Shown: piece by piece, positions 1-64,000 of the stretch
Layout of the letters: each line of letters starts with the position of its first letter
How positions within the stretch are numbered: the stretch's first letter is position 1
DNA from: [Flavobacterium] thermophilum
Lineage (GTDB): Bacteria; Bacillota; Bacilli; Bacillales; Anoxybacillaceae
Assembly (NCBI GenBank): GCA_900450595.1
Contig: UGGS01000002.1
Coordinates: 744,001 to 808,000, forward strand
Length of the DNA stretch: 64,000 nt
Reading direction: 5' to 3'
Position numbers and translations under genes: made by a program
The notes under the pieces: model-generated
Seen by the model: only the letters and a program-made list of their open reading frames with translations
Databases searched by the model: none
What the model was told of the DNA's origin: nothing

Positions 1-731
<731 letters not shown>

Positions 732-833
732 CTACATGACGGAAATATACAACTCTCTTTTTCAAGACTAGCGAAAAAATGATTGATGAATATTTTTAGG
801 CTGTTGTTTTCACTCGCCGCCCGTAAAGCAACA

Positions 834-869
834 GCCGTTTGCCAGACGATCGACATGCTGGCAAACGGC
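834..869 (-). terminator. Hairpin downstream of panE
   Basis: A 12-bp inverted repeat (GCCGTTTGCCAG and its complement) lies 16 bp past the panE stop. The T-tract is weak (TTGCTTT), so termination efficiency is uncertain. Confidence 0.5.
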
Positions 870-884
870 CGATTCGAACGATAA

Positions 885-1814
885 TCAACGTTCATTAGCG
901 GTGCGGCCCGCTTCGTAAATTTTCAAGTTATGATAGACGGTTTCAAGCATCGGGGCGTGGATGTCATACTGTTTCGCTAGCTCCAGCAAATACCCTTGCA
1001 AATGATCGGCTTCAATCGGCAGCCCTTTTTCCATATCACGCTGCATCGATGACTTCATCGTCGGGGCGATCTGTTCGAGCTGAACGCGCTGTCGTTCGGC
1101 CATCTCCTCAGTGAGCGGCGCGCCGTGCGCTTGCATAATCATTTTGATTTCCCCAAGCAACCGGCTGATGATGGCGCCCCCGTACTCGCCGGAACGAATC
1201 GGCCCGATCGGAGCGCGAAACAACGTCGTCACTCCTGACATTGTTGCAATAAACAAATACTTGTTCCACATGTCCGAAACGATCCGTTCGCTCAGCCGGA
1301 AACGGGCATTGGCGCCGGCAAACAGCGATTCCAACGCTTCAACCCGCTCCGTCCGTTCGCCGGACCACTCGCCGAAACGAACTTCATGCGCCGGACTTGT
1401 TTGGACGATTTCCCCTTTTTCGTTTAACGTCGTTTCGATGAAACAAAGGCCTCCCAACACCTTGTCATCGCCAAATGACTCCCGCAACACATCCATATGG
1501 GCCATGCCGTTTAACAGCGGCAAAATCATCGTTGTCTCACCGACGTACGGTTTGGCATCAGCGATGGCGCCCGCCAAGTGATACGCCTTGTTTGAAAACA
1601 CGACAAGATCGAACGGCTCCGTCCGTTCACCGGACGCGATCAGTTTCGGCGCGAGCACTGCATCGCCGTGGACGCTGCGGATGACAAGCCCGCGCTCCTC
1701 AAGCTCCCGCTTTCTCCGCTCACGGACGAGAAATGTCACATCGACGCCTTTTTCAAGCAGGCGTCCGCCGAAATAGCCGCCAACCGCCCCTGCTCCCACG
1801 ACAAGAATGCGCAT
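885..1814 (-). CDS. panE: 2-dehydropantoate 2-reductase
   Basis: NADPH-dependent reduction of 2-dehydropantoate to pantoate in coenzyme A biosynthesis; cytoplasmic. The 309-residue product starts MRILVVGAGAVGGYFGGRL, a Rossmann GxGxxG nucleotide-binding motif, and has the family length. The ATG at 1814 was chosen over an upstream in-frame extension because a GGGGG ribosome binding site lies eight bases before it and the Rossmann strand begins there. A C-terminal helical dimer domain follows (GVTTLFRAPIGPIR region). It is a separate unit from cstA-ybdD upstream, which ends in a terminator. Confidence 0.9.
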   Translation of the reverse strand: MRILVVGAGAVGGYFGGRLLEKGVDVTFLVRERRKRELEERGLVIRSVHGDAVLAPKLIASGERTEPFDLVVFSNKAYHLAGAIADAKPYVGETTMILPLLNGMAHMDVLRESFGDDKVLGGLCFIETTLNEKGEIVQTSPAHEVRFGEWSGERTERVEALESLFAGANARFRLSERIVSDMWNKYLFIATMSGVTTLFRAPIGPIRSGEYGGAIISRLLGEIKMIMQAHGAPLTEEMAERQRVQLEQIAPTMKSSMQRDMEKGLPIEADHLQGYLLELAKQYDIHAPMLETVYHNLKIYEAGRTANER

Positions 1815-1892
1815 GTATGTATCCCCCTTTTCCCGCGTGTTTATTGCCCAGTCCCAGCTTGAATGGGCATCTCCCCGATGCGGACGTTGAAG

Positions 1893-1924
1893 AAAAAAAG
1901 GAAGAAGGGGCACCCCCTCCTTCC
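1893..1924 (-). terminator. Terminator of cstA-ybdD
   Basis: GGAAGGAGGGG pairs with CCCCTTCTTCC around a 3-base loop and is followed by seven T on the minus strand, about 10 bp past the ybdD stop. Confidence 0.8.
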
Positions 1925-1933
1925 CTCCCACTC

Positions 1934-2137
1934 CTAGCAGCAGCGCGATACTTTGCCGCCTTTGGCGTTATAGCGCGCCTCTTGCGCTTCGCAGAAAAAC
2001 TCTTTCCGCGACTTGATCGGCTCGCCCGGATGATGGGTTTTCATATGCTCGACATATTTTTCATAGTTTGGCACGCCGACAAGCAAGTCGAGAAACTGCC
2101 GGCGGTAAGCCAAAACGGTTTGCAGCCATTTAGGCAT
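1934..2137 (-). CDS. ybdD: YbdD/YjiX family small protein (CstA partner)
   Basis: A 67-residue protein of the YbdD/YjiX (DUF466) family, which in many bacteria is encoded immediately after a CstA/BtsT pyruvate or peptide transporter and is needed for transport activity. It begins MPKWLQTVLAYRRQFLDLLV and ends in a Cys-Cys pair (KVSRCC). Its ATG overlaps the cstA stop by eight bases, which indicates translational coupling. The role as transporter partner is family knowledge. Confidence 0.85.
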   Translation of the reverse strand: MPKWLQTVLAYRRQFLDLLVGVPNYEKYVEHMKTHHPGEPIKSRKEFFCEAQEARYNAKGGKVSRCC

Positions 2138-4205
2138 AATGCTTCGCTCCTTCTCCATCGCGCGGCACGTACGGCGCTTCTTTGAGCGGCACATGTTTGT
2201 TTTGCAGCACTTTGATCCAGATGTTCAATGCGGAAATAAGCATTGCGATCACCACAAGCATGAAAATCGCGCACAATGTGGCATCAATGTAGTCGTTCAT
2301 AATAATTTGCCGCATTTGCGCCTCATTCGCGGCCGGCGCCAAAATTTTGCCTTGGCTCAAGCTGTCTTGGAACATTTTCGCATGCGACAAGAAACCAATT
2401 TTAACGTTTTCATGGAACAGCTTTTGATACCCCGCCGTCAGCGTGACGACCAAAAGCCATGTCGTCGGCACGAGCGTCACCCAAACATAAGCCTTTTTGC
2501 CCATTTTAAATAGAATGGTCGTCGCAAACAACAAGGCGATGCCAGCCAACATTTGGTTGGCGATGCCAAACAGCGGCCATAGGGTGTTGATGCCCCCAAG
2601 CGGATCGACGACGCCTTGGTACAGGAAGTAACCCCACGCCAACACACAAAGGGTCGTGGCGATCAAGTTCGAGGCAAGCGAATCCGTTTTGCCAAGCGGC
2701 TTGTAGAACGTCCCCATAATATCTTGGATCATAAAGCGGCCGACACGCGTGCCGGCGTCAATTGTCGTCAAGATGAACAGCGCTTCAAACAAGATGGCGA
2801 AGTGATACCAGAATGCCATCAATGCCTTGCCGCCAATGACGCTCGACAAAATGACCGCCATCCCGATGGCCAGCGTCGGCGCCCCGCCGGTGCGCGACAA
2901 CACCGTTTGTTCACCGACATCTTTCGCCAGCTCCGTCAACATGTCAGGAGTGAGCGTAAACCCCCACGACGATATGACTTTGGCGGCCTGCGCCACATCC
3001 GCCCCGATTACCGCCGCCGGGCTGTTGATGGCAAAATACACCCCCGGCGTCAAGATGCAAGCTGCGACCATCGCCATCACGGCAACGAACGATTCCATCA
3101 GCATGGCGCCGTAGCCGATCGGACGCGAATGGCTTTCCAGCTCGATCATCTTCGGCGTCGTGCCGGACGACACGAGCGCATGGAATCCGGACACCGCCCC
3201 GCAGGCGATCGTAATGAACAAGAACGGGAACAAGTCGCCGGCAAACACCGGTCCCGTTCCATCAACAAATTTCGTTACAGCCGGCATTTGCAAATCAGGC
3301 GTAACGACTAAAATGCCGAGTGCTAGTCCAACAATCGTGCCGATTTTCAAAAATGTGCTCAAATAGTCGCGCGGCGCCAACAGCAGCCACACCGGCAGCG
3401 CCGAGGCGACAAAACCGTAAATAATCATCAAGATCGCGATCGTTTCGCCTTTTAACGTAAACATTGCCGAGAGCGTTGGATGCTCCGCAACGTATTGCCC
3501 GGCCACGATCGACAAAATCAATAATACAAATCCCCCGAGCGACGCCTCAGCAACGCGCCCCGGACGGATGAAGCGCATGTAAATGCCCATCAAAATCGCA
3601 ATCGGAATCGTCGCGGCGATCGTGAACATTCCCCACGGGCTTCCAACAAGCGCTTTCACGACAACGAGCGCCAAAACGGCCAATAAAATAATCATGATGC
3701 CCAAAATGCCAAGCGCTGCGATAAAGCCCGTCACCGGCCCCATTTCTTCCTTGATCATTTCGCCAAGCGATTTCCCGTTGCGGCGCATTGACGCGAATAA
3801 GATGATGAAATCTTGCACCGCCCCGCCGAGCACAACGCCAATGATGATCCAAAGCGTTCCCGGCAAGTAGCCCATTTGCGCAGCCAAAATCGGCCCGACA
3901 AGCGGCCCGGCGCCGGCAATGGCGGCGAAATGGTGTCCAAACAACACCCATTTGTTCGTCGGAACATAGTCCTTCCCGTCATTGAACACTTCAGCCGGCG
4001 TTTTCCGGTTATCATCAAGACCAAACACTTTGCGGGCGATAAACCGGCTGTAAAAACGATAGGCGACCGCATACGTGCAGACGGCGGCGACGATCAGCCA
4101 CATGGCGTTGACCGATTCGCCGCGGCTTAACGCCAAAACAGCGAATGCGGCGGCCCCAAGGACGGAAATCAGGCCCCATAACAAAATCGATTTTAGCCCC
4201 TTCAC
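2130..4205 (-). CDS. cstA: Carbon starvation protein A (CstA) transporter
   Basis: Polytopic inner-membrane transporter of the CstA/BtsT family (peptide or pyruvate uptake during carbon limitation). The 691-residue product has the many hydrophobic segments and conserved blocks of the family (for example GPLVGPILAAQMGYLPG and SGFHALVSSGTTPK). The GTG at 4203-4205 was chosen because GGAGG lies seven bases upstream; an earlier in-frame ATG would translate the ribosome binding site itself. Translationally coupled to ybdD. A TATAAT-like -10 is visible at 4249-4254 with no convincing -35. Confidence 0.92.
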   Translation of the reverse strand: MKGLKSILLWGLISVLGAAAFAVLALSRGESVNAMWLIVAAVCTYAVAYRFYSRFIARKVFGLDDNRKTPAEVFNDGKDYVPTNKWVLFGHHFAAIAGAGPLVGPILAAQMGYLPGTLWIIIGVVLGGAVQDFIILFASMRRNGKSLGEMIKEEMGPVTGFIAALGILGIMIILLAVLALVVVKALVGSPWGMFTIAATIPIAILMGIYMRFIRPGRVAEASLGGFVLLILSIVAGQYVAEHPTLSAMFTLKGETIAILMIIYGFVASALPVWLLLAPRDYLSTFLKIGTIVGLALGILVVTPDLQMPAVTKFVDGTGPVFAGDLFPFLFITIACGAVSGFHALVSSGTTPKMIELESHSRPIGYGAMLMESFVAVMAMVAACILTPGVYFAINSPAAVIGADVAQAAKVISSWGFTLTPDMLTELAKDVGEQTVLSRTGGAPTLAIGMAVILSSVIGGKALMAFWYHFAILFEALFILTTIDAGTRVGRFMIQDIMGTFYKPLGKTDSLASNLIATTLCVLAWGYFLYQGVVDPLGGINTLWPLFGIANQMLAGIALLFATTILFKMGKKAYVWVTLVPTTWLLVVTLTAGYQKLFHENVKIGFLSHAKMFQDSLSQGKILAPAANEAQMRQIIMNDYIDATLCAIFMLVVIAMLISALNIWIKVLQNKHVPLKEAPYVPRDGEGAKHYA

Positions 4206-4459
4206 ACGGCTTCCTCCTTTTTTATTTGTCAAAATTCTTTACGTCACTATTATATTCATTATTCTGAAAAATTTAAAGACATTTTTTCATCTTCAACTAA
4301 TGTATAGTTTGGTTCTATAGGAGAGTTTTCCCGCATTCCTTATTGCACAAAAGTATAAAACAAGTCTTTGGAGCAAAAAATGTAATTGCACCCATCGGCT
4401 TAACCAGCAACTGACCATGAAGCACCCATCGATTGTCCCCAGCTCCATCTAACGGTGCA

Positions 4460-4972
4460 ATGGACAAAACAACGATCAACTACTATTTCAGTAAAGGGTT
4501 CGAGAAGGTGAAGGCGATCGAAGCATTGCTATGGAGCATTGCTTTGCCTGGATTCGGGCAACTGTTGAACAAAAAGTATATAAAAGGAATTTTGTTTATT
4601 GCGTTGGAATTTGTGATTAACACCCAATCTCAATTCAATGAAGCCATCCGCCTCAGTTTTCTCGGGCGTACCGATGAGACGGCCCGCATCGTCGATATCG
4701 GATGGCTGATGTTTTACCCATGCTTATACTTTTTCGCCATGTGGGATGCGTTTAAAGACGCCGGCGGTGGACGGATGCCATACTCGTTTTTGCCGTTTGT
4801 CTTCTCCGCCTACTTTGTGACGGTCGGCTTGATGTACTCGGCGCACGTGACGATTGGCGATGTGTTTTTTGGACCGATTTGGCTGCCGATCTTGTCGGTC
4901 ATCCCCGGGCTGGCCGTCGGGTGGCTGCTTCAGTTTCTTTTATTAAGATGGAGGCGGCCCTCCGTTCCGTAG
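4460..4972 (+). CDS. TM2-like multi-pass membrane protein, function unknown
   Basis: About 170 residues. The segment LPGFGQLLNKKYIKGILFI resembles the start of a TM2-type domain (Gly-rich turn then a hydrophobic helix), and at least three further hydrophobic helices follow. An in-frame TTG at 4433 would add nine residues; neither start has a clear ribosome binding site, so the ATG at 4460 is tentative. It stands alone, convergent with the terC gene. I do not recognise a function. Confidence 0.65.
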   Translation: MDKTTINYYFSKGFEKVKAIEALLWSIALPGFGQLLNKKYIKGILFIALEFVINTQSQFNEAIRLSFLGRTDETARIVDIGWLMFYPCLYFFAMWDAFKDAGGGRMPYSFLPFVFSAYFVTVGLMYSAHVTIGDVFFGPIWLPILSVIPGLAVGWLLQFLLLRWRRPSVP

Positions 4973-4985
4973 CCATTTAATGAAC

Positions 4986-5014
4986 AAAGCCGCCAATTAT
5001 TCATTGGCGGCTTT
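4986..5014. terminator. Bidirectional terminator between convergent genes
   Basis: AAAGCCGCCAAT pairs with ATTGGCGGCTTT around a 5-base loop. It lies past the membrane-protein gene and overlaps the terC 3' end, serving both convergent units; the T-tracts are short. Confidence 0.6.
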
Positions 5015-5689
5015 CGGTTGCGGCTCTTTGGCGCTTTTTCGTTTTTTCATCGTTCCCGCCACAATGACAGCGGCAACAACAAGCAACTCAAATCCATACT
5101 TCACGGCAGGATTGGCAAAATACGCCTTTAAAAACGGCTCATCGACGATCATTTTCGCCGCTGTCCAAGCAAGAACACCGGCTCCAATCGTAATGATAAT
5201 CGGAAAGCGTTCAATCCATTTTAAAATAAGCGTGCTGCCCCACACCATGATTGGAACGGAAATGAGCAGCCCAAGGATCACGAGAAGAAAACTTCCATGC
5301 GCCGCACCAGCCACCGCCAACACGTTGTCAAGCCCCATCAACGCGTCGGCAATAATAATGGTGCGAATCGCCTCCCATAAACTTCCCCCGGCTTCAACAT
5401 CGTCGTGGCCCTTCCCCTCAACAAGCAGCTTATAGGCGATCCAGACAAGCAGCACGCCGCCGACAAGCAAAAGCCCTGGGATTTTCAGCAGCCAGACGAC
5501 AAAAATCGTTGCCAGCGCCCGGATGACGACAGCGCCGACCGTTCCCCAGACAACGGCCTTTTTTTGCTGATGTTTCGGCAAGTTGCGGGCCGCCAACCCG
5601 ATTACGATGGCGTTATCCCCTGCCAGCAAAAGATCGATAATGATGATCGACAGCAACGCCGTCCAAAACTCTGCTGACAATACATCCAT
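4997..5689 (-). CDS. TerC family integral membrane protein (YkoY/YjbE type Mn2+ exporter)
   Basis: A 230-residue TerC-family membrane protein. It contains the conserved acidic pairs of the family in LLLAGDNAIVIGLAARNLP and ADALMGLDNVLAVAGAAHG, separated by hydrophobic helices. Bacillus relatives (YkoY, YceF, MeeY) export Mn2+ or metallate secreted proteins. The ATG at 5689 follows AAGGGGG at eight bases. It is the second gene of a unit led by a DUF1232 gene and preceded by a Mn2+-sensing riboswitch, which supports a manganese role here. The C-terminus is Lys-rich (MKKRKSAKEPQPKAANE). Confidence 0.88.
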   Translation of the reverse strand: MDVLSAEFWTALLSIIIIDLLLAGDNAIVIGLAARNLPKHQQKKAVVWGTVGAVVIRALATIFVVWLLKIPGLLLVGGVLLVWIAYKLLVEGKGHDDVEAGGSLWEAIRTIIIADALMGLDNVLAVAGAAHGSFLLVILGLLISVPIMVWGSTLILKWIERFPIIITIGAGVLAWTAAKMIVDEPFLKAYFANPAVKYGFELLVVAAVIVAGTMKKRKSAKEPQPKAANE

Positions 5690-5703
5690 GGAACAATCCC
5701 CCT

Positions 5704-5976
5704 TCACAAGTTATATTTTTCCTTTAGCGAAATCGGCGCCATCTTGATGACTTGTTGCAAAATAAACATAAGAACGGCGAAATCATCGATAAAACCAAAC
5801 AACGCGAGCCAATCCGGAATGAGATCAAACGGCAGCACCATATATAGCAGAAACAGCCCGACAGAGAACGCTTTTTTTCGCATCGGCACCTCGCGCGAAA
5901 CAAAAAATTCGAACAAAAACGGAAGAAACCGACGGATGTGAACGACGAACCGAAGCCGTTTCCACCACTTGCGCAT
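5704..5976 (-). CDS. YkvA-like DUF1232 membrane protein
   Basis: A 90-residue protein with the DUF1232 signature (LLYMVLPFDLIPDWLALFGFIDD), a short hydrophobic hairpin with the conserved DLIPD motif. The ATG at 5976 was chosen because GGAGGGG lies six bases upstream; longer in-frame starts would read back into the leader. It ends 14 bp before terC and is the first gene downstream of the yybP-ykoY riboswitch. DUF1232 proteins are often near metal-homeostasis genes, but their activity is unknown. Confidence 0.75.
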   Translation of the reverse strand: MRKWWKRLRFVVHIRRFLPFLFEFFVSREVPMRKKAFSVGLFLLYMVLPFDLIPDWLALFGFIDDFAVLMFILQQVIKMAPISLKEKYNL

Positions 5977-6066
5977 GCCATTCCCCTCCATTCTTCTGAC
6001 GATTTTCTTCCAAAGCCTCTCCCATTTTCTTTTACGATTATCTTCCCCCTTTCGTTTCGGGCAATG

Positions 6067-6100
6067 AAAAAAGACCTTTACCATTCTTGGTAAAGGTCTT
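6067..6100 (-). terminator. Riboswitch expression-platform terminator
   Basis: A 13-bp stem (AAGACCTTTACCA with its complement) with a 4-base loop, followed on the minus strand by a run of T. It lies between the yybP-ykoY aptamer and the DUF1232 gene and is the likely switchable terminator. Confidence 0.8.
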
Positions 6101-6111
6101 TTCACAAACAA

Positions 6112-6222
6112 AGACCTTTACCGCCGCAGGCAAAGGTCTCGCTAACAACGTCGCCGTTGCCAACAAAGCCGAGGGTGTTGCCCTGAACTGACGACTTTGC
6201 TGTTAAAGCTACTCCCCTTTAA
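6112..6222 (-). ncRNA. yybP-ykoY (Mn2+) riboswitch
   Basis: On the minus strand the leader carries the family hallmarks AAAGGGGAGTAGC at 6220 and GTCAGTTCAGGGCAACACC followed by CTCGGCTTTG, which form the Mn2+-binding loops of the yybP-ykoY class. The 5' AAAGG can pair with CCTTT near 6133 to close P1. Two hairpins with nearly the same GACCTTT arms follow; the distal one has a T-tract. The gene set downstream (DUF1232, TerC) is the usual regulon of this riboswitch, so Mn2+ binding should allow read-through and efflux. Confidence 0.9.
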
Positions 6223-6248
6223 CAAATGCATATTCACTTTGCAATTTC

Positions 6249-6278
6249 ATGATATTCAATGTTTGTGCATCCTGTCAA
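6249..6278 (-). promoter_or_regulatory. Sigma-A promoter of the Mn2+ riboswitch operon
   Basis: On the minus strand TTGACA (6273-6278) is followed 18 bp later by TATCAT (6249-6254), placing the transcript start about 20 bases before the aptamer. Confidence 0.7.
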
Positions 6279-6352
6279 TACCATTTTTTCATCTGTTGCA
6301 AAAAACCGCCTCCACTCCCTTTCCAAACAGCGCAACAATTCCCTCCGCCTTT

Positions 6353-6673
6353 TCATTGCCCGGCTGTGAACTTTAAACCGATGATCCCGACAAGAATGAA
6401 CAATAAAAAGACAATCCGCGGCGCGTTTACCGGCTCATTTAAAAACAGCATGCCGATGATGACCGCCCCGAACGCCCCGATTCCCGTCCAAACCGCATAG
6501 GCGGTGCCGATCGGCAATGTTTTCGTTGCCATCGATAAAAAGTAAAAACTAGCCGCCATCCCCGCAACAGTGACGACAGACGGCCACAGACGGGTGAACC
6601 CAGCCGTATATTTCAGGGAAATGGCCCAGACGATTTCGAATATCCCGGCGACAACTAAGTATACCCACGCCAT
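6353..6673 (-). CDS. gdx: Guanidinium exporter, SMR family (Gdx/SugE type)
   Basis: A 106-residue small multidrug resistance protein with four predicted helices. The N-terminus (MAWVYLVVAGIFEIVWAISLKY) has the essential membrane Glu and the Trp-x-x-x-Leu-Lys pattern of the SugE/Gdx subfamily, which exports guanidinium by proton antiport as an antiparallel dimer. The ribosome binding site is AAAGGAGG. A guanidine-I riboswitch lies directly upstream, which supports guanidinium as the substrate over quaternary ammonium compounds. A single gene is present, so it should act as a homodimer. Confidence 0.9.
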   Translation of the reverse strand: MAWVYLVVAGIFEIVWAISLKYTAGFTRLWPSVVTVAGMAASFYFLSMATKTLPIGTAYAVWTGIGAFGAVIIGMLFLNEPVNAPRIVFLLFILVGIIGLKFTAGQ

Positions 6674-6697
6674 GTTTCATTCCTCCTTTCGAAAAAT

Positions 6698-6743
6698 AAA
6701 AAAGCCGTGAGAAATATCAAAAATGATACTCCTCCCGGGCTTT
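6698..6743 (-). terminator. Terminator of the guanidine-I riboswitch
   Basis: On the minus strand AGCCCGGGAG near the aptamer 3' end can pair with CTCACGGCT before a run of six T. Ligand binding to the aptamer would sequester the GCCCGGGAG strand and prevent this hairpin, switching the exporter on. Confidence 0.75.
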
Positions 6744-6825
6744 TATCCCTCCGTGTACGCGAGAATGACGCGCGTTTTCTCTCGGTCGCAGTCCAGCCGC
6801 CAGGCAGCTGCGGAACCCTAGAAAA
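6729..6825 (-). ncRNA. Guanidine-I (ykkC) riboswitch
   Basis: Minus-strand landmarks match the ykkC class: CTAGGGTTCCGC at 6821, GCCTGGCGGCTGG, CCGAGAGAAAACGC and ACACGGAGGGATAAAAGCCC ending near 6737. It leads into the Gdx/SugE exporter gene, the standard target of this riboswitch. A TACAAT -10 candidate lies at 6851-6856. Confidence 0.9.
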
Positions 6826-6915
6826 CCTTTTTCTTCCTTTATCCGCTGTTATTGTACCATGTTTGTTGCCGATCGGCTACTGATTTGACCTGCCGCATTA
6901 CCGTCATAGAAGAAA

Positions 6916-6938
6916 GCAGATGGGGCATCCCCACCTGC
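6916..6938 (-). terminator. Terminator of the 96-residue gene
   Basis: GCAGGTGGGG pairs with CCCCATCTGC (one G-U pair) and is followed by TTTCTTCT on the minus strand, directly after the stop at 6940. Confidence 0.65.
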
Positions 6939-6939
6939 C

Positions 6940-7230
6940 TTATACCGGATCGTTATCAACATCGCTGTACGATTCAATCGCTTGATCGAGCGCCCGATAG
7001 GCCTCAGCGAAAGCGTTTGTCGCCGATTCATCTCCAGCCTCGGCCAGCTCCATTCGTGCATTGCGCGCATGGGTGACAGCGCGAATGACGTCTTCAATCA
7101 TTTGCCTCTTCTCTCCGGAACTCGCCTTCAATTGTTCAAGCTCATGGAGCGCCCCGTCAAGGCTCGTCGAGCGTGGTTCGTCAAACGCCTGTTCCAACTG
7201 TTCTTTCACACGCTGCAATACGTCTTTCAT
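6940..7230 (-). CDS. Conserved hypothetical protein, helical
   Basis: A 96-residue acidic protein (MKDVLQRVKEQLEQAFDEPR start) that appears fully alpha-helical with heptad-like spacing and no hydrophobic segment, so it is probably soluble. An AAGGGTGGG ribosome binding site precedes the ATG. It is a single-gene unit with its own terminator. I do not recognise the family. Confidence 0.6.
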   Translation of the reverse strand: MKDVLQRVKEQLEQAFDEPRSTSLDGALHELEQLKASSGEKRQMIEDVIRAVTHARNARMELAEAGDESATNAFAEAYRALDQAIESYSDVDNDPV

Positions 7231-7313
7231 GATCGCCCACCCTTCCTTGAGTCGTTGTCATCCGCTAGTGTGGGCGATTCGCCGCAAACTATGCATCCTT
7301 GTCTCCACCTCGT

Positions 7314-7415
7314 TCAGTCATTGACCCGCGCATCTTTCAATCCGGCCCAAAAGGCGGCAACGACGGAAAGTGCAACAATCAGCAGCGGCGCATACATAAT
7401 CAAAAACGTTTGCAT
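7314..7415 (-). CDS. cydS: Cytochrome bd oxidase small subunit CydS
   Basis: A 33-residue single-helix protein beginning MQTFLIMYAPLLIVALSVV and ending in a polar tail (GLKDARVND). It closely resembles the third subunit CydS seen in the Geobacillus thermodenitrificans cytochrome bd structure, with the same length and the same place after cydB. An in-frame ATG three bases earlier (7418) overlaps the cydB stop; GGAGG is six to nine bases upstream, so either start is possible. CydS packs against CydA and stabilises the haem-bearing subunit (family knowledge). Confidence 0.88.
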   Translation of the reverse strand: MQTFLIMYAPLLIVALSVVAAFWAGLKDARVND

Positions 7416-8443
7416 CATCCTTTTCCTCCTTCCCATTTTCCTTTGACATACGCCTTGTTAAACAAAAAGAGGCGCATAAGCAAATACAGCGACGGAATTA
7501 AAAGCAGCAAGCCAGCGATAAATGCGATAATCAAGGCAATAGCCATCGTTTCGTTTGTAAACCCGTCGTAAATCGTCAAATACGGGTAGAGCAAATACGG
7601 GTAATGGGAAATGCCATACGCGTAAAACGCGAATGCATATTGAAACAAAAGCGCGATAAACGCCCAGCCAAACCGCCGCTGCCGCCAAAGCAAATAAACG
7701 GTGGCCGCAAAAAACAAAAGCGAAATGATGAACATCCACGCCATCTCCCATAGACGGGCGTAATGTTCGGGATTGTGATGACGCAGCTGGTAAATGATGA
7801 GCAGCGCCGACAAGATCGTCGGTCCGCTCCAAAGAAGGGCGTAGCGCCGCAGCAATGCCCGCGCCGCCTGGTCACCCGCCGCATCGGCATAATACGTCAA
7901 AAAAACAGCGGAAATGTAAAGAACGCTCGTCACGCTTAACAGCACAATGCTCCATGACAGCGGGCTGGCAAACAGCCGGCCATAATTAAGCGTAAGGGCT
8001 GTTCCGCTTTTTTCGACAAACCCGCCTTCAGAAATCGTCAGCACAATCGACAGCGAGGCAGGAATAAACAGCCCTGTCAACCCGTAAGCGAGCAAATACC
8101 AGTTCCGCTCCGTCCCCCCGTATGTGTGGAACGCATAATACGAGCCGCGGATGGCCAACAAAATAATCGAAATGCTGGCCGGAACGAGCAAAATCGACCC
8201 GTAATAATACGCCGTTTTCGGGAAAAAGCCGACGATGCCGACAAAGAAAAAGACGAGAAAGACGTTGGTCACTTCCCAAACAGGTGAAAGATAGCGCTGA
8301 ATGATGCGATGCAAAATATGCTGTTTGTTCGCCCAATGACTGTAGGCGCTGAAAAACCCCGCTCCAAAATCAATCGAGGCGACGATAATATAGCCGAATA
8401 AAAACAGCCATAAGACAGAAATGCCGATCACTTCAAGCGTCAT
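7415..8443 (-). CDS. cydB: Cytochrome bd ubiquinol oxidase subunit II
   Basis: A 342-residue polytopic membrane protein (MTLEVIGISVLWLFLFGYII start), the length of the Geobacillus CydB. It pairs with CydA and contributes the proton/oxygen path without binding haem itself. Its start overlaps the end of cydA by four bases and its stop overlaps cydS, so the three subunits are translationally coupled. A menaquinol-specific bd oxidase of the short-Q-loop type is implied by CydA. Confidence 0.93.
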   Translation of the reverse strand: MTLEVIGISVLWLFLFGYIIVASIDFGAGFFSAYSHWANKQHILHRIIQRYLSPVWEVTNVFLVFFFVGIVGFFPKTAYYYGSILLVPASISIILLAIRGSYYAFHTYGGTERNWYLLAYGLTGLFIPASLSIVLTISEGGFVEKSGTALTLNYGRLFASPLSWSIVLLSVTSVLYISAVFLTYYADAAGDQAARALLRRYALLWSGPTILSALLIIYQLRHHNPEHYARLWEMAWMFIISLLFFAATVYLLWRQRRFGWAFIALLFQYAFAFYAYGISHYPYLLYPYLTIYDGFTNETMAIALIIAFIAGLLLLIPSLYLLMRLFLFNKAYVKGKWEGGKG

Positions 8444-9789
8444 CGCACCGTCACCTCCCCGCTATCGGCGCGCTCCGCCAATTCCCGCTCAACCGGGTTG
8501 CGGCGGAACATGCGCACCAGCACCGTCACGCTAGCGATTCCTAAAACGAGATACAACAGGCAAAACAAGATGAGCATCGTATCGACATGGGCTGACGATG
8601 TCGCCGCCTCCGCTGTTTTCATATAGCCGCGTAAAATCCATGGCTGCCGCCCGACTTCAGCCAAATACCAGCCGGCTTCAATCGCCAGCATCGAGAGCGG
8701 CCCGCCTGTTGCCAACAGGCCGAAAAACCATCTTTTCGCCGTCCATTTCCAGCGGAAAATCATCCCGAGCCAATACGCCGCCGCGACCATCATCAAAAAC
8801 ACGCCGATCGTCACCATGGCATCGAACAAATAATGAATGTAAAGCGGCGGGCGCTCATCTTCGGGAATTTCATTCAGCCCCGTCACGACTGCGGCAGGAT
8901 GGTTATAAGCCAAGATGCTGAGGGCATATGGAATTTTTATGGCGTTTTTCACTTCACCGTCTTCTTCGAGTGTGCCAAACAAGATGAGCGGCGCATGGGA
9001 GCTCGTTTCAAAATGCCACTCGGCCGCCGCCAGTTTTTCCGGCTGGTATTGGGCCAAAAATTTACCCGACAAGTCGCCGACAAGCGCGCTCGCCACTGAG
9101 AAAATCAACGCTGTTTTCATCGTTAAATGAAGCGCCTTGCGGTGATACACATGGCGGTTTCCCTTCCATAAATGCCAAGCGGCGATCGAAGCGAGCACGA
9201 ACGCTGACGTCATATACGCCGTTGCCAGCACATGAGCGACTTTCGTCGGCATGGCCGGATTGAACATCGCGGCGATCGGGTCGATGTTGACGAGCTCGCC
9301 ATTTTTCAGTTCAAAGCCTTGCGGCATGTTCATAAACGCGTTCACCATTGTAATGAACATGGCCGACGCCGAAGAGCCGATCGCCACCGGGATGAGCAAA
9401 AGCAAATGTTTTTTCTGGTTTTCAAACCGGTCCCATGTATACAAATAAATCCCGAGAAAAATGGCTTCAAAAAAGAAGGCGAACGTCTCCATAAACAGCG
9501 GCAGGCTGATGACTTGGCCAGCCAGCTGCATAAAGTTCGGCCATAAAAGCGACAGCTGCAAGCCGATCGCCGTCCCGGTCACGACGCCGACCGCCACCGT
9601 AATGACAAAGCCGCGCGTCCAGCGGCGGGCGAGCAAAATATAATGCATATCGTTTTTGCGGATGCCGACCCATTGGGCAATGGCGATCATGAGCGGAACT
9701 CCGACGCCGATCGTCGCGTAAATGATATGAAACGTCAACGTCAACTCGGTCAGCACGCGGCTGAGCCACACCGGATCATATTCTCGCAC
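8440..9789 (-). CDS. cydA: Cytochrome bd ubiquinol oxidase subunit I
   Basis: A 449-residue membrane protein that oxidises quinol and reduces oxygen to water with haems b558, b595 and d. Visible signatures are the haem-ligand His in LTFHIIYATIG, the acidic pair in METFAFFFEAIFLG, a second haem His in PTKVAHVLA, and the quinol-site motif GRQPWI with a short Q-loop typical of Firmicutes. The start is GTG at 9789, placed by AAGGAGGGATGAAGC. It begins the cydA-cydB-cydS unit and is preceded by Rex-like operators, consistent with induction at low oxygen or high NADH. Confidence 0.95.
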   Translation of the reverse strand: MREYDPVWLSRVLTELTLTFHIIYATIGVGVPLMIAIAQWVGIRKNDMHYILLARRWTRGFVITVAVGVVTGTAIGLQLSLLWPNFMQLAGQVISLPLFMETFAFFFEAIFLGIYLYTWDRFENQKKHLLLLIPVAIGSSASAMFITMVNAFMNMPQGFELKNGELVNIDPIAAMFNPAMPTKVAHVLATAYMTSAFVLASIAAWHLWKGNRHVYHRKALHLTMKTALIFSVASALVGDLSGKFLAQYQPEKLAAAEWHFETSSHAPLILFGTLEEDGEVKNAIKIPYALSILAYNHPAAVVTGLNEIPEDERPPLYIHYLFDAMVTIGVFLMMVAAAYWLGMIFRWKWTAKRWFFGLLATGGPLSMLAIEAGWYLAEVGRQPWILRGYMKTAEAATSSAHVDTMLILFCLLYLVLGIASVTVLVRMFRRNPVERELAERADSGEVTVR

Positions 9790-9802
9790 GCTTCATCCCT
9801 CC

Positions 9803-9895
9803 TTACGAAAACAAGCGGCCAACCAATGAAAGCAAGACAACTGCAGCGACAACGAAACTGATCAACACAAGCTTCTTTTCTTGCCGCTTCCACAT
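9803..9895 (-). CDS. Small single-helix membrane protein upstream of cydA
   Basis: A 30-residue ORF starting MWKRQEKKLVLISFVVAAV, with a basic N-terminus, one hydrophobic helix and a short polar tail. A GGGGGG ribosome binding site lies six bases before the ATG at 9895; an in-frame ATG at 9901 would add two residues. It stops 13 bp before the cydA start and shares the promoter region, so it should be the first gene of the cyd operon. It is too short for routine gene calling. A role as an additional oxidase subunit is possible but inferred only from position. Confidence 0.6.
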   Translation of the reverse strand: MWKRQEKKLVLISFVVAAVVLLSLVGRLFS

Positions 9896-9932
9896 ATACA
9901 TCCCCCCGGACGAACACACAATTATGAAGAAT

Positions 9933-9950
9933 TTGTGACAAACATCACAA
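9933..9950. promoter_or_regulatory. Rex-like operator of the cyd operon
   Basis: TTGTGACAAACATCACAA is a perfect dyad of the form TTGTGA-N6-TCACAA, the consensus for the NADH-sensing repressor Rex in Firmicutes. It lies between the cyd promoter region and the first small ORF. Confidence 0.75.
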
Positions 9951-10010
9951 ATCGCCTACTTATATTATTTCATAAAATCGAGGACCTTATCCGGCATGAT
10001 TTCGAACAAT

Positions 10011-10028
10011 TTGTGTCATTTTTCACAT
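10011..10028. promoter_or_regulatory. Second Rex-like operator
   Basis: TTGTGTCATTTTTCACAT keeps the TTGTG and CACA half-sites with N-spacing like the first operator but has mismatches at both inner and outer positions. It lies 78 bp upstream of the perfect site, so cooperative binding is possible. Confidence 0.5.
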
Positions 10029-10043
10029 ATTCATCGTAACAAA

Positions 10044-10072
10044 CAAAAAAAGCAGGATTTCCCTGCTTTTTA
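10044..10072 (-). terminator. Terminator after spoVR
   Basis: AGCAGG pairs with CCTGCT around a 5-base loop and is followed by TTTTTTTGTTTG on the minus strand, just past the spoVR stop at 10079. Confidence 0.75.
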
Positions 10073-10078
10073 TTCAAA

Positions 10079-10714
10079 TTATAAATATTTTCGATGCACC
10101 GTTTTCCCGTCATACGTAAACAACATCGGCTTTTCTTCGACGACCGTTTCCATATGGACGGGCCGGCCCCAAAGCTGATAAATGTACGGCAGCACTTTCT
10201 CCAAATATTTCAAATCCAATTCAATCCCTTCATACCAATGCTTTAAATACAGTTCCCCATTGCGCATATAATCGCCGTCATTGACCGTGATATACGGGAA
10301 TCCGCCGTTTACCCGCATGCTGACGAGTTGGTCGCGGATATGCTCCCAGTTTTTGTCGACGATTTTATATTCTTTCCCCTGTTTTTGGAACAAATACATA
10401 TCTTCGCGCATGACGAGCTCTTTCGTTAAATAGTTGCGCAAAAACGAAATATCGGACTCAAGCTCACGCACTTCAAAAATTTTCGCCCGCCCCGACCCCG
10501 GCTTGACGCCGTATTTTTTCATTTCCTCGGTCGGATTGTTCCACCGTTCTTCAATGTCTTCAAAAATTTTCAATCCTAAATAGTACGGGTTAATGCCGGT
10601 GCGCGACGGTTGCACGACGTTGGCGTTCAGTTTCGCAAATTCAATCGCCTCATCGCTCGTCAAATCCATCTCGCGCAAAATGCGCTGATGCCAATACGTC
10701 GCCCAGCCTTCGTT
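10079..10714 (-). CDS. spoVR: Stage V sporulation protein R, C-terminal part (gene split by element)
   Basis: The C-terminal 207 codons or so of SpoVR (YcgB family), a sporulation protein involved in spore cortex formation. The shared core encodes NEGWA and is followed by [18 protein letters not shown], the canonical SpoVR continuation. No proper start exists here; the open frame simply runs into the mobile element. The N-terminal half lies at 40433-41254 on the same strand. Joining at the 14-bp core (40455 to 10700) gives a 1422-nt frame of 473 residues, close to the normal SpoVR length of about 468. Confidence 0.93.
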
Positions 10715-10734
10715 TCTCAAAGGAGCTTATTTAA
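10701..10734. other. Left attachment site (att) of the spoVR element
   Basis: The 14-bp core GCCCAGCCTTCGTT is followed inside the element by TCTCAAAGGAGCTTA. The inner arm TTCGTTTCTCAAAGGAGCTT is the mirror image, with one mismatch, of the arm at the right end. Confidence 0.85.
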
Positions 10735-12478
10735 GTATTTGCTTTCTTAAATTATCAACCGATTTACTAAGGTCTTGTTGTATATGTGTTCCTTCTTTCC
10801 AAATAGTCCAAAACTTTAGTGATTTTGAAACTGGTTTGAATTCTGGTTCTTGAATTTTAATCCTAGTAGGAAGTAAACATGAGTCACCTACAACAATTCC
10901 TTCTCCTACCCCCAAAGTTGGTAAAACGTCTTTAATTCCCCCCAAATTCTCAGGTAATAAATTACATACAGCAACCTTATCAGCTTGATTAGCCAACCTC
11001 AACGAAATTACATTATTACACTGACTCATAATAGTTGTATTTAATTCAGAAGGACGCTGGCTTACTATTGTTAGGCTAACACCATATTTTCTTCCTTCTT
11101 TTGCAATTCTCTCGAAATGAGACAAAGCCCTAATCTCAGCAGCGTTTGCTAATTGTTTTGACGGTAAATATAAATGCGCTTCATCACAGACTAAGGCAAT
11201 AGGATACCTTTCGTTTGGAACAGTCCATTGTTGCACTTGAAAAACTAACTTTGCAATTATGCTTACAACAATAGGAAGTATATCAGAAGGGACCTCAGAA
11301 AAATCAATAATTTTAACCCCGCAGTTTTCCGATGATGAAGGCATCATTAACTTAATTATCAATTTATCTAAATAATCTGGATTTAATTTATTTTCATCTA
11401 ATTCAAAAAGGAATCCATACCTTCTATCCTTTAATTTGGATTCAAGTCTAGGAATAAATCTGTCAAATTTTCCATTAAAGGGACCATTCACTGTCCTCCC
11501 ATTCCTTTGTACTTTTTCTTCATTTAACCTTTTTAATTCCTCAATTACATAATCCATTTCAAAAGGTACAGGACTATCTATCGTAAAAGTCTTTAAAACT
11601 TCATTCATTTCATTTTGTTCGAGCATAACTTTTTTTGCATCAATAACAATATTTGAAAATGCCATAGCTTGGTTTGGGGCGTTACTATCACTACGGTCCA
11701 AAATCAATGCTAACATATCTTCATAACCTAATAACCAATAAGGTAAAAACAATATTTGTTCACCCGGATTATTTAGATCACCTGGACCAGCTATTTTATA
11801 TCTAATAATGTTTGGATGACTTTCTAATGGAGCATATTCACCGTGAATATCAAATATTATCATATTCGTATTTGGTAAGGAGGCAGCTTGTTCAACAATT
11901 CTTGCAACTGTATAAGATTTCCCAGAACCCGTTGATCCAACAATCATTGCATGGCGTTGAAAAAAAGCATCTCCATCAATTATTGCCTTTGAATCCTTCG
12001 CTAAAGAATAAGAACCAAGAGTTAATGGACTTTGAGTAGCTGATGTTGTATCAGCAACTAATGATGTAAATACAGAGAGTTTCTCACCATCTAGTAAAAA
12101 ACAATTTGCACCTATTTCGGGAAGTATATCCACCGAACGTGTAAATATAGTACGTGTTCTTGTTCCACCAGGTCCTCTTAATGTTCCAAGTGCAGTTATA
12201 TGTACAACATTATTTACCTCATAATCAATAATCTCTCCTGATTCTAAACCATCGGGCTCAATATACCTTCCTTCAGTCCTTAAGACTCTTTCTATTCGTC
12301 CAATTAATCTTGTGTTAGGATCCGATGTATGTATTAAAACAAAACCATTAACATTTACTGATTTAAGTGTATCATCATCAGAAACTGATACAGCTACATT
12401 ATAGCTATCAACCTTAAACACTACACCAATACTATCCTCAATAGGAATTTCAAATAATGAATTAACTGTGGACTGCAT
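10727..12478 (-). CDS. herA: HerA-like ATPase of a SIR2-HerA antiphage system
   Basis: A 583-residue HerA/FtsK-superfamily ATPase. An N-terminal beta-rich HAS-barrel-like region is followed by a Walker A motif (GSTGSGKS, residues 181-188) and a Walker B motif (CDEAHLYLP, near residue 430). The upstream gene encodes a SIR2 NADase and overlaps it by 17 bases. Such pairs form a supramolecular complex that depletes NAD+ or degrades nucleic acid on infection (SIR2-HerA, also called Nezha). It ends within 10 bp of the left attachment region, with an ATG start after GGACTGC and no strong ribosome binding site, consistent with translational coupling. Confidence 0.88.
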   Translation of the reverse strand: MQSTVNSLFEIPIEDSIGVVFKVDSYNVAVSVSDDDTLKSVNVNGFVLIHTSDPNTRLIGRIERVLRTEGRYIEPDGLESGEIIDYEVNNVVHITALGTLRGPGGTRTRTIFTRSVDILPEIGANCFLLDGEKLSVFTSLVADTTSATQSPLTLGSYSLAKDSKAIIDGDAFFQRHAMIVGSTGSGKSYTVARIVEQAASLPNTNMIIFDIHGEYAPLESHPNIIRYKIAGPGDLNNPGEQILFLPYWLLGYEDMLALILDRSDSNAPNQAMAFSNIVIDAKKVMLEQNEMNEVLKTFTIDSPVPFEMDYVIEELKRLNEEKVQRNGRTVNGPFNGKFDRFIPRLESKLKDRRYGFLFELDENKLNPDYLDKLIIKLMMPSSSENCGVKIIDFSEVPSDILPIVVSIIAKLVFQVQQWTVPNERYPIALVCDEAHLYLPSKQLANAAEIRALSHFERIAKEGRKYGVSLTIVSQRPSELNTTIMSQCNNVISLRLANQADKVAVCNLLPENLGGIKDVLPTLGVGEGIVVGDSCLLPTRIKIQEPEFKPVSKSLKFWTIWKEGTHIQQDLSKSVDNLRKQILK

Positions 12479-13529
12479 ACTCTTCCCCCCAAGCTAAATT
12501 CAAAAGAGAAGCAAATGACCAACGATTTCCTTCAATAAATTCTTCTGAAATGCAATCACTGTAAACTTTACTATTTAATCCGTATTCTTCAATGGCTACA
12601 AAATTCTTTATTTCCCCATTTTCCATTATTTTGTAAAATGAAGATGAAAGCTCTTTCGTAATAATTAGTTTCGGAATATGTATGTTTAACATCACAGATT
12701 GAAAGCTGCCTTGAATATGATCATCATTAAAACCGAAGCCGTAAAAGACCATTCCTTTGGCTTCTTGAATACATCTGTTCATTTCTGCAAAAATTTGATT
12801 ATAAGGATCTCTATGGGTTTCGAGATATTTACCTGTTCCAGGAGTAACTATAACCGGAGTAAGACCAATTTCTTTAAGCAAATCTTTATCAAAATGATTT
12901 ACACCCTGCAATTTTACAAACTCACCATTCCTAGTCTTAAACCAGCTCAACGATCCATGAGGTTTGTAAATCCTTACGTAATTTATTTTTCTTAATTTTC
13001 CGTTTATAAATTTTGTCATTTTTCTCTCATACTCTGCTAAACTTAAGGGCTTGGAAAGTACACCATTATCAAAACCATCCCATATTTGTAAACCAGCATA
13101 CGCTGCTGACCATTCAATTATTTGATCATAATTTGTTGTAATTACATTAATAACATAATTGCTTGTATGTTTATATCTTTCAAAATATCTAATAAAACCA
13201 CAGATATCATCCCCAGATGCAATTTTTAATAATGCTTGTTTTTCATCCCTTGAAATGCAACTCCAAGTAGCTTCAACTATTGAATATGTTAAACATTCCG
13301 TCAAATTGCTTGATTGTAAAGATTCCTCGAGCCCTTTTCCATTTTCTATTTGTTTTAAGATTTCATTCCATTCTCTTTGGTCGTTGTCACTTTCAGGAGT
13401 AATATTTTCTTTTAGGTACTGACCTAATTCTTTCATACCTGAGATCCCTGCTCCTCTTGATGAACCACTCCCTACTACAATTATTGGATTATTATTTATT
13501 ACCTCTTCAATAAAATTACAAACATCCAC
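12462..13529 (-). CDS. SIR2-domain NADase of a SIR2-HerA antiphage system
   Basis: A 355-residue SIR2-like protein. The NAD-binding motif is seen as GSGSSRGAGIS (residues 20-30), the catalytic Asn in TTNYD (about 133) and the catalytic His in KPHGSLSWF (about 191); FYGFGFNDDH near the C-terminus is typical of defence SIR2 proteins. It precedes and overlaps the HerA-like gene. The expected activity is NAD+ hydrolysis on phage sensing, causing growth arrest. Its A+T content is much higher than that of the host genes. Deacetylase activity is unlikely, since no Zn-binding Cys cluster is seen. Confidence 0.88.
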   Translation of the reverse strand: MDVCNFIEEVINNNPIIVVGSGSSRGAGISGMKELGQYLKENITPESDNDQREWNEILKQIENGKGLEESLQSSNLTECLTYSIVEATWSCISRDEKQALLKIASGDDICGFIRYFERYKHTSNYVINVITTNYDQIIEWSAAYAGLQIWDGFDNGVLSKPLSLAEYERKMTKFINGKLRKINYVRIYKPHGSLSWFKTRNGEFVKLQGVNHFDKDLLKEIGLTPVIVTPGTGKYLETHRDPYNQIFAEMNRCIQEAKGMVFYGFGFNDDHIQGSFQSVMLNIHIPKLIITKELSSSFYKIMENGEIKNFVAIEEYGLNSKVYSDCISEEFIEGNRWSFASLLNLAWGEEYAVHS

Positions 13530-13988
13530 TTTCCATTACTCCTTTATTTGTAATTTAATGAAAAAATTCGACAATAATGTACAAAATTCCTCTTTTTTAT
13601 CTTTAGTTGATATTTTTGGTTTTTCAGAAAATATAACCGAACTATCTCCTTACTGAACTGCAAATCCTTGGATTTTCCTTGTTACTACTCCAAGAACGAA
13701 TAATTTTGCTTGTTCGCCTAATCTAATTTTGAATCAAGGTAAATTTATGATTATAACATTAGTGATGTAACTTTACTTTAGTCGCTAAAAAACAAGGAAG
13801 TTCTCTCCTCCTTGAAGTTGTAATGAGAATAGAATTGGATCTTGTTGTTTAGTTTCGATTTCTTTTTCTAATTCTCATTATTCTGTTTTAAGCATTGATA
13901 CGGTATTGCACTAACATATTCTTCAACGCAGTTGGTCTAATCATCTTTGATATTGGATCGATAAGATGTAACAGTAATACTTAACCAA

Positions 13989-14224
13989 CCTAATTACCGA
14001 GTTTCCAAATCTCCTCTATCCAAATAACCGAGAACTGTTAAAAAAGGACTTTCTTGTCCATAATAAAATTAGGACAAACCCCAGCTTGTCCCTTGAAATC
14101 AAAGGTTTTTCTTGAATTTCAGTCGTATCAATATCGGTAATTTGGGGTTGATCGCGATCGGGTCCTACCCTTAATTACCGAGAAAAATTGCTTTACCTAC
14201 CAATATATGCACCTAATCACCGAG
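13989..14224. repeat. Five iteron-like 13-bp repeats
   Basis: Copies of CCNAATNACCGAG lie at 13989-14001, 14020-14032, 14170-14182 and 14212-14224, with one inverted copy (reading CCAAATTACCGAT) at 14133-14145. Spacing is irregular. They sit just past the end of the SR-A recombinase gene. They may bind a replication, partition or transposition protein; none is known to me. Confidence 0.6.
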
Positions 14225-14244
14225 ATATGTTATTACATAAATAA

Positions 14245-14273
14245 AAAAATCTCCTGCAAATGAGGAGATTTTT
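14245..14273 (-). terminator. Terminator of the SR-B/SR-A recombinase operon
   Basis: An 11-bp stem (AAAAATCTCCT and complement) with a T-run lies directly after the original SR-A stop codon at 14277-14279. Confidence 0.75.
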
Positions 14274-14276
14274 GTA

Positions 14277-14419
14277 TCATTTATCCTCTAAATTGAAGCG
14301 TAGTTTACACTGCAAATGTCCTTTTTTATTAACCATAATTTCTTCAAATAAATACAGGAACAACGCTCGCATATCTTCATTGCAGCTAGAGACAGGCGCC
14401 TGAAATTGTTTTAAATGAT
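14277..14419 (-). pseudogene. Large serine recombinase SR-A, C-terminal fragment
   Basis: The last 47 codons or so of SR-A (HLKQFQAPVSSCNEDMRA onward, ending LEDK), cut off from the middle fragment by the IS1380 copy at 14425-16102. The 5-bp target duplication CTTTA flanks that insertion. Removing it restores the frame. Confidence 0.75.
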
Positions 14420-14424
14420 CTTTA

Positions 14425-16102
14425 CCTGAATCCGTGACAAAACATCTTTACAATGGTCGCAAACCGTTGATACGATAAGGGAAAACGACGTTGACGATTC
14501 TTCATCAAGTAGGTGATATGATGAAAGATTTCCCGATTCGGTTTGTATTGACAGATGAAGCGATTACCCCAAGTGCTGGGCTTGCTCTCGTTGGCTACTT
14601 ACTCCATCGAACGAAACTGGATAAACGGGTAAACGCACTTCGGCTTCCAACGGTTCGTCGAGAAGTGCACATTTCCCATAGCGACGTCATTCGCTCGATG
14701 ATCGGCTTGCTTGCCACAGGAAAAACGGATTTCGATCATATCGAAGCGTATCGTCAGGACGATATCTTTTCGGCATCGATGGGGATTCAGCACGTGCCTT
14801 CCTCTCCAACCTTGCGACAACGACTCGATCAGCTCGCTTGTCTTCCGATGACCGAAGCAATCATTTGGGAGGAATCGATGCGTCTGTTGGTTCGACAACA
14901 CGCTACCTTGTCCCCTTGTTGGACCAAAGGGAAGACGACATGGCTCCCACTTGATGTAGACGGCTCCCCATTTGACAACTCCGATACGAAAAAAGAAGGA
15001 GTGAGTCGAACGTATAAAGGATTTGACGGTTTTACGCCGTTGTTTGCGTACGCAGGGAAGGAAGGGTATATCGTTCATGCCGAGCTGCGTCCAGGGAAAC
15101 AACATGTACAAGACAACATGCCTTCGTTTTTAACTACCGCCATCCGTCGAGCTCGTCCGCTGACCTCGTCTCGTCTGCTTGTCCGCATGGATGCAGGAAA
15201 CGATGCGGAAGCGAATGTGCACGTATGTCTAAAGGAAGACGTGGACTTTGTCATCAAGCGAAACTTACGCCGAGAATCGAAAGCGCTTTGGTTCCAGATC
15301 GCTTCGCAAAAGGGCAGACGCATCGATGATGGACAAACCGAAGGAGTACAAACGTATGAGTTATGCCTTCCACAGACCGCAGCAATCGATGGAAACACGT
15401 ATACGTACGTTCAAGTCACCCAAGTGACGGAACGGACGATGGAACGCAATGGACAGCTGATGCTCGTTCCTGATTATGAAGTGGAAAGCTATTGGGTGCG
15501 GCTCAAAGGATACGAGCATGTTCGAATGAGTGATGTGCTCGCATTGTATCATGATCATGCGACATGCGAACAGTTTCATAGCGAACTGAAGAGCGACTTA
15601 GATTTAGAGCGGCTTCCATCTGGGAAGATGAAAACGAATGCGCTCGTGTTGGTCATGGGAGCCTTCGTTTACAATCTTCTTCGTCTGATTGGACAAGATC
15701 TATTAAGCGATCCGAGACATCCGTTGCACCACAAAGTGAAACGCCGCCGCATCAAGACGATTATTCAGACGGTGATCACGATGGCAGGGCGACTCGTCCG
15801 TCGATCACGACAGATCTGGATGAAACTGACGCGAAGGAGTGGCTATAGCGAGCCCCTTCTGAACGTCTATCAGAAATGGAGAGAGGCAAGATAACGAACG
15901 AATGTTCGAGTGCTGATGTCCAACGTCACTCCCTGGGCTTTTTTGTCTATTTTTTTGGTTTGTATACCTAAAAAAAGAGATTTGTTCCATTTTCGGAAAT
16001 AGAGATGATATAGGTCATAAGCATAAAAAGGGTTTTATGGATTATCAATCCATAAAAATTACAACAAAATCAAAGTCGATTTCAATTCATCACGGATTCA
16101 GG
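14425..16102 (+). mobile_element. IS1380-family insertion sequence, copy a
   Basis: A 1678-bp element with terminal inverted repeats beginning CCTGAATCCGTGA at both ends and a duplicated CTTTA at 14420-14424 and 16103-16107. It encodes one intact transposase and interrupts the SR-A recombinase gene. Confidence 0.88.
14518..15894 (+). CDS. IS1380 family transposase
   Basis: A 458-residue DDE transposase. It has the N-terminal block HISHSDVIRSMIGLLATGKT and likely catalytic acids in LPLDVDGSPFD, LVRMDAGND and CEQFHSELKSDLDLERLP. The ATG at 14518 follows GTAGGTGAT; a TTG at 14491 is an alternative start. The frame is intact, unlike the second copy at 23784-25155, so this copy could still be mobile. 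Confidence 0.88.
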   Translation: MMKDFPIRFVLTDEAITPSAGLALVGYLLHRTKLDKRVNALRLPTVRREVHISHSDVIRSMIGLLATGKTDFDHIEAYRQDDIFSASMGIQHVPSSPTLRQRLDQLACLPMTEAIIWEESMRLLVRQHATLSPCWTKGKTTWLPLDVDGSPFDNSDTKKEGVSRTYKGFDGFTPLFAYAGKEGYIVHAELRPGKQHVQDNMPSFLTTAIRRARPLTSSRLLVRMDAGNDAEANVHVCLKEDVDFVIKRNLRRESKALWFQIASQKGRRIDDGQTEGVQTYELCLPQTAAIDGNTYTYVQVTQVTERTMERNGQLMLVPDYEVESYWVRLKGYEHVRMSDVLALYHDHATCEQFHSELKSDLDLERLPSGKMKTNALVLVMGAFVYNLLRLIGQDLLSDPRHPLHHKVKRRRIKTIIQTVITMAGRLVRRSRQIWMKLTRRSGYSEPLLNVYQKWREAR

Positions 16103-16901
16103 CTTTAATTAAATTCCCATTTTTTTGAACCTCTTCTAAGAATTTTATTTTTGCCTCTTTTTCCTCAATCCAACGTTCAATTTGATGAATTTTGTTTAGG
16201 ATTCGATCTTTTGTAATGATCAATATTTTGATGTGAGGTTCCTTTTCTTCCTTCCTTTTAAAAGCTTTTTCAATTTCAATATCGCAAAGCTGGAGTTTTC
16301 GTTTTTCTGTTTGCCATGACACTTTTAAATCCTCAATACTTTTCTTGACGTTGCTAATTTCTGTTTCCACTTTTTCCTGAACAGCCGAGATAAGTTTCTC
16401 CGTATCTATACCTTGATAACTTTTGAACACTCTTAATACCGTTTGATGTGCGTCGTCTGCATCGATTTTATAATTGCATGTTTTGCATAAATACACTTTC
16501 TTTCCATATACTTTTCCCTGGTTACTTGTCGTTCGCTGATCTTTTCCAATTAAATCCCCATTGCAATTTTGGCACTTTAACAAACCTGTTAACAGAAAAG
16601 ATGTTTTAAAATGTTTCGGTGGAATTTTCCTCTCGTTCTTTGTTTTGTATAGATTCCAGCAATACTCCCATTCTTCAATCGTTAAAACCGCCGGAATAAG
16701 TGGACTTTTTTTCATTATCCACTCACTTCTGTCTTTTAACGCATTGTGTTTCTTTTCGTGCTTTCTTCTGATCGCGATATAACCTGCATAAAAGGGATTC
16801 GTAATGATGTTTTTTACACGGTCCTTAGTCCATGCTTTTCCACGATAACTGTTTTCAGGAAGCTGTCTGGCAATAGATGAAAAGCCATGATGATTTTTAT
16901 A
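16103..16901 (-). pseudogene. Large serine recombinase SR-A, middle fragment
   Basis: Encodes the recombinase domain and zinc-ribbon region of SR-A. YKNHHGFSSIARQLPE and GKAWTKDRVKNIITNPFYAG are typical of the domain after the catalytic part; the Cys pairs LLKCQNCNGDL and YLCKTCNYK form the zinc ribbon, followed by a coiled coil. It is bounded by the IS1380 copy on one side and the IS701-like element on the other. With the outer fragments (19996-20544 and 14277-14419) it makes a 1491-nt frame of 496 residues. Confidence 0.82.
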
Positions 16902-16970
16902 TAACTCACTGTAGATGAGCATTTTTCATTACAATAATTTCCATGGTTAGAGAGACAAACAGGGTACCCC

Positions 16971-18230
16971 TTACGCGATACGGAGCTGTTTTTTGATCAC
17001 ATCAATGGGAATATCTTGCTTTGCAGCGTCATAAATGAACTCGACGACGCTGTGGTCTTTCCGCGACCGAAGAAGCTCCAGCCCGGTGGAGAGGTTTTGT
17101 CGGGATTCGGCGATGCTGTACACGCAGGCCAACAGCACCACCGCCCAATACCGTTTCACCGCCCGAATGTGGCGAACGCGGTATCCATCCAGCTTCAGTT
17201 GATCTTTCGCCTGCCGGAAAAAGCACTCGATCGTCCAGCGCTGGGCGTAGTAACGCAAGATGTCTTCGTCCCCGAGTTCCCGGTCGGTGCTCAAGATGCA
17301 ATGAAGATGTTCCGGCGCCATCGGCTGATCCGCCTTCCAAGCCAGCAGCACCACCGCGTCATCGAGGCCATGGATGGCCCCCTCATAGCGATACACGCGA
17401 TAACGCTCCTGCCCCACCGTGACGAGGCGGGTGTCTTTGGACTCGATATAGCGGGTAAACTGCTTGGCTTGGATGGCGATGCCTTTCGGGTAGAGAATCC
17501 GGTTCGTCTTGAGCATCGCGATGACATGGAATCCCTGTTTCAGACAGGCTTCGATGAGCTTCTTAGACGGATACCACGAATCCATGAGCACATACACCGG
17601 CTGAGCCCGCTTCACCTTGAGCGAGGAAAGCATCTCCATCGCCAGGTCGATCTTGCTTTTTCCCGCTTTCTTGTCATACAGGCGGAACGCAAATGGGAAC
17701 GCCTGCGTGAAGGTGTGCACCATCCGCCAAACGAGCGAATGCCCCCAGACCGATTGATGATCTTTATGCGAGTAGTGCCAGTCGCACCCTTGAATGGCGT
17801 GCACAGCCCGTGACGAAGGCTTTGTTTTTTGGCAAATCGTATCATCAATCGAAACAAAAAGGGGTTGATTCTTCCGTTTGGCCAGTCGTTCGACCTGGGA
17901 AAGGATCCACTCTTGAAGCTTCCCAAGCAGCCTTTCCTCGTTCCAAGGGCTTTTCGTGAAAAAGTGACTGAGCGTCGTTCGATGATTCGGGTGAAAGCTC
18001 CAGTAATGAATATCAGTCAATGTTCCCGAGAATCCCTTGGTGGTCAAGGCATCGACAATATGAATGAGATGCTTGATGACCGGTTTGGAAAGCTGCAGCG
18101 TCAACCCCAGCGTGAAGTGTGAGTAAAATATTTGTGGGTGACATTCCGAAATGATCCCCGACGAGGGTTGCGAACTTTTGTTCGCGACGCTCGTCGGGGC
18201 CACCAAGCGAAGCGCGGTAGAAAAAAGCAA
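16971..18230 (-). CDS. IS701/IS4-superfamily transposase
   Basis: A DDE transposase of about 393-419 residues. Catalytic candidates are the Asp pair in VSIDDTICQ, the Asp in VLMDSWYPS, and a Y-(2)-R-(3)-E-(6)-K pattern in YAQRWTIECFFRQAK. The first in-frame ATG (18230) would translate through a strong hairpin at 18156-18199, so the true start is probably just after it, near HPQIFYSHF, perhaps at an unusual codon. The coding region is intact, but its upstream region is cut by ISLre2. Confidence 0.78.
   Translation of the reverse strand: MLFSTALRLVAPTSVANKSSQPSSGIISECHPQIFYSHFTLGLTLQLSKPVIKHLIHIVDALTTKGFSGTLTDIHYWSFHPNHRTTLSHFFTKSPWNEERLLGKLQEWILSQVERLAKRKNQPLFVSIDDTICQKTKPSSRAVHAIQGCDWHYSHKDHQSVWGHSLVWRMVHTFTQAFPFAFRLYDKKAGKSKIDLAMEMLSSLKVKRAQPVYVLMDSWYPSKKLIEACLKQGFHVIAMLKTNRILYPKGIAIQAKQFTRYIESKDTRLVTVGQERYRVYRYEGAIHGLDDAVVLLAWKADQPMAPEHLHCILSTDRELGDEDILRYYAQRWTIECFFRQAKDQLKLDGYRVRHIRAVKRYWAVVLLACVYSIAESRQNLSTGLELLRSRKDHSVVEFIYDAAKQDIPIDVIKKQLRIA
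18156..18199. other. Strong hairpin upstream of the IS701-like transposase
   Basis: CCCCGACGAG plus ten more bases pair with their complement around a TTTT loop (18 of 20 pairs). It lies just before the transposase start, where hairpins in IS4-type elements block read-through translation from outside promoters. Confidence 0.6.
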
Positions 18231-18244
18231 ATGTCATGCAAAAA

Positions 18245-19720
18245 GGACTCTCTCCCTGCTATGATGGTGATGACCAACATCCATAAAACAGGAGGGAGAG
18301 AGTCCATGAAACATCTTACCACAGAATGGCCTTTATTAAAAGAGCTGGAGGAACAATTAGTCAGAACTCTTCAAAAGGTGTTCGCTGTCTTGTTGGCGGC
18401 CCTTTTGGAGGAGATTGATCAACAACTGGCGGAAGCGCGGGACAAGCGCCGGTATCAGCTGAAAGACAAACGGCCGACCACGATCCAAACGCTGTTTGGA
18501 GAAGTGACGTTTCGACGGAACTACTACTATGATCGGCAGGCGGGGGCGTATACCTTCTTGCTGGATGCCGAACTGGGCTTTGATGGAGCGCAGTCGATCA
18601 GCCCTTGCCTCGAGGAAACGGCGGTCGAGTTGGCCGTAGAGTGCTCTTCCTACCGCAAAGCAGCCCGTACGTTGGAGTCGATCGTGGGGTATGCGGTCCT
18701 AAGCCACGAGGCGATTCGCCAACTGGTGCTGGAGGCCCCTGTCTCGCTGCACCACCCTGTTTCCCAACGGCACGGCCGAGTGCTGTTTGTGGAGGCGGAT
18801 GGGCTGTTCATTTCCCGCCAGGGGAAAGGGAAACGGGCGAAAGAAGAGAAAATCCTGGCGGTTCACGAGGGATGGAAACGAAACGGTTCGCAGCTTGAGC
18901 TCGTGAACCGGCGCCACTACCTCCATGAAGGGGAGGGAGACGTGTGGGAACGGTTTGAAGAGTGGCTGATGAACGAATATGCCTATGATCCGTGCCGGGA
19001 CCTGTTGATCATCAACGGCGACGCGGCGTCGTGGATCACGGCCTGCCGGGAGTATTTTGGGAAGCGGGCGTGCTTTCAGCTGGATCGATTTCATGTGGCG
19101 CGGGAGCTGCGTCAGTGTCTGTCCGGCCATCCGCGTTGGCGGGAGGTGCGGAAGAAGCTGGCGAAACAAGACGAAGAGGGGCTTCTCGTGGAGCTGAACA
19201 GCGCGGTCGGCACGTTGGAGGACGAAGGCAAAGAACAACAGCTGGCCGCCTTGATTCGCCGGATCGAGTCGATGCCGGGATGCATCCGGGACTATCGGGA
19301 GTGGCTGTCGGAGCAAGGGGTGGAGACGACCGGCATGCGTCCGATGGGCCACGCCGAGAGCGTGATGAGCCGGTTTGCGCATCGGGTGAAATCCCGCCGC
19401 AGCTGGAAAGACCAAGGGCTTCGGGCGTTTCTGAGGGCGATGGCGGCCCGAATCGACGGGATTTGGTGGAGAAATGGGCAGTTGGTGGAGGAAGAAGAGA
19501 CCCGAACGGCGGCCTCGGCCTCAACAAAGTCCAAGCGGATCGAACAGGCCAAACGGAAGGCCGGACGGTTATGGGCAGATGTGGTGCGTCAGAATCTACC
19601 GTGTCTGCAGCGGTCATCCGGGACGCCGATCCATCAAGCGTTGTCGGCGCTCCGGGATGGTGGTTGGGTGTAAAAAAATGGAATACAATATCATCACCTC
19701 AAGATGAGGGATGAGAGTCC
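18245..19720 (+). mobile_element. ISLre2-family insertion sequence (nested)
   Basis: Encodes an ISLre2 transposase and has inverted ends sharing GGACTCTC followed by CCCT. No clear target duplication was seen, so the ends are good to within a few bases. It is inserted in the non-coding part of the IS701-like element. Confidence 0.65.
18306..19673 (+). CDS. ISLre2 family transposase (UPF0236)
   Basis: A 455-residue transposase of the ISLre2 family. It starts MKHLTTEWPLLKELEEQL behind AGGAGGGAGAG, and contains FGEVTFRRNYYYD, a likely catalytic Asp in FVEADGLF and another in LIINGDAASWI, followed by FQLDRFHVARELRQ. Its frame is intact. High G+C content sets it apart from the A+T-rich element genes. 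Confidence 0.85.
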   Translation: MKHLTTEWPLLKELEEQLVRTLQKVFAVLLAALLEEIDQQLAEARDKRRYQLKDKRPTTIQTLFGEVTFRRNYYYDRQAGAYTFLLDAELGFDGAQSISPCLEETAVELAVECSSYRKAARTLESIVGYAVLSHEAIRQLVLEAPVSLHHPVSQRHGRVLFVEADGLFISRQGKGKRAKEEKILAVHEGWKRNGSQLELVNRRHYLHEGEGDVWERFEEWLMNEYAYDPCRDLLIINGDAASWITACREYFGKRACFQLDRFHVARELRQCLSGHPRWREVRKKLAKQDEEGLLVELNSAVGTLEDEGKEQQLAALIRRIESMPGCIRDYREWLSEQGVETTGMRPMGHAESVMSRFAHRVKSRRSWKDQGLRAFLRAMAARIDGIWWRNGQLVEEEETRTAASASTKSKRIEQAKRKAGRLWADVVRQNLPCLQRSSGTPIHQALSALRDGGWV

Positions 19721-19995
19721 GAAAGCGCTTACGATATTAATTCCTGAAAATGGTTCGCTAACTAGTGATTGACAACGCCCGTAGTGAACCGAAAAAATGT
19801 TCTCCACAAAGTCTTGACTGACTCAGCGTGAAGAAAAACTTGTGGATTCCTTGGTGATGTGCTAATCTATTCATGAGACATGAACCTCCTTGTGTGAATG
19901 GGTTTTGAACACATCTATTTTACCCAAGGAGTCCGGTTCATGTCTCCTTTTTTGTTTAGTTGTCAATTTATGTCAGTGAATTTGCTCATCTACAG

Positions 19996-20544
19996 TAACT
20001 CAAACACTTTTTTCACCAATTCTATTTCAGCTTCCACTATATCAAACTTTTCGGTTCCTCCTTCCTTTTTGGAAGTATACTGATACCCAAACGGAGCTCT
20101 GCCACCTGTCCATCGTCCATTTTTCGCCAACGTTTCAATTGCATTTTTTGTATTGATTCGGATTTTATCCAGCTCATATTTGGCTACTCCATCTTTAATC
20201 GCTCTAAAAATGGTGTCGCCAAAATCATATAAACTTTCTGTTTCACTTTCGATGATTGGGATATCTAATATATGCATCGTTGCGCGTATCAGATCATGTT
20301 CTTCAGGTATGCGTGCAATGCGGGAATGTGAGTAGATAATAACGAAGTCAAATTTCTTTTCATAAGCTGCAGCAATCAATCTCTTATATCCTTCACGATC
20401 TTTTTTTCGTGAAGACACTCCCTCGTCCAGAATTTCCTCCACAATTGTACACTGATATTTTTCGGCTAAATCATAGGCGCTACGACGCTGTGTTTCCATT
20501 GTCTGCTTATGCGTGGAATGCCGACCATAAAAAACCCCTTTCAT
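19996..20544 (-). pseudogene. Large serine recombinase SR-A, N-terminal fragment
   Basis: Contains the resolvase catalytic domain: the nucleophile Ser in FYGRHSTHKQTMETQRR, then EEILDEGVSSRKKDREGYKRL, IIYSHSRIARI and GRWTGGRAPFGYQY. It starts at ATG 20544, 17 bp past the SR-B stop, so SR-B and SR-A formed an operon. The IS701-like insertion cuts it after VFEL. Reconstructed SR-A is 496 residues and in frame, which indicates recent inactivation. Confidence 0.82.
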
Positions 20545-20560
20545 GCCTGGTGTCAAAATC

Positions 20561-21797
20561 TTAGATAAGTCCAATTTCTTCCCTTCCCTCCAATCCTGTA
20601 AATAATGGATGACGGAAAATAATTTCAATTTTCTCTTTACTGACCCGAACACGAGAGATAATGTCCTGCAGCAATTCTATTTTTTGATCATCTGCCATGT
20701 CTGGATCAATCATTTTCAACGATGACTCCTGTTTCCAATCATGTATCGTCTTAAACTTTTCGCTTATTTCGAAAATCCTGGATTCTAATTCGGATTTAAC
20801 AAACAAGCTTTGTTCATATTTCTTTAACATCTGTAACATCGACTTGTTTAATTGAAGTTCTTCTTCCTTTGCCAGAGCATGCTCCACTGTCTGTACCATG
20901 CTTTCCTCTAACTGTTTCAGTTCGCGGTCAATTTGCTCAATGGCTTCGATATATCCCTTTGTCTCTCCCTTGTATATTTTCTCAATAACCTCCGCAAATT
21001 GCGTATGAATAATTTGGTTAAAGAACTCATTCGCATGTTCAATAACTGTGTTTTCTAACCAATCTTTTGATGCTCGCACTTTGGAATGTTTTTTACATTT
21101 ATACACTAAAAACGTTTTACCCTTCAATTGATGTGGCTTGCCATGCATTACTTGATTACATTCATCACAATAAACAAGATCTTTTAATAAAAATACATGG
21201 TTTTCATTTTGATTTTCTTTTGATTTTTTGCGTCTCTTTACAACCTTACTCATTTTCTTTTGAACGTTTTCCCATACTGTTTCATCGACAATCTTAAGAT
21301 GCGGCACATCTTTTTCAATTTCTTCTCCCTTTATGTGAGATATTCTTTTTCCTTTGTAAATAGGGTTTGTAAGAACGTTTTGCATATTAGAATAGTTCCA
21401 TTCCTTATTATCTTTAAAGCGCAGTCCCAATTCGTTTACTATCTTTACAAATTTTGTGAGGGAGCTAAAATCTTTTTGCAAAAATAAATCATAAACGTTT
21501 TTGATTGTCTTTACTTCCTCTTCAACTAAAATCCAATCAGACTCCTCCTCATCCTCTTCAAGATCCTCTCGGGGTGATCGATACCCAAATGGAATACGTC
21601 CCCCAGCATGTTTTCCTTCTCTTGCTACAGTTACTTTAGAATCTTGCAATTTTTGAACCAATTTTTCAGCATCTTCCTGATTCATGGCGGCGACAATCCG
21701 TTCAATTAATTCAGCCTCCGCCGTATACATCATAGGAAATTCAAAGCTCGCTGCGAAAATGACATTTACCTTATGCTGCCTTAGTAAATCATATAAA
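20561..21797 (-). pseudogene. Large serine recombinase SR-B, C-terminal part
   Basis: Encodes the second half of the catalytic domain (SLYDLLRQHKVNVIFAAS), GRIPFGYRSPRED, the recombinase domain (NYSNMQNVLTNPIYKG), a zinc ribbon (LVYCDECNQVMHG) and a long coiled coil. It is separated from its first 91 codons (25249-25523) by an IS1380 copy; QQYMSLYDLL is restored across the CTCATA duplication. The joined frame is 1512 nt, 503 residues. Confidence 0.85.
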
Positions 21798-21927
21798 CTC
21801 ATACCTGAATCCGTGATGGTTGGAAATCAACTTTGATTTTGGTGTTAGTTCTATGGATATATGATCCATACATCCCTTTTTTTGATGATTCCCTGCACCA
21901 CTTTCATGTTTGAAAACGAGAATCCTC

Positions 21928-23702
21928 CCTCCCTCTAGAAATGTTGATCTATCAAGGCTTTTCGGCCTCTCAGGGGTGTCCAAAAAATATTTTTCGACAA
22001 AATCCCTTACATCCTTTTTCAGTTTTGTGGATATCTTACAGACCTAGGGTGCGCTTCGCGGCCACGGCTGGTTATATTTTCCTGCCGTGGGGGAAGCATA
22101 TTCGATGCACCCTTTGGATCTCCGCGTCGCTGATGAGGACGAACCCTCCCATGTCTCCGGGCGTCTTGGCGCCAACATTCCCTCGTTCGGTCTCGTCATC
22201 AGGCGGAGGCCGGCCAAGCTCCTTTGGGGACTCAAGGTCGAATGGATGAAATCACGCCAGCTTCTCCGGTGTCATCTCGTTGTCCAACGATTCTTCCGTT
22301 CGCAGGGGGAGGCCTTAGGCCGCCCGTTGCACTTGGGACAAGACGTCCTGCTTCATTCGCTCCGCGTCAAACGCTTGTTTCTTCGTACAAATCGCAAACA
22401 GCACATTCAACAGCTTCCGGCACAAGGCGACGATGGACTGCTTTCCGGTCAGCGGATTGACGGATCGGGTCGTATAATACTCATGCAGCTCGCGAAACGC
22501 CTCGTTATGCCGAATCAGCGGAATCATCGCCCGAAACAGCACCGATCGCAGCCGTTTCCGTCCCCGTTTGGAGATGTGCTTTTGCCCTTTGCGCTGGCCG
22601 GAGGAATTCTCCTTGAGCGTCAGGCCCGCCAACTTCACCAATTGACGCGGGTCCCGATAATGGGCGAAGCTGCCGATCTCCGCCAGAAGATCGATGATCG
22701 TGGCGTCTCCCAACCCGTCGACCGTTTTCAGCCATTGATACTCCATCGTCGTTTGAACCAATGCCTTCAACTCGGCGTCCAACGCCGCGATTTCGGCCTC
22801 CAATTGGCGGTATCGGCGGACGAGCGCGGCGATCTCAAACCGGGCCATCGCTGTCCCTTCCGTCACCCCAATCGAGTCCTTCGCGGTGTTGATCAACGCC
22901 TGAATTTTGGCCTTCTGCGGGCATTTCATCCCTTCGCTTTGCCGGTACACCTCGATGAGCTCCTGGGCGGATCGGCCCGCCATATCGGCCGGAAGCGGCG
23001 TCCACTCCAGCACTGAAAGCGCCGTTTTTCCCAAGTCGCGAAACACGGTCCAAAACTCTGGAAAATACCGATCCGTCCAGCGGACGATCGCGTTTTTCAC
23101 CGCCGTCTGTTCCTTGCGGAGCTTCTCTTTGAGCGTGCTCCCCACGCGCAAATCGGCTTCAATCTCGTGCAGCAGCCGGGGAACGAGGAATCGTCCGTCT
23201 TTTGCCAGTCTGGCAATGACCAGGGCGTCTTTGGCGTCGTGTTTCGTCGGCAGGTTGTCATCAAGTTCTTTCGACCGGCACACATGCGCCGGGTTGACCA
23301 TGACCAACGGGATCCCGTGCTCCTCGAGGAAGTAGGCCAGGTTCAACCAGTAGTGCCCGGTCGGCTCCACGGCGACGATCACCTCTGACTTCCCGAACGC
23401 TTGCATCGCTCCCTGAATCGCTTTATACAGCTGTTGAAACCCCTCTTTCGACTGGAAGATCGGGAACGATTTGCGAAGCACGCGCCCCCGGTCATCCACG
23501 AAGCAGGCGTAGTGGGTTCGTTTCGCGATATCAATACCCACGACAAGCGTTTGTTCGGTGACTTGATCAATTTTATAGTTTTGTGTACAATTCATCTGAA
23601 GTCCTCCTTGGCATGATGGTAGGTGTTGTTTGACACCCCTGCATCATACCAAGAGGGCTTTTTTTGATCAAGTCCCCGGAAAAGCTCCTAACGGGAATGC
23701 TC
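21928..23702 (-). mobile_element. IS110-family element, copy a
   Basis: About 1775 bp, no terminal inverted repeats. Limits are set by comparison with copy b (28298-30075): both start CATTCCCGTTAGGAGC and end in TTTCTAGAGGGAGG. A GC-rich non-coding part of about 390 bp follows the recombinase gene (21928-22314). It is inserted in the 3' non-coding part of IS1380 copy b. Confidence 0.82.
22315..23595 (-). CDS. IS110 family DEDD transposase, copy a
   Basis: A 426-residue recombinase with an N-terminal RuvC-like DEDD domain (Asp in LVVGIDIAKRTHY, Glu in VAVEPTGHYW, two Asp in KHDAKDALVIARL) and a C-terminal Tnp_20 domain whose Ser nucleophile lies in TLKENSSGQRKGQ. It differs from copy b at a few sites (GRSAQELIEVY against GRTVEELLEVY). 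IS110 enzymes are guided by a bridge RNA from the element's non-coding end (established knowledge). Confidence 0.9.
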   Translation of the reverse strand: MNCTQNYKIDQVTEQTLVVGIDIAKRTHYACFVDDRGRVLRKSFPIFQSKEGFQQLYKAIQGAMQAFGKSEVIVAVEPTGHYWLNLAYFLEEHGIPLVMVNPAHVCRSKELDDNLPTKHDAKDALVIARLAKDGRFLVPRLLHEIEADLRVGSTLKEKLRKEQTAVKNAIVRWTDRYFPEFWTVFRDLGKTALSVLEWTPLPADMAGRSAQELIEVYRQSEGMKCPQKAKIQALINTAKDSIGVTEGTAMARFEIAALVRRYRQLEAEIAALDAELKALVQTTMEYQWLKTVDGLGDATIIDLLAEIGSFAHYRDPRQLVKLAGLTLKENSSGQRKGQKHISKRGRKRLRSVLFRAMIPLIRHNEAFRELHEYYTTRSVNPLTGKQSIVALCRKLLNVLFAICTKKQAFDAERMKQDVLSQVQRAA

Positions 23703-23783
23703 TTTTATGGAGATACAAACCAAAAAAGAGACAAAAAAAGTACAGGGGGGAGTGATGGATATGAGTACCCGAACATCTGTTTG

Positions 23784-25155
23784 TTATCTTGCCTCTTTCC
23801 ATTTTTGATACACATTCAGTAGGAGTATACTGTACCCACTCCTTCGCGTCAGTTTCATCCAGATCTGTCGTGATCGGCGGACGAGTCGACCTGCCATCGT
23901 GATCACCATCTGAATAATCGTCTTGATGCGACGGCGTTTCACTTTGTGGTGCAACGGATGTCTCGGATCGCTTAATAGATCTTGTCCAATCAGACGAAGA
24001 AGATTGTAAACGAAGGCTCCCATGACCAACACGAGCGCATTCGTTTTCATCTTCCCAGATGGAAGCCGCTCTAAATCTAAGTCGCTCTTCAGTTCGCTAT
24101 GAAACTGTTCGCATGTCGCATGGTCATGATACAACGCGAGCACATCGCTCATTCGAACATGCTCGTATCCTTTGAGCCGCACCCAATAGCTTTCCACTTC
24201 ATAATCAGGAACGAGCATCAGCTGTCCATTGCGTTCCATCGTCCGTTCCGTCACTTGGGTGACTTGAACGTACGTATACGTGTTTCCATCGATCGCTGCC
24301 TTCTGTGGAAGGCATAGCTCATAGGTTTGTACTCCTTCGCTTTGTCCATCATCGACGCGTCTGCCCTTTTGCGAAGCGATCTGGAACCAAAGCGCTTTCG
24401 ATTCTCGGCGTAAGTTTCGCTTGATGACAAAGTCCACGTCTTCCTTTAGGCATACGTGCACATTCGCTTCTGCATCGTTTCCTGCATCCATGCGAACAAG
24501 CAGACGAGATGAAGTCAGTTGACGAGCTCGACGGATAGCGGTGACTAAAAACGAGGGCATGTTGTCTTGCACATGTTGTTTCCCTGGACGCAACTCGGCA
24601 TGAACGAGATACCCTTCCTTCCCTGCATACGCAAACAACGGTGTAAAACCGTCAAATCCTCGTTCGACTGACTCCTTCTTTTTTCGTATCGGAGTTGTCA
24701 AATGGGGAAGCATCTATATCAAGGGGAAGCCATGTCGTCTTTCCTTTGGTCCAACAAGGGGACAAAGTGGCATGTCGTTGAATCAACAGACGTATGGACT
24801 CCTCCCAAAGAATCGTTTCGGTCATCGGAAGACAAGCGAGCTGATCGAGACGCTGTCGCAAGGTTGGAGAGGAAGGTACGTGCTGAATCCCCATCGATGC
24901 CGAAAAGATATCGTCCTGACGATACGCTTCGATATGATCGAAATCCGTTTTTCCTGTGGCAAGCAAGCCAATCATCGAGCGAATGACATCGCTATGGGAA
25001 ATGTGCACTTCTCGACGAACCGTTGGAAGCCGAAGTGCGTTTACCCGTTTATCCAGTTTCGTTTGGTGCAGTAAGTAGCCAACGAGAGCAAGCCCAGCAC
25101 TTGGGGTAATCGCTTCATCTGTCAATACAAACCGAATCGGGAAATCTTTCATCAT
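23784..25155 (-). pseudogene. IS1380 transposase, frameshifted copy
   Basis: Matches the intact transposase at 14518-15894 almost throughout, but five bases (TATAA of the intact copy) are missing near 24660, after GVSRT. This breaks the frame into an N-terminal part (24652-25155) and a C-terminal part (to 23784). The copy is probably inactive and could only move with enzyme from copy a. Confidence 0.85.
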
Positions 25156-25248
25156 ATCACCTACTTGATGAAGAATCGTCAACGTCGTTTTCCCTTATCG
25201 TATCAACGGTTTGCGACCATTGTAAAGATGTTTTGTCACGGATTCAGG

Positions 25249-25523
25249 CTCATATACTGTTGTACATTTCGTGCCAAGCGGCAACGGCTGTACACAATTA
25301 AATTTTTTACCCGCCCCTTTTTTATTTCTTCGATTAGCTGCGCCATACCCTTTCTCTCTTCCATTTTCTTTTTTCTGGCGGACGTTTCTCGATCCATAAA
25401 CTCATCATCGATCAATAAACGGTTTTTTGCTGCTACCTCATGCACATGCTGCATTTGCATTTCAATGGATAGCTTCTGCTTTTCTTTGCTAATCGAGTTG
25501 CGGTAATAAGCAACCGTTTTCAA
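25249..25523 (-). pseudogene. Large serine recombinase SR-B, N-terminal fragment
   Basis: Encodes the start of the resolvase domain: nucleophile Ser in YYRNSISKEKQKLSIEMQ, then DDEFMDRETSARKKK and LIVYSRCRLARN. The start is TTG at 25521-25523, overlapping the stop of the 54-codon ORF by four bases (TTGA). It is cut off by IS1380 copy b. Confidence 0.82.
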
Positions 25524-25684
25524 TCATCCAACACCTCCGAATCCCTTTTCGTTTCTTGTCTGTTCTGTATTTGCTTCAAAATAATATCTGTGTACAAATC
25601 AAACCACTTTTCAGCTGCCTCTGGATCATGAACATATTGAATAGAAACGACTTGGCAAGTTACTTTTGGGATTTTTCCTTTCAT
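25520..25684 (-). CDS. Small ORF (54 codons) coupled to the SR-B recombinase
   Basis: Starts MKGKIPKVTCQVVSIQYVHD behind AGGAGAGAT and ends KRDSEVLDD. The stop overlaps the SR-B start by four bases, so the two are translationally coupled. It is soluble and mixed-charge, with no motif I know. Position and size would fit a recombination directionality factor or a recombinase accessory protein, but this is inference only. Confidence 0.65.
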   Translation of the reverse strand: MKGKIPKVTCQVVSIQYVHDPEAAEKWFDLYTDIILKQIQNRQETKRDSEVLDD

Positions 25685-25848
25685 TCCTATCTCTCCTCAA
25701 AAAATTTATGATGTTTTCCTAAAACTTAAGCTTACAAACAGGATTTTTTTGGATGAATGTTGAAATACAATAAAGCCTTTGTTTCTAACCAAACCTGTAT
25801 TTCTTTGAAAATACATGCGTCTAGCCATTTTTATGGAGGAATTCGAAT

Positions 25849-26196
25849 ATGTTGCAACATATAGGAGAACGAATTCGTGTGCTAAGAAAACAAAAAGGAA
25901 TCAGTTTAAATGCTTTCGCTGAACGTTTAAATGTTTCTCCCGCTTATCTCAGCAATTTAGAAACGGGTAAAACAGACACCATTCAGCTTTCACTTCTCGA
26001 AAAACTTCAAGAAGAACTCTCACTCCTTCCTGTTGAAACAACACATTCCAGCGATAGCGAATTCGATATTCGGATCCAACATGTCATGCGACAACTAAAG
26101 GAATTGGAACAAAAGCACCCAGAAATTGCTGATTACCTCCTTTCCACACTGGAGCGAGGAGTTCGCCTGTTTTTGAATGAAAACTCCACTCGCTAA
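25849..26196 (+). CDS. XRE-family HTH transcriptional regulator
   Basis: A 115-residue protein with an N-terminal helix-turn-helix of the Cro/C1 type (RIRVLRKQKGISLNAFAERL then VSPAYLSNLETGKT, residues about 7-45) and a C-terminal helical region, probably for dimerisation. It is divergent from the SR-B/SR-A recombinase operon (gap 164 bp), which suggests it represses the recombinases and itself. The ribosome binding site is GGAGG, nine bases before the ATG. Confidence 0.82.
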   Translation: MLQHIGERIRVLRKQKGISLNAFAERLNVSPAYLSNLETGKTDTIQLSLLEKLQEELSLLPVETTHSSDSEFDIRIQHVMRQLKELEQKHPEIADYLLSTLERGVRLFLNENSTR

Positions 26197-26227
26197 TTTT
26201 ATGATGAACAAATTTTGGTAATTTTAT

Positions 26228-26268
26228 TCATAATAATAAACACCTGTTCATAATAATGAATAAAATTA
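26228..26268. repeat. Inverted and direct repeats past the XRE gene
   Basis: AATTTTATTCAT and its complement flank a region in which TTCATAATAAT is directly repeated. It lies between the convergent XRE and 80-residue genes and could be an operator or recombinase binding site. Confidence 0.45.
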
Positions 26269-26271
26269 ACA

Positions 26272-26318
26272 AAAAAGGAGAGCCTAACCATCAACCGGTT
26301 GGCTCTCTTTTTGTTGGA
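26272..26318. terminator. Bidirectional terminator between XRE and 80-residue genes
   Basis: GGAGAGCC and GGCTCTC arms, extended by AACC/GGTT, are flanked by A- and T-runs. It overlaps the 3' end of the 80-residue ORF. Confidence 0.65.
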
Positions 26319-26526
26319 AGGCAACTTGAATCTGTTTGGCTTGTTCCTGACCGATTTCTTTATGCAATAGGTGATGAATTGCGCTTCCCTTAAACTTCTG
26401 TTCCCATGCAACCATTTTTTCTTGGATCATTTGAGCAACGGGGTGGCTATGAAGATCGTGGATGTCGTCAAATGAAAATTTTCCTAAACTGCTATTTACG
26501 GAGAAGCGAACTTTCACATCTTCCAT
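26284..26526 (-). CDS. Hypothetical protein, 80 residues
   Basis: Starts MEDVKVRFSVNSSLGKFSFD behind AAAGGGGG, seven bases before the ATG. It is soluble, His-rich in the middle (HDLHSHPVAQ, SAIHHLLHKE) and Gln-rich at the C-terminus. It is divergent from SR-C and convergent with the XRE gene, inside the control region of the element. I do not recognise it; a small DNA-binding or accessory protein is possible. Confidence 0.6.
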   Translation of the reverse strand: MEDVKVRFSVNSSLGKFSFDDIHDLHSHPVAQMIQEKMVAWEQKFKGSAIHHLLHKEIGQEQAKQIQVAFQQKESQPVDG

Positions 26527-26592
26527 CGTATTCCCCCTTTGCTCATACATATGCAGAAAGTGAGGTGGGACAACCCTGCAAATCGGTCAAAC

Positions 26593-26621
26593 TCATTGTT
26601 TGGTTCATCCAAACATATATA
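26593..26621 (+). promoter_or_regulatory. Sigma-E-like promoter upstream of recombinase SR-C
   Basis: TCATTGT (26593-26599) matches 5 of 7 positions of the sigma-E -35 consensus KMATATT. After exactly 14 bp comes CATATATA (26614-26621), 6 of 8 to the -10 consensus CATACAHT. The start would be near 26628, before the SR-C ATG at 26657. An inverted repeat GTTTGG/CCAAAC lies in the spacer. Mother-cell expression of the recombinase is inferred. Confidence 0.5.
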
Positions 26622-26656
26622 TGGGATATGGACAAACAGAGTTGGAGGCAATCTGT

Positions 26657-28111
26657 ATGAAAGGCACTTTTCAAGAAAGATCGATTGCTTTATATTGCCG
26701 CGTTTCAACGGATGAACAAGCTCGGGAAGGGGTTTCACTCGATGAACAACAAGAACGGTTAAAAGCTTATTGCCGAGCCATGGGGTGGAGTGAAGAACCT
26801 CTACTTTTTATCGATGACGGTTATTCTGCTAAAAATCTTGATCGTCCGGAGTTAAATCGTTTATTAAAGGAAGTAAAAAAGGGGACGATTTCCAAAATAT
26901 TAGTCACGAAATTGGACCGTTTGAGCAGGCGATTATTGGATCTTTTGAAATTAATTGATACGTTCCAAGAATATAACGTTTCATTTATTTCGATTAGCGA
27001 ATCGTTTGACACCAATACTCCGTCCGGACGTCTTACACTTCAAGTCCTGGGTGCGGTTGCCGAGTTTGAACGAGAACGAATTCGGGAACGTGTTTTTGAA
27101 AACATGCTGCACGCAGCCAGACAAGGAAAATGGTTAACACAAAGCCCTTATGGCTATCGACTACAGAATAAAGAATTAGTTATTTATGAACCGGAAGCAC
27201 AAATCGTTCGAAACGTTTATGATTGGTACCTTAATAAAGGGCTCGGCTACTATGCGATTGCTAAAAAGCTAAATGAAGAAGGAATAGCTTCTCGTCAAAA
27301 AAAGGAATGGTCGATTCGGGCTATTAAACGAATGCTTACGAATCCCGTATATAAAGGAACCCTGGTTTGGAACCGCATGGATTCCAGTAAATCGAAGCGG
27401 GTAAAAAAAGATGACGCTGATTGGGTTGTCCTTGAAGACGCTTGTCCAGCTATTATTGATCAAGCTACATGGGAACAAGTACAAAAAAGAGTAAATAAAA
27501 AACAAATGGCACCTCGAGCACAGACAAGTCCGCATTTGCTTGGTGGACTATTAAAATGCGGCAGATGTGGTTCAGGAATGAGCATTGGTTGGTCAGGTTC
27601 AGCGAAAAATCGCTATCGTGTTTATCGTTGTTCCGCTAACAAAAACAAAGGAACGTGTACAAGCAAACAGTACCGCGCTGACGATGTGGAGTCATGGTTT
27701 AAACATGGGTTATTAAAGTTAGCTGATTCAATTAACTCCCAAATGATTCCTCATCTTATTCAAAAGGCTGCTGAAAACGAAGAGAGCACAATCGAGCAAA
27801 AAATTCGAACCGCCAAAAACCGTTATAAACGAAAAGTGGAAGCATACACGGCAGGACTCATTGAATTAGAAGATTTAAATGAAGAAAAAAAGCGGATGGA
27901 ACAAATCATTGCAGAAGTTCAAAAAACGGAAAATGCTTCTTCGGTGGATGTAAAAAAGCTTGAGGCAATGGTGAAAGAAAAAATGAACAATGTGATCGAT
28001 GCAATCGATGTTTTACCAGTCCCGAAAGCAAAATCATTAATTAAAACGATTGTTGAAAAAGTGATTTTACTTGATGAAAAGGATATTGAAATCGTATTAA
28101 ACATTCAGTAA
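26657..28111 (+). CDS. Large serine recombinase SR-C (intact)
   Basis: A 484-residue site-specific recombinase. The catalytic resolvase domain has the nucleophile Ser in YCRVSTDEQAREGVSLDEQQ (about residue 15), then DDGYSAKNLDRPELNRLL, LDRLSRR and EFERERIRERV. The recombinase domain (IRAIKRMLTNPVYKGTLV), a zinc ribbon (LLKCGRCGSGM, YRCSANKNKGTC) and a C-terminal coiled coil follow. The ATG at 26657 was chosen for GGAGG eight bases upstream. It is the only unbroken recombinase of its class here and the best candidate for excising the element. Confidence 0.92.
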   Translation: MKGTFQERSIALYCRVSTDEQAREGVSLDEQQERLKAYCRAMGWSEEPLLFIDDGYSAKNLDRPELNRLLKEVKKGTISKILVTKLDRLSRRLLDLLKLIDTFQEYNVSFISISESFDTNTPSGRLTLQVLGAVAEFERERIRERVFENMLHAARQGKWLTQSPYGYRLQNKELVIYEPEAQIVRNVYDWYLNKGLGYYAIAKKLNEEGIASRQKKEWSIRAIKRMLTNPVYKGTLVWNRMDSSKSKRVKKDDADWVVLEDACPAIIDQATWEQVQKRVNKKQMAPRAQTSPHLLGGLLKCGRCGSGMSIGWSGSAKNRYRVYRCSANKNKGTCTSKQYRADDVESWFKHGLLKLADSINSQMIPHLIQKAAENEESTIEQKIRTAKNRYKRKVEAYTAGLIELEDLNEEKKRMEQIIAEVQKTENASSVDVKKLEAMVKEKMNNVIDAIDVLPVPKAKSLIKTIVEKVILLDEKDIEIVLNIQ

Positions 28112-28125
28112 ATGGAGTTGACAGC

Positions 28126-28300
28126 ATGAAACCGATCACCTTACGCCAATTGCTCGATACTAATCAATTTCAGAATCTGCTTCATCTAAAAAAAGAACTG
28201 ATCTCTTACAAAAATTCGGGTGTCATTTTTTATAAAGAAGTGATGAGTTCGCTTGAAATCGACACGCCATTCGAGTTGTATTTTGTGTTGTCAAAAGGAG
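28126..28300 (+). pseudogene. Hypothetical gene, 5' part (split by IS110)
   Basis: First 58 codons of a gene that starts MKPITLRQLLDTNQFQNLLH behind GGAG, 14 bp past the SR-C stop. It is cut by IS110 copy b in SKG and continues at 30075. The joined product would be about 133 residues, soluble, rich in Tyr and Phe. I do not recognise the family. It forms an operon with SR-C and the RecJ-like gene. Confidence 0.65.
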
Positions 28301-28403
28301 CATTCCCGTTAGGAGCTTTTCCGGGGACTTGATCAAAAAAAGCCCTCTTGGTATGATACAGGGGTGTCAACCACATCACTCACCATACCAAGGAGGACTT
28401 CAG

Positions 28404-29684
28404 ATGAATTGTACACAAAACTATAAAATTGATCAAGTAACCGAACAAACGCTTGTCGTGGGTATTGATATCGCGAAACGAACCCACTACGCCTGCTTCG
28501 TGGATGACCGGGGGCGCGTGCTTCGCAAATCGTTCCCGATCTTCCAGTCGAAAGAGGGGTTTCAACAGCTGTATAAAGCGATTCAGGGGGCGATGCAAGC
28601 GTTCGGGAAGTCAGAGGTGATCGTCGCCGTGGAGCCGACCGGGCACTACTGGTTGAACCTGGCCTACTTCCTCGAGGAGCACGGGATCCCGTTGGTCATG
28701 GTCAACCCGGCGCATGTGTGCCGGTCGAAAGAACTTGATGACAACCTGCCGACGAAACACGACGCCAAAGACGCCCTGGTCATTGCCAGACTGGCAAAAG
28801 ACGGACGATTCCTCGTTCCCCGGCTGCTGCACGAGATTGAAGCCGATTTGCGCGTGGGGAGCACGCTCAAAGAGAAGCTCCGCAAGGAACAGACGGCGGT
28901 GAAAAACGCGATCGTCCGCTGGACGGATCGGTATTTTCCAGAGTTTTGGACCGTGTTTCGTGACTTGGGGAAAACGGCGCTTTCGGTGTTGGAGTGGACG
29001 CCGCTTCCGGCTGATATGGCCGGCCGGACGGTGGAGGAGCTTCTTGAGGTGTACCGGCAAAGCGAAGGGATGAAATGCCCGCAGAAGGCCAAAATTCAGG
29101 CGTTGATCAACACCGCGAAGGACTCGATTGGGGTGACGGAAGGGACAGCGATGGCCCGGTTTGAGATCGCCGCGCTCGTCCGCCGATACCGCCAATTGGA
29201 GGCGGAGATCGCTGCACTGGACGCCGAGTTGAAGGCATTGGTTCAAACGACGATGGAGTACCAATGGTTGAAAACGGTCGACGGGTTGGGAGACGCCACG
29301 ATCATCGATCTGCTGGCGGAGATCGGCAGCTTCGCCCATTATCGGGACCCGCGCCAATTGGTGAAGTTGGCGGGCCTGACGCTCAAGGAGAACTCCTCCG
29401 GCCAGCGCAAAGGGCAAAAGCACATCTCCAAACGGGGACGGAAACGGTTGCGCTCGGTGCTGTTTCGGGCGATGATTCCGCTGATTCGGCATAACGAGGC
29501 GTTTCGCGAGCTGCATGAGTATTATACGACCCGATCCGTCAATCCGCTGACCGGAAAGCAGTCCATCGTCGCCTTGTGCCGGAAGCTGTTGAATGTGCTG
29601 TTTGCGATTTGTACGAAGAAACAAGCGTTTGACGCGGAGCGAATGAAACAGGACGTCTTGTCCCAGGTGCAACGGGCGGCCTAA
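28404..29684 (+). CDS. IS110 family DEDD transposase, copy b
   Basis: A 426-residue DEDD recombinase with the same acidic residues and C-terminal Ser motif as copy a, starting MNCTQNYKIDQVTEQTLVV behind AAGGAGG. The ATG at 28404 was preferred over longer in-frame starts because of this site. Substitutions cluster around codon 215 relative to copy a, which suggests the two copies arrived separately or recombined. Confidence 0.9.
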   Translation: MNCTQNYKIDQVTEQTLVVGIDIAKRTHYACFVDDRGRVLRKSFPIFQSKEGFQQLYKAIQGAMQAFGKSEVIVAVEPTGHYWLNLAYFLEEHGIPLVMVNPAHVCRSKELDDNLPTKHDAKDALVIARLAKDGRFLVPRLLHEIEADLRVGSTLKEKLRKEQTAVKNAIVRWTDRYFPEFWTVFRDLGKTALSVLEWTPLPADMAGRTVEELLEVYRQSEGMKCPQKAKIQALINTAKDSIGVTEGTAMARFEIAALVRRYRQLEAEIAALDAELKALVQTTMEYQWLKTVDGLGDATIIDLLAEIGSFAHYRDPRQLVKLAGLTLKENSSGQRKGQKHISKRGRKRLRSVLFRAMIPLIRHNEAFRELHEYYTTRSVNPLTGKQSIVALCRKLLNVLFAICTKKQAFDAERMKQDVLSQVQRAA

Positions 29685-30075
29685 GGCCTCCCCCCTGCGA
29701 ACGGAAGAATCGTTGGACAACGAGATGACACCGGAGAAGCTGGCGTGATTTCATCCATTCGACCTTGAGTCCCTAAAGGAGCTTGGCCGGCCTCCGCCTG
29801 ATGACGAGACCGAACGAGGGAATGTTGGCGCGAAGACGCCCGGAGACATGGGAGGGTTCGTCCTCATCAGCGACGCGGAGATCCAAAGGGTGCATCGAAT
29901 ATGCTTCCCCCCCCGCGGAAGGAAAATATAACCAGCCGTGGCCGCGAAGCGCACCCTAGGTCTGTAAGATATCCACAAAACTGAAAAAGGATGTAAGGGA
30001 TTTTGTCGAAAAATATTTTTTGGACACCCCTGAGAGGCCGAAAAGCCTTGATAGATCAACATTTCTAGAGGGAGG
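29685..30075 (+). ncRNA. Candidate IS110 guide (bridge) RNA region
   Basis: A 391-bp GC-rich, non-coding end that is almost identical in both IS110 copies and contains many short inverted repeats (for example GGCCGGCC near 29790 and CGCGAAG/CGGCC stretches near 29940). A long non-coding 3' end is the arrangement in which IS1111-type elements encode their guide RNA. Exact RNA ends cannot be set from sequence alone. Confidence 0.4.
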
Positions 30076-30301
30076 AATTGAATACGAAAACGCATTCCCA
30101 ATACCAATCGATCTTTACAGAGAGTATTTAATATATAACCGTCCTCCAGAGTACCTTTTGCGCTTTTACCAAGAATACTACGGAACAAAAAACATCCCAT
30201 CCGACCGATTTTTTCAAACATTAAACGTTTTTCAAGCCAAAAAATATGCTTGGTTTTACAACTCACGAGAGGACGGTAAGTATGGATTGGGTACCGTTTG
30301 A
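30075..30301 (+). pseudogene. Hypothetical gene, 3' part (split by IS110)
   Basis: Continues the gene begun at 28126 with GIEYENAFPIPIDLYREYLI and ends GKYGLGTV. It overlaps the start of the RecJ-like gene by 20 bases, so the two were translationally coupled before the IS110 insertion. Confidence 0.65.
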
Positions 30302-31943
30302 TACACCACTAGAAAAACATCCAAATAAAGCTTTAATCACCTATATGGCAAGACAGTTTGATATCGAACCTGTACTGATGCACCACTTGTTTATTCACGG
30401 CATCAACAATTCCGAAAAAGTATCACGATTCTTATTTCCAACCATAGATGATTTTCATGATCCATTTCTTATGAATGACATGAAAAAAGCGATTATACGC
30501 ATTATTAAAGCCTTGATAAAAAAAGAGAAGATTTTCATTTATGGTGATTATGATGTAGATGGAATGACAGCAACGGCTATCCTGTACAAAGCTTTAAAGA
30601 AATTTAAAGCAGATGTTCAGTATCGATTGCCGCTTCGCAGCGAAGGTTACGGTTTGTCACCGAAAGCAATGGAAAAAGTTCCGGAAGACACCACTTTAAT
30701 TATTACAGTAGACAATGGATCAAGTGCCCACCCTGCAATGGAAGTGGCAAAAAGAAGAGGAATGGATGTCATTGTTACGGATCATCACGAAGTTTTAGGT
30801 CCGCATCCCGACTGTTATGCGTTTATTAATCCGAAACGACATGACAACACTTATCCGTTTCCGCATCTGGCAGGTGCGGGAGTCGCTTTAAAAGTCGTAC
30901 AGGCACTATTTATGGCAGGAAAAATTCCTTGGGATAAACATGTTTACGAATTTATTGAGTTTGCCACGTTAGGTACGATTGCGGATCTAATGCCTCTCAA
31001 AGGAGAAAATCGTATTATTTGTAAACTTGGATTGCAAAAAATGAACTATACACCAACCCCTGTATTAAAAAAACTCTTTGAGATGTTACGAATTAAATAT
31101 GTCGATAGTTCCACCATTAGCTTTCAAATTGGACCGATTTTTAACTCGTCGGGACGAATTGGAGATCCAAACCAAGCTGTGGATATCCTAGTCAACCCTT
31201 TATGTGCAAAAGCCGATCTTTATTCATTAATTACTTTAAATAAAAAGCGGCAACAAATGACAAAAGAACAATTCCAACGTATTGAGGAACAAATTATTCA
31301 AAATCAATGGTACAAACAAAATGTTATTGTTGTTTGCGATGATTTTCACAGCGGAATTATCGGTCTCATTGCTGCAAAAATAGCCAATAAATTCAAAAAG
31401 CCAGCGATTGTGATTTCCTTGACAGGAGCCGGTTCTGCCAGAAGTGTAAACACGACTGATTTTTCCATCATTAATGTGATTAAGAAGTGCTCACATTTCT
31501 TAACCAAATACGGTGGTCATCGAGCCGCTGCTGGTTTTTCGATTAAACTCGATTTCGATCATATTCATGCTTTTAAAGAAGCGATTCAACTAGCAGCCTT
31601 AGACGAACCGCCACTAAATCCAAAATTAAAATATATTAGTACCATTCCCTTACATCAGTTCCCTATGCATATTTTTGATGACTTAAGCGCGTTAGAACCA
31701 TTCGGAATGTCATTTCCAAAGCCGTTGTTTTACTGCTCACCGCTGGTAATCAAGCAATTCCAAGTATTCGGAAAAAACAATGAACATTTAAAATTAACAA
31801 CGAATGATAAAGAAGCCATTGCCTTCTTTAAAGGAGCAATGGCAAACAAACTCCAACAACAATCGTTAGCTGAATTTCTTTACACTCCTCACTGTCCGAT
31901 GAAAAAAGATTTTTTAATTCATGATCTCCGTTTCATCCAATAA
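30282..31943 (+). CDS. RecJ-like DHH-family single-strand exonuclease
   Basis: A 553-residue DHH phosphoesterase with all RecJ motifs: IYGDYDVDGMTATAILYKAL (motif I), IITVDNGSS (II), VIVTDHHEV (III), HLAGAGVALKVVQAL (IV) and GGHRAAAGFSI in the DHHA1 domain. A C-terminal OB-like region follows. The expected activity is 5'-to-3' degradation of single-stranded DNA. SPbeta carries a comparable RecJ paralogue (YorK). The ATG at 30282 follows AGAGGACGG. It is the last gene of the SR-C operon and ends in a terminator. Confidence 0.88.
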   Translation: MDWVPFDTPLEKHPNKALITYMARQFDIEPVLMHHLFIHGINNSEKVSRFLFPTIDDFHDPFLMNDMKKAIIRIIKALIKKEKIFIYGDYDVDGMTATAILYKALKKFKADVQYRLPLRSEGYGLSPKAMEKVPEDTTLIITVDNGSSAHPAMEVAKRRGMDVIVTDHHEVLGPHPDCYAFINPKRHDNTYPFPHLAGAGVALKVVQALFMAGKIPWDKHVYEFIEFATLGTIADLMPLKGENRIICKLGLQKMNYTPTPVLKKLFEMLRIKYVDSSTISFQIGPIFNSSGRIGDPNQAVDILVNPLCAKADLYSLITLNKKRQQMTKEQFQRIEEQIIQNQWYKQNVIVVCDDFHSGIIGLIAAKIANKFKKPAIVISLTGAGSARSVNTTDFSIINVIKKCSHFLTKYGGHRAAAGFSIKLDFDHIHAFKEAIQLAALDEPPLNPKLKYISTIPLHQFPMHIFDDLSALEPFGMSFPKPLFYCSPLVIKQFQVFGKNNEHLKLTTNDKEAIAFFKGAMANKLQQQSLAEFLYTPHCPMKKDFLIHDLRFIQ

Positions 31944-31984
31944 CAAAGGAGCCTTGGAAAAAGCCAAGACTCCTTTGTTTATTT
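31942..31984 (+). terminator. Terminator of the SR-C/RecJ operon
   Basis: CAAAGGAG and CTTGG pair with CCAAG and CTCCTTTG, followed by TTTATTTT. Confidence 0.8.
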
Positions 31985-32002
31985 TATTGGGTATTCGGAT
32001 TT

Positions 32003-33615
32003 GTAACTATTCAGCCACATCATAAAGTGAGCTGAATATTTTTTGCTTTTCCTGTCCATGATGTGAATATTGATAGACAAGGAGGTGAATCGCATGTTGA
32101 CGGTACAACAAGCTGTATTTACAGTTGAGAGCTTAATCAGCAAAGTCCAACAACAAAAGCAGCTCATTACTCACCAACAACAAGTCATTGAGCAACTGTT
32201 GAAAGAAAACAAACAGCTACGCAAAGAAAATGAACAACTCAAGTATCGCGTTCAAGAGCTGGAAGCACGCACGAAAAAAAACAGCTCCAATAGCCATTTG
32301 CCCCCATCTTCTGACCGTTTTGCCAACACACGTTCTTCCCGTCAACCATCTGGCAACAAGCCAGGCGGACAAGAAGGATATCAAGGAACGACGCTCCGTC
32401 AAGTGGAACATCCACATCATCGTGTCGTCCACCGTGTGCATACGTGTCAAGGATGTGGAGCTTCTTTGCGTGACGTCAAACCGTTCAAAGTCGATATCCG
32501 TCAAGTGTTTGATGTCCCTCCTGCGGCGATCGAGGTGACACAACATGAACGTGAAGTGAAATCGTGTCCACATTGTCGATGCGTGCAACAAGCCGAATTC
32601 CCATCCCATGTCACGAATCATGTGCAATACGGTCCACGGCTCACGGCGCTCGTTGTTTATTTACATCATATCCAATTGATCCCGTACAAGCGTTTAAGTG
32701 ATACAATCGAAGCGTTATATCAACACTCGATTAGTACAGGAACCCTTGCCAATATGGTGAAACGAGGACGCGAAGCGCTGGAATCAAATATGGACATCAT
32801 CGAAGACGCCTTACTTGAATCCAACATCCTGCATGTCGATGAAACGAGTTTGCGCATCAATGGGAAACTCGCATGGGTGCATGTCGCGTGTACATCGAGA
32901 TATACATACTTGGCTCCTCACGCTTCTCGTGGAAAAAAAGCGACCGATGATATCGGGATTCTTCCCCGATATGAAGGGACGATGATGCACGATGCGTTCG
33001 GTACGTATCCGAAATACACACATGCCACCCATGCCCTTTGTCATGCCCACCATTTGCGTGAGTTAAAAGGATTCATCGAACAAGGGCATACGTGGGCGAT
33101 GCGCATGACCACGTTTCTGTTAGCCGCCAAACAAGCCGTCGAAGCCCATCACGGTGCACTTTCCGAAGAAGAAGCGAGACGGTGGGAACGAGTGTATGAT
33201 CGCATCCTAGAAAGAGCACAACACCGATTGGAAGCGAAGACGCCTCTTCCGAAAAAAGCACTCGCTTTTGTTCGACGGCTTCAGAAACGAAAGGAAGAAG
33301 CGTTGCGTTTCTTACGTGAAGTACATGTTCCCTTTGACAACAACCAAGCCGAACGCGATCTTCGCATGGTCAAAGTGAAAGAGAACATTTCGGGTACATT
33401 TCGCGAAGAAACATTCGCCCAGTCTTTTTGTATCACAAGAAGCATCGTTTCCACACTGATGAAACACGAAAAAAACGTGTGGGATTCGTTATGTCTTCTG
33501 TTGACGGGTGACACGCTTGATCATGTTCTTTCTACCACTTAGGGCATTTTCTATTACGGGGATGCCCTATTTGTGTTGCGCTTCTTTACATACTACTATC
33601 GGAGTGAATAGTTAC
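32003..33615 (+). mobile_element. IS66-family insertion sequence
   Basis: A 1613-bp element with 11-bp terminal inverted repeats GTAACTATTCA, starting GTAA as in the IS66 family. Only a tnpC-type gene is present. No 8-bp target duplication was found at its borders, so flanking DNA may have been lost after insertion. Confidence 0.8.
32094..33542 (+). CDS. tnpC: IS66 family transposase (TnpC)
   Basis: A 482-residue IS66 transposase. It has an N-terminal leucine-zipper coiled coil (about residues 15-60), a basic linker (NSSNSHLPPSSD), a zinc finger (CQGCG, CPHC), and a DDE core with Asp in ILHVDETSLRI, Asp in MMHDAFGTY and the C-terminal FDNNQAERDLRMVKVK containing the Glu. AGGAGGTGA sets the ATG at 32094. 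No tnpA/tnpB partners accompany it. Confidence 0.9.
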   Translation: MLTVQQAVFTVESLISKVQQQKQLITHQQQVIEQLLKENKQLRKENEQLKYRVQELEARTKKNSSNSHLPPSSDRFANTRSSRQPSGNKPGGQEGYQGTTLRQVEHPHHRVVHRVHTCQGCGASLRDVKPFKVDIRQVFDVPPAAIEVTQHEREVKSCPHCRCVQQAEFPSHVTNHVQYGPRLTALVVYLHHIQLIPYKRLSDTIEALYQHSISTGTLANMVKRGREALESNMDIIEDALLESNILHVDETSLRINGKLAWVHVACTSRYTYLAPHASRGKKATDDIGILPRYEGTMMHDAFGTYPKYTHATHALCHAHHLRELKGFIEQGHTWAMRMTTFLLAAKQAVEAHHGALSEEEARRWERVYDRILERAQHRLEAKTPLPKKALAFVRRLQKRKEEALRFLREVHVPFDNNQAERDLRMVKVKENISGTFREETFAQSFCITRSIVSTLMKHEKNVWDSLCLLLTGDTLDHVLSTT

Positions 33616-33708
33616 TTATTAGTCCAATTAATATCCAAAATCTCATAACTGATATCTTTTCATGTTTAATTAATGTTGACACAATCGCAATGTCCATCGA
33701 TAAAGTAT

Positions 33709-33743
33709 AAAAAGTGAGGCTACATTACTATGCCTCACTTCTT
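33709..33743 (-). terminator. Terminator of the OLD-like gene
   Basis: AAGTGAGGC pairs with GCCTCACTT, and TTTTTATAC follows on the minus strand; the hairpin overlaps the stop codon at 33728. Confidence 0.7.
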
Positions 33744-34064
33744 GATAACTCTTTTTGATAAATCCTAAGAGCATTGTAGCTTTCTTCCCCAATTACAAAC
33801 TTATAAAATCTCAAAAGGTTTTCTTTATAATCATCAAAATTATTTAGAATTTTTTCCGTAGCTTTCCATGGTTTATCGTTGCTCCATGATTCACCAAATA
33901 TATGATCTTCAAAATTCTTCTGGTGTGTTAGCCGATATTCCTCCTTACCTATCCTAGCCAGTATGTTTCGATTAATTCCCTCATCTTCACCTTCTCCATC
34001 TAAATCATGGACTAAATATGCCTGGATTCCAAAATGCTTTAATACCTCATAATATGCAATCTGT
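33728..34064 (-). pseudogene. OLD-family nuclease, C-terminal TOPRIM fragment
   Basis: Continues the broken OLD gene after the ISL3 insertion: ATTGCATATTATGAG encodes IAYYEV, followed by LKHFGIQAYLVHDLDGEGED with the DxD metal-binding motif of the TOPRIM domain, and ends RSEA. It is separated from the ATPase part by an ISL3 element (34065-35389). Confidence 0.75.
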
Positions 34065-35389
34065 GGCTCTTCACCACAAGTTGTACTTGATCATTTAAGG
34101 TAGGTGTGCATAGAGGGTACAAAAAATGCGAATTTTCCTGTATGGTAAAGGTGACCAAACCAAACCATGGAGGGAAATTCGCATGTACTCTCAGTTTATC
34201 AAAGAACTCATCGATTTACCAGATGTTTTGATTCAAAAGGTGCGAAAAGAAGGGGAACGTTGGATTTTCGAACTTTCTCTACCCGAACAATGCCCGTTAT
34301 GTCCTGTCTGCTTGAAGCGCACGATCAAAATGACAGTCAAAAAGAAGCAATGGATGCATGGCTATGCTCAGCGAATCGGAATTTTTTGGATCGAACTTCC
34401 TGTCGAGCGCAGACGTTGTAGCACGTGTGGCGTGACGTTCAGCACGTCGTATCCAGCCATCTCTCCTCGAAGTGTGGCGACGGATGCTTTTCAGCGATGG
34501 GTCGCGCAATCTTGCATCGGAACATCCATTCAGGCGGTGGCTCGTATGCTCAAGCTTCCTTACACGACCGTTGAACGATGGTTTTATACCCATGCCCCTT
34601 CCTTCCTATCGAATGACGTCCAACCAAAGGCGGTTTGTGTCGATGAGTTTGCTTTTCGAAAAGGGCACGACTATGGAGTGGCGATCATGGATGCCGAAAC
34701 GGGAGAAGTGTATACCGTTGAAGCAGGAAAGAACGAGGAAGCCATTGGGCGTGCATTGGCTCATGTATCTCGTTCCGTTCAGTATGTCGTGAGTGACTTG
34801 GCTCCAGCGATGAAAAAAGCGATTCAACGGGTTTGCCCAGAGGCGACACATGTCGTCGACTATTTCCATGTCATTCAGCTGTTTACCGATGCGTTAGAAC
34901 GTTGTCGCAAATATTTGGGCAAAGGAGGCAAGAAACACGGAAATGTTCGTTACGTTTGCCGTTTATTGAGCCAATGCCCAGAGAAATTGACGGAGGAAGA
35001 ACGTCAAATCATACGAGAATGGTGCAATGAAAGCGATTACTTAAAGTCTGTTTACCAATCGCTCCAACATGTTCGCTATGTGTTCAAAAGCAAAGATGAG
35101 CAACAGGCGAAACGTCGTTTGAACGCCTGGGTTCATCGGTATTTGTTTTGTCCTTGTTCTGCTGTTCGCGCCATCGCAAAATCACTCGTCAAACGAACAG
35201 ACGAAATCATATCGTGCATTTTATCCCCTTATTCAAATGGGAAAATGGAGGGAACAAATAACAAGATCAAGCTGATGAAACGTCGGGGATACGGATACAG
35301 AAATATCCAGCGTTTTGCACTGCGGGTTCGGCTAGAAACAGCTAACATACTTTCATGACAGGTGCAAGTACAACTTTTGGTGATGAACC
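34065..35389 (+). mobile_element. ISL3-family insertion sequence
   Basis: A 1325-bp element with 25-bp imperfect terminal repeats (GGCTCTTCACCACAAGTTG at the left) and an 8-bp target duplication CAATCTGT at 34057-34064 and 35390-35397. It interrupts the TOPRIM region of the OLD gene; excision restores CNGKLTQI-AYYEVLK. Confidence 0.88.
34183..35358 (+). CDS. ISL3 family transposase
   Basis: A 391-residue ISL3 transposase. It has an N-terminal zinc finger (CPLCPVC, CSTCG), a helix-turn-helix (SIQAVARMLKLPYTTVERWF), a DDE core with Asp in VCVDEFAF and Asp in VVSDLAPAMK, and the C-terminal family signature YSNGKMEGTNNKIKLMKRR with the Glu. GGAGGG sets the ATG at 34183. Confidence 0.9.
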   Translation: MYSQFIKELIDLPDVLIQKVRKEGERWIFELSLPEQCPLCPVCLKRTIKMTVKKKQWMHGYAQRIGIFWIELPVERRRCSTCGVTFSTSYPAISPRSVATDAFQRWVAQSCIGTSIQAVARMLKLPYTTVERWFYTHAPSFLSNDVQPKAVCVDEFAFRKGHDYGVAIMDAETGEVYTVEAGKNEEAIGRALAHVSRSVQYVVSDLAPAMKKAIQRVCPEATHVVDYFHVIQLFTDALERCRKYLGKGGKKHGNVRYVCRLLSQCPEKLTEEERQIIREWCNESDYLKSVYQSLQHVRYVFKSKDEQQAKRRLNAWVHRYLFCPCSAVRAIAKSLVKRTDEIISCILSPYSNGKMEGTNNKIKLMKRRGYGYRNIQRFALRVRLETANILS

Positions 35390-35474
35390 CAATCTGTGTT
35401 AATTTACCATTACAAGGTATTATAGAAATATCTTTAGCAGTGTTTTCAATTTCATCTGCTTTTTCCGTGAAAAT
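35390..35474 (-). pseudogene. OLD-family nuclease, short middle fragment
   Basis: A 28-codon remnant (TEKADEIENTAKDISIIPCN then GKLTQI) of the OLD TOPRIM region, trapped between the 75-bp repeat array and the ISL3 element. Confidence 0.6.
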
Positions 35475-35699
35475 GCATGCGCCCCGATGAGTCATTTTCA
35501 TGCCCGGGTGGAGAGCAAAAATTGCTCATGGAACTTTTCCGTGAAAATACATGCGCCTTCAGCGGTCATTTTCATCCCCGGGTGGAGGGCAAAACGTTGT
35601 CCATGGATCTTTTCCGTGAAAATGCATGCGCCTTGAGCAGTCATTTTCATGCCGGGTGGAGGGCAAAGCGCGCTGCCCATGGATCTTTTCCGGGAAAAT
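35475..35699. repeat. Three tandem 74-76 bp repeats inside the OLD gene
   Basis: Three contiguous units of 76, 75 and 74 bp, each starting (minus strand) ATTTTC.CGGAAAAG, with CCATG, GCCCTCCACCCGG, ATGAAAATGAC and GGCGCATG at fixed places. The total is 225 bp, a multiple of three, but a stop arises in unit 2. The host gene reads through cleanly (KEIF-TEKAD) if the array is removed. Confidence 0.85.
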
Positions 35700-37204
35700 T
35701 TCCTTGAGTTTTTGTTTAATCGCTAAAAAGCTGGCTACTTCACAATCACCTTCTACTAAAACAACTCTTTTTGCGAAAAAAGCCTCCAACGTCGAAGTAT
35801 TGAAGTTTAACAACATCCTCATTCTTTTTCTTTTTTCTGATTTATTATCACCACTATAAATATCATAAGGCACCTGTATTGTTTCTGCAGTTCCATCACT
35901 TCTCTTTTTCAGTAACACAATTCCTTGGTGCCTGTCAGCTAAGTCGATGAAGTTTTCCGAATGTGATGTACAAATTACTTGAGCTAAAGGATGCTTTGAT
36001 ATTTGTACTAATGCATCACGCATTTTTCGCTGTAAATGTGGATGTAAATATATCTCTGGTTCCTCAATCAAAAATAAAAAACTTCTTCTCCATTCCCGAT
36101 TGTCTAACTCCTTATCAAGATCAGAACTTGTTAGTTGTTCTGCCATTAATTCTAATAATGATAAGATAAGCAGTCTTTGAACCCCATTGCCCTGTTCAGA
36201 AGGTTTAGTTAGTAAATTGTTGTACTTTAATGAAATGGACGAGTTTAAGTGGAGTTTCTCCATTACTTCCGGTACTTCAAAATCAACGTGTGCTTCAACC
36301 TCCATTATCCTTTTAAGTTTTTTACTTAACTTATCTTGAAGATTTCGAACCTCTCTATGCTTTGTATCTTCGTTAAAAATTAGCTTCAAGGAGTTTAAAG
36401 CATTTTTAAAATTTTCTATTTCTTCAGTGGAACTAAGATGCTGTTCAAACAAAGCAGACGCTATTAGATTGGCAGCTGACCTATTTTTATTTGCATCAGC
36501 CTCCTCGTTTATTAATTTAACTGCTGGAACATAAATCACTCTTGGCATTATGGATCTTATTTTTGAAGCAAATCCGTTCGGATTAGGAAACCATTTTGGC
36601 TCGCCTTCCGTAATAAGCGTATTATCATTTAAATAAACAAATTCTACAAATTCTTCTTTTTTATTTTTTGGAATAGTACCATTGTTTAATTTTTTATCCT
36701 CACAAAATTTTGTATAAAGTTGTTTTAGGCTAGGCGATACATTTTCAAATGCACTCCTATTCCATGTTTCTTCTTCATTTAACTCTGTAATGTGTCTGTT
36801 AGGAATAAACACTTCAAAAGGAACATCTGTATCCCTTAAATCAGGACCACTCCATATTCTCCTAATAATTAATTCATCATTATAAATATACGGCTTTATG
36901 TAAGGATGATTTTTATCTAAATCGTTTAATCCATTAAAAGTAATTTTCACTTCCATAAATTCATCTTCATTTGTCGGTTCTTTTTTAAAAGGAAATAAAT
37001 CAATTGAAGGAGTGCTTGGTAAATCTGTTTCTGGAAGAAATAACCTAAGGGCTTCCAAAATAGATGATTTTCCTATGTTGTTTTCACCTATTACAGTTAC
37101 AAAATCTGAGGATCCATTTTCATCGACTTCCGGTACTTTAATAATGCATTTTTTTTGATACCAATGTTTTTAAAATTTCTTATTACTATTTCCTTAATAC
37201 GCAT
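35700..37204 (-). pseudogene. OLD-family ATP-dependent nuclease, ATPase part
   Basis: An ABC/SMC-type ATPase of the OLD (overcoming lysogenization defect) family. Visible motifs are the start MRIKEIVIRNFKNIG, Walker A GENNIGKSS, Walker B LIEEPEIYLHPHLQ with the following signature-region helices, and the start of the TOPRIM domain (VVLVEGDCEVASF). It is broken three times: a one-base frameshift at an eight-A run near 37154, the 75-bp repeat array and the ISL3 insertion. Intact OLD proteins act in phage exclusion. No UvrD-like partner is adjacent, so a Gabija pair is not supported. Confidence 0.78.
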
Positions 37205-37303
37205 TGCATACCCCCCCACAATCTAATACCAAAAAAATTCTACATTTTATGCCAAAATCCTCCAAAAAAAATTAAATTATAAATTGCTACAGACAAAATA
37301 AAA

Positions 37304-37334
37304 GATGCTTGACTTTAAACGCCAAGCATCTCTT
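37304..37334 (-). terminator. Terminator of the ParB-like gene
   Basis: AGATGCTTG pairs with CAAGCATCT, followed by TTTTATTTTG on the minus strand. Confidence 0.75.
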
Positions 37335-37347
37335 ATTAAAATCCCAT

Positions 37348-38190
37348 TTAATTGATAAGATCGCTAAAATTTAGGTCATTGTTATAGGAGTCCGGATCGA
37401 ACGTAAATTTTAATATCAACTCCCCTTGAGACATTCTTTTCAATCTTCTTTCAATATCCAAATCCCATATATTTTCTAATGTTCCCCTGTAATCTAAAGC
37501 TTGTTGCAACATCTCCCATTGATCTTCTCTTCCTAAATCGTTAAAGTAATCCCTTTTTAGTAACCACTTTATTTTTTGCAACTTATCTGTCGTTAATCGG
37601 GCAGGGTGCCTTTTTGGTAATACTGCTCGCTGATATAACTTGTGTTTAAGCATTGAATGAATTGGCAATTTGCGAATTTTTTCTATGTTTATCAAACTTC
37701 CTTCATTTTCACGGGCTCTTTTGATTATGTCAAAAGGAATATCAGGATGAACAAAATAATTTTCAATCTCAGCTTGAGTAACTCCCAGCTTTCGGGCTAT
37801 CGTGGCAACCTTTACTCCGCTATTAACCATTTGATCAATCAACATATGTTTGTCTAACCACTTTGTTGTTTGATGATGGAACATCCTCCTTAGCAACTTA
37901 ATTCGTTGTTCTGTTTCATTCGAATATCGCTGAATAACGCAAAATATTCTTGTGCACCTTTTATGCTTTTCATTCATTTTTTTATATGCTAAGTATTCTG
38001 GAAACCCCGCGACTAACCAATATTTATCTTCTGTTCTATCCTTTTCAACAATAACATGGCTGCTTAACTGATCCCCTCCCTCTAATATTTTGACCATTTT
38101 CTCTACTGCTCTTTTTGAAACATTTTCAACGTATATGGGGACAATTTTATCTAATTCAATGGATTCCATCCAAATCCCATCAAGCTTCAT
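37348..38190 (-). CDS. ParB-like domain protein with HTH
   Basis: A 280-residue protein. The N-terminal 100 residues resemble a ParB/Srx fold (IELDKIVPIYVE ... VIVEKDRTEDKYWLVAGFPEYLAYK). A KorB-type helix-turn-helix follows (SGVKVATIARKLGVTQAEIENYF, about 125-150). GGGGAGGGG sets the ATG at 38190. No ParA is nearby, so plasmid-type partition is not supported; a regulator or defence component with the adjacent AlbA_2 gene is possible. The gene is A+T-rich. Confidence 0.7.
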   Translation of the reverse strand: MKLDGIWMESIELDKIVPIYVENVSKRAVEKMVKILEGGDQLSSHVIVEKDRTEDKYWLVAGFPEYLAYKKMNEKHKRCTRIFCVIQRYSNETEQRIKLLRRMFHHQTTKWLDKHMLIDQMVNSGVKVATIARKLGVTQAEIENYFVHPDIPFDIIKRARENEGSLINIEKIRKLPIHSMLKHKLYQRAVLPKRHPARLTTDKLQKIKWLLKRDYFNDLGREDQWEMLQQALDYRGTLENIWDLDIERRLKRMSQGELILKFTFDPDSYNNDLNFSDLIN

Positions 38191-38278
38191 TCGTACCCCT
38201 CCCCATCATATTTTGTAAAACTATATGAGAAGGGAAATTTGTCTAATAACAATAAACCAGCATTAGGAATCCAATATC

Positions 38279-40150
38279 CTAATGCTGGTTTGTAAAAAGA
38301 GATCGTGTCATATATGCTTGTTTCGGATGGTTTATTTGCTCTGGATATAGCGGTTCTAATTTCCCTTCCTTAAGCAATCGTGAAATGTACTTTTTGCGAA
38401 GAGGATCCATCTGCCTATTCAGTAATTGACTTAATTCTTTGAGCGTTAACGGCTTAATTGCACAAAGATTTAAAATGATCTCATCCATTTCGGAAGGATT
38501 TAATCTCTTTTTCTTCCTTGCTAATTCAGAAATATCCAATAGCACTTTTTCATGATCTTTTGTTTGTTCGTTTTCGTTAGGTCCGGAGTTAGCAGCGTTA
38601 GGTCCGGAGTTATTAACATTAGGTCCGGAGCTTATCCGATTATATCTGGAGTTCCCTATAGACTTTTGATGAAACATTTCCGTTAGCGTATATTTTGTAC
38701 CTCTTCCTTGTCCATTTGGTTCTAAATATCCTTTTTCCACCAGTCCGGATAATAATTTGCTTATTTCATCACTCTTTTTATCTGTCAGGCTTTGCAATCT
38801 CGTATTGGTCACATAATTTTCTTGATGTGCCGTCACTAAAATTAATACTTCATCATTGGTTAAAAACTTATAATGTTTCCCAAGAACTGCTTTTAGAAAA
38901 TCGACGCTTTCCTGCGGTAATAATGAAGTTGTTCGCAACGTAAGAATCGTGCGATCCGGCTGAAATTCTTCAATTAATTCTGGGGCAGTCCAATGTTGTT
39001 CTTTCCACGCCAAATGAATATTCTCAATCCCCGACCCTGCCCGTTCACCAAGTCCGATTAACATAAACATTTTAAAAATCGTTGGATTTCTCGGATCACT
39101 TATTCCACCTTTCAGTGCTTGTTGCAAAGGAATCCGAAGAACACCCGGGTTGGAAAATCGAAATAACATCTTTTCCTTTTCGATAACAATTCCGCGTCGC
39201 CCGTAGTAATCGGCATGAGCCAACGTATTGACTAAAGCCTCACGAAGAGCAGCGTGCACCCTTGTATCATCCTTGCGAAAAAGCCCCTCCATTTGAAAAG
39301 GAATGTTTAAATCATCCGTTAGTCTGCGGATCACTTTAAAATAAAAATCATACAAATTCCCCGACCAAGTGCCGTCGGAAGAAATAATCCGATCTGTCCA
39401 TCTCTCCCCCGGCACATCCGAACTCTTTTCCCGATATTCTAAGAAATACTGCGGTAAATACTCTGTAATGCTGCGCTCTTCCCCAAACATGAGCAACCCG
39501 GCTAATGTTAGCCCTTCCTCGTTGGTTTCGCGTAGCCTTCCCAAAGCTCCAATTTTATATAAAAAGTCCTTCAGTTCTAAACCATTCCAAGGATGATCTG
39601 GTTTCAAAGAAGAAAAGCGATTTCGATAACTTCTCACCGATTCCATATTCAAATCATTTAAACCGTAATTGGGAAGAACTTTGCTGTCTTGAGGAATTGG
39701 AGATTGATCCGCTATCATTCGCTGTACTTCTTCTTTTGTACATTTATAGTCTCCTTCATAATTGCGGCGATATGTACCTGTAAAAGGATTATGACCAATA
39801 TAAATTGGCTTGTCCTCACGTGAAGCTCTTGGAACATAAATTTTCACGATTTCTTTTCCGTCAACTTCAACAATTTCTACATTTCGATCCACTAAGATAT
39901 TTTTACTAATCCTTTGTGGATTATTAATTCCATCCCAAAAGTCTTTGACTAACTTTTTTGCATCAACATCGACTGGGAAAAACTCTTGTCCTTTTTGCTC
40001 GACCCCAAGCAAAATAATACCGCCATTTGTATTCGCAAAAGCAGAATACGTTTCCCAAACATCTTTCGGTAACCCGCCTTTGGCTGCTTTACATTCCAAT
40101 TCGGCATTTTCTCCATCGTCTATAATACGCAACAAATCCTTCGCATCCAT
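38279..40150 (-). CDS. AlbA_2 (Schlafen-like) domain ATP-binding protein
   Basis: A 623-residue protein of the RecG-related/AlbA_2 type. The N-terminal AlbA_2 domain is shown by ENAELECKAAKGGLPKDVW and SAFANTNGGIILLGVE; a GHKL-like ATPase region follows (ALREALVNTLAHADYYGRRG, FSNPGVLR, GLGERAGSGIENI). The C-terminal half has winged-helix regions and a linker with three 7-residue repeats (SGPNxxN). Such proteins are often regulators or defence-associated factors in mobile elements. It is the last intact gene before the right attachment site. Confidence 0.78.
   Translation of the reverse strand: MDAKDLLRIIDDGENAELECKAAKGGLPKDVWETYSAFANTNGGIILLGVEQKGQEFFPVDVDAKKLVKDFWDGINNPQRISKNILVDRNVEIVEVDGKEIVKIYVPRASREDKPIYIGHNPFTGTYRRNYEGDYKCTKEEVQRMIADQSPIPQDSKVLPNYGLNDLNMESVRSYRNRFSSLKPDHPWNGLELKDFLYKIGALGRLRETNEEGLTLAGLLMFGEERSITEYLPQYFLEYREKSSDVPGERWTDRIISSDGTWSGNLYDFYFKVIRRLTDDLNIPFQMEGLFRKDDTRVHAALREALVNTLAHADYYGRRGIVIEKEKMLFRFSNPGVLRIPLQQALKGGISDPRNPTIFKMFMLIGLGERAGSGIENIHLAWKEQHWTAPELIEEFQPDRTILTLRTTSLLPQESVDFLKAVLGKHYKFLTNDEVLILVTAHQENYVTNTRLQSLTDKKSDEISKLLSGLVEKGYLEPNGQGRGTKYTLTEMFHQKSIGNSRYNRISSGPNVNNSGPNAANSGPNENEQTKDHEKVLLDISELARKKKRLNPSEMDEIILNLCAIKPLTLKELSQLLNRQMDPLRKKYISRLLKEGKLEPLYPEQINHPKQAYMTRSLFTNQH
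38577..38639 (-). repeat. Three 21-bp in-frame repeats in the AlbA_2 gene
   Basis: TTAGGTCCGGAG recurs every 21 bp, encoding three SGPN-containing heptads in a linker between the ATPase and the C-terminal winged helix. Copy number could vary among strains. Confidence 0.75.
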
Positions 40151-40389
40151 TCCGCCATATATCCCCTTTAAATTTCTAATATTTACTACAAATTATTTGA
40201 CAACGAAAAGAAACAATCCTTTTAACATTTAACAAATTATACAATTTTCCATTTGTCAAAGAAATTTATGATTCACCAGGACAAAATGTATTACAAACGT
40301 TATTTTAGCATGATCACTAAACATTATCGAACCATACAGCAACCATGAATCAAATGAGCAATAATTAAAAATTGCAACATCAAACAAAT

Positions 40390-40424
40390 AAAAAAATCAC
40401 TTTCGTATACAAGTGATTTCTCAT
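40390..40424. terminator. Hairpin near the right end of the element
   Basis: AAATCACTT pairs with AAGTGATTT with A- and T-rich flanks. It is just inside the right attachment site, so it would end transcription of the truncated spoVR message on the minus strand. The preceding 240 bp (40151-40390) are A+T-rich and hold nothing else I can see. Confidence 0.6.
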
Positions 40425-40432
40425 TTACATAT

Positions 40433-41254
40433 TTAAGCTCCTTTGCGAAACGAAGCCCAGCCTTCGTTCATGATTTTTGTCTCTAGCTGCGGCCAAAAAT
40501 AGAGCATTTCCTCGCGCATCATCGTCAAAATGTCGCGCTGCCAGTCCTCCAGTTCACGGCTGTATTCTTCGATGAACAATAGCACATCTTTTTCCGGTTG
40601 CGGCGGAAACTTGCGCCGTTTTTTTCGCGGCGGCGTTTTCAGTTTGTTTCGCTCGTCAAGCGACCATAAATCGTCGTACGGCGTCGATGTTTTCGGAGGC
40701 TCCTCCTCTTCGTACACTTCCGTATCTTCCCACGTCCATGACAGCTTTGGCCGCAACAGCGACGGATCGATATGCTCCTGAATGGCTAAGACGGCATCCA
40801 GAAACTTTTCCACTTCCCATTTTCCGTATTGGTGCTCGTAATGTTTGATCCGCTCTGCTGTCGCCGCCATGCTCTCGACCATATCGCGCTTCGTGTTGCT
40901 GAAGCGGACGTTGTTTTTGAAAAAGTCGCTGTGGGCCAACACATGGGCGACAATTAGCTTATTTTGGATCAGTGTATTCGTATCGAGCAAAAATGCATAA
41001 CAAGGATCCGAGTTAATGACAAGTTCGTAAATTTTGCTTAATCCTAAGTCATAATGGAGCTTCATTTTGTAAAACTGTTTCCCGAAACTCCAGTGGGAAA
41101 ACCGCGTCGGCATCCCATAAGCGCCAAATGTATAAATAATGTCAGCCGGGCAAATCTCATAGCGCATCGGGTAAAAGTCCAACCCAAATCCTTCTGCGAT
41201 TTCTGTAATCTCCGCAATCGCTCGTTCCAGCTCTTTCAGCTCGTCCTGCCGCAT
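40433..41254 (-). CDS. spoVR: Stage V sporulation protein R, N-terminal part (gene split by element)
   Basis: First 273 codons of the split gene; the last seven (SFRKGA and stop) come from the element. It starts [20 protein letters not shown] behind AGGGGGGAGATGG, and contains the conserved [21 protein letters not shown] and [12 protein letters not shown] regions. The truncated product lacks the C-terminal half. A sigma-E-type promoter precedes it, so the fragment should be transcribed in the mother cell. Excision joins MNEGWA to TYWHQRI in frame. Confidence 0.93.
40435..40468. other. Right attachment site (att) of the spoVR element
   Basis: AAGCTCCTTTGCGAAACGAA lies inside the element, followed by the core GCCCAGCCTTCGTT. 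The inner arm mirrors the left end with 19 of 20 matches. Confidence 0.85.
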
Positions 41255-41284
41255 CCATCTCCCCCCTCTTTTTCCTCTTATCAC

Positions 41285-41313
41285 AATGTATGAGGGAAAC
41301 GGCGTTTTGATAC
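41285..41313 (-). promoter_or_regulatory. Sigma-E promoter of spoVR
   Basis: On the minus strand CATACATT (41285-41292) is a perfect sigma-E -10. Fourteen bases upstream is GTATCAA, a weak -35. spoVR is a sigma-E regulon gene in Bacillus subtilis. Confidence 0.6.
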
Positions 41314-41370
41314 GTTCCATCGTTTGGCATGAACGCGCAGCGCCCCATTTTCATTTGTGGACCGTTGGCT

Positions 41371-41376
41371 TATAAT
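41371..41376 (+). promoter_or_regulatory. -10 box upstream of the DedA gene
   Basis: A perfect TATAAT; the -35 region is poor. Transcription would start near 41383, downstream of the first in-frame ATG (41329), so translation must begin later, at the TTG at 41416. Confidence 0.5.
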
Positions 41377-41415
41377 GGTCATATACAAGAAATCGCGGCA
41401 AAGCGTGGTGGTCAT

Positions 41416-42021
41416 TTGCAGCACTATTTGCATTATCTTATCGAACACTTCGGCTACATCGGCATTATGGTTTCGCTCATGCTCGGCATCGTCGGATTGC
41501 CGATTCCAGATGAATTGCTGTTGACGTATGCCGGCTATCGCGTCTCAACCGGCGCCTTTTCGTATCCGCTCGCCTTTCTCGCCTGTTGGTTCGGGGCGAT
41601 CGCAGGCATTTCACTCAGTTATATCCTTGGCATCACATTAGGGCTGCCGTTTTTGCATAAATTCGGTGCCAAATTCCATCTAACCGAGAAACGGCTCGAG
41701 CAAACGAAAGCGCTATTCTCGAAGTGCGGCCCGGCGGTATTATTCATTTGCTATTTCATCCCAGGCGTTCGGCATCTCGCCGCCTTTTGGGCCGGCACAA
41801 ACGCCTACCGTTTGAGAAAGTTTGCCTTGTTTGCCTACAGCGGGGCGATGGTGTGGGTCGCCGTCTTTTTAACGATCGGCGCCTATTTCGAAAGCCGCTG
41901 GATGGCCGTCAAGCAGTCCATCCACGCCTACCGTCCGTTCTTATTTCCCATCTTTTTGGCCGCTCTTGGCTTCGCCATCCTTTATTGGTACATGCAACAA
42001 AAGCGGAAAACACCGGTGTAA
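41416..42021 (+). CDS. DedA family membrane protein
   Basis: A 201-residue DedA/VTT-superfamily protein, a family including undecaprenyl-phosphate and lipid flippases. It opens with the TTG codon of LQHYLHYLIEHFGYIGI and carries the conserved GLPIPDELLLTYAG and CYFIPGVRHLAAFWAG blocks, the latter with the family Arg. The TTG start fits the family length and lies after the TATAAT box; the ribosome binding site (GTGGTGG) is weak. Monocistronic, with its own terminator. Confidence 0.87.
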   Translation: MQHYLHYLIEHFGYIGIMVSLMLGIVGLPIPDELLLTYAGYRVSTGAFSYPLAFLACWFGAIAGISLSYILGITLGLPFLHKFGAKFHLTEKRLEQTKALFSKCGPAVLFICYFIPGVRHLAAFWAGTNAYRLRKFALFAYSGAMVWVAVFLTIGAYFESRWMAVKQSIHAYRPFLFPIFLAALGFAILYWYMQQKRKTPV

Positions 42022-42035
42022 TCCCGGTGTTTTCC
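42005..42035 (+). terminator. Terminator of the DedA gene
   Basis: GGAAAACACCGG pairs with CCGGTGTTTTCC around a 7-base loop; it overlaps the 3' end of the gene and is followed by ATTTCTC. Confidence 0.7.
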
Positions 42036-42050
42036 ATTTCTCGATGCACG

Positions 42051-42293
42051 CTATACGTTCTCGCGCGGGCCGCGGTGATACGTTTCTGTCAGCAATCCCA
42101 TAAACAAACCGAATCCAAACATCACCATCGAGGCCCCGATAATGCCGAGACTGATGATCGTCAAGAAATAGTCTTTGTTGTAAGCGCTTGCGATAAAACT
42201 AAGCAAAAACAGTACGACTCCGACAATCAATCCCACTGACGCCATCCATTTGCACATGTTGATCATTTCTTGCCCTTCGTGCCGTTTGTTCAT
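42051..42293 (-). CDS. Small two-helix membrane protein, function unknown
   Basis: An 80-residue protein, MNKRHEGQEMINMCKWMASV at the start, with two hydrophobic helices (about 18-38 and 45-68) and a charged C-terminus. AAGGGG nine bases before the ATG at 42293 decides this start over two upstream ATGs. I do not recognise a family. Confidence 0.6.
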   Translation of the reverse strand: MNKRHEGQEMINMCKWMASVGLIVGVVLFLLSFIASAYNKDYFLTIISLGIIGASMVMFGFGLFMGLLTETYHRGPRENV

Positions 42294-42479
42294 TCTCATC
42301 ATCCCCTTATTTTGAGGATACTACCCTTGTCACAAAATTGCAACATTTATTTTTCCTTTTTCGTTTTCATTTCGGTTATAATTTATATTTTGCCTTCTGT
42401 CGCAACATTTACAGGGCAACAAAACGCCTTCCCGTCATACACTAACAATGACTCCTTCTTGACAAAGGAGGCATGCCGC

Positions 42480-42737
42480 TTGAACACCGTCGACTATGAT
42501 AAGGCGCTCTATTACACGCATCGCTCCGAATGGGACAATTTGCTCATTTTAATGGTGCGTACGCCTGATGATATTCTGTCAAAAAAAATTGAAAAGTTTC
42601 TCCACGCTTATAATTTTGAGCATGACTACTCCGTCATCCAGGAGCGGTTGCACGCCTTGCTTCGCTATATTGACCATGCACTTGAAGTGAGCGAACAAAA
42701 AACGGGAGTCGAACAGTACGCATATTTCTATTCGTAA
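42480..42737 (+). CDS. yhdB: YhdB-like protein
   Basis: An 85-residue soluble protein starting NTVDYDKALYYTHRSEWDNL after its TTG codon. It resembles Bacillus YhdB, which also lies near spoVR. An AAAGGAGG site eight bases before the TTG at 42480 sets the start. Function unknown. Confidence 0.65.
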   Translation: MNTVDYDKALYYTHRSEWDNLLILMVRTPDDILSKKIEKFLHAYNFEHDYSVIQERLHALLRYIDHALEVSEQKTGVEQYAYFYS

Positions 42738-42744
42738 AAACAAC

Positions 42745-42780
42745 GGGGAATGGGTTCAACCCACTCCCCGCTGTTCTCTC
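42745..42780. terminator. Bidirectional terminator between yhdB and pgcA
   Basis: CGGGGAGTGGGTT and its near-complement form a stem with a 2-base loop between the two convergent genes. Confidence 0.65.
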
Positions 42781-44536
42781 ATTGAATGTACGAAGGCGAA
42801 ACGGCTCGCAGCACATCGTGCACCCGTTGCATGACCGCGTCGGAAAGACGCGCCAATTTTTCCTCGCTGTCTTGCAACGAAATCCCCTTCACGCCGAAGT
42901 ATGCCTTCATTTTCGGCTCCGTCCCTGATGGACGCAGACAAAACCACGAGCCATCCTCCAAGATATACTTGAGCACATTGGATGTCGGCAAATCAATGGC
43001 CGTTTTTTCGCCGGTCAACGTGTTCGTCCGCTCTTTCGTTTTGTAATCCTCAATCACCGTCACCTTTTTCCCCGCGGCCTCCACCGGCGGCTGTTGGCGG
43101 AACGACGCTAAAATCGCGGCAATCGCCTCTGCTCCTTCTTTGCCTTTCAGCGTGAGCGATCGTTGTCCCTCGCGATAATAGCCGTACTGGTCAAACAATT
43201 GCAAGAGCGCCTCATACAACGATAGCCCTTGCTTTTTATAAAACGCGCACACTTCCGCCGCGAGGACAGCCGCCTGCACGGCATCTTTGTCGCGGACAAA
43301 ACCGCCGATCAGATACCCATAGCTTTCCTCATATCCGAACTGGAACGCATATTGCCCTGTTTGTTCGTATTCCTTCATTTTTTCGCCGATGAATTTGAAA
43401 CCGGTCAACGTATCGACCGTCTCAAGACCAAACGATTGGGCGATCGCCCGACCAAATTCAGACGTCACGATCGTTTTTAAGACAACACCATTTTCCGGCA
43501 GAGTGCCTTGAGCTTTTCGTTGCGACAGCAAATAGTGGAGCAACAAGCCGCCGGTTTGATTGCCGGTCAGCACGACATAGTTTCCCTTGTCATTTGTAAC
43601 CGCCACTCCCATCCGGTCGGCATCCGGGTCAGTGGCGATCAACAGATCGGCGTTCACTTGCTTGCCCAACTCCATCGCCATAGCGAAGGCAGCGTGTTCT
43701 TCCGGATTGGGCGAGGCGACCGTCGAGAAATTCGGATCCGGCAGCTCCTGCTCTTTGACGACAAAGACGTTTTGGTAGCCGAGCTCAGCGAGCGCGCGGC
43801 GCACCGGTTTGTTTGACGTGCCGTGAAGCGGCGTAAACACGATATTGATCGCCGCTTCCCGAGCGAGCTCCGGATGGATGGAAATCGTTTTGACCGCATG
43901 GATATAAGCATCATCGACTTCGCTTCCGATGATGCGAATAAGGCCTTTTTCTCTTAACGTTTCCTCATCTTCCACATGAATGGCGAGCTCATTTTCGACT
44001 TCATTGACATAGCGGATCACTTGGTCGGCGACAGCAGGCGGCAGCTGTCCCCCGTCCTCTCCATACACTTTATAGCCGTTATATTCGGGCGGATTATGGC
44101 TAGCGGTGATGACAATGCCGGCAAACGCCCGCAAATAGCGAACAGCAAACGACAGTTCCGGCGTTGGACGCAATTCATCAAACACGTATGTTTGAATGCC
44201 GTTCGTAGCCAACGTTTTCGCTGCCTCCATCGCAAATTCCGGCGACTTATGCCGGGAGTCATAGGCAATGACGACCCCGCGTTGCTTCGCCTCATCCCCA
44301 AACGATTGTATGTATCGCGCCAATCCTTCCGACGCTTTTCGCACCGTATACATGTTCATTCGGTTCGTTCCCGGTCCAATCTCACCGCGCATGCCGCCGG
44401 TGCCGAATTCGAGATTTTTGTAAAAGCAATCCTCCAGCCATCGTTCATCATGGCGGCGTTGTTCCAACAACCGCTTCAATTCCGGATCGAGCTGCGGCTC
44501 ACGCAGCCATTGTTCGTATTTTTGTCTCCACTCCAT
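42779..44536 (-). CDS. pgcA: Phosphoglucomutase / phosphomannomutase
   Basis: A 585-residue alpha-D-phosphohexomutase that interconverts glucose-1- and glucose-6-phosphate for UDP-glucose and cell-envelope polymer synthesis. The phosphoserine loop is seen in [15 protein letters not shown], the Mg2+ loop in [11 protein letters not shown], the sugar-binding loop in GYEESYGYL and the phosphate-binding loop in [25 protein letters not shown] sets the ATG at 44536. Single-gene unit. Confidence 0.93.
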
Positions 44537-44652
44537 CGCTGTTCCCCCTTGATTTTCATTTTCCCTGTTTATGTATTCGCTCCCATCATACAATATACCT
44601 GCCAAAAGAAAAAGGATGCCCTGGAAAAAATGTGGGCATCCTTTTTCCCCCA

Positions 44653-45099
44653 TTACCCTTGCGGCTGCGACGGCTCCGAAATGTTCGTCAACGCCTGTTC
44701 AGCCGCTTCGTTTGATGCGCTGTTCGTCGCAATATCGCCTAGCGCAACAATGCCTTGAAGCTGGTTGTTTTCCACGATCGGCAAACGGCGAACTTGATGT
44801 TGGGCCATGACATTCGCGGCTTCCTGTACGCTCATATTCGGCGTACCGGTGACGACTTGGTTCGTCATGACCTCCGCTACTTTGACGGTCGACGGGTCTT
44901 TTCCTTGGGACGAAACACGCAACGTAATATCGCGGTCCGTAATCATCCCTTTGACTTGCCCGTTTTCCACAACCGGAAGCGCCCCAATATTTTTTTGGCT
45001 CATGATTTGCGCTGCTTCTTGCACCGTTTGGTTCGGCGAAATCGTTGCGACGTTTTTCGTCATAATGTCCTGCACTTTGTTTCCGCTGTTGTTCGTCAA
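44653..45099 (-). CDS. yhcV: CBS-domain protein (YhcV type)
   Basis: A 148-residue protein made of two CBS motifs ([18 protein letters not shown] and [18 protein letters not shown]), which form a Bateman module for adenosyl ligands. The start is TTG at 45099, behind GGGGAGG. The C-terminus is Ser/Glu/Gln-rich. It resembles Bacillus YhcV, and yhcU and yhcT homologues lie nearby. Confidence 0.82.
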
Positions 45100-45217
45100 T
45101 GTGATCCTCCCCTTTCACCGATTAGTATGGCTCGTTTGTCGAGCGATATAGATAGAAAATGTTGTTTTCTTTCCTGCCCTTTGCCGGTTATGAATGGACG
45201 TGCCGTTTTCCATCCCT

Positions 45218-45223
45218 TATAAT
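45218..45223 (+). promoter_or_regulatory. -10 box upstream of bdbC
   Basis: TATAAT about 58 bp before the bdbC start; no good -35 is visible. Confidence 0.4.
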
Positions 45224-45280
45224 GGAGCTGAACAGTGTAAGATCGGGCAACGGTGTCTGCAACGGAAGAAGGGGAGAAGG

Positions 45281-45718
45281 ATGGAACAAGAAAAACGCGC
45301 GGAACACTTGCTTTTGGCGGCATGGGCGACTGCGCTCATCGCCACCCTCGGAAGCCTTTATTTTTCGGAGGTGCTTGGGTACATTCCGTGCGACCTGTGC
45401 TGGTTTCAACGCATTTTTATGTATCCGCAAGTCATCATTTTAGGAATCGCCATCGTGCGCAAAGACGCTGCGGCAGCTCGCTATAGCTTCACACTTTCAT
45501 TGATTGGCGGGGGTATTTCTCTGTATCATTACGGATTGCAAAAAATTCCGCTTCTTCAAGAATACGCCATCAGATGCGGCCGCATTCCGTGCACAGGGCA
45601 ATATATAAACTGGCTTGGATTTATCACCATTCCATTTTTGGCGTTCACTGCCTTTATGATCATTATTTTGTTAAGTTGGACCGTCATGCGCCAGCAAAGA
45701 AAGGAGAGCGAACGTTGA
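45281..45718 (+). CDS. bdbC: Disulfide bond formation protein C (DsbB-like)
   Basis: A 145-residue, four-helix quinone-coupled thiol oxidase. The first redox pair is in IPCDLCWFQRIFMYP and the second Cys pair in CGRIPC, as in BdbC/DsbB. It reoxidises an extracytoplasmic thioredoxin-like partner. The start at 45281 follows GAAGGGGAG. Its stop overlaps the next gene, which encodes a thioredoxin-like protein, by four bases. Confidence 0.9.
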   Translation: MEQEKRAEHLLLAAWATALIATLGSLYFSEVLGYIPCDLCWFQRIFMYPQVIILGIAIVRKDAAAARYSFTLSLIGGGISLYHYGLQKIPLLQEYAIRCGRIPCTGQYINWLGFITIPFLAFTAFMIIILLSWTVMRQQRKESER

Positions 45719-46191
45719 AAAAACTGCTCGCATTTGGCGGCATCATTGTCGTCCTGTTCGCTGCGATCTCGTTTATTACGATGTACGAACAAAAAGAAGC
45801 CGCAAGCAACAATCCTTACCATAAAAGCGAGCTCAACCCAGCCACCATCGCCCAACTTGACGACCCGAACTACCGCAACATTATTTTGCCCGCGGAGTTG
45901 AAACAGCAACTGGCTGACGGCAAGACGCTGACCGTCTACTTTTACAGCCCGACATGCCCTCACTGCCAGCGGACAACGCCGATCGTCATTCCTTTGGCGA
46001 AACAGCTGGGCATCGACTTAAAATTGTTCAACTTGCTCGAATTTGAAGACGGTTGGGACATATACCATATTGAAGCAACCCCGACCATTGTCCATTATGA
46101 AAACGGCAAAGAGGCAAAACGCATCGAAGGATACCATGATGAGGAAACGTTCCGCCGATGGTTTGCCTCACTGCCAATGCCAAAAAAATAA
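45715..46191 (+). CDS. Membrane-anchored thioredoxin-like protein
   Basis: A 158-residue protein with an N-terminal signal anchor (about residues 3-22) and a thioredoxin fold outside the membrane; the active site is CPHC in YFYSPTCPHCQRTTP, followed by cis-Pro in IEATPTIVHY. It starts at TTG 45715 behind GGAGAG, coupled to bdbC. Together they form an oxidising pair for secreted proteins. It is shorter than classical BdbD. Confidence 0.83.
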   Translation: MKKLLAFGGIIVVLFAAISFITMYEQKEAASNNPYHKSELNPATIAQLDDPNYRNIILPAELKQQLADGKTLTVYFYSPTCPHCQRTTPIVIPLAKQLGIDLKLFNLLEFEDGWDIYHIEATPTIVHYENGKEAKRIEGYHDEETFRRWFASLPMPKK

Positions 46192-46226
46192 GGAGCTGCA
46201 CCTTTTACAAGACGCAGCCCCTTGCC

Positions 46227-46625
46227 CTACATCACCCACTGATTCACAGCGGGAACATACATGCTGCACGGCATCGCCCGCTTATGGATAAACTGCTTGG
46301 CCCGAAATGGAAAGGTGATGCCATGACGAGCCAAAATGTTTTGGTTGCGGGCAAACAGCCATTCATATTGGTCGCACTCTCCATGTTCCCCCATATATTC
46401 GATGACGGTAATGAGCGACTGCAGCGCCGAAATGATTTGGAAAGCCTCCTTCATTGTTCCATTATATGCCACATGTTCGTGGTCCAGCGAAAGAATGCCC
46501 CATTCCTCAAATTGACGGATTTGTTCATCATCGAAGTAATACGGGAACACATCGGTATAAAAGTAGTTGAGCAAATACTGCATGTAATGCTCTTGTTCCG
46601 GAGTCGCTGCATACATCATTTTCAA
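46227..46625 (-). CDS. yhcU: YhcU-like protein (DUF5365)
   Basis: A soluble protein of about 132 residues (KMMYAATPEQEHYMQYLLNY near the start). The TTG at 46625 has AAGGTGG eight bases upstream; an in-frame ATG at 46652 would overlap that site. It resembles Bacillus YhcU, which lies between yhcT and yhcV as here. Function unknown. Confidence 0.65.
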   Translation of the reverse strand: MKMMYAATPEQEHYMQYLLNYFYTDVFPYYFDDEQIRQFEEWGILSLDHEHVAYNGTMKEAFQIISALQSLITVIEYMGEHGECDQYEWLFARNQNILARHGITFPFRAKQFIHKRAMPCSMYVPAVNQWVM

Positions 46626-46763
46626 CGTCCATACCACCTTTTCTCGCCGCAATGCTTGCGTTCTCCATCACTAAGACGATACTATGAGTGTACCATATCT
46701 CGCGCAAGGATAGGGGTAGAAAGTGTTTCCACAGCTAACAAACAATTGGGAGTGTGACAACCT

Positions 46764-47663
46764 TTGTGGACAAGAAAAGGCGATTGGCTGGAATGCATCA
46801 TCCCTAGCTGGTGGAGCGGTTTGACGATTGAACAGCTCCTGAAAGACGTATGGTCCGCCTCGAAAAAGCTCGCCCACCGTTGGCGGATGGAACACGGCGT
46901 CAAACTGAACGGCCAGGCTGTTCCCTGGAAGACGGTGCTCAACGAACGCGACCGGCTTCAGCTTTACGCATATGAGCCGGAGCCGTCGTTCATCGTTCCA
47001 GAATATCGGGAGCTTTCGATTTTATGGGAGGACGACCATCTGCTCGTCTTGAACAAAGAAGCCGGCATCGACATTCATCCGTCCGAACCGGGGCAAACCG
47101 GCACGCTCGCCAATGCGGTCGCGTTTTATTTGCAGTCGCAGGCAATTTTAACAAAAGTGCGCCACATTCATCGGCTCGACCGCGACACGTCGGGAGCGAT
47201 TTTATTTGCCAAACACCCGCTTGCCGGTGCGACGCTCGATTGGATGCTCGCCCACCGTGCCATCAAGCGGACGTACGTCGCCCTTGTTCACGGTCGTTTG
47301 TCCCCGGAATCAGGAACCATTTCCGCGCCAATCGGCCGCGACCGCCACCATCCAACGCGCCGGCGCGTCTCGAAGACGGGGACAAAAGCGGTGACACACT
47401 ATCGCGTCATCAAAACATTCCCGTCAACATCGCTTGTCGAGCTTTCTCTCGAGACTGGACGGACGCACCAAATCCGCGTCCATTTGGCCCATCTCGGCCA
47501 TCCGCTCGTCGGCGACACGCTTTACGGCGGCCAGCCGATATTTCATCGTCATGCGCTGCATGCCGCTAAGCTAACGTTCCGCCACCCGTTTACAAACGAA
47601 GAGGTCATTTGTCTCGCGCCAACAAGCGATTTTCCCACCGACCTTTCGCGCATTTACAATTGA
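46764..47663 (+). CDS. yhcT: RluA/RluD-family pseudouridine synthase (YhcT type)
   Basis: A 299-residue RNA pseudouridine synthase. An N-terminal S4-like region (VKLNGQAVPWKTVLNERDRL) precedes the catalytic domain with the active-site Asp in HRLDRDTSG, then LVHGRLSPESGTI and LETGRTHQIRVHLAHLGHP. It probably modifies rRNA or tRNA in the cytoplasm. It starts at TTG 46764 with a poor ribosome binding site. Confidence 0.87.
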   Translation: MWTRKGDWLECIIPSWWSGLTIEQLLKDVWSASKKLAHRWRMEHGVKLNGQAVPWKTVLNERDRLQLYAYEPEPSFIVPEYRELSILWEDDHLLVLNKEAGIDIHPSEPGQTGTLANAVAFYLQSQAILTKVRHIHRLDRDTSGAILFAKHPLAGATLDWMLAHRAIKRTYVALVHGRLSPESGTISAPIGRDRHHPTRRRVSKTGTKAVTHYRVIKTFPSTSLVELSLETGRTHQIRVHLAHLGHPLVGDTLYGGQPIFHRHALHAAKLTFRHPFTNEEVICLAPTSDFPTDLSRIYN

Positions 47664-47715
47664 TCTACTCTGCCGTCCTTCAATGGAGGAGGGGATTTCT
47701 CGGCCGAAACGAGAA

Positions 47716-47739
47716 AAGGCAGACGCCCCCGTCTGCCTT
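47716..47739. terminator. Bidirectional terminator between yhcT and the CNNM gene
   Basis: AAGGCAGACG pairs with CGTCTGCCTT around a 4-base loop between convergent genes. Confidence 0.65.
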
Positions 47740-49078
47740 ACAAACGCAACTCCTCCTCTTCGGCGCCTGCCGCCTCCTCCTCTTTGCTCGGCTCTTTTTT
47801 TGCCACTTCCAGCGATTTCACATGATGGCCATCCATTTCCTTCACCGTAAACAAGTGGCCATCGATTTCTACACTCTCGCCTGGTTTGATATCATAATGC
47901 TTCGTTAAAATCCAGCCGCCGATCGTATCGACGTCATCATCGTCAATGTCCAGCCCAAGCAAGTCATTCACTTCGCTGATCAACACTTTGCCATCCAAGA
48001 TCAATCGATCGTCCATTTTTTGAATCAGCGGCGTTTCATCAATATCAAACTCATCTTGGATTTCGCCAACGATTTCTTCCAAAATGTCCTCGACTGTAAC
48101 CAGTCCAGACGTGCCGCCGTATTCATCGACCAAAATCGCCATATGGATGCGTTCTTTTTGCATTTTGACCAACAAATCGTGAATGGCGATCGATTCAATC
48201 ACTTGAATGATCGGGCGGATATAGTCTTTGATCTGTTTATCATGGGACGGATTGGCAATAAAGTCCGTAAACACCTCTTTCACGTTGATGAGTCCAAGCA
48301 CATGGTCTTTATCGCCGTCAATGACCGGGTAGCGCGTATACTTTTCTTCGCGAATGATGTCCAAGTTTTCCTTGACGCTTTTGTTAATATCGAGCGCCAC
48401 AATTTCTTTGCGCGGCACCATAATTTCTTTCGCGATGCGGTCGTCAAAACGAAAAATGTTATTGACATAGCGGTACTCTGACTGATTGATCTCCCCGCTT
48501 TTGTAGCTTTCGGATAAAATGAGGCGCAACTCCTCCTCAGAGTGGGCGATTTCATGCTCCGCCACCGGCTTGAGGCCAAACAGGCGCGTCACAAGCCGCG
48601 CAGAGTTGTTGAGCGTCCAAATGAATGGATACATGATTTTATAAAACCAAATGAGCGGCTGAGCCGTAAACAGCGTAATCGCTTCCGCCTTATGAATGGC
48701 AAACGTCTTCGGCGCTAATTCACCGACGACAACATGCAAAAAGGTGATGAGCGAAAACGAAACGATAAACGCTAAAAAATGGGAGACAGATTCCGATAGA
48801 TGGAGGCGTTCAAACAGCGGCAGCAACATCCGCGCCACCGTCGGCTCCCCCAGCCAGCCAAGGCCAAGCGAGGTGAGCGTAATGCCGAGCTGGTTCGCCG
48901 ATAAATAGCCGTCCAAATTCGAAATCACTTTTTTCGCCGCGACCGCCCGTCGATTCCCTTCATTGACAAGTTGATCGATGCGCGAGCTGCGCACCTTGAC
49001 GATCGCAAATTCAGAAGCGACAAAAAAGGCGGTGCAAGCGATGAGAAACGCCACCAACAGCAAACTGGCTATATCCAA
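47738..49078 (-). CDS. CNNM/CorC-family (HlyC/CorC) membrane protein, MpfA/YhdP type
   Basis: A 446-residue protein with an N-terminal DUF21 membrane domain ([23 protein letters not shown]-type region), two CBS motifs ([39 protein letters not shown]) and a C-terminal CorC_HlyC domain. Bacillus relatives (MpfA/YhdP) export Mg2+. The TTG at 49078 follows GGAG at five bases and aligns with the usual MDI-type start; the longer reading to 49138 would translate a leader. The C-terminus is Glu-rich. Confidence 0.87.
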
Positions 49079-49189
49079 TTCGTCTCCGAGCGCGGATGAA
49101 GCGCCCAGGTTACACCTCCTGCACATAAAAGTTTCCATTGCAGCTGATAGACGGTGATGCCGCTGGGCCGCCTTAGGCGGCCCAATATG

Positions 49190-49882
49190 TTACGATTCCT
49201 CATTATTGTTCCCTTGGGTGAAAATGAGCACATATTTCAGCAATTCAAACACGGCGATCAACGTTGCCGCGACGTATGTCAGCGCCGCCGCGCCAAGCAC
49301 TTTGTTTACGCCGCGCGCTTCATTTGGGGCGATCAACCCTTCAGCCAGCATAAACCGCTTCGCCCGTGCGCTCGCGTTAAACTCCACCGGCAAGGTAATG
49401 ATTTGGAAGGCCACCGCCAGCGAGAAAAACAAAATGCCGAGTCCAATCAGCGAAAATTGATGGAGCACAAATCCAACGAGCAACAACAACGGCGCAACGC
49501 CCGAAGCGAAGTTCACAATCGGAAACATCCGGTGGCGAAGGACGAGCGCCGCGTAGCCTTGCTGGTGTTGAACGGCATGGCCAACCTCGTGGGCGGCAAC
49601 GGAAATGGAAGCGATTGAACGCCCATAAAAGACCGGCTCCGACAAACGGACCGTGCGGGAAATCGGATCATAATGGTCGGACAATCTCCCTGGCACGACC
49701 TCCACCGGCACATAGTGCAACCCGTGGCGGTCTAAAATCATGCGCGCCACTTCCGCCCCCGTCAACCCCGATGAGGCTGGAACTTCAGACCAGGCATTGA
49801 AATTGCTTGATACCTTCCATTGCGCCCAAAGCGATATCAGGAAGGCGATAAAAATGAAAATATCCATCGGATGGAATAGCAT
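49190..49882 (-). CDS. yugP: YugP-type neutral zinc metallopeptidase, membrane-bound
   Basis: A 230-residue membrane protease. It has an N-terminal helix, a domain with the zinc motif HEVGH (in VAAHEVGHAVQHQ), and three C-terminal helices (VAPLLLLVGFVLHQ and following). GGAGGGTGC sets the ATG at 49882. Substrates are unknown. A GC-rich hairpin without a T-run lies at 49158-49180, past the stop. Confidence 0.85.
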   Translation of the reverse strand: MLFHPMDIFIFIAFLISLWAQWKVSSNFNAWSEVPASSGLTGAEVARMILDRHGLHYVPVEVVPGRLSDHYDPISRTVRLSEPVFYGRSIASISVAAHEVGHAVQHQQGYAALVLRHRMFPIVNFASGVAPLLLLVGFVLHQFSLIGLGILFFSLAVAFQIITLPVEFNASARAKRFMLAEGLIAPNEARGVNKVLGAAALTYVAATLIAVFELLKYVLIFTQGNNNEES

Positions 49883-49981
49883 CACAGCACCCTCCGTTTT
49901 TTCAATGTTCATCAAATGTGTATACTATTATTTATTGTACTTGCTCACCTTTTCATACGTCAAACGGCTCGCTCCGGTTTC

Positions 49982-50016
49982 AAAAAAAAAAAAAACAGCA
50001 CCTGCATCGAGGCGCT
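49982..50016 (-). terminator. Terminator of the aldo/keto reductase gene
   Basis: AGCGCCT pairs with AGGTGCT (one G-U) and is followed by about 14 T on the minus strand. Confidence 0.7.
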
Positions 50017-50034
50017 ATTTGGCTGATGGGGACA

Positions 50035-50862
50035 TCAAAAATCGAAATTGTCTGGGTCAGGACCGACCCGTTTGTTCAAGTTCAACGCGTCGATCTGTTT
50101 CATTTCTTCGTCGGTCAGCGAGAAATCAAAAATATCAGCGTTTTCCTTGATCCGCGCCGGCGTCACCGATTTCGGGATCGTCACGACGCCGTGCTGCAAA
50201 TCCCAACGCAACACGACTTGCGCTGGCGTTTTCCCGTATTTTTTGCCAATTTCAACGATTGTCGGTTCGGTTAAAATTTCCCCGCGCATGAGCGGCGACC
50301 ATGCCTCAAGCTGGATGCCGTTTTCCCGGCAAAACGCCTGCAGCTCTTTTTGCGTTAAGCGCGGATGGTACTCGACTTGGTTGACCATCGGCTTAATTTC
50401 GCAGTCAGCCAGCACATCTTGCAAATGGTGAATTTGGAAGTTGCTGACGCCAATCGCGCGCACATAGCCGTCTTTATACAGCTTTTCCAGCGCTTTGTAC
50501 GTCTCTTTATACTTCCCTTTCACCGGCCAGTGGACCAAATACAAGTCGACATAATCGAACCCGAGTTTTTTCAAACTTTTGTCAAACGCCTTCAGCGTTG
50601 TCTCATACCCTTGGTCGGTGTTCCATACTTTCGTCGTCACAAATACTTGCTCGCGCGGAATGCCGGATTCACGGATCGCTTGACCGACACCTTCTTCGTT
50701 TTCATAAAAAGCGGCTGTATCGACGTGGCGGTAGCCGATCTCGAGCGCGGTGCGCACCGCGCTTCTTACTTCCTCCCCTTCTTTGACTTTATAAACGCCA
50801 AGGCCGACCCAAGGCATTTTCACCCCGTTATGCAAAGTGGCGCAATCTTGCAGGCCGTTCAT
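50035..50862 (-). CDS. Aldo/keto reductase (YvgN/YtbE type)
   Basis: A 275-residue NADPH-dependent (beta/alpha)8 reductase of aldehydes such as methylglyoxal. The catalytic tetrad is visible: Asp in [11 protein letters not shown] with Tyr in the same segment, Lys in VTTKVW, and His in [13 protein letters not shown] and the C-terminal IPKSV coenzyme-binding motif follow. The ATG at 50862 has a GAGGAGG site. Monocistronic. Confidence 0.9.
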
Positions 50863-50993
50863 ATCCTCTCCTCCTCGAGCGTCATTATAGTTTCATTATG
50901 GGAAAAGAGGGAAAGAAAATCAAAATATATGCTTGCTCTCCTTTCTCACTTCCCCACGTCCCTCTTGTTCTTTCTTTAGGGGAAAATCAACGC

Positions 50994-51019
50994 AAAAACG
51001 AGGGGAAACGTTCCCCTCG
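50994..51019 (-). terminator. Terminator of dctP
   Basis: CGAGGGGAA pairs with TTCCCCTCG, followed by TTTTTG on the minus strand, about 125 bp past the dctP stop. Confidence 0.7.
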
Positions 51020-51143
51020 CGCTGTCATTGCATTCCTTCTTTCATCCATTCGGCGATTTGCAGCGTGCGGCTCCTTTCCCGACGCAGTCAGAAACATGCG
51101 AACGGAAAAGCTGTCAATTGGACTTGCAGATCGCTCCTGACTC

Positions 51144-52406
51144 TTATTTGGCCACGCTCATCGAGGCGCGCTCCACTTCAGCTTCGTTCGGATGAAACTC
51201 ATTTTCCATTTTTGAAACGACAACCGTCGCCACAGCGTTGCCGATCAAGTTCGTAATCGCCCGCGCCTCGGACATAAAGCGGTCGACCCCGAGCAACAAG
51301 GCAATGCCCTCAACCGGAATCATCGGGAACGCTGCTAACGTTGCCGCCAGCGTAATGAAACCGGAACCCGTCACTCCTGCAGCTCCTTTTGATGTAAGCA
51401 TCAATACACCGAGCAACGTCAGCTCTTGCCAAATCGTTAGGTCAATGCCGTATGCTTGGGCGATGAAAATGGCCGCCATCGCCAAGTAAATCGATGTGCC
51501 GTCCAAGTTAAACGAATACCCGGTCGGAACGACAAGGCCAACGACCGACTTCGAGCAGCCGTATTTTTCGAGACGCTCCATCAGCCGCGGCAGCGCCGAT
51601 TCCGACGAAGACGTGCCGAGAACGAGCAACAACTCCTCTTTGATGTAGGCAAGAAACTTAACGATGTTAAATCCGTAAAACTTCGCAATCCCGCCGAGCA
51701 CGACGAAAATAAAGAGCGCCATCGTAATGTATACCGATCCCATCAACTTTCCGAGCGACACGAGCGAGCCAAGGCCGAACGTGCCGATCGTATACGCCAT
51801 CGCGCCAAATGCAGCAATCGGCGAAACTTTCATGACCATATTGACGACGCCAAAGAAAATTTCAGCGATTCGCTCAAACAACGAAAGCACCGGTTTGGCT
51901 TTCTCCCCTAACCCTGCTGCCGCCAAGCCAAACAGGACGGCGAAGAAGAGTACCGGAAGCAATTCTCCGCTGGCCATCGCTGCGACGACGTTATCCGGGA
52001 TAATACTGAGCACGAAATCGACAAACCCGTGGCTCGTCTCTTCCGCCTGCTTCGTATATTGCGAAATGTCGCCGCCTTTTACGGCATCGGTGTTAAACCC
52101 GACCCCTGGTTTGACTAGGTTGACGACGACAATCCCGATCGCCAACGCAAACGTGGTGACAATTTCAAAATAAATGAGCGCCTTGCCGCCGATGCGGCCG
52201 ACTTTTTTCAAGTCGCCCATATTGCCGATCCCGATGACGACCGTGAAGAAAATGATCGGCGCAATCACCATTTTAATCAGCTTAATAAACCCATCGGCCA
52301 ATACTTTCAGCTTCGTGCCGAATTCCGGGAATAAAAATCCGACGATAATCCCTAAAATAATACCGATAATGACTTGCACAGTTAAATTTTTAAATTTGCT
52401 CCGCAT
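51144..52406 (-). CDS. dctP: C4-dicarboxylate transporter DctP (DAACS family)
   Basis: A 420-residue Na+/H+-coupled symporter of the DAACS (SLC1) family for succinate, fumarate and malate. It has the family Ser-rich hairpin ([17 protein letters not shown]), the NxxxD-type transport core ([16 protein letters not shown]) and [32 protein letters not shown] sets the ATG at 52406. Glutamate transport is an alternative, but the adjacent DctB/DctS/DctR genes favour C4-dicarboxylates. GGTC repeats lie upstream. Confidence 0.9.
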
Positions 52407-52492
52407 TTCTCCCACTCCTTTCTTTGTCTTGACAACGCTTTCAACATCATCATAAAGAAAAAAGCATAAAATCAAAATATTATGGTGATAAT

Positions 52493-52520
52493 GGTCGTTT
52501 TGGTCTTTTTGGTCTTGACC
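52493..52520 (-). promoter_or_regulatory. GGTC direct repeats upstream of dctP (DctR site candidate)
   Basis: GGTC recurs at 9-bp intervals (52493, 52502, 52511), with GACC ending the block at 52520. It lies between the dctB terminator and dctP, where the response regulator DctR would be expected to act. The link to DctR is inferred. Confidence 0.5.
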
Positions 52521-52540
52521 TTTTTTGCTGTTCAAAAACA

Positions 52541-52563
52541 AAAAAGCTTCCGCCCGCGGAAGC
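52541..52563 (-). terminator. Terminator of dctB
   Basis: GCTTCCGC pairs with GCGGAAGC around GG and is followed by TTTTTTG on the minus strand, just past the dctB stop. Confidence 0.8.
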
Positions 52564-52566
52564 CTA

Positions 52567-53652
52567 TTACGATCCTCTAATTTCATTCAAAAGCCCGGAA
52601 CCAAACTGCCTCGTAAACTCGTTGTACAGCGGGGCGAACTTCTGCTCCCATTTCCGTTTCTCCTCTTCCGACAGCCGGTAAAGGAAGACATCTTCACGCC
52701 GCTCGAGCTGCTTGAGCTCCCGTTCGTTTTGCTCTTTCGACTGCTCTAAATTCCAACGCGTCGCTTCAGCCATCGCTTCAGTTATTTTTTGCTGGATGTC
52801 TTTTGGCAAATGGTCCCAAAATGACTGATTCATCATGACTGCGTACCCGAGATACCCGTGATTGCTGATTGTAATATACGGTTGAAATTTGTAAAACCCT
52901 TTCGAATAAATATTAGAAATCGTATTTTCCTGCCCATCAAACTTATGCTGTTCAAGCTCCTGATAAACGCGGTCAAATGAAACAGCAACCGGTTCTCCGC
53001 CAAGCAGGCGAAACTGTTTTTCGATCACTTCGCTCGGCATAATGCGAAAGCGCAAGCCGCGGAAGTCATCAGGTGCGATAAGCGGGCGGGTGGTGCTCAT
53101 CATTTGCTTAAATCCGTTGCTCCAAAGCGCCAACCCTTTGATTTTCTTCGCCTCAAGCATTCCGAGTAGCTCAGCCCCGATTTCTCCAGTAAAGACGCGG
53201 CGCACATCGTCATCGTTGCGGAACAAAAACGGCAAATCGAGCACTTGCCACTCCGGAATCAATTCCGTCACTTTCGAAAATGACGGAGCGATCATTTGCA
53301 CATCGCCGCGCAACAGCGCATCAAGCTCCTCGCCGTCCGAATAGAGCGAACCGTTCGGAAACACCTCAACTTTGACGCGGCCATCGGTCTTTTGTTCGAC
53401 AAGCTCGGCAAACTTTTGCGCCGCCAAACCTTTTGGCGTGTTTTCCGCAACAACATGGCTAAAGTAAATAATAATTTGGTTTTGCAGCCCCTTTTGTTCA
53501 TCATCATAAACAAGCGGCTCCCGGCCGACTTGCTGGCTCACCGCCCATCCAGCCAACCCGATGCCGGCGAACAGAAGGAGCAGCCACCATTTCCAACTGT
53601 TTCTCATCATCCACACCATTTTCGTCCTTGATTTTTTCATCTCTTTTATCAT
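52567..53652 (-). CDS. dctB: C4-dicarboxylate-binding protein DctB (TRAP SBP type)
   Basis: A protein of about 361 residues with an N-terminal membrane anchor ([17 protein letters not shown]) and a TRAP-type solute-binding domain ([54 protein letters not shown]). In Bacillus subtilis DctB is a sensor co-protein for DctS, not a transport subunit, and no TRAP permease genes are present here either. The start is uncertain: ATG codons at 53652 and 53640 both lack a good ribosome binding site. Confidence 0.87.
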
Positions 53653-53713
53653 ATCAGAGGAATCATGCTAAAATAAATGATAATGACTGTTTCGAAAAAA
53701 GAGGAGTCTCGCC

Positions 53714-55291
53714 ATGAATCGGCTGCCGATCCGTTGGAAAATCACGATTTTAATTTTTGTCATCGTCAGTTTTTCGATGCTGCTGAGCGGCTTGTTTATC
53801 ATCAGCGATTTTTTTCATACAAAAGAAAAAGAACTGAGCCAGCGCGCCTTGTTGACAGCGCGCACAGTGTCTGAACTGCCGGAAGTCAAACACCACATTG
53901 TCGGCGACAAGCAAAGCCGGGCGCTCGTCAACATGATCGTAGAACGGGTGCGCGTCATCCACAGCGCTGACTATATTGTCGTACTCGATATGAACAAAGT
54001 TCGCCTCTCCCACCCGCTCCCAGCAATGATCGGCACCATTTCCCACGGCGCCGATGAAGGGCCGGCATTTGCCGAGCATACGTACACCTCGAAAGCGCGT
54101 GGGGAAATCGGAACCGTGATCCGCGCCTTCGTCCCCATTATGAACAGCGATCACGAACAAATCGGCGTCGTCATCGCCGCCTACCGGCTGCCGACATTTT
54201 GGGAAGCGATGAGCACAGTAAAAGAGGAAATTGCGATAGCGATCGTTTTGTCGCTGCTCGCCGGCGGAAGCGGAGCTTGGCTGCTTGCCTCCCACATTAA
54301 GCGGCAAATGTTCCAGCTCGAGCCGCATGAAATCGCCAAACTGCTCATCGAACGGACGGAAGCGTTCAACGCCATGCATGAAGGCGTCATCGCCATTGAC
54401 AGCGATGAACGCATCACGATTTTCAACGATCGGGCGAAACAAATGCTTGGCGTCGAAGGAGATGTCATCGGGCAGCCGATCCGCTCTGTCATCCCGGATA
54501 CACATCTTCCGGAAATTCTTGAGGTAAACAAACCGATTTATAATCGTGAGCTGCAAATCGGCAACTTGACGATCTGGAGCAACCGCATCCCGATCAAGGT
54601 CAACGGGAAAACAGTCGGCGCCATTGCCATTTTCCAAGACCGCACGGAAGTCAAGCGGCTGGCCGAAGAACTGACAGGAGTGAAAGCGTTTGTCCATGCC
54701 CTGCGCGTGCAAAACCATGAATACATGAACAAGCTCCACACGATCGCCGGCCTCATCCAGCTCGGCCATATCGAAAAAGCGCTCGAGTACGTCTTCCAAG
54801 TTAAAGAGGAACAGGCAGAACTGACGCAGTTTTTAAGCCGCAACATCAAAGACGAAAGCATCTCCGGGCTATTGTTAAGCAAAATCCGCCGCGGCAAAGA
54901 GCTCGGCATTCGCGTGACGATCGACCGGCACAGCCGGCTGCACCGGTTTCCACCGCGCCTTGATCACCATGATTTCGTCGTGATCCTCGGCAATTTAATC
55001 GAAAATGCATTTGATTCGTTCCGCAACGTCGCCGGCCGCGAGAAGGAAGTATACGTCAGCATCGAACAAAATGAGGATGTCTGCTCCCTCTCTGTCGAAG
55101 ACAACGGCCAAGGCATCGCCCGCGAACATCTCGACCGCATTTTTGAAGAAGGCTTCTCCACAAAAGGGAGCGATGGCCGCGGCATCGGCTTATATTTAGT
55201 CAAACAAATCGTGGACAAAGGAAACGGACAAATCGAGGTCCAATCAGAAGAAGGAAAAGGCACCATCTTTACGATCACATTTGACATGTAA
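53714..55291 (+). CDS. dctS: C4-dicarboxylate sensor histidine kinase DctS
   Basis: A 525-residue CitA/DcuS-family kinase. Two membrane helices (about 10-30 and 175-195) flank an extracytoplasmic PAS-like sensor, followed by a cytoplasmic PAS (AFNAMHEGVIAIDSDERIT), a His box (RVQNHEYMNKLHTI) and a GHKL ATPase (NLIENAFDS, DNGQGI, GRGIGLYLV). AGAGGAG precedes the ATG. Divergent from dctB by 61 bp and followed by dctR. Confidence 0.92.
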   Translation: MNRLPIRWKITILIFVIVSFSMLLSGLFIISDFFHTKEKELSQRALLTARTVSELPEVKHHIVGDKQSRALVNMIVERVRVIHSADYIVVLDMNKVRLSHPLPAMIGTISHGADEGPAFAEHTYTSKARGEIGTVIRAFVPIMNSDHEQIGVVIAAYRLPTFWEAMSTVKEEIAIAIVLSLLAGGSGAWLLASHIKRQMFQLEPHEIAKLLIERTEAFNAMHEGVIAIDSDERITIFNDRAKQMLGVEGDVIGQPIRSVIPDTHLPEILEVNKPIYNRELQIGNLTIWSNRIPIKVNGKTVGAIAIFQDRTEVKRLAEELTGVKAFVHALRVQNHEYMNKLHTIAGLIQLGHIEKALEYVFQVKEEQAELTQFLSRNIKDESISGLLLSKIRRGKELGIRVTIDRHSRLHRFPPRLDHHDFVVILGNLIENAFDSFRNVAGREKEVYVSIEQNEDVCSLSVEDNGQGIAREHLDRIFEEGFSTKGSDGRGIGLYLVKQIVDKGNGQIEVQSEEGKGTIFTITFDM

Positions 55292-55374
55292 CATAGCAAG
55301 GAAGCCTAGCGAAACAGCGCTGGTGTCTTTCTCCATCATGTAAACAGGCTCCATCCGTGCAAAGGAGGAAAAGC

Positions 55375-56055
55375 ATGTACCGTGTACTGCTCATTGAAGA
55401 CGATCCGATGGTCCAGGAAGTGAACCGACAAATGATCGAACAAGTGGACGGCTTCACCGTCGTCGGCCTTGCCGGAAACGGTGAAGAAGGACTCCGCCTC
55501 ATCGACGAGCTGCGTCCCGATTTAGCGATGATTGATATTTACATGCCGCAGCTAGACGGCCTTGAAACAGTAAAGCAAATCCGCGCCCGCGGCCATGAAG
55601 TTGATATCATCGCCATCACAGCGGCGAGCGACATTGAAACAGTGCGCCGCGTCCTGCAAAACGGCGCCTTCGATTACATTGTGAAACCGTTTAAATTTGA
55701 ACGGCTCAAACAGGCGCTGGGAAATTACCGGGCGTTCCGCCAGTCGCTTGCAGAAAAGGAATCGATCACCCAGGCAGAACTCGATGCACTACGGCAAACA
55801 GCTGAACAACCTGCCGCCTCGCTCCCTGAACTTCCGAAAGGATTAAACGAAGTGACGTTGGAAAAAGTCGTCGCCTACTTGCGCCAGCACCGCTTCCCTG
55901 TTTCCGCCGAGGAAGTGGCCGAGGGCGTCGGCATCGCCCGTGTGACGGCCCGCCGCTACTTGGAATACCTTGAGAAAACGGGACAAGTGATACTCGATGT
56001 GCAATACGGCGGCGTCGGACGCCCCGTCAACCGCTATCAGTTGAAACGACTATAG
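55375..56055 (+). CDS. dctR: C4-dicarboxylate response regulator DctR
   Basis: A 226-residue CitB/DcuR-type regulator. The receiver domain has acidic residues in LIEDD, the phospho-acceptor Asp in LAMIDIYMPQLDG, Thr/Ser in ITAASD and Lys in YIVKPFKFERL. The C-terminal helix-turn-helix is VSAEEVAEGVGIARVTARRYLEYL. AAAGGAGG sets the ATG at 55375. It is expected to activate dctP. Confidence 0.92.
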   Translation: MYRVLLIEDDPMVQEVNRQMIEQVDGFTVVGLAGNGEEGLRLIDELRPDLAMIDIYMPQLDGLETVKQIRARGHEVDIIAITAASDIETVRRVLQNGAFDYIVKPFKFERLKQALGNYRAFRQSLAEKESITQAELDALRQTAEQPAASLPELPKGLNEVTLEKVVAYLRQHRFPVSAEEVAEGVGIARVTARRYLEYLEKTGQVILDVQYGGVGRPVNRYQLKRL

Positions 56056-56056
56056 C

Positions 56057-56185
56057 CTACCCGGTAGCCCGCACGATTAACCGGGTGGGCAACTCTTCTT
56101 GTTTTCGCGGAACATTTCCTGTCTCCAGCCAATGGTAAAGAAGGTGAAACGCTCTTTCCCCAAGCGTAAAATGGGGGAGCGCCAC
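56057..56185 (-). pseudogene. LacI/GalR-type regulator remnant (C-terminal)
   Basis: Minus-strand reading gives PHFTLGERAFHLLYHWLETG followed by NVPRKQEELPTRLIVRATG and a stop, the typical C-terminal end of LacI/GalR regulators. The DNA-binding and sensor domains are missing. It has no start and is cut off near 56185, so it is a relic. Confidence 0.6.
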
Positions 56186-56340
56186 TCGTCGCCGCTGTTT
56201 GGGGCGGGGCGCATGTCGCCTTGCACACCAAACAACAAGCCAAAACGAACAAACAGAAAAAATAGGGAAACGAGTCTGTTTGTTTCCACCGTTTCAATTG
56301 GTATAATGAGCGGTAATATGAAACGTAAGGAGGGATGAAC

Positions 56341-57030
56341 ATGAATCGATACGGGAAGCTGTTATTTTCCCTCGCTGTCACCGCCGCCTTGCTTGCCGGC
56401 TGCGGCACAGAGGCGCCTGCATCAGAAGGGACGGCTGCGAAAGAAAAACAATTCGCAAGTTCGGACGAGAACTCCGCCAAAACGCAAACAGCCGAGCCAA
56501 AGAACCAAGAAGCTCCCCCGGTTGATGAACAACATCAAGCAGGAGGTGGACAAAGCGGGGCGACAGGGGATGAAGCTGCTTCTTCCCGTCCAACAACTTC
56601 TTTGTCTTACCAAGTCGGAAATCAAACAGTCACAGGGACAGCAACGTTGACCACAAGCGACAACCAGCATTTCTCCCTCTACGTGCTGGACGGTTGGACG
56701 CTGGATGCCGAAGAGCCGCATGCTGATGTATTGCTCCACGGTAAGTCGTTCGCCCGCATTCGCTTGCTTTCAGAGGGGGAAACAAACTACGAGCAGCTGG
56801 CGAAAGAACATGCCCAAGCGATCGACGCCAACGCCGCCCGCCAACAAACGAACGGATTGCCTAAGCCGTTCGCTGATGCGGTTTGGTACACTGCACAAGC
56901 GGACGGCGCCACCGTTCATGTCATCGCCAGCGCCCAACCAGCGCCAATGCTATTGACCGTGCACGCTCCACGCAATGAAGACGTGCTTGGCGCCGTGCTC
57001 GCCATGGCGGCGACGCTGCAAAAGCACTAG
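56341..57030 (+). CDS. Putative lipoprotein
   Basis: A 229-residue secreted lipoprotein. The signal peptide ends in LLAGCGTE (lipobox LAGC, Cys about 21). A low-complexity linker rich in Glu, Lys, Gln and Gly follows (to about residue 80), then a globular domain starting YQVGNQTVTGTATLTTSDNQ. GGAGG is seven bases before the ATG at 56341; the ATG at 56335 is too close. Function unknown. Confidence 0.75.
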   Translation: MNRYGKLLFSLAVTAALLAGCGTEAPASEGTAAKEKQFASSDENSAKTQTAEPKNQEAPPVDEQHQAGGGQSGATGDEAASSRPTTSLSYQVGNQTVTGTATLTTSDNQHFSLYVLDGWTLDAEEPHADVLLHGKSFARIRLLSEGETNYEQLAKEHAQAIDANAARQQTNGLPKPFADAVWYTAQADGATVHVIASAQPAPMLLTVHAPRNEDVLGAVLAMAATLQKH

Positions 57031-57038
57031 CTCGTTTT

Positions 57039-57068
57039 CGGGAGGGCCTCGCCCTCCCGCCTTTTCAA
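57039..57068 (+). terminator. Terminator of the lipoprotein gene
   Basis: GGGAGGGC pairs with GCCCTCCC around a 3-base loop, followed by GCCTTTTC. Confidence 0.7.
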
Positions 57069-57103
57069 AAAGAAAAACCCCCTTTTTTGCACCGTTAAGA
57101 GGG

Positions 57104-58261
57104 TCAAACGAGCTGCTTGCTCTCTTCTTTGCGGAAAAATGTTTTCATCGCGTGGAACACATCTGATTTTTGCTTCAAAATATAATAGCGGAACTTTTCA
57201 TCCTTAATATTGCGATACGCCGACATGAGTGTGGAATGGCGGTTGTACTGGTTGACTTCCCCATACCCAAACATGTTCGACACTTTCATCAGCTCTTGAA
57301 CAAGCTTCACACAGCGGGCATTGTCCGATGTCAAGTTGTCGCCGTCGGAGAAGTGGAACGGATAAATGTTGTAGCGCGACGGAGAATACTTCGTTTCGAT
57401 CAGTTCCAGCGCCTTGCGGTAGGCGGATGAGCAAATCGTCCCGCCGCTTTCCCCTTTCGTGAAAAATTCATCCTCGCTGACAACTTTCGCTTCCGTATGA
57501 TGGGCGATAAAGGCGATGTCGACTGTTTCGTACTTCGTGCGCAAAAAACGCGTCATCCAAAAGAAGAAACTGCGCGCCATGTATTTTTCCCACATGCCCA
57601 TCGAGCCGCTTGTGTCCATCATGGCCAAGACAACGGCCTTCGATTCCGGCTTGACGACTTCATTCCACGTTTTAAACTTTAAATCTTCGCGGTAAATCGG
57701 GTAAAAGCCTGGTTTGCCGCTCATGGCGTTGCGCTTGAAAGCGGCGAGCATCGTCCGCTTTTTATCGATGTTCCCCATCAACCCGGTGCGGCGAATGTCG
57801 TTAAATTCGATATGTTGAACGACATTTTGATCCAGTTCTTTCCGCTGCAAGTTCGGCAGCTCCAGTTGGCTGAAGAGCGCTTCTTCGATTTCCATCAACG
57901 ACACTTCAGCTTCGTAATAATCTTGGCCCGGCAAGTCGCCGGCTCCTTGGCCTTTCCCTGGCCCTTGCCCCTCCCCGCTTCCGTCTCTGGCCACGACATC
58001 GCCGACTTGGCTGTCTCCGTTTCCTTGGCCGACATGTTTGTTTTTCTCATAGTTGTAGCGAATTTTATATTCATCCAGCGAGCGGATCGGAATCTTAATT
58101 ACATCGCGTCCGTTGGACATAATGATGCTTTCTTCCGTAATCAAATCCGGCAAATTGTTTTTGATCGCTTCCTTTACCTTTTCTTGATGCCGCTTTTGAT
58201 CGTCATATCCTTTGCGGTGGAGGGACCAGTCTTCTTTCGATACAACGAAATTCCCTTTCAT
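57104..58261 (-). CDS. yhbH: Sporulation protein YhbH (DUF444)
   Basis: A 385-residue protein of the YeaH/YhbH (DUF444) family with a von Willebrand A-like metal site ([14 protein letters not shown], the DxSxS MIDAS motif; HFSDGDN). A Gly/Gln-rich linker lies at residues 85-110. In Bacillus it is a sigma-E gene and works with PrkA, encoded just upstream. GGAGGGG sets the ATG at 58261. Confidence 0.92.
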
Positions 58262-58454
58262 ATTTTCCCCTCCTTTGTTAAAATGGTTCTCACACTTTTC
58301 ACTTTCCCGCATATACTTATGTTGGCGTCATCAAAACGGACCATCACTATGCCAAGTTGTTTATTTTATCCTATGCAAAAATTCAAAATAATTGACAGAT
58401 GAATGCCGAAAATAGAAAAGCGAACAACGGACGGACAAGCCCGATTATCGATGC

Positions 58455-58486
58455 AAAAAAGCATGCCCCGGCGCTCGAGGCATGCC
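58455..58486 (-). terminator. Terminator after prkA
   Basis: GGCATGCC pairs with GGGGCATGC and is followed by TTTTTTGC on the minus strand. The next gene, yhbH, begins about 190 bp further on; that gap (58262-58454) shows no clear promoter beyond a weak CATAGTGAT box. Confidence 0.7.
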
Positions 58487-60381
58487 TAGCGGTTCAACAA
58501 GCTGCCGACATAGCGTAGCAATTCATTGGCCGACGTGGAGTTGTACCCGTATTCATCAATGAGACGCGCGACGACTTCATTGATTTTTTTCAACTGCTGC
58601 TCATCCGGTGTTTTCGTCGACGTTGTAATTTTCACAATATCTTTAAGATCGGCGAACAGTTTTTTCTGAATCGCTTCGCGCAGCCGTTCATGCGAGTTGT
58701 AATCAAATCGCTGCCCTTTGCGTGCGTAGGCGGAAATGCGGATTAAAATTTCTTCCCGGAACGCCTTTTTCGCATTTTCCGAAATGCCGATCTGTTCCTC
58801 AATCGAGCGCATCAGCTTCTCATCCGGATTCATTTCCTCTCCGGTAAGCGGGTCGCGCAGTTTCGTTTTGTTGCAATACGCCTCGACGTTGTCCAAATAG
58901 TTATCCATCAATGTTTTCGCCGACTCTTCATATGAGTACACGAACGCCTTTTGCACTTCTTGCTTGGCGATTTCGTCATACTCTTTGCGCACAAGCGAAA
59001 TGAAGTTCAAGTACCGCTCGCGGTCTTCCTTCGTGATCGACGGATGCTGATCCAACCCTTCTTTCAACGAACGAAGCACATCAAGCGCGTTGATCGACGG
59101 CACTTCTTTCCGAATGATGCAAGCCGAAATGCGGTTGATGACATAGCGAGGGTCAATGCCGCTCATTCCTTCGTCGGGATGTTCTTTTTTCAACTCTTCA
59201 ACGTCCACTTCGTTGAACCCTTCGATCATTTCCCCATCGTATAGACGCATTTTTTTCAATAAATCCACATCCGGCCGCTTTGACTCTTTCAGCCGAGTCA
59301 AAATCGTGAACATAGCGGCGATCCGCAATGTATGCGGGGCGATATGCACATCGGCGACATCGCTTTCACGAATCATTTTTTCGTAAATGCGTTCTTCTTC
59401 GGAGACGCGCAAGTTGTACGGAATCGGCATCACGATAATGCGCGAGTGAAGCGCCTCATTCTTTTTGTTCGCAATGAACGACCGGTATTCCGTTTCATTT
59501 GTATGGGCGACGATCAGTTCATCCGCACTGATTAACGCAAATCGTCCCGCTTTGAAATTGCCTTCCTGCGTCAGCGACAGCAAATGCCAGAGAAACTTTT
59601 CATCGCATTTCAACATCTCTTGAAACTCCATAATGCCGCGGTTCGCCTTGTTCAGTTCGCCGTCAAACCGATAGGCGCGTGGGTCAGACTCAGAACCGTA
59701 TTCGGCAATCGTCGAGAAATCGATGCTTCCGGTTAAATCGGCAATATCCTGCGATTTCGGATCAGATGGGCTGAACGTCCCAATGCCGACGCGACGGTTT
59801 TCCGAGAAGAAAATGCGTTCCACCAGCACATCTTCAATGCGGCCGCCGTATTCTTTCTCGAGCCGCATCATATTGAGCGGTGACAACTCTCCTTCGATGC
59901 GAATGCCGTATTCACGGTAAAAATCATCGCGCAAATGGTGAGGAATGAGGTGAAGCGGATCCTCGTGCATCGGGCAGCCTTTAATGGCGTACACCGCGCC
60001 GCGGTCCGTTTTGGAATACTCTTCAAGGCCACGCTTTAGAAGCGTCACGAGCGTCGATTTCCCACCGCCGACCGGACCCATCAGCAGCAAAATTCGTTTC
60101 CGCACATCCAACCGTTTCGCCGCTGGGTGGAAGTATTCTTCAACAAGCCGTTCGAGCGCTTCTTCGAGTCCGAACAAGTGCTGGCTAAAAAACTTATATC
60201 GTTTCCTTCCGTTCACCTCTTCGACCCCGGCATCTTTAATCATATTATAAACGCGCGAATGGGCCGATTGGGCCACCCACGGCTTTTCTTTTAAAATCTT
60301 TAAATACTCCGCGAACGTCCCTTCCCATTTCAGCTTTTCTTCTTCTTCCCGGTACCGTGCGATCTTTTGTAAAATATCCAT
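58486..60381 (-). CDS. prkA: PrkA AAA+ serine protein kinase / protease
   Basis: A 631-residue PrkA protein, an AAA+ enzyme needed for sporulation. Walker A is GPVGGGKS (residues 102-109); the AAA+ core contains KGCPMHEDPLHLIPHHLRDD and DLTGSIDFSTIAEYGSESD; a C-terminal kinase-like domain ends the protein. GAGGAGG sets the ATG at 60381; a longer reading frame would extend into the promoter region. It is followed by yhbH, its usual partner. Confidence 0.94.
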   Translation of the reverse strand: MDILQKIARYREEEEKLKWEGTFAEYLKILKEKPWVAQSAHSRVYNMIKDAGVEEVNGRKRYKFFSQHLFGLEEALERLVEEYFHPAAKRLDVRKRILLLMGPVGGGKSTLVTLLKRGLEEYSKTDRGAVYAIKGCPMHEDPLHLIPHHLRDDFYREYGIRIEGELSPLNMMRLEKEYGGRIEDVLVERIFFSENRRVGIGTFSPSDPKSQDIADLTGSIDFSTIAEYGSESDPRAYRFDGELNKANRGIMEFQEMLKCDEKFLWHLLSLTQEGNFKAGRFALISADELIVAHTNETEYRSFIANKKNEALHSRIIVMPIPYNLRVSEEERIYEKMIRESDVADVHIAPHTLRIAAMFTILTRLKESKRPDVDLLKKMRLYDGEMIEGFNEVDVEELKKEHPDEGMSGIDPRYVINRISACIIRKEVPSINALDVLRSLKEGLDQHPSITKEDRERYLNFISLVRKEYDEIAKQEVQKAFVYSYEESAKTLMDNYLDNVEAYCNKTKLRDPLTGEEMNPDEKLMRSIEEQIGISENAKKAFREEILIRISAYARKGQRFDYNSHERLREAIQKKLFADLKDIVKITTSTKTPDEQQLKKINEVVARLIDEYGYNSTSANELLRYVGSLLNR

Positions 60382-60576
60382 AAAGGACCTCCTCACCCTT
60401 GGATGTCTAACAGCAAGATTATTACAATTTATGCGAGGATGTCCCGTATCATTCGCCGCAAAAAAAATTTTGTCTCTCCGTCCTAACTTGTTCCTTGTTC
60501 TCATTCACATGCTTGGCCATATTCGCTATAATAAAGGGGAAACGCATACCACTTTCATTGCAAGGGAGGAAAAGCG

Positions 60577-60669
60577 ATGCGCACATTGCTTATGTTAGGG
60601 GTTATCATTGCGTTTTTGACGGCCATTTTCACCGCCGGCTACGAGGACAAACCGGGCGTTAAACAATAA
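60577..60669 (+). CDS. Small membrane protein, 30 residues
   Basis: MRTLLMLGVIIAFLTAIFTA then GYEDKPGVKQ, with one hydrophobic helix and a polar tail. AGGGAGG lies seven bases before the ATG, and a strong terminator follows directly, so it looks like a real transcription unit although it is very short. Divergent from prkA. Function unknown. Confidence 0.6.
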   Translation: MRTLLMLGVIIAFLTAIFTAGYEDKPGVKQ

Positions 60670-60675
60670 GGCACA

Positions 60676-60712
60676 AAAAAACGACCTCCGCAACGAAGGT
60701 CGTTTTTTTGTT
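60676..60712. terminator. Bidirectional terminator
   Basis: AAAACGACCT and its complement form a stem with long A and T runs on either side, serving the 30-residue gene and trmL. Confidence 0.8.
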
Positions 60713-61185
60713 TACGAAAGCCCATGAAACCGTTGCTGGCGCAGCGCCTCGTACACTAAAATCGCCGCCGTATTGGATAAGTTCAGCGAACGGACTTTGT
60801 CGTTCATCGGAATGCGCAGGCAACGGTCCATATTGGCTTCAAGCAGTTCTTTCGGCAGCCCGGTCGTTTCACGGCCGAACACAAAGAAAATGTCTTTTTC
60901 CGTATCGCTGAAATCAAACGAATCGTAGTATTGGCGGCCGAATTTCGTAATAAAGTAAAATTCGCCGTGCGGAAACCGGACAAACAGTTCATCGAGCGAA
61001 TCGTAATACGAAATGTTGACGTACGGCCAATAGTCAAGGCCGGCGCGCTTTAACATTTTATCATCCGTTGAAAACCCAAGCGGACGAATCAAGTGAAGCG
61101 CCGTATCCGTAGCCGCGCATGTGCGGGCGATATTCCCGGTATTAGCCGGAATTTCTGGTTGGTACAGTACTACATGAAGCGGCAT
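60712..61185 (-). CDS. trmL: tRNA (cytidine/uridine-34 2'-O)-methyltransferase TrmL
   Basis: A 157-residue SPOUT methyltransferase that methylates the wobble ribose of tRNA-Leu species using SAM. The knot motifs are FVFGRETTGLP and RIPMNDKVRSLNLSNTAAI, with the N-terminal VLYQPEIPANTGNIARTCAA. GAGGTG six bases upstream decides for the ATG at 61185; the GTG at 61194 overlaps that site. Confidence 0.93.
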   Translation of the reverse strand: MPLHVVLYQPEIPANTGNIARTCAATDTALHLIRPLGFSTDDKMLKRAGLDYWPYVNISYYDSLDELFVRFPHGEFYFITKFGRQYYDSFDFSDTEKDIFFVFGRETTGLPKELLEANMDRCLRIPMNDKVRSLNLSNTAAILVYEALRQQRFHGLS

Positions 61186-61208
61186 TCCGTTCACCTCAGC
61201 AACATCGT

Positions 61209-62072
61209 TTATTTGCGGTCAATGATGTGAAAAAATTTATACCGAATGTTTGGCGTATAGGCGCTTGAATCTTCATACGACCAGTAACGCATGCGGCTGT
61301 TTGTCGTATGGGCGTTTACAAGCGGCATGCCGTCTTTGTCTTTCGCCACCACGATCGTCGTATGGTCGAAGCGGCCGTCTCCTTGAAAATCATAACAAAT
61401 GACATCCCCTGCCATCAATTGTTCCGGCTCGGCTACTTCGACCGCCTGCAGGCCGATGCGCGCTCCGCTTAAATACCAGCGCAGCGAATGGGCGACCGCC
61501 CAACTGTAACTCCAACTGTTGTTTTGACACCACCATCCTCGCGCCCGGTTCGGATAGCCGGTCATCGGCGCCCCGCCCGCATACAAACATTGGGAAACAA
61601 AATTCGTGCAATCAACGTCAAAGGAAGGAAACGCCGGGTTATGGCGGTTCCACCACATTTCTGCATACCGCACCGCCTGCGCACGATCATATTGGTAAAA
61701 CAGCCGCTCGCCCGTCCACCGTTCACGCTCAACGCGCGGTGCTTCAACGCGATCCCCCATCCGGCTGATCTGCTGGTCATCAACCAACTCACCACCCAAA
61801 AAGCGGGCGCGCCGTTCCTCCACCTGCTCCTCTATATACAGATCAGCCCTATGCTTAATGAGAAATTGATAGTGGGCCATATAAGCAATCGTTGTCTCCC
61901 GCTCGACGGCCTGCCTGCCGACAATTCGTCCGCGGATCGTGCACCGGACGATTTCCGCTCCTCGTTTGTCGCACAGTTGCTTCTTGCGTATGATTTCTTC
62001 ATCTTGTACGCGTGGTTCTGATACAAACGAACGAGCCCGCTCATCGAGCCACTGTTGCAACTGCTTTTTCAT
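61209..62072 (-). CDS. yhbB: Amidase-domain protein (YhbB type)
   Basis: A 287-residue protein with a C-terminal Amidase_6 (CHAP-like) domain: Cys in FDVDCTNFVSQCLYAGG, His in GRFDHTTIVVAKD and Asn in LVNAHTTNSRMRYWSY. The N-terminal half is charged and helical. No signal peptide is visible. GGGGAG sets the ATG at 62072. The Bacillus yhbB homologue is sporulation-associated and next to queG. Confidence 0.85.
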   Translation of the reverse strand: MKKQLQQWLDERARSFVSEPRVQDEEIIRKKQLCDKRGAEIVRCTIRGRIVGRQAVERETTIAYMAHYQFLIKHRADLYIEEQVEERRARFLGGELVDDQQISRMGDRVEAPRVERERWTGERLFYQYDRAQAVRYAEMWWNRHNPAFPSFDVDCTNFVSQCLYAGGAPMTGYPNRARGWWCQNNSWSYSWAVAHSLRWYLSGARIGLQAVEVAEPEQLMAGDVICYDFQGDGRFDHTTIVVAKDKDGMPLVNAHTTNSRMRYWSYEDSSAYTPNIRYKFFHIIDRK

Positions 62073-62129
62073 GCCGCTCCCCACTTTCTTTTTGTTACTA
62101 CCTTATGTAGGGAGGCGGAGGTTCTTTCC

Positions 62130-63272
62130 CTATTCCTTTGTCTCAGACAACAGTTTCAGCCCTTTGTCAATCTCGGCGATTACATCCATGTCCGTCTCGG
62201 TTTGTCGTGCCTCTTCCAAGTGAGGCTTGGCGGTTGCATCCCCGATTTTCCCAAGCGCCCATGCCGCTGTCCCGCGGATGACCGGGCGGCTGTCTTCTTT
62301 TAACAACCGGAGTAAATGCGGCACTGCCGTCCGGTCTTTGTAGTGAGCGAGGGCAATAATCGCATTGCGCTGAATCGGTTTTTTCCCGCGCCATGAACCG
62401 GCCATCGCACCAAACTTCTCTTGAAACTCACGGTTCGTCATGTCAAGAAGCGGAACCAGCTTCGGTTTGGCCGCCTCCGGATCCGGCTCAAATTCCGGAT
62501 GCAAATGGAAATCTTTCCCCTTATTTTCTGGACAGACTAATTGGCATGTGTCGCAACCATACAATCGGTTGCCAATTTTCTCGCGGAATTCATCAGCCAA
62601 AAACCCTTTCGTTTGCGTTAAGAATGAAATGCATCGTTGTGCATTCAGCTGTCCCCCTTGCACAAGCGCCCCCGTCGGACAGGCGTCAATGCATTTCGTG
62701 CACGTCCCGCACCGGTTTTCAACCGGTTCATCAGGGGGAAATGGAATATTCGTAATCATTTCTCCCAAATACACATACGATCCAAACTCTGGTGTAATAA
62801 TAGAGCAGTTTTTGCCACTCCAACCGATCCCTGCCCGTTCCGCCACCGCCCGATCGGCGAGCTCTCCGGTATCCACCATCGAGCGAACACGGGCATGGGG
62901 CACTTTGGCCAGCAAAAACTCCTCGAGCTGCTGCAAACGTTCCCGCAGCACAACATGGTAATCCTTTCCCCACGATGCACGGCAAAAAACGCCGCGCCGC
63001 TCCGTTTTCGTCCCGCGCGGTGCATCCTTCATTTTCGACGGATAAGCGAGGGCAATGGCAATGATCGATTTTGCTTCTGGAAGAAGCAATGAAGGATTCG
63101 TCCGCTTCTCAATATCCGGCTCTTCAAATCCCGACTGATACCCGAGCTCCTGTTGGCGGCGCAGCCGCTCTTTCAACTCGACAAACGGGTCGGCGCTCGC
63201 AAATCCGATTTTATCAATGCCGATTGACCGACTGTACTCAATGACTTCCTGCTTTAATGCCATAACATCCAT
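62130..63272 (-). CDS. queG: Epoxyqueuosine reductase QueG
   Basis: A 380-residue cobalamin-dependent enzyme that makes the last step of queuosine synthesis in tRNA. Two 4Fe-4S clusters are seen (CGTCTKCIDACPTGAL and YGCDTCQLVCPEN), the N-terminal domain holds IDKIGFASADPF, and a C-terminal HEAT repeat region (AIIALAHYKDRTAVPHLLRL) completes the protein. GGAGGG sets the ATG at 63272. Confidence 0.93.
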   Translation of the reverse strand: MDVMALKQEVIEYSRSIGIDKIGFASADPFVELKERLRRQQELGYQSGFEEPDIEKRTNPSLLLPEAKSIIAIALAYPSKMKDAPRGTKTERRGVFCRASWGKDYHVVLRERLQQLEEFLLAKVPHARVRSMVDTGELADRAVAERAGIGWSGKNCSIITPEFGSYVYLGEMITNIPFPPDEPVENRCGTCTKCIDACPTGALVQGGQLNAQRCISFLTQTKGFLADEFREKIGNRLYGCDTCQLVCPENKGKDFHLHPEFEPDPEAAKPKLVPLLDMTNREFQEKFGAMAGSWRGKKPIQRNAIIALAHYKDRTAVPHLLRLLKEDSRPVIRGTAAWALGKIGDATAKPHLEEARQTETDMDVIAEIDKGLKLLSETKE

Positions 63273-63324
63273 CGTTTTCCCTCCTTTCGTCATATATGGT
63301 AAAATGAAATCCGAGGTGATCAAG

Positions 63325-63990
63325 ATGAAATGCGTGATATCAGAACAACTAAAGCAACGCCTTCCTTCTGGTAAATTCGGCGTCATCCGCTATTATCATA
63401 TCGAGGTCAGCGATTCACCGCAAATGTTAAGGGGGCGGCTTGAGCTGTTTCAAGAATCTCTTTACATCGAGCTGCAGGAAAAGTCGATTGCCGACATTCC
63501 TGAAATGGTCGAATGGCGCCGTACTTTCAAACAAATCGGAACGGACCCAAGCCGCTATCGACCGTCAAGTGAAAGCCTGTACCGACGCATCCAGAAAAAA
63601 AGCTTCATTCCGCCTATCCATTCAGCGGCGGACATAAACAACTTTTTTTCACTCTATTATAAAATTCCGCTCGGCATCTATGATCTAGACCGCATCAACG
63701 GGACAGTGACGCTCACGATCGGCACGGAAAAAGATGAATACATCGCGTTAAACGGCCGCACAGTCAACTTTGCCAACAAACTCGTCAGCAAAGATGAACG
63801 AGGGCCGTTTGGCAGTCCGATCGTCGATTCGGAGCGGACCGCCGTGACGAGAGAAACGAAAAACGCTTTGCAAATCGTTTACTTTCTCCCATCAACGCCA
63901 GAAGAAACCGCCAAGCGCCAGCTTCAAGCCATCCAAACGATGTTTGTGCAAATTCATGGCGGCGAAGCCGACGCCCAATTGTTCGTTTGA
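63325..63990 (+). CDS. B3/B4 (PheT-like) tRNA-binding domain protein
   Basis: A 221-residue stand-alone B3/B4 domain protein, related to the editing region of phenylalanyl-tRNA synthetase beta. EWRRTFKQIGTDPSRYRPS and INNFFSLYYKIPLGIYDLD are the typical blocks. GAGGTG six bases before the ATG at 63325 sets the start. Divergent from queG. It may edit or sense aminoacyl-tRNA; the substrate is unknown. Confidence 0.82.
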   Translation: MKCVISEQLKQRLPSGKFGVIRYYHIEVSDSPQMLRGRLELFQESLYIELQEKSIADIPEMVEWRRTFKQIGTDPSRYRPSSESLYRRIQKKSFIPPIHSAADINNFFSLYYKIPLGIYDLDRINGTVTLTIGTEKDEYIALNGRTVNFANKLVSKDERGPFGSPIVDSERTAVTRETKNALQIVYFLPSTPEETAKRQLQAIQTMFVQIHGGEADAQLFV

Positions 63991-64000
63991 TCTTCTCCCC

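Follow-up and report, generated by a model that had tools for sequence, protein, structure and literature searches.

The spoVR gene of [Flavobacterium] thermophilum is interrupted by a 29,754 bp island (distance from core start to core start). Judging from sequence, and with a probability of roughly 0.8, we read it as a non-viral, gin-like element that was put into codon Trp267 by its own GirC-type recombinase and would leave by programmed excision in the mother cell. The window, meaning the whole stretch of DNA analyzed, comprises 64,000 nt (assembly GCA_900450595.1, contig UGGS01000002.1, forward-strand positions 744,001-808,000). A 14 bp core (GCCCAGCCTTCGTT) occurs exactly twice in it, at 10701 and 40455, inside a 19 bp direct repeat of 89% identity; the first-pass annotation of this DNA was right about both the split coordinates and the core at either border. 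Its in-frame join was likewise reproduced: minus-strand 41254-40455 followed by 10700-10079 gives 1422 nt, or 473 codons plus stop. Crossover is predicted at the TG of the Trp267 codon (plus-strand CA, 10704-10705 and 40458-40459). The island ends form a 30 bp inverted repeat (10708-10737 / 40426-40455, 87% identity) resembling the paired arms in the attP of a serine integrase. A search of the window genome gave no second spoVR match at E<=0.001.

10079..10714, minus strand: 3' part of spoVR (C-half) with core, without internal stop
10701..10714, minus strand: core repeat at the C-half junction (sequence match)
10708..10737, unstranded: P-arm-like island end (inverted repeat; same blocks end other elements)
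40426..40455, unstranded: P-arm-like island end (inverted repeat of the opposite end; same blocks end other elements)
40455..40468, minus strand: core repeat at the N-half junction (sequence match)
40455..41254, minus strand: 5' part of spoVR (N-half, codons 1-267), open as far as the core

Among 14 Geobacillus genomes, the window genome included, five carry an island at this site and nine have an uninterrupted spoVR exactly as the join predicts, reading ...GAAGGCTGGGCGACGTATTGG... or the same with GGA replacing GGC. Because nine of the 14 read through the same point, the match between split and join is not due to chance. Uninterrupted relatives lacking the joined sequence had been named beforehand as the observation that would speak against the split; the nine relatives have that sequence, and the joined protein is 97-100% identical to the full-length SpoVR of these relatives. 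Their DNA is 87-92% identical to the N-half. The dN/dS ratio is 0.01-0.02 for the N-half against four other carriers and 0.01 for the C-half against three, values that include time before insertion, since dS in spoVR (0.35-0.70) exceeds that in the element (0.02-0.24).

The island contains three large serine recombinase genes, two broken by IS insertions and a third, girC-like, intact. A target gene split at a short common core, an intact joined gene and an intact site-specific recombinase of its own are features that the island has in common with the intervening elements of sporulation genes. The girC-like gene is 96-98% identical in four relatives, with dN/dS of 0.05-0.12 among Geobacillus carriers, and among solved structures the best match over most of its product (residues 20-470, 1.8e-26) is to SPbeta YokA, the SprA recombinase that rebuilds spsM. 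The girA/girB-type pair is whole in genome G003, and comparison with that genome allowed the broken pieces to be placed.

10727..12478, minus strand: HerA ATPase of a SIR2-HerA pair (PADLOC HerA, 4.6e-216)
12462..13529, minus strand: SIR2-like partner (PADLOC SIR2, 6.7e-138)
14277..14421, minus strand: girB-like, 3' end piece (mapped on G003 ORF 3417-5015)
14422..16102, unstranded: IS insertion, 1681 bp, DDE_Tnp_1_4 transposase (absent in G002, G003, G013)
16103..16908, minus strand: girB-like, middle piece (sequence comparison)
16909..19995, unstranded: IS insertion, 3087 bp, DDE_Tnp_1 and UPF0236 ORFs (absent in G002, G003, G013)
19996..20652, minus strand: girB-like, 5' piece (comparison with G003)
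20561..21803, minus strand: girA-like, 3' piece (comparison with G003)
21804..25248, unstranded: IS insertion, 3445 bp, IS110-type and DDE_Tnp_1_4 ORFs, read as nested (absent in G002, G003, G013)
25249..25523, minus strand: girA-like, 5' piece (against G003, where the gene is whole, 503 aa)
25849..26196, plus strand: XRE-type regulator (related ORF in nine other groups)
26284..26526, minus strand: candidate recombination directionality factor (RDF), 80 aa, divergent to girC (conserved neighbour ORF)
26550..26576, minus strand: GGGTTGTCC-N13-GCATA box ahead of the RDF candidate (motif scan)
26593..26621, plus strand: sigma-E-like TCATTGT-N14-CATATAT ahead of girC (motif scan)
26657..28111, plus strand: intact girC-like large serine recombinase of 484 aa, counted from this ATG (Pfam Resolvase, Recombinase, Zn_ribbon)
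28301..30070, unstranded: IS110-type insertion, 1770 bp, interrupting a gene between girC and recJ (absent in G010, G002, G003, G013)
30246..31943, plus strand: recJ-like gene (DHH, RecJ_OB, DHHA1)
32070..33542, plus strand: IS66 transposase (domain match)
34126..35358, plus strand: ISL3 transposase (domain match)
35559..37058, minus strand: OLD-like ATPase, TOPRIM start (domain and defence-profile matches)
37348..38190, minus strand: ParB-like protein, weak match (phrog_1033, 3.3e-9)
38279..40150, minus strand: Schlafen AlbA_2 / RecG-C-like protein at the island end (also in remnants G033, G023)

Among the nine window ORFs scanned, the island shows none of the structural, packaging and lysis genes of a prophage; no phage structural protein was found, and a terminase-like match in those ORFs proved to be the HerA ATPase. 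The corresponding scan of relatives covered 100 ORFs, with 25 of 99 PHROG families listed. Matches to recJ occur in 5 of 14 other spoVR elements (G010, G003, G002, G013, G265); among the 14, the G068 and G347 elements may be incomplete because both run off contig ends. The defence island described by the first-pass annotation is present here, as SIR2-HerA and the OLD-like ATPase, but as a property of these elements it is not constant: by eye, one end of the G003 island bears other genes.

Searching 397 genomes of the order, we found spoVR split at the Trp267 codon by a GirC-type island in at least 13 genomes of seven families. These counts leave out G264 (a single open frame), G349 and G262 (fragments at a contig end) and G142, which was initially taken as split and whose two pieces abut in a frameshift-like manner. 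The 15 elements compared, from seven families, share the insertion codon and terminate in P-arm blocks; all 15 have an N-half that reads open as far as the core, and the C-half is open in all 14 where it was seen, that of G013 being absent from its assembly. In G010 (a TGA) and G347 the N-side carries changes just right of the TG, which crossover at the TG would remove. Besides girC, two further serine recombinases are present in eleven of the 14 other elements, one in two (G109, G216) and none in G193. In the GirC tree a branch with support 97/78 separates the 15 spoVR rows from two non-spoVR relatives; four of eight outgroup loci offered passed a filter on length and motifs, the integrase of G365 is not in the tree, and the root is uncertain because the outgroups are long branches. 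The two non-spoVR relatives lie near a spore-appendage gene (G059) and near DUF7852 genes (G135). Other arrangements retain a whole gene: the island of G216 contains a full spoVR, and G033 and G023 have a whole spoVR beside an island remnant, with no recombinase in the remnant stretch fetched. Orphan spoVR C-halves beginning at the same junction were found in 16 of 18 genomes fetched. In G342 the order is N-half, island, a P arm with a first C-half (C1), cargo, and a P arm with a second (C2).

The RDF candidate adjoins girC, divergently, in 15 of 15 spoVR islands examined, including G193, where it is present while a second serine recombinase was not found. An HMM built from 12 rows matched G059, outside the training set, at 4.8e-14. 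Comparison with known RDFs gave no match, and a PDB sequence search returned chance-level hits only, mostly eukaryotic kinases (best E 0.45). Sigma-E-like motifs stand between the candidate and girC. Ahead of girC, 7 of 13 independent intervals contain the pattern, compared with 25 of 6520 stretches taken from fetched elements, a contrast tempered by post hoc choice of the pattern and by the strict form failing in the other 6 of 13. Shuffled controls preserved base composition only, and the motif calls use what we take to be the sigma-E and SpoIIID consensus letters.

The closest published likeness is gin, in gerE of Bacillus cereus ATCC10987, for which GirC and GirX are described as sufficient and girAB as dispensable (PMC5595907). 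As described there, gin is non-viral, interrupts a sporulation gene of the mother cell with a short common core and inverted arms, and has three serine recombinases (a pair and one apart), a recJ homologue and varied cargo. The window island corresponds in having three serine recombinases, two of them paired, a recJ homologue and, among nine ORFs, no phage structural genes; it differs in the target (spoVR, not gerE), in its IS-broken girAB-type pair (one recombinase intact, two broken), and, across spoVR islands, in an RDF candidate of 71-97 aa adjoining girC against the 42 aa of GirX (PMC5595907). The trio is not found in all relatives, and the likeness is to the published description of gin rather than to its aligned sequence. 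A survey of 36 genomes in the genus of G386 gave no split gerE and a full-length gerE in all 36.

The intervening element vrin, which the first-pass annotation had named as a precedent, is indeed in print, in spoVR of Geobacillus thermoglucosidasius C56-YS93 (PMC4191935), so interruption of spoVR as such has been reported; in the text of PMC6957869 it is assigned to B. weihenstephanensis instead. It is listed among elements with developmentally regulated excision and, compared by description only, bears phage-related genes, unlike the window island (PMC4191935, PMC6957869). In skin (sigK) and SPbeta (spsM) a serine recombinase rebuilds the gene, and the RDF is under mother-cell control in SPbeta and the C. 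difficile skin (PMC4191935, PMC5025042). The proposed intervening-element design is supported, its likening to skin and SPbeta is not: those are prophages or prophage remnants, and the window island, with three recombinase genes and recJ and no structural protein among the nine ORFs scanned, is gin-like. A 40 kb prophage in G365 also interrupts spoVR beside its own serine integrase, but it splits the gene near residue 60, carries portal, terminase and tape-measure genes, and has an integrase only 30% identical to GirC. SCC cassettes at rlmH leave their target gene intact, whereas spoVR is cut in two and needs rebuilding. SCC elements, which are also discussed in PMC5595907, do share with these islands site-specificity, paired serine recombinases and the capacity to accumulate at a single gene. 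Neither the family of GirC-type islands in spoVR nor the orphan C-halves were found in open-licence PMC papers, a collection from which most subscription journals are missing.

By the mechanism we propose, sigma-E, perhaps with SpoIIID, would activate girC together with the small ORF in the mother cell during sporulation, the product of that ORF acting as directionality factor; GirC would recombine attL with attR at the TG dinucleotide, releasing the island as a circle. spoVR would be rebuilt in the doomed mother cell and the island transmitted by the forespore. The girA/girB pair would be unneeded, as in gin, and its loss to IS elements hence tolerated. That excision depends on recombinases of the girA/girB type provided in trans from a further copy is most improbable; the eleven elements with two further recombinases and the two with one fit it, but both genes are broken in the window, none was seen in G193, and girAB is described as dispensable in gin (PMC5595907).

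A frozen island, which entered spoVR site-specifically and has since lost the ability to exit, leaving a strain without SpoVR whose halves have yet to decay, is unlikely. The IS load, the two dead recombinases and the recombinase-free remnants of G033 and G023 would fit such a history, as would the low element dS, which implies little time for decay; against it, the window has an intact girC and small ORF as well as intact arms and gene halves at either end, the halves are open wherever they were seen among elements of the seven families, and the two remnants have the gene whole again by another route. These remnants and G216 indicate that excision is not the sole way to keep spoVR. Variable cargo, horizontal spread and composite and orphan structures are also what an SCC-like island would leave if spoVR were a mere conserved landing site and excision random or stress-driven. 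We consider this improbable given that, in distant elements, motifs like those of mother-cell promoters precede both girC and the RDF candidate (the pattern being post hoc), and given the position of non-spoVR GirC relatives near a spore-appendage gene and DUF7852 genes.

Programmed excision of a gin-like island may be one part of a wider arrangement, to which we give somewhat under even odds, in which Trp267 is a site-specific cassette platform of spore-formers that builds arrays of interchangeable C-halves. Cargo cassettes would enter the same codon with their own spoVR C-half, so that the gene stays whole and the old C-half is displaced behind a P arm, repeated rounds yielding arrays; any of these C-halves could serve a resident GirC island as its partner in excision, with cargo gained or left behind, and disrupt-and-excise islands like that of the window would coexist with C-half-bearing cassettes.

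These data suggest that the programmed rebuilding of genes in the mother cell is more than an oddity of prophages: a single recombinase family has exploited the same conserved spoVR codon across at least seven families within the order, exposing a hotspot of defence and other cargo hidden in or beside a spore gene. They also provide an RDF candidate for a large recombinase family whose attB is defined and lies in a conserved stretch of codons. As a natural loss of girA and girB with girC kept, the window makes the roles of these genes testable. An inverted repeat at 15990-16102/21804-21916 was considered as the ends of an invertible segment and rejected, as both copies lie within IS insertions by comparison with G003. 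Among the matches listed for girC in the window genome there is one more serine recombinase, 32% identical and located on contig C1.

The window contains two copies of the 14-bp core (10701 and 40455), whose starts are 29,754 bp apart, and no others; joining the two spoVR pieces, both on the minus strand, at this core gives a gene of 473 codons. The first-pass annotation, which had described spoVR as split by an element with the core at both borders, is right on this point, and the uninterrupted relatives it proposed for comparison contain the joined sequence as predicted. A genus search found the N-half (codons 1-267) in all 14 genomes, this one included; spoVR is continuous across the interruption point and matches the predicted join in nine, and in the other five (this genome, G002, G003, G010, G013) the N-half enters the same island end. 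No C-half was found in the G013 assembly of about 160 contigs, and no further spoVR match in this genome. Interruption of spoVR as such is already known from vrin (PMC4191935). These comparisons support well the reading of the island as an intervening element of spoVR, beyond which we infer the mechanism.

An inverted repeat of the island ends surrounds the core; it reads AACGAAG-GCTGGG-CTTCGTT in the coding direction and has AAGCTCCTTT and AAAGGAGCTT as outer blocks. Islands of other families have similar inner and outer blocks at their ends, which would be expected if these are the two recognition blocks that make up the attP of a serine integrase. The symmetry centre of the repeat is the TG of Trp267, and a cut there is supported because the N-side changes in G010 (TGA) and G347 (TGTCC) would be removed only by a crossover at or left of this TG.

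The window holds one whole large serine recombinase gene (26657-28111, plus strand), and fragments of two further ones lie on the minus strand (Pfam). Four insertion-sequence blocks were placed by comparison with the islands of G003, G002 and G013:

14422-16102, insertion-sequence block
16909-19995, insertion-sequence block
21804-25248, insertion-sequence block
28301-30070, insertion-sequence block

With these removed, the gene order is girB, girA, XRE regulator, candidate recombination directionality factor (RDF), girC, a 133-aa gene and recJ; G003 has intact girA (503 aa) and girB (532 aa), which are both broken in the window. The island shares the plan of gin, a 28.6 kb non-viral element in gerE of B. 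cereus ATCC10987 that carries girA-girB, girC and recJ; according to PMC5595907, girC and the 42-aa girX suffice for gin excision, and girAB is dispensable and unexpressed during sporulation. The window element is a natural loss of girA/girB. The 133-aa gene between girC and recJ (28126-28300 and 30071-30301), whole in G003, is broken by an IS110-type element.

An ORF of 71-97 aa on the opposite strand, starting within about 150 bp of girC, accompanies all 15 spoVR elements as well as the GirC relatives of G135 and G059; most of these ORFs were linked by BLAST, that of G347 being assigned by position. An HMM built from 12 of them matched the G059 copy, which lay outside the set, at 4.8e-14, its other matches being set members or near-copies in Geobacillus. 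A search of 5.8 billion proteins returned only five close relatives (78-100%), none with a Pfam domain, and neither PHROGs nor PDB gave a relative. From its place, size and constancy we infer that this ORF is the RDF.

Alignment of the interval between girC and this ORF (17 rows) reveals a girC-facing CATATA-type block that lies about 14 nt downstream of a TCAT; the small ORF is faced by GGGTTGTCC-N13-GCATA. The strict girC pattern, selected after inspection, occurs in 7 of 13 independent rows versus 25 of 6520 stretches of fetched sequences (true sites included), and in a mean of 0.04 of 13 rows in composition-only shuffles. The exact ORF box is present in 9 of 17 rows (5 with Geobacillus counted once) and absent elsewhere in the set. 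TTGTCC reversed is GGACAA, which we take to be the SpoIIID core, and CATACATT, which 8 of the 15 elements carry upstream of the N-half, is presumably a sigma-E -10. Transcription of spoIVCA, the skin recombinase gene, is reported to be almost completely SpoIIID-dependent (PMC517825), and sigma-E and SpoIIID are reported to control the 72-aa skin RDF of C. difficile (PMC5025042).

An even sample of the order, 397 genomes, was searched for GirC and for spoVR, scoring at most 4 first-look candidates per genome in both searches. GirC matched at E<=1e-60 in 69 genomes and spoVR in 380, with a second look at spoVR in 17 genomes and then in 32 others with at least two spoVR matches. In at least 13 of the 397, from seven families, a GirC island splits spoVR at codon 267 (this genome, G002, G013, G068, G109, G187, G188, G193, G211, G216, G265, G342, G347); G003 and G010 are further carriers from the genus search, outside this count. 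Beyond Geobacillus, 12 of the 397 carry GirC at 54-68% identity, inside a split spoVR in ten and not in two (G135, G059), and one branch of the tree (support 97/78) separates the 15 spoVR GirC rows from the G135/G059 rows. Islands with both ends on one contig range from ~10 kb (G187, G193) to ~54 kb (G342, composite); that of G193 retains girC and the small ORF, and no second serine recombinase was found in it. The GirC relatives outside spoVR keep the small divergent ORF (L147 7015-9942, L146 5243-9243) and neighbour an Enas endospore-appendage gene in G059 and two DUF7852 genes in G135, and may represent a further developmental rearrangement that involves spore-surface genes. In G365 (L148-L150) spoVR is interrupted at a different site, about residue 60, by a 40-kb prophage bearing its own serine integrase.

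The annotation's defence cargo stands for the window, which carries SIR2-HerA (PADLOC, 6.7e-138 and 4.6e-216) and an OLD-like ATPase, together with one Schlafen/AlbA_2 protein and another of weak likeness to ParB, but across GirC islands such cargo is common, not universal. Nine window ORFs, taken without transposase ORFs and girA/girB pieces, gave no phage structural protein in PHROGs; the single terminase-like match is the HerA ATPase. In relatives, 100 of 221 cargo ORFs were scanned, hand-picked for length (mostly >=230 aa). Among the matches listed, PADLOC (25 of 417 families) gave GajA (5e-293), Old, AriA, PtuA, DrmD and candidate systems, and Pfam (25 of 110) gave SMODS and restriction-type helicases, and also cation efflux proteins and methyltransferases. 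The genes at one end of the G003 island look, by eye, like an arsenic-type methyltransferase, an acetyltransferase and a permease.

In Nei-Gojobori comparisons of this genome with the other Geobacillus carriers, dN/dS was 0.05-0.12 for girC, 0.10-0.21 for recJ and 0.01-0.02 for the spoVR halves, the RDF candidate being too short for a firm value. Because dS is lower for girC (0.13-0.24) and the Schlafen gene (0.02-0.04) than for the spoVR halves (0.35-0.70), the island appears to have moved among species after their divergence, and the low spoVR dN/dS therefore stems partly from the time before insertion.

Two genomes, G033 (L064 1878-7705) and G023 (L065 2124-8465), have an orphan N-half, a degenerate island end with the Schlafen gene, and after it a second N-half continuous with the C-half, which gives a whole spoVR without excision. 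Their two N-halves are 99.4% alike in G033, the likeness ending at the crossover TG, and 90.6% alike in G023; G216 combines a GirC island with a full internal spoVR. Among 20 loci of 18 genomes (L153-L172, e.g. L155, L157, L158, L165), drawn from the 32 with at least two spoVR matches, 16 genomes hold a total of 21 orphan C-halves, which begin near codon 264, at the GirC P-arm/core junction. Of these, 18 share the strand of a full spoVR and are located downstream of it; two on contig C2 of G344 are found upstream of a second complete copy, and in G296 orphan and full gene are on separate contigs. A P-arm-like stretch directly precedes nearly all by eye; scored with a weight matrix built on 13 GirC elements, 10 of 21 orphans and none of 19 intact genes lay above the 99% shuffle level, the remaining orphans falling below it (that of G120 and one of G344 clearly so).

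Of 20 orphans compared with the full-gene C-half, 14 are open, and six are decayed or truncated (G165, G120, G383, G168 and the second ones of G215 and G398). Misaligned slices void dN/dS for G120, G168, G398 and the second G215 orphan; without G398, 10 of 13 open orphans have dN/dS <=0.03 at dS 0.2-2.6, so most seem to have been parts of a working gene until recently. The two open orphans on G344 C2 stand at 0.07-0.08, and the G194 orphan is nearly identical to the full-gene C-half. In the surveyed loci, the stretch from full gene to orphan contains no GirC-like match (E<=1e-6), and G168 has a GirC-like fragment upstream; ten ORFs scanned in between include a McrB-like gene, PTS genes, NUDIX and hydrolase genes, a weakly ParE-like protein and an Ig-repeat protein. 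In G342 the two states occur together: the N-half is followed by a GirC island, a P arm-C-half unit, 8 kb of further sequence and a second P arm-C-half unit. We take the orphan loci, G342 included, as evidence that codon 267 may be a cassette site; for some steps, homologous recombination within the 630-bp C-half would be just as likely. Within genus g30, the C-halves of full genes and the orphans from different genomes are intermixed in similarity. In G017, of another genus, a Geobacillus-like fragment (L066 5509-8936) holds the spoVR C-half, P arm and neighbouring cydA-like start, with an IS copy just past the P arm.
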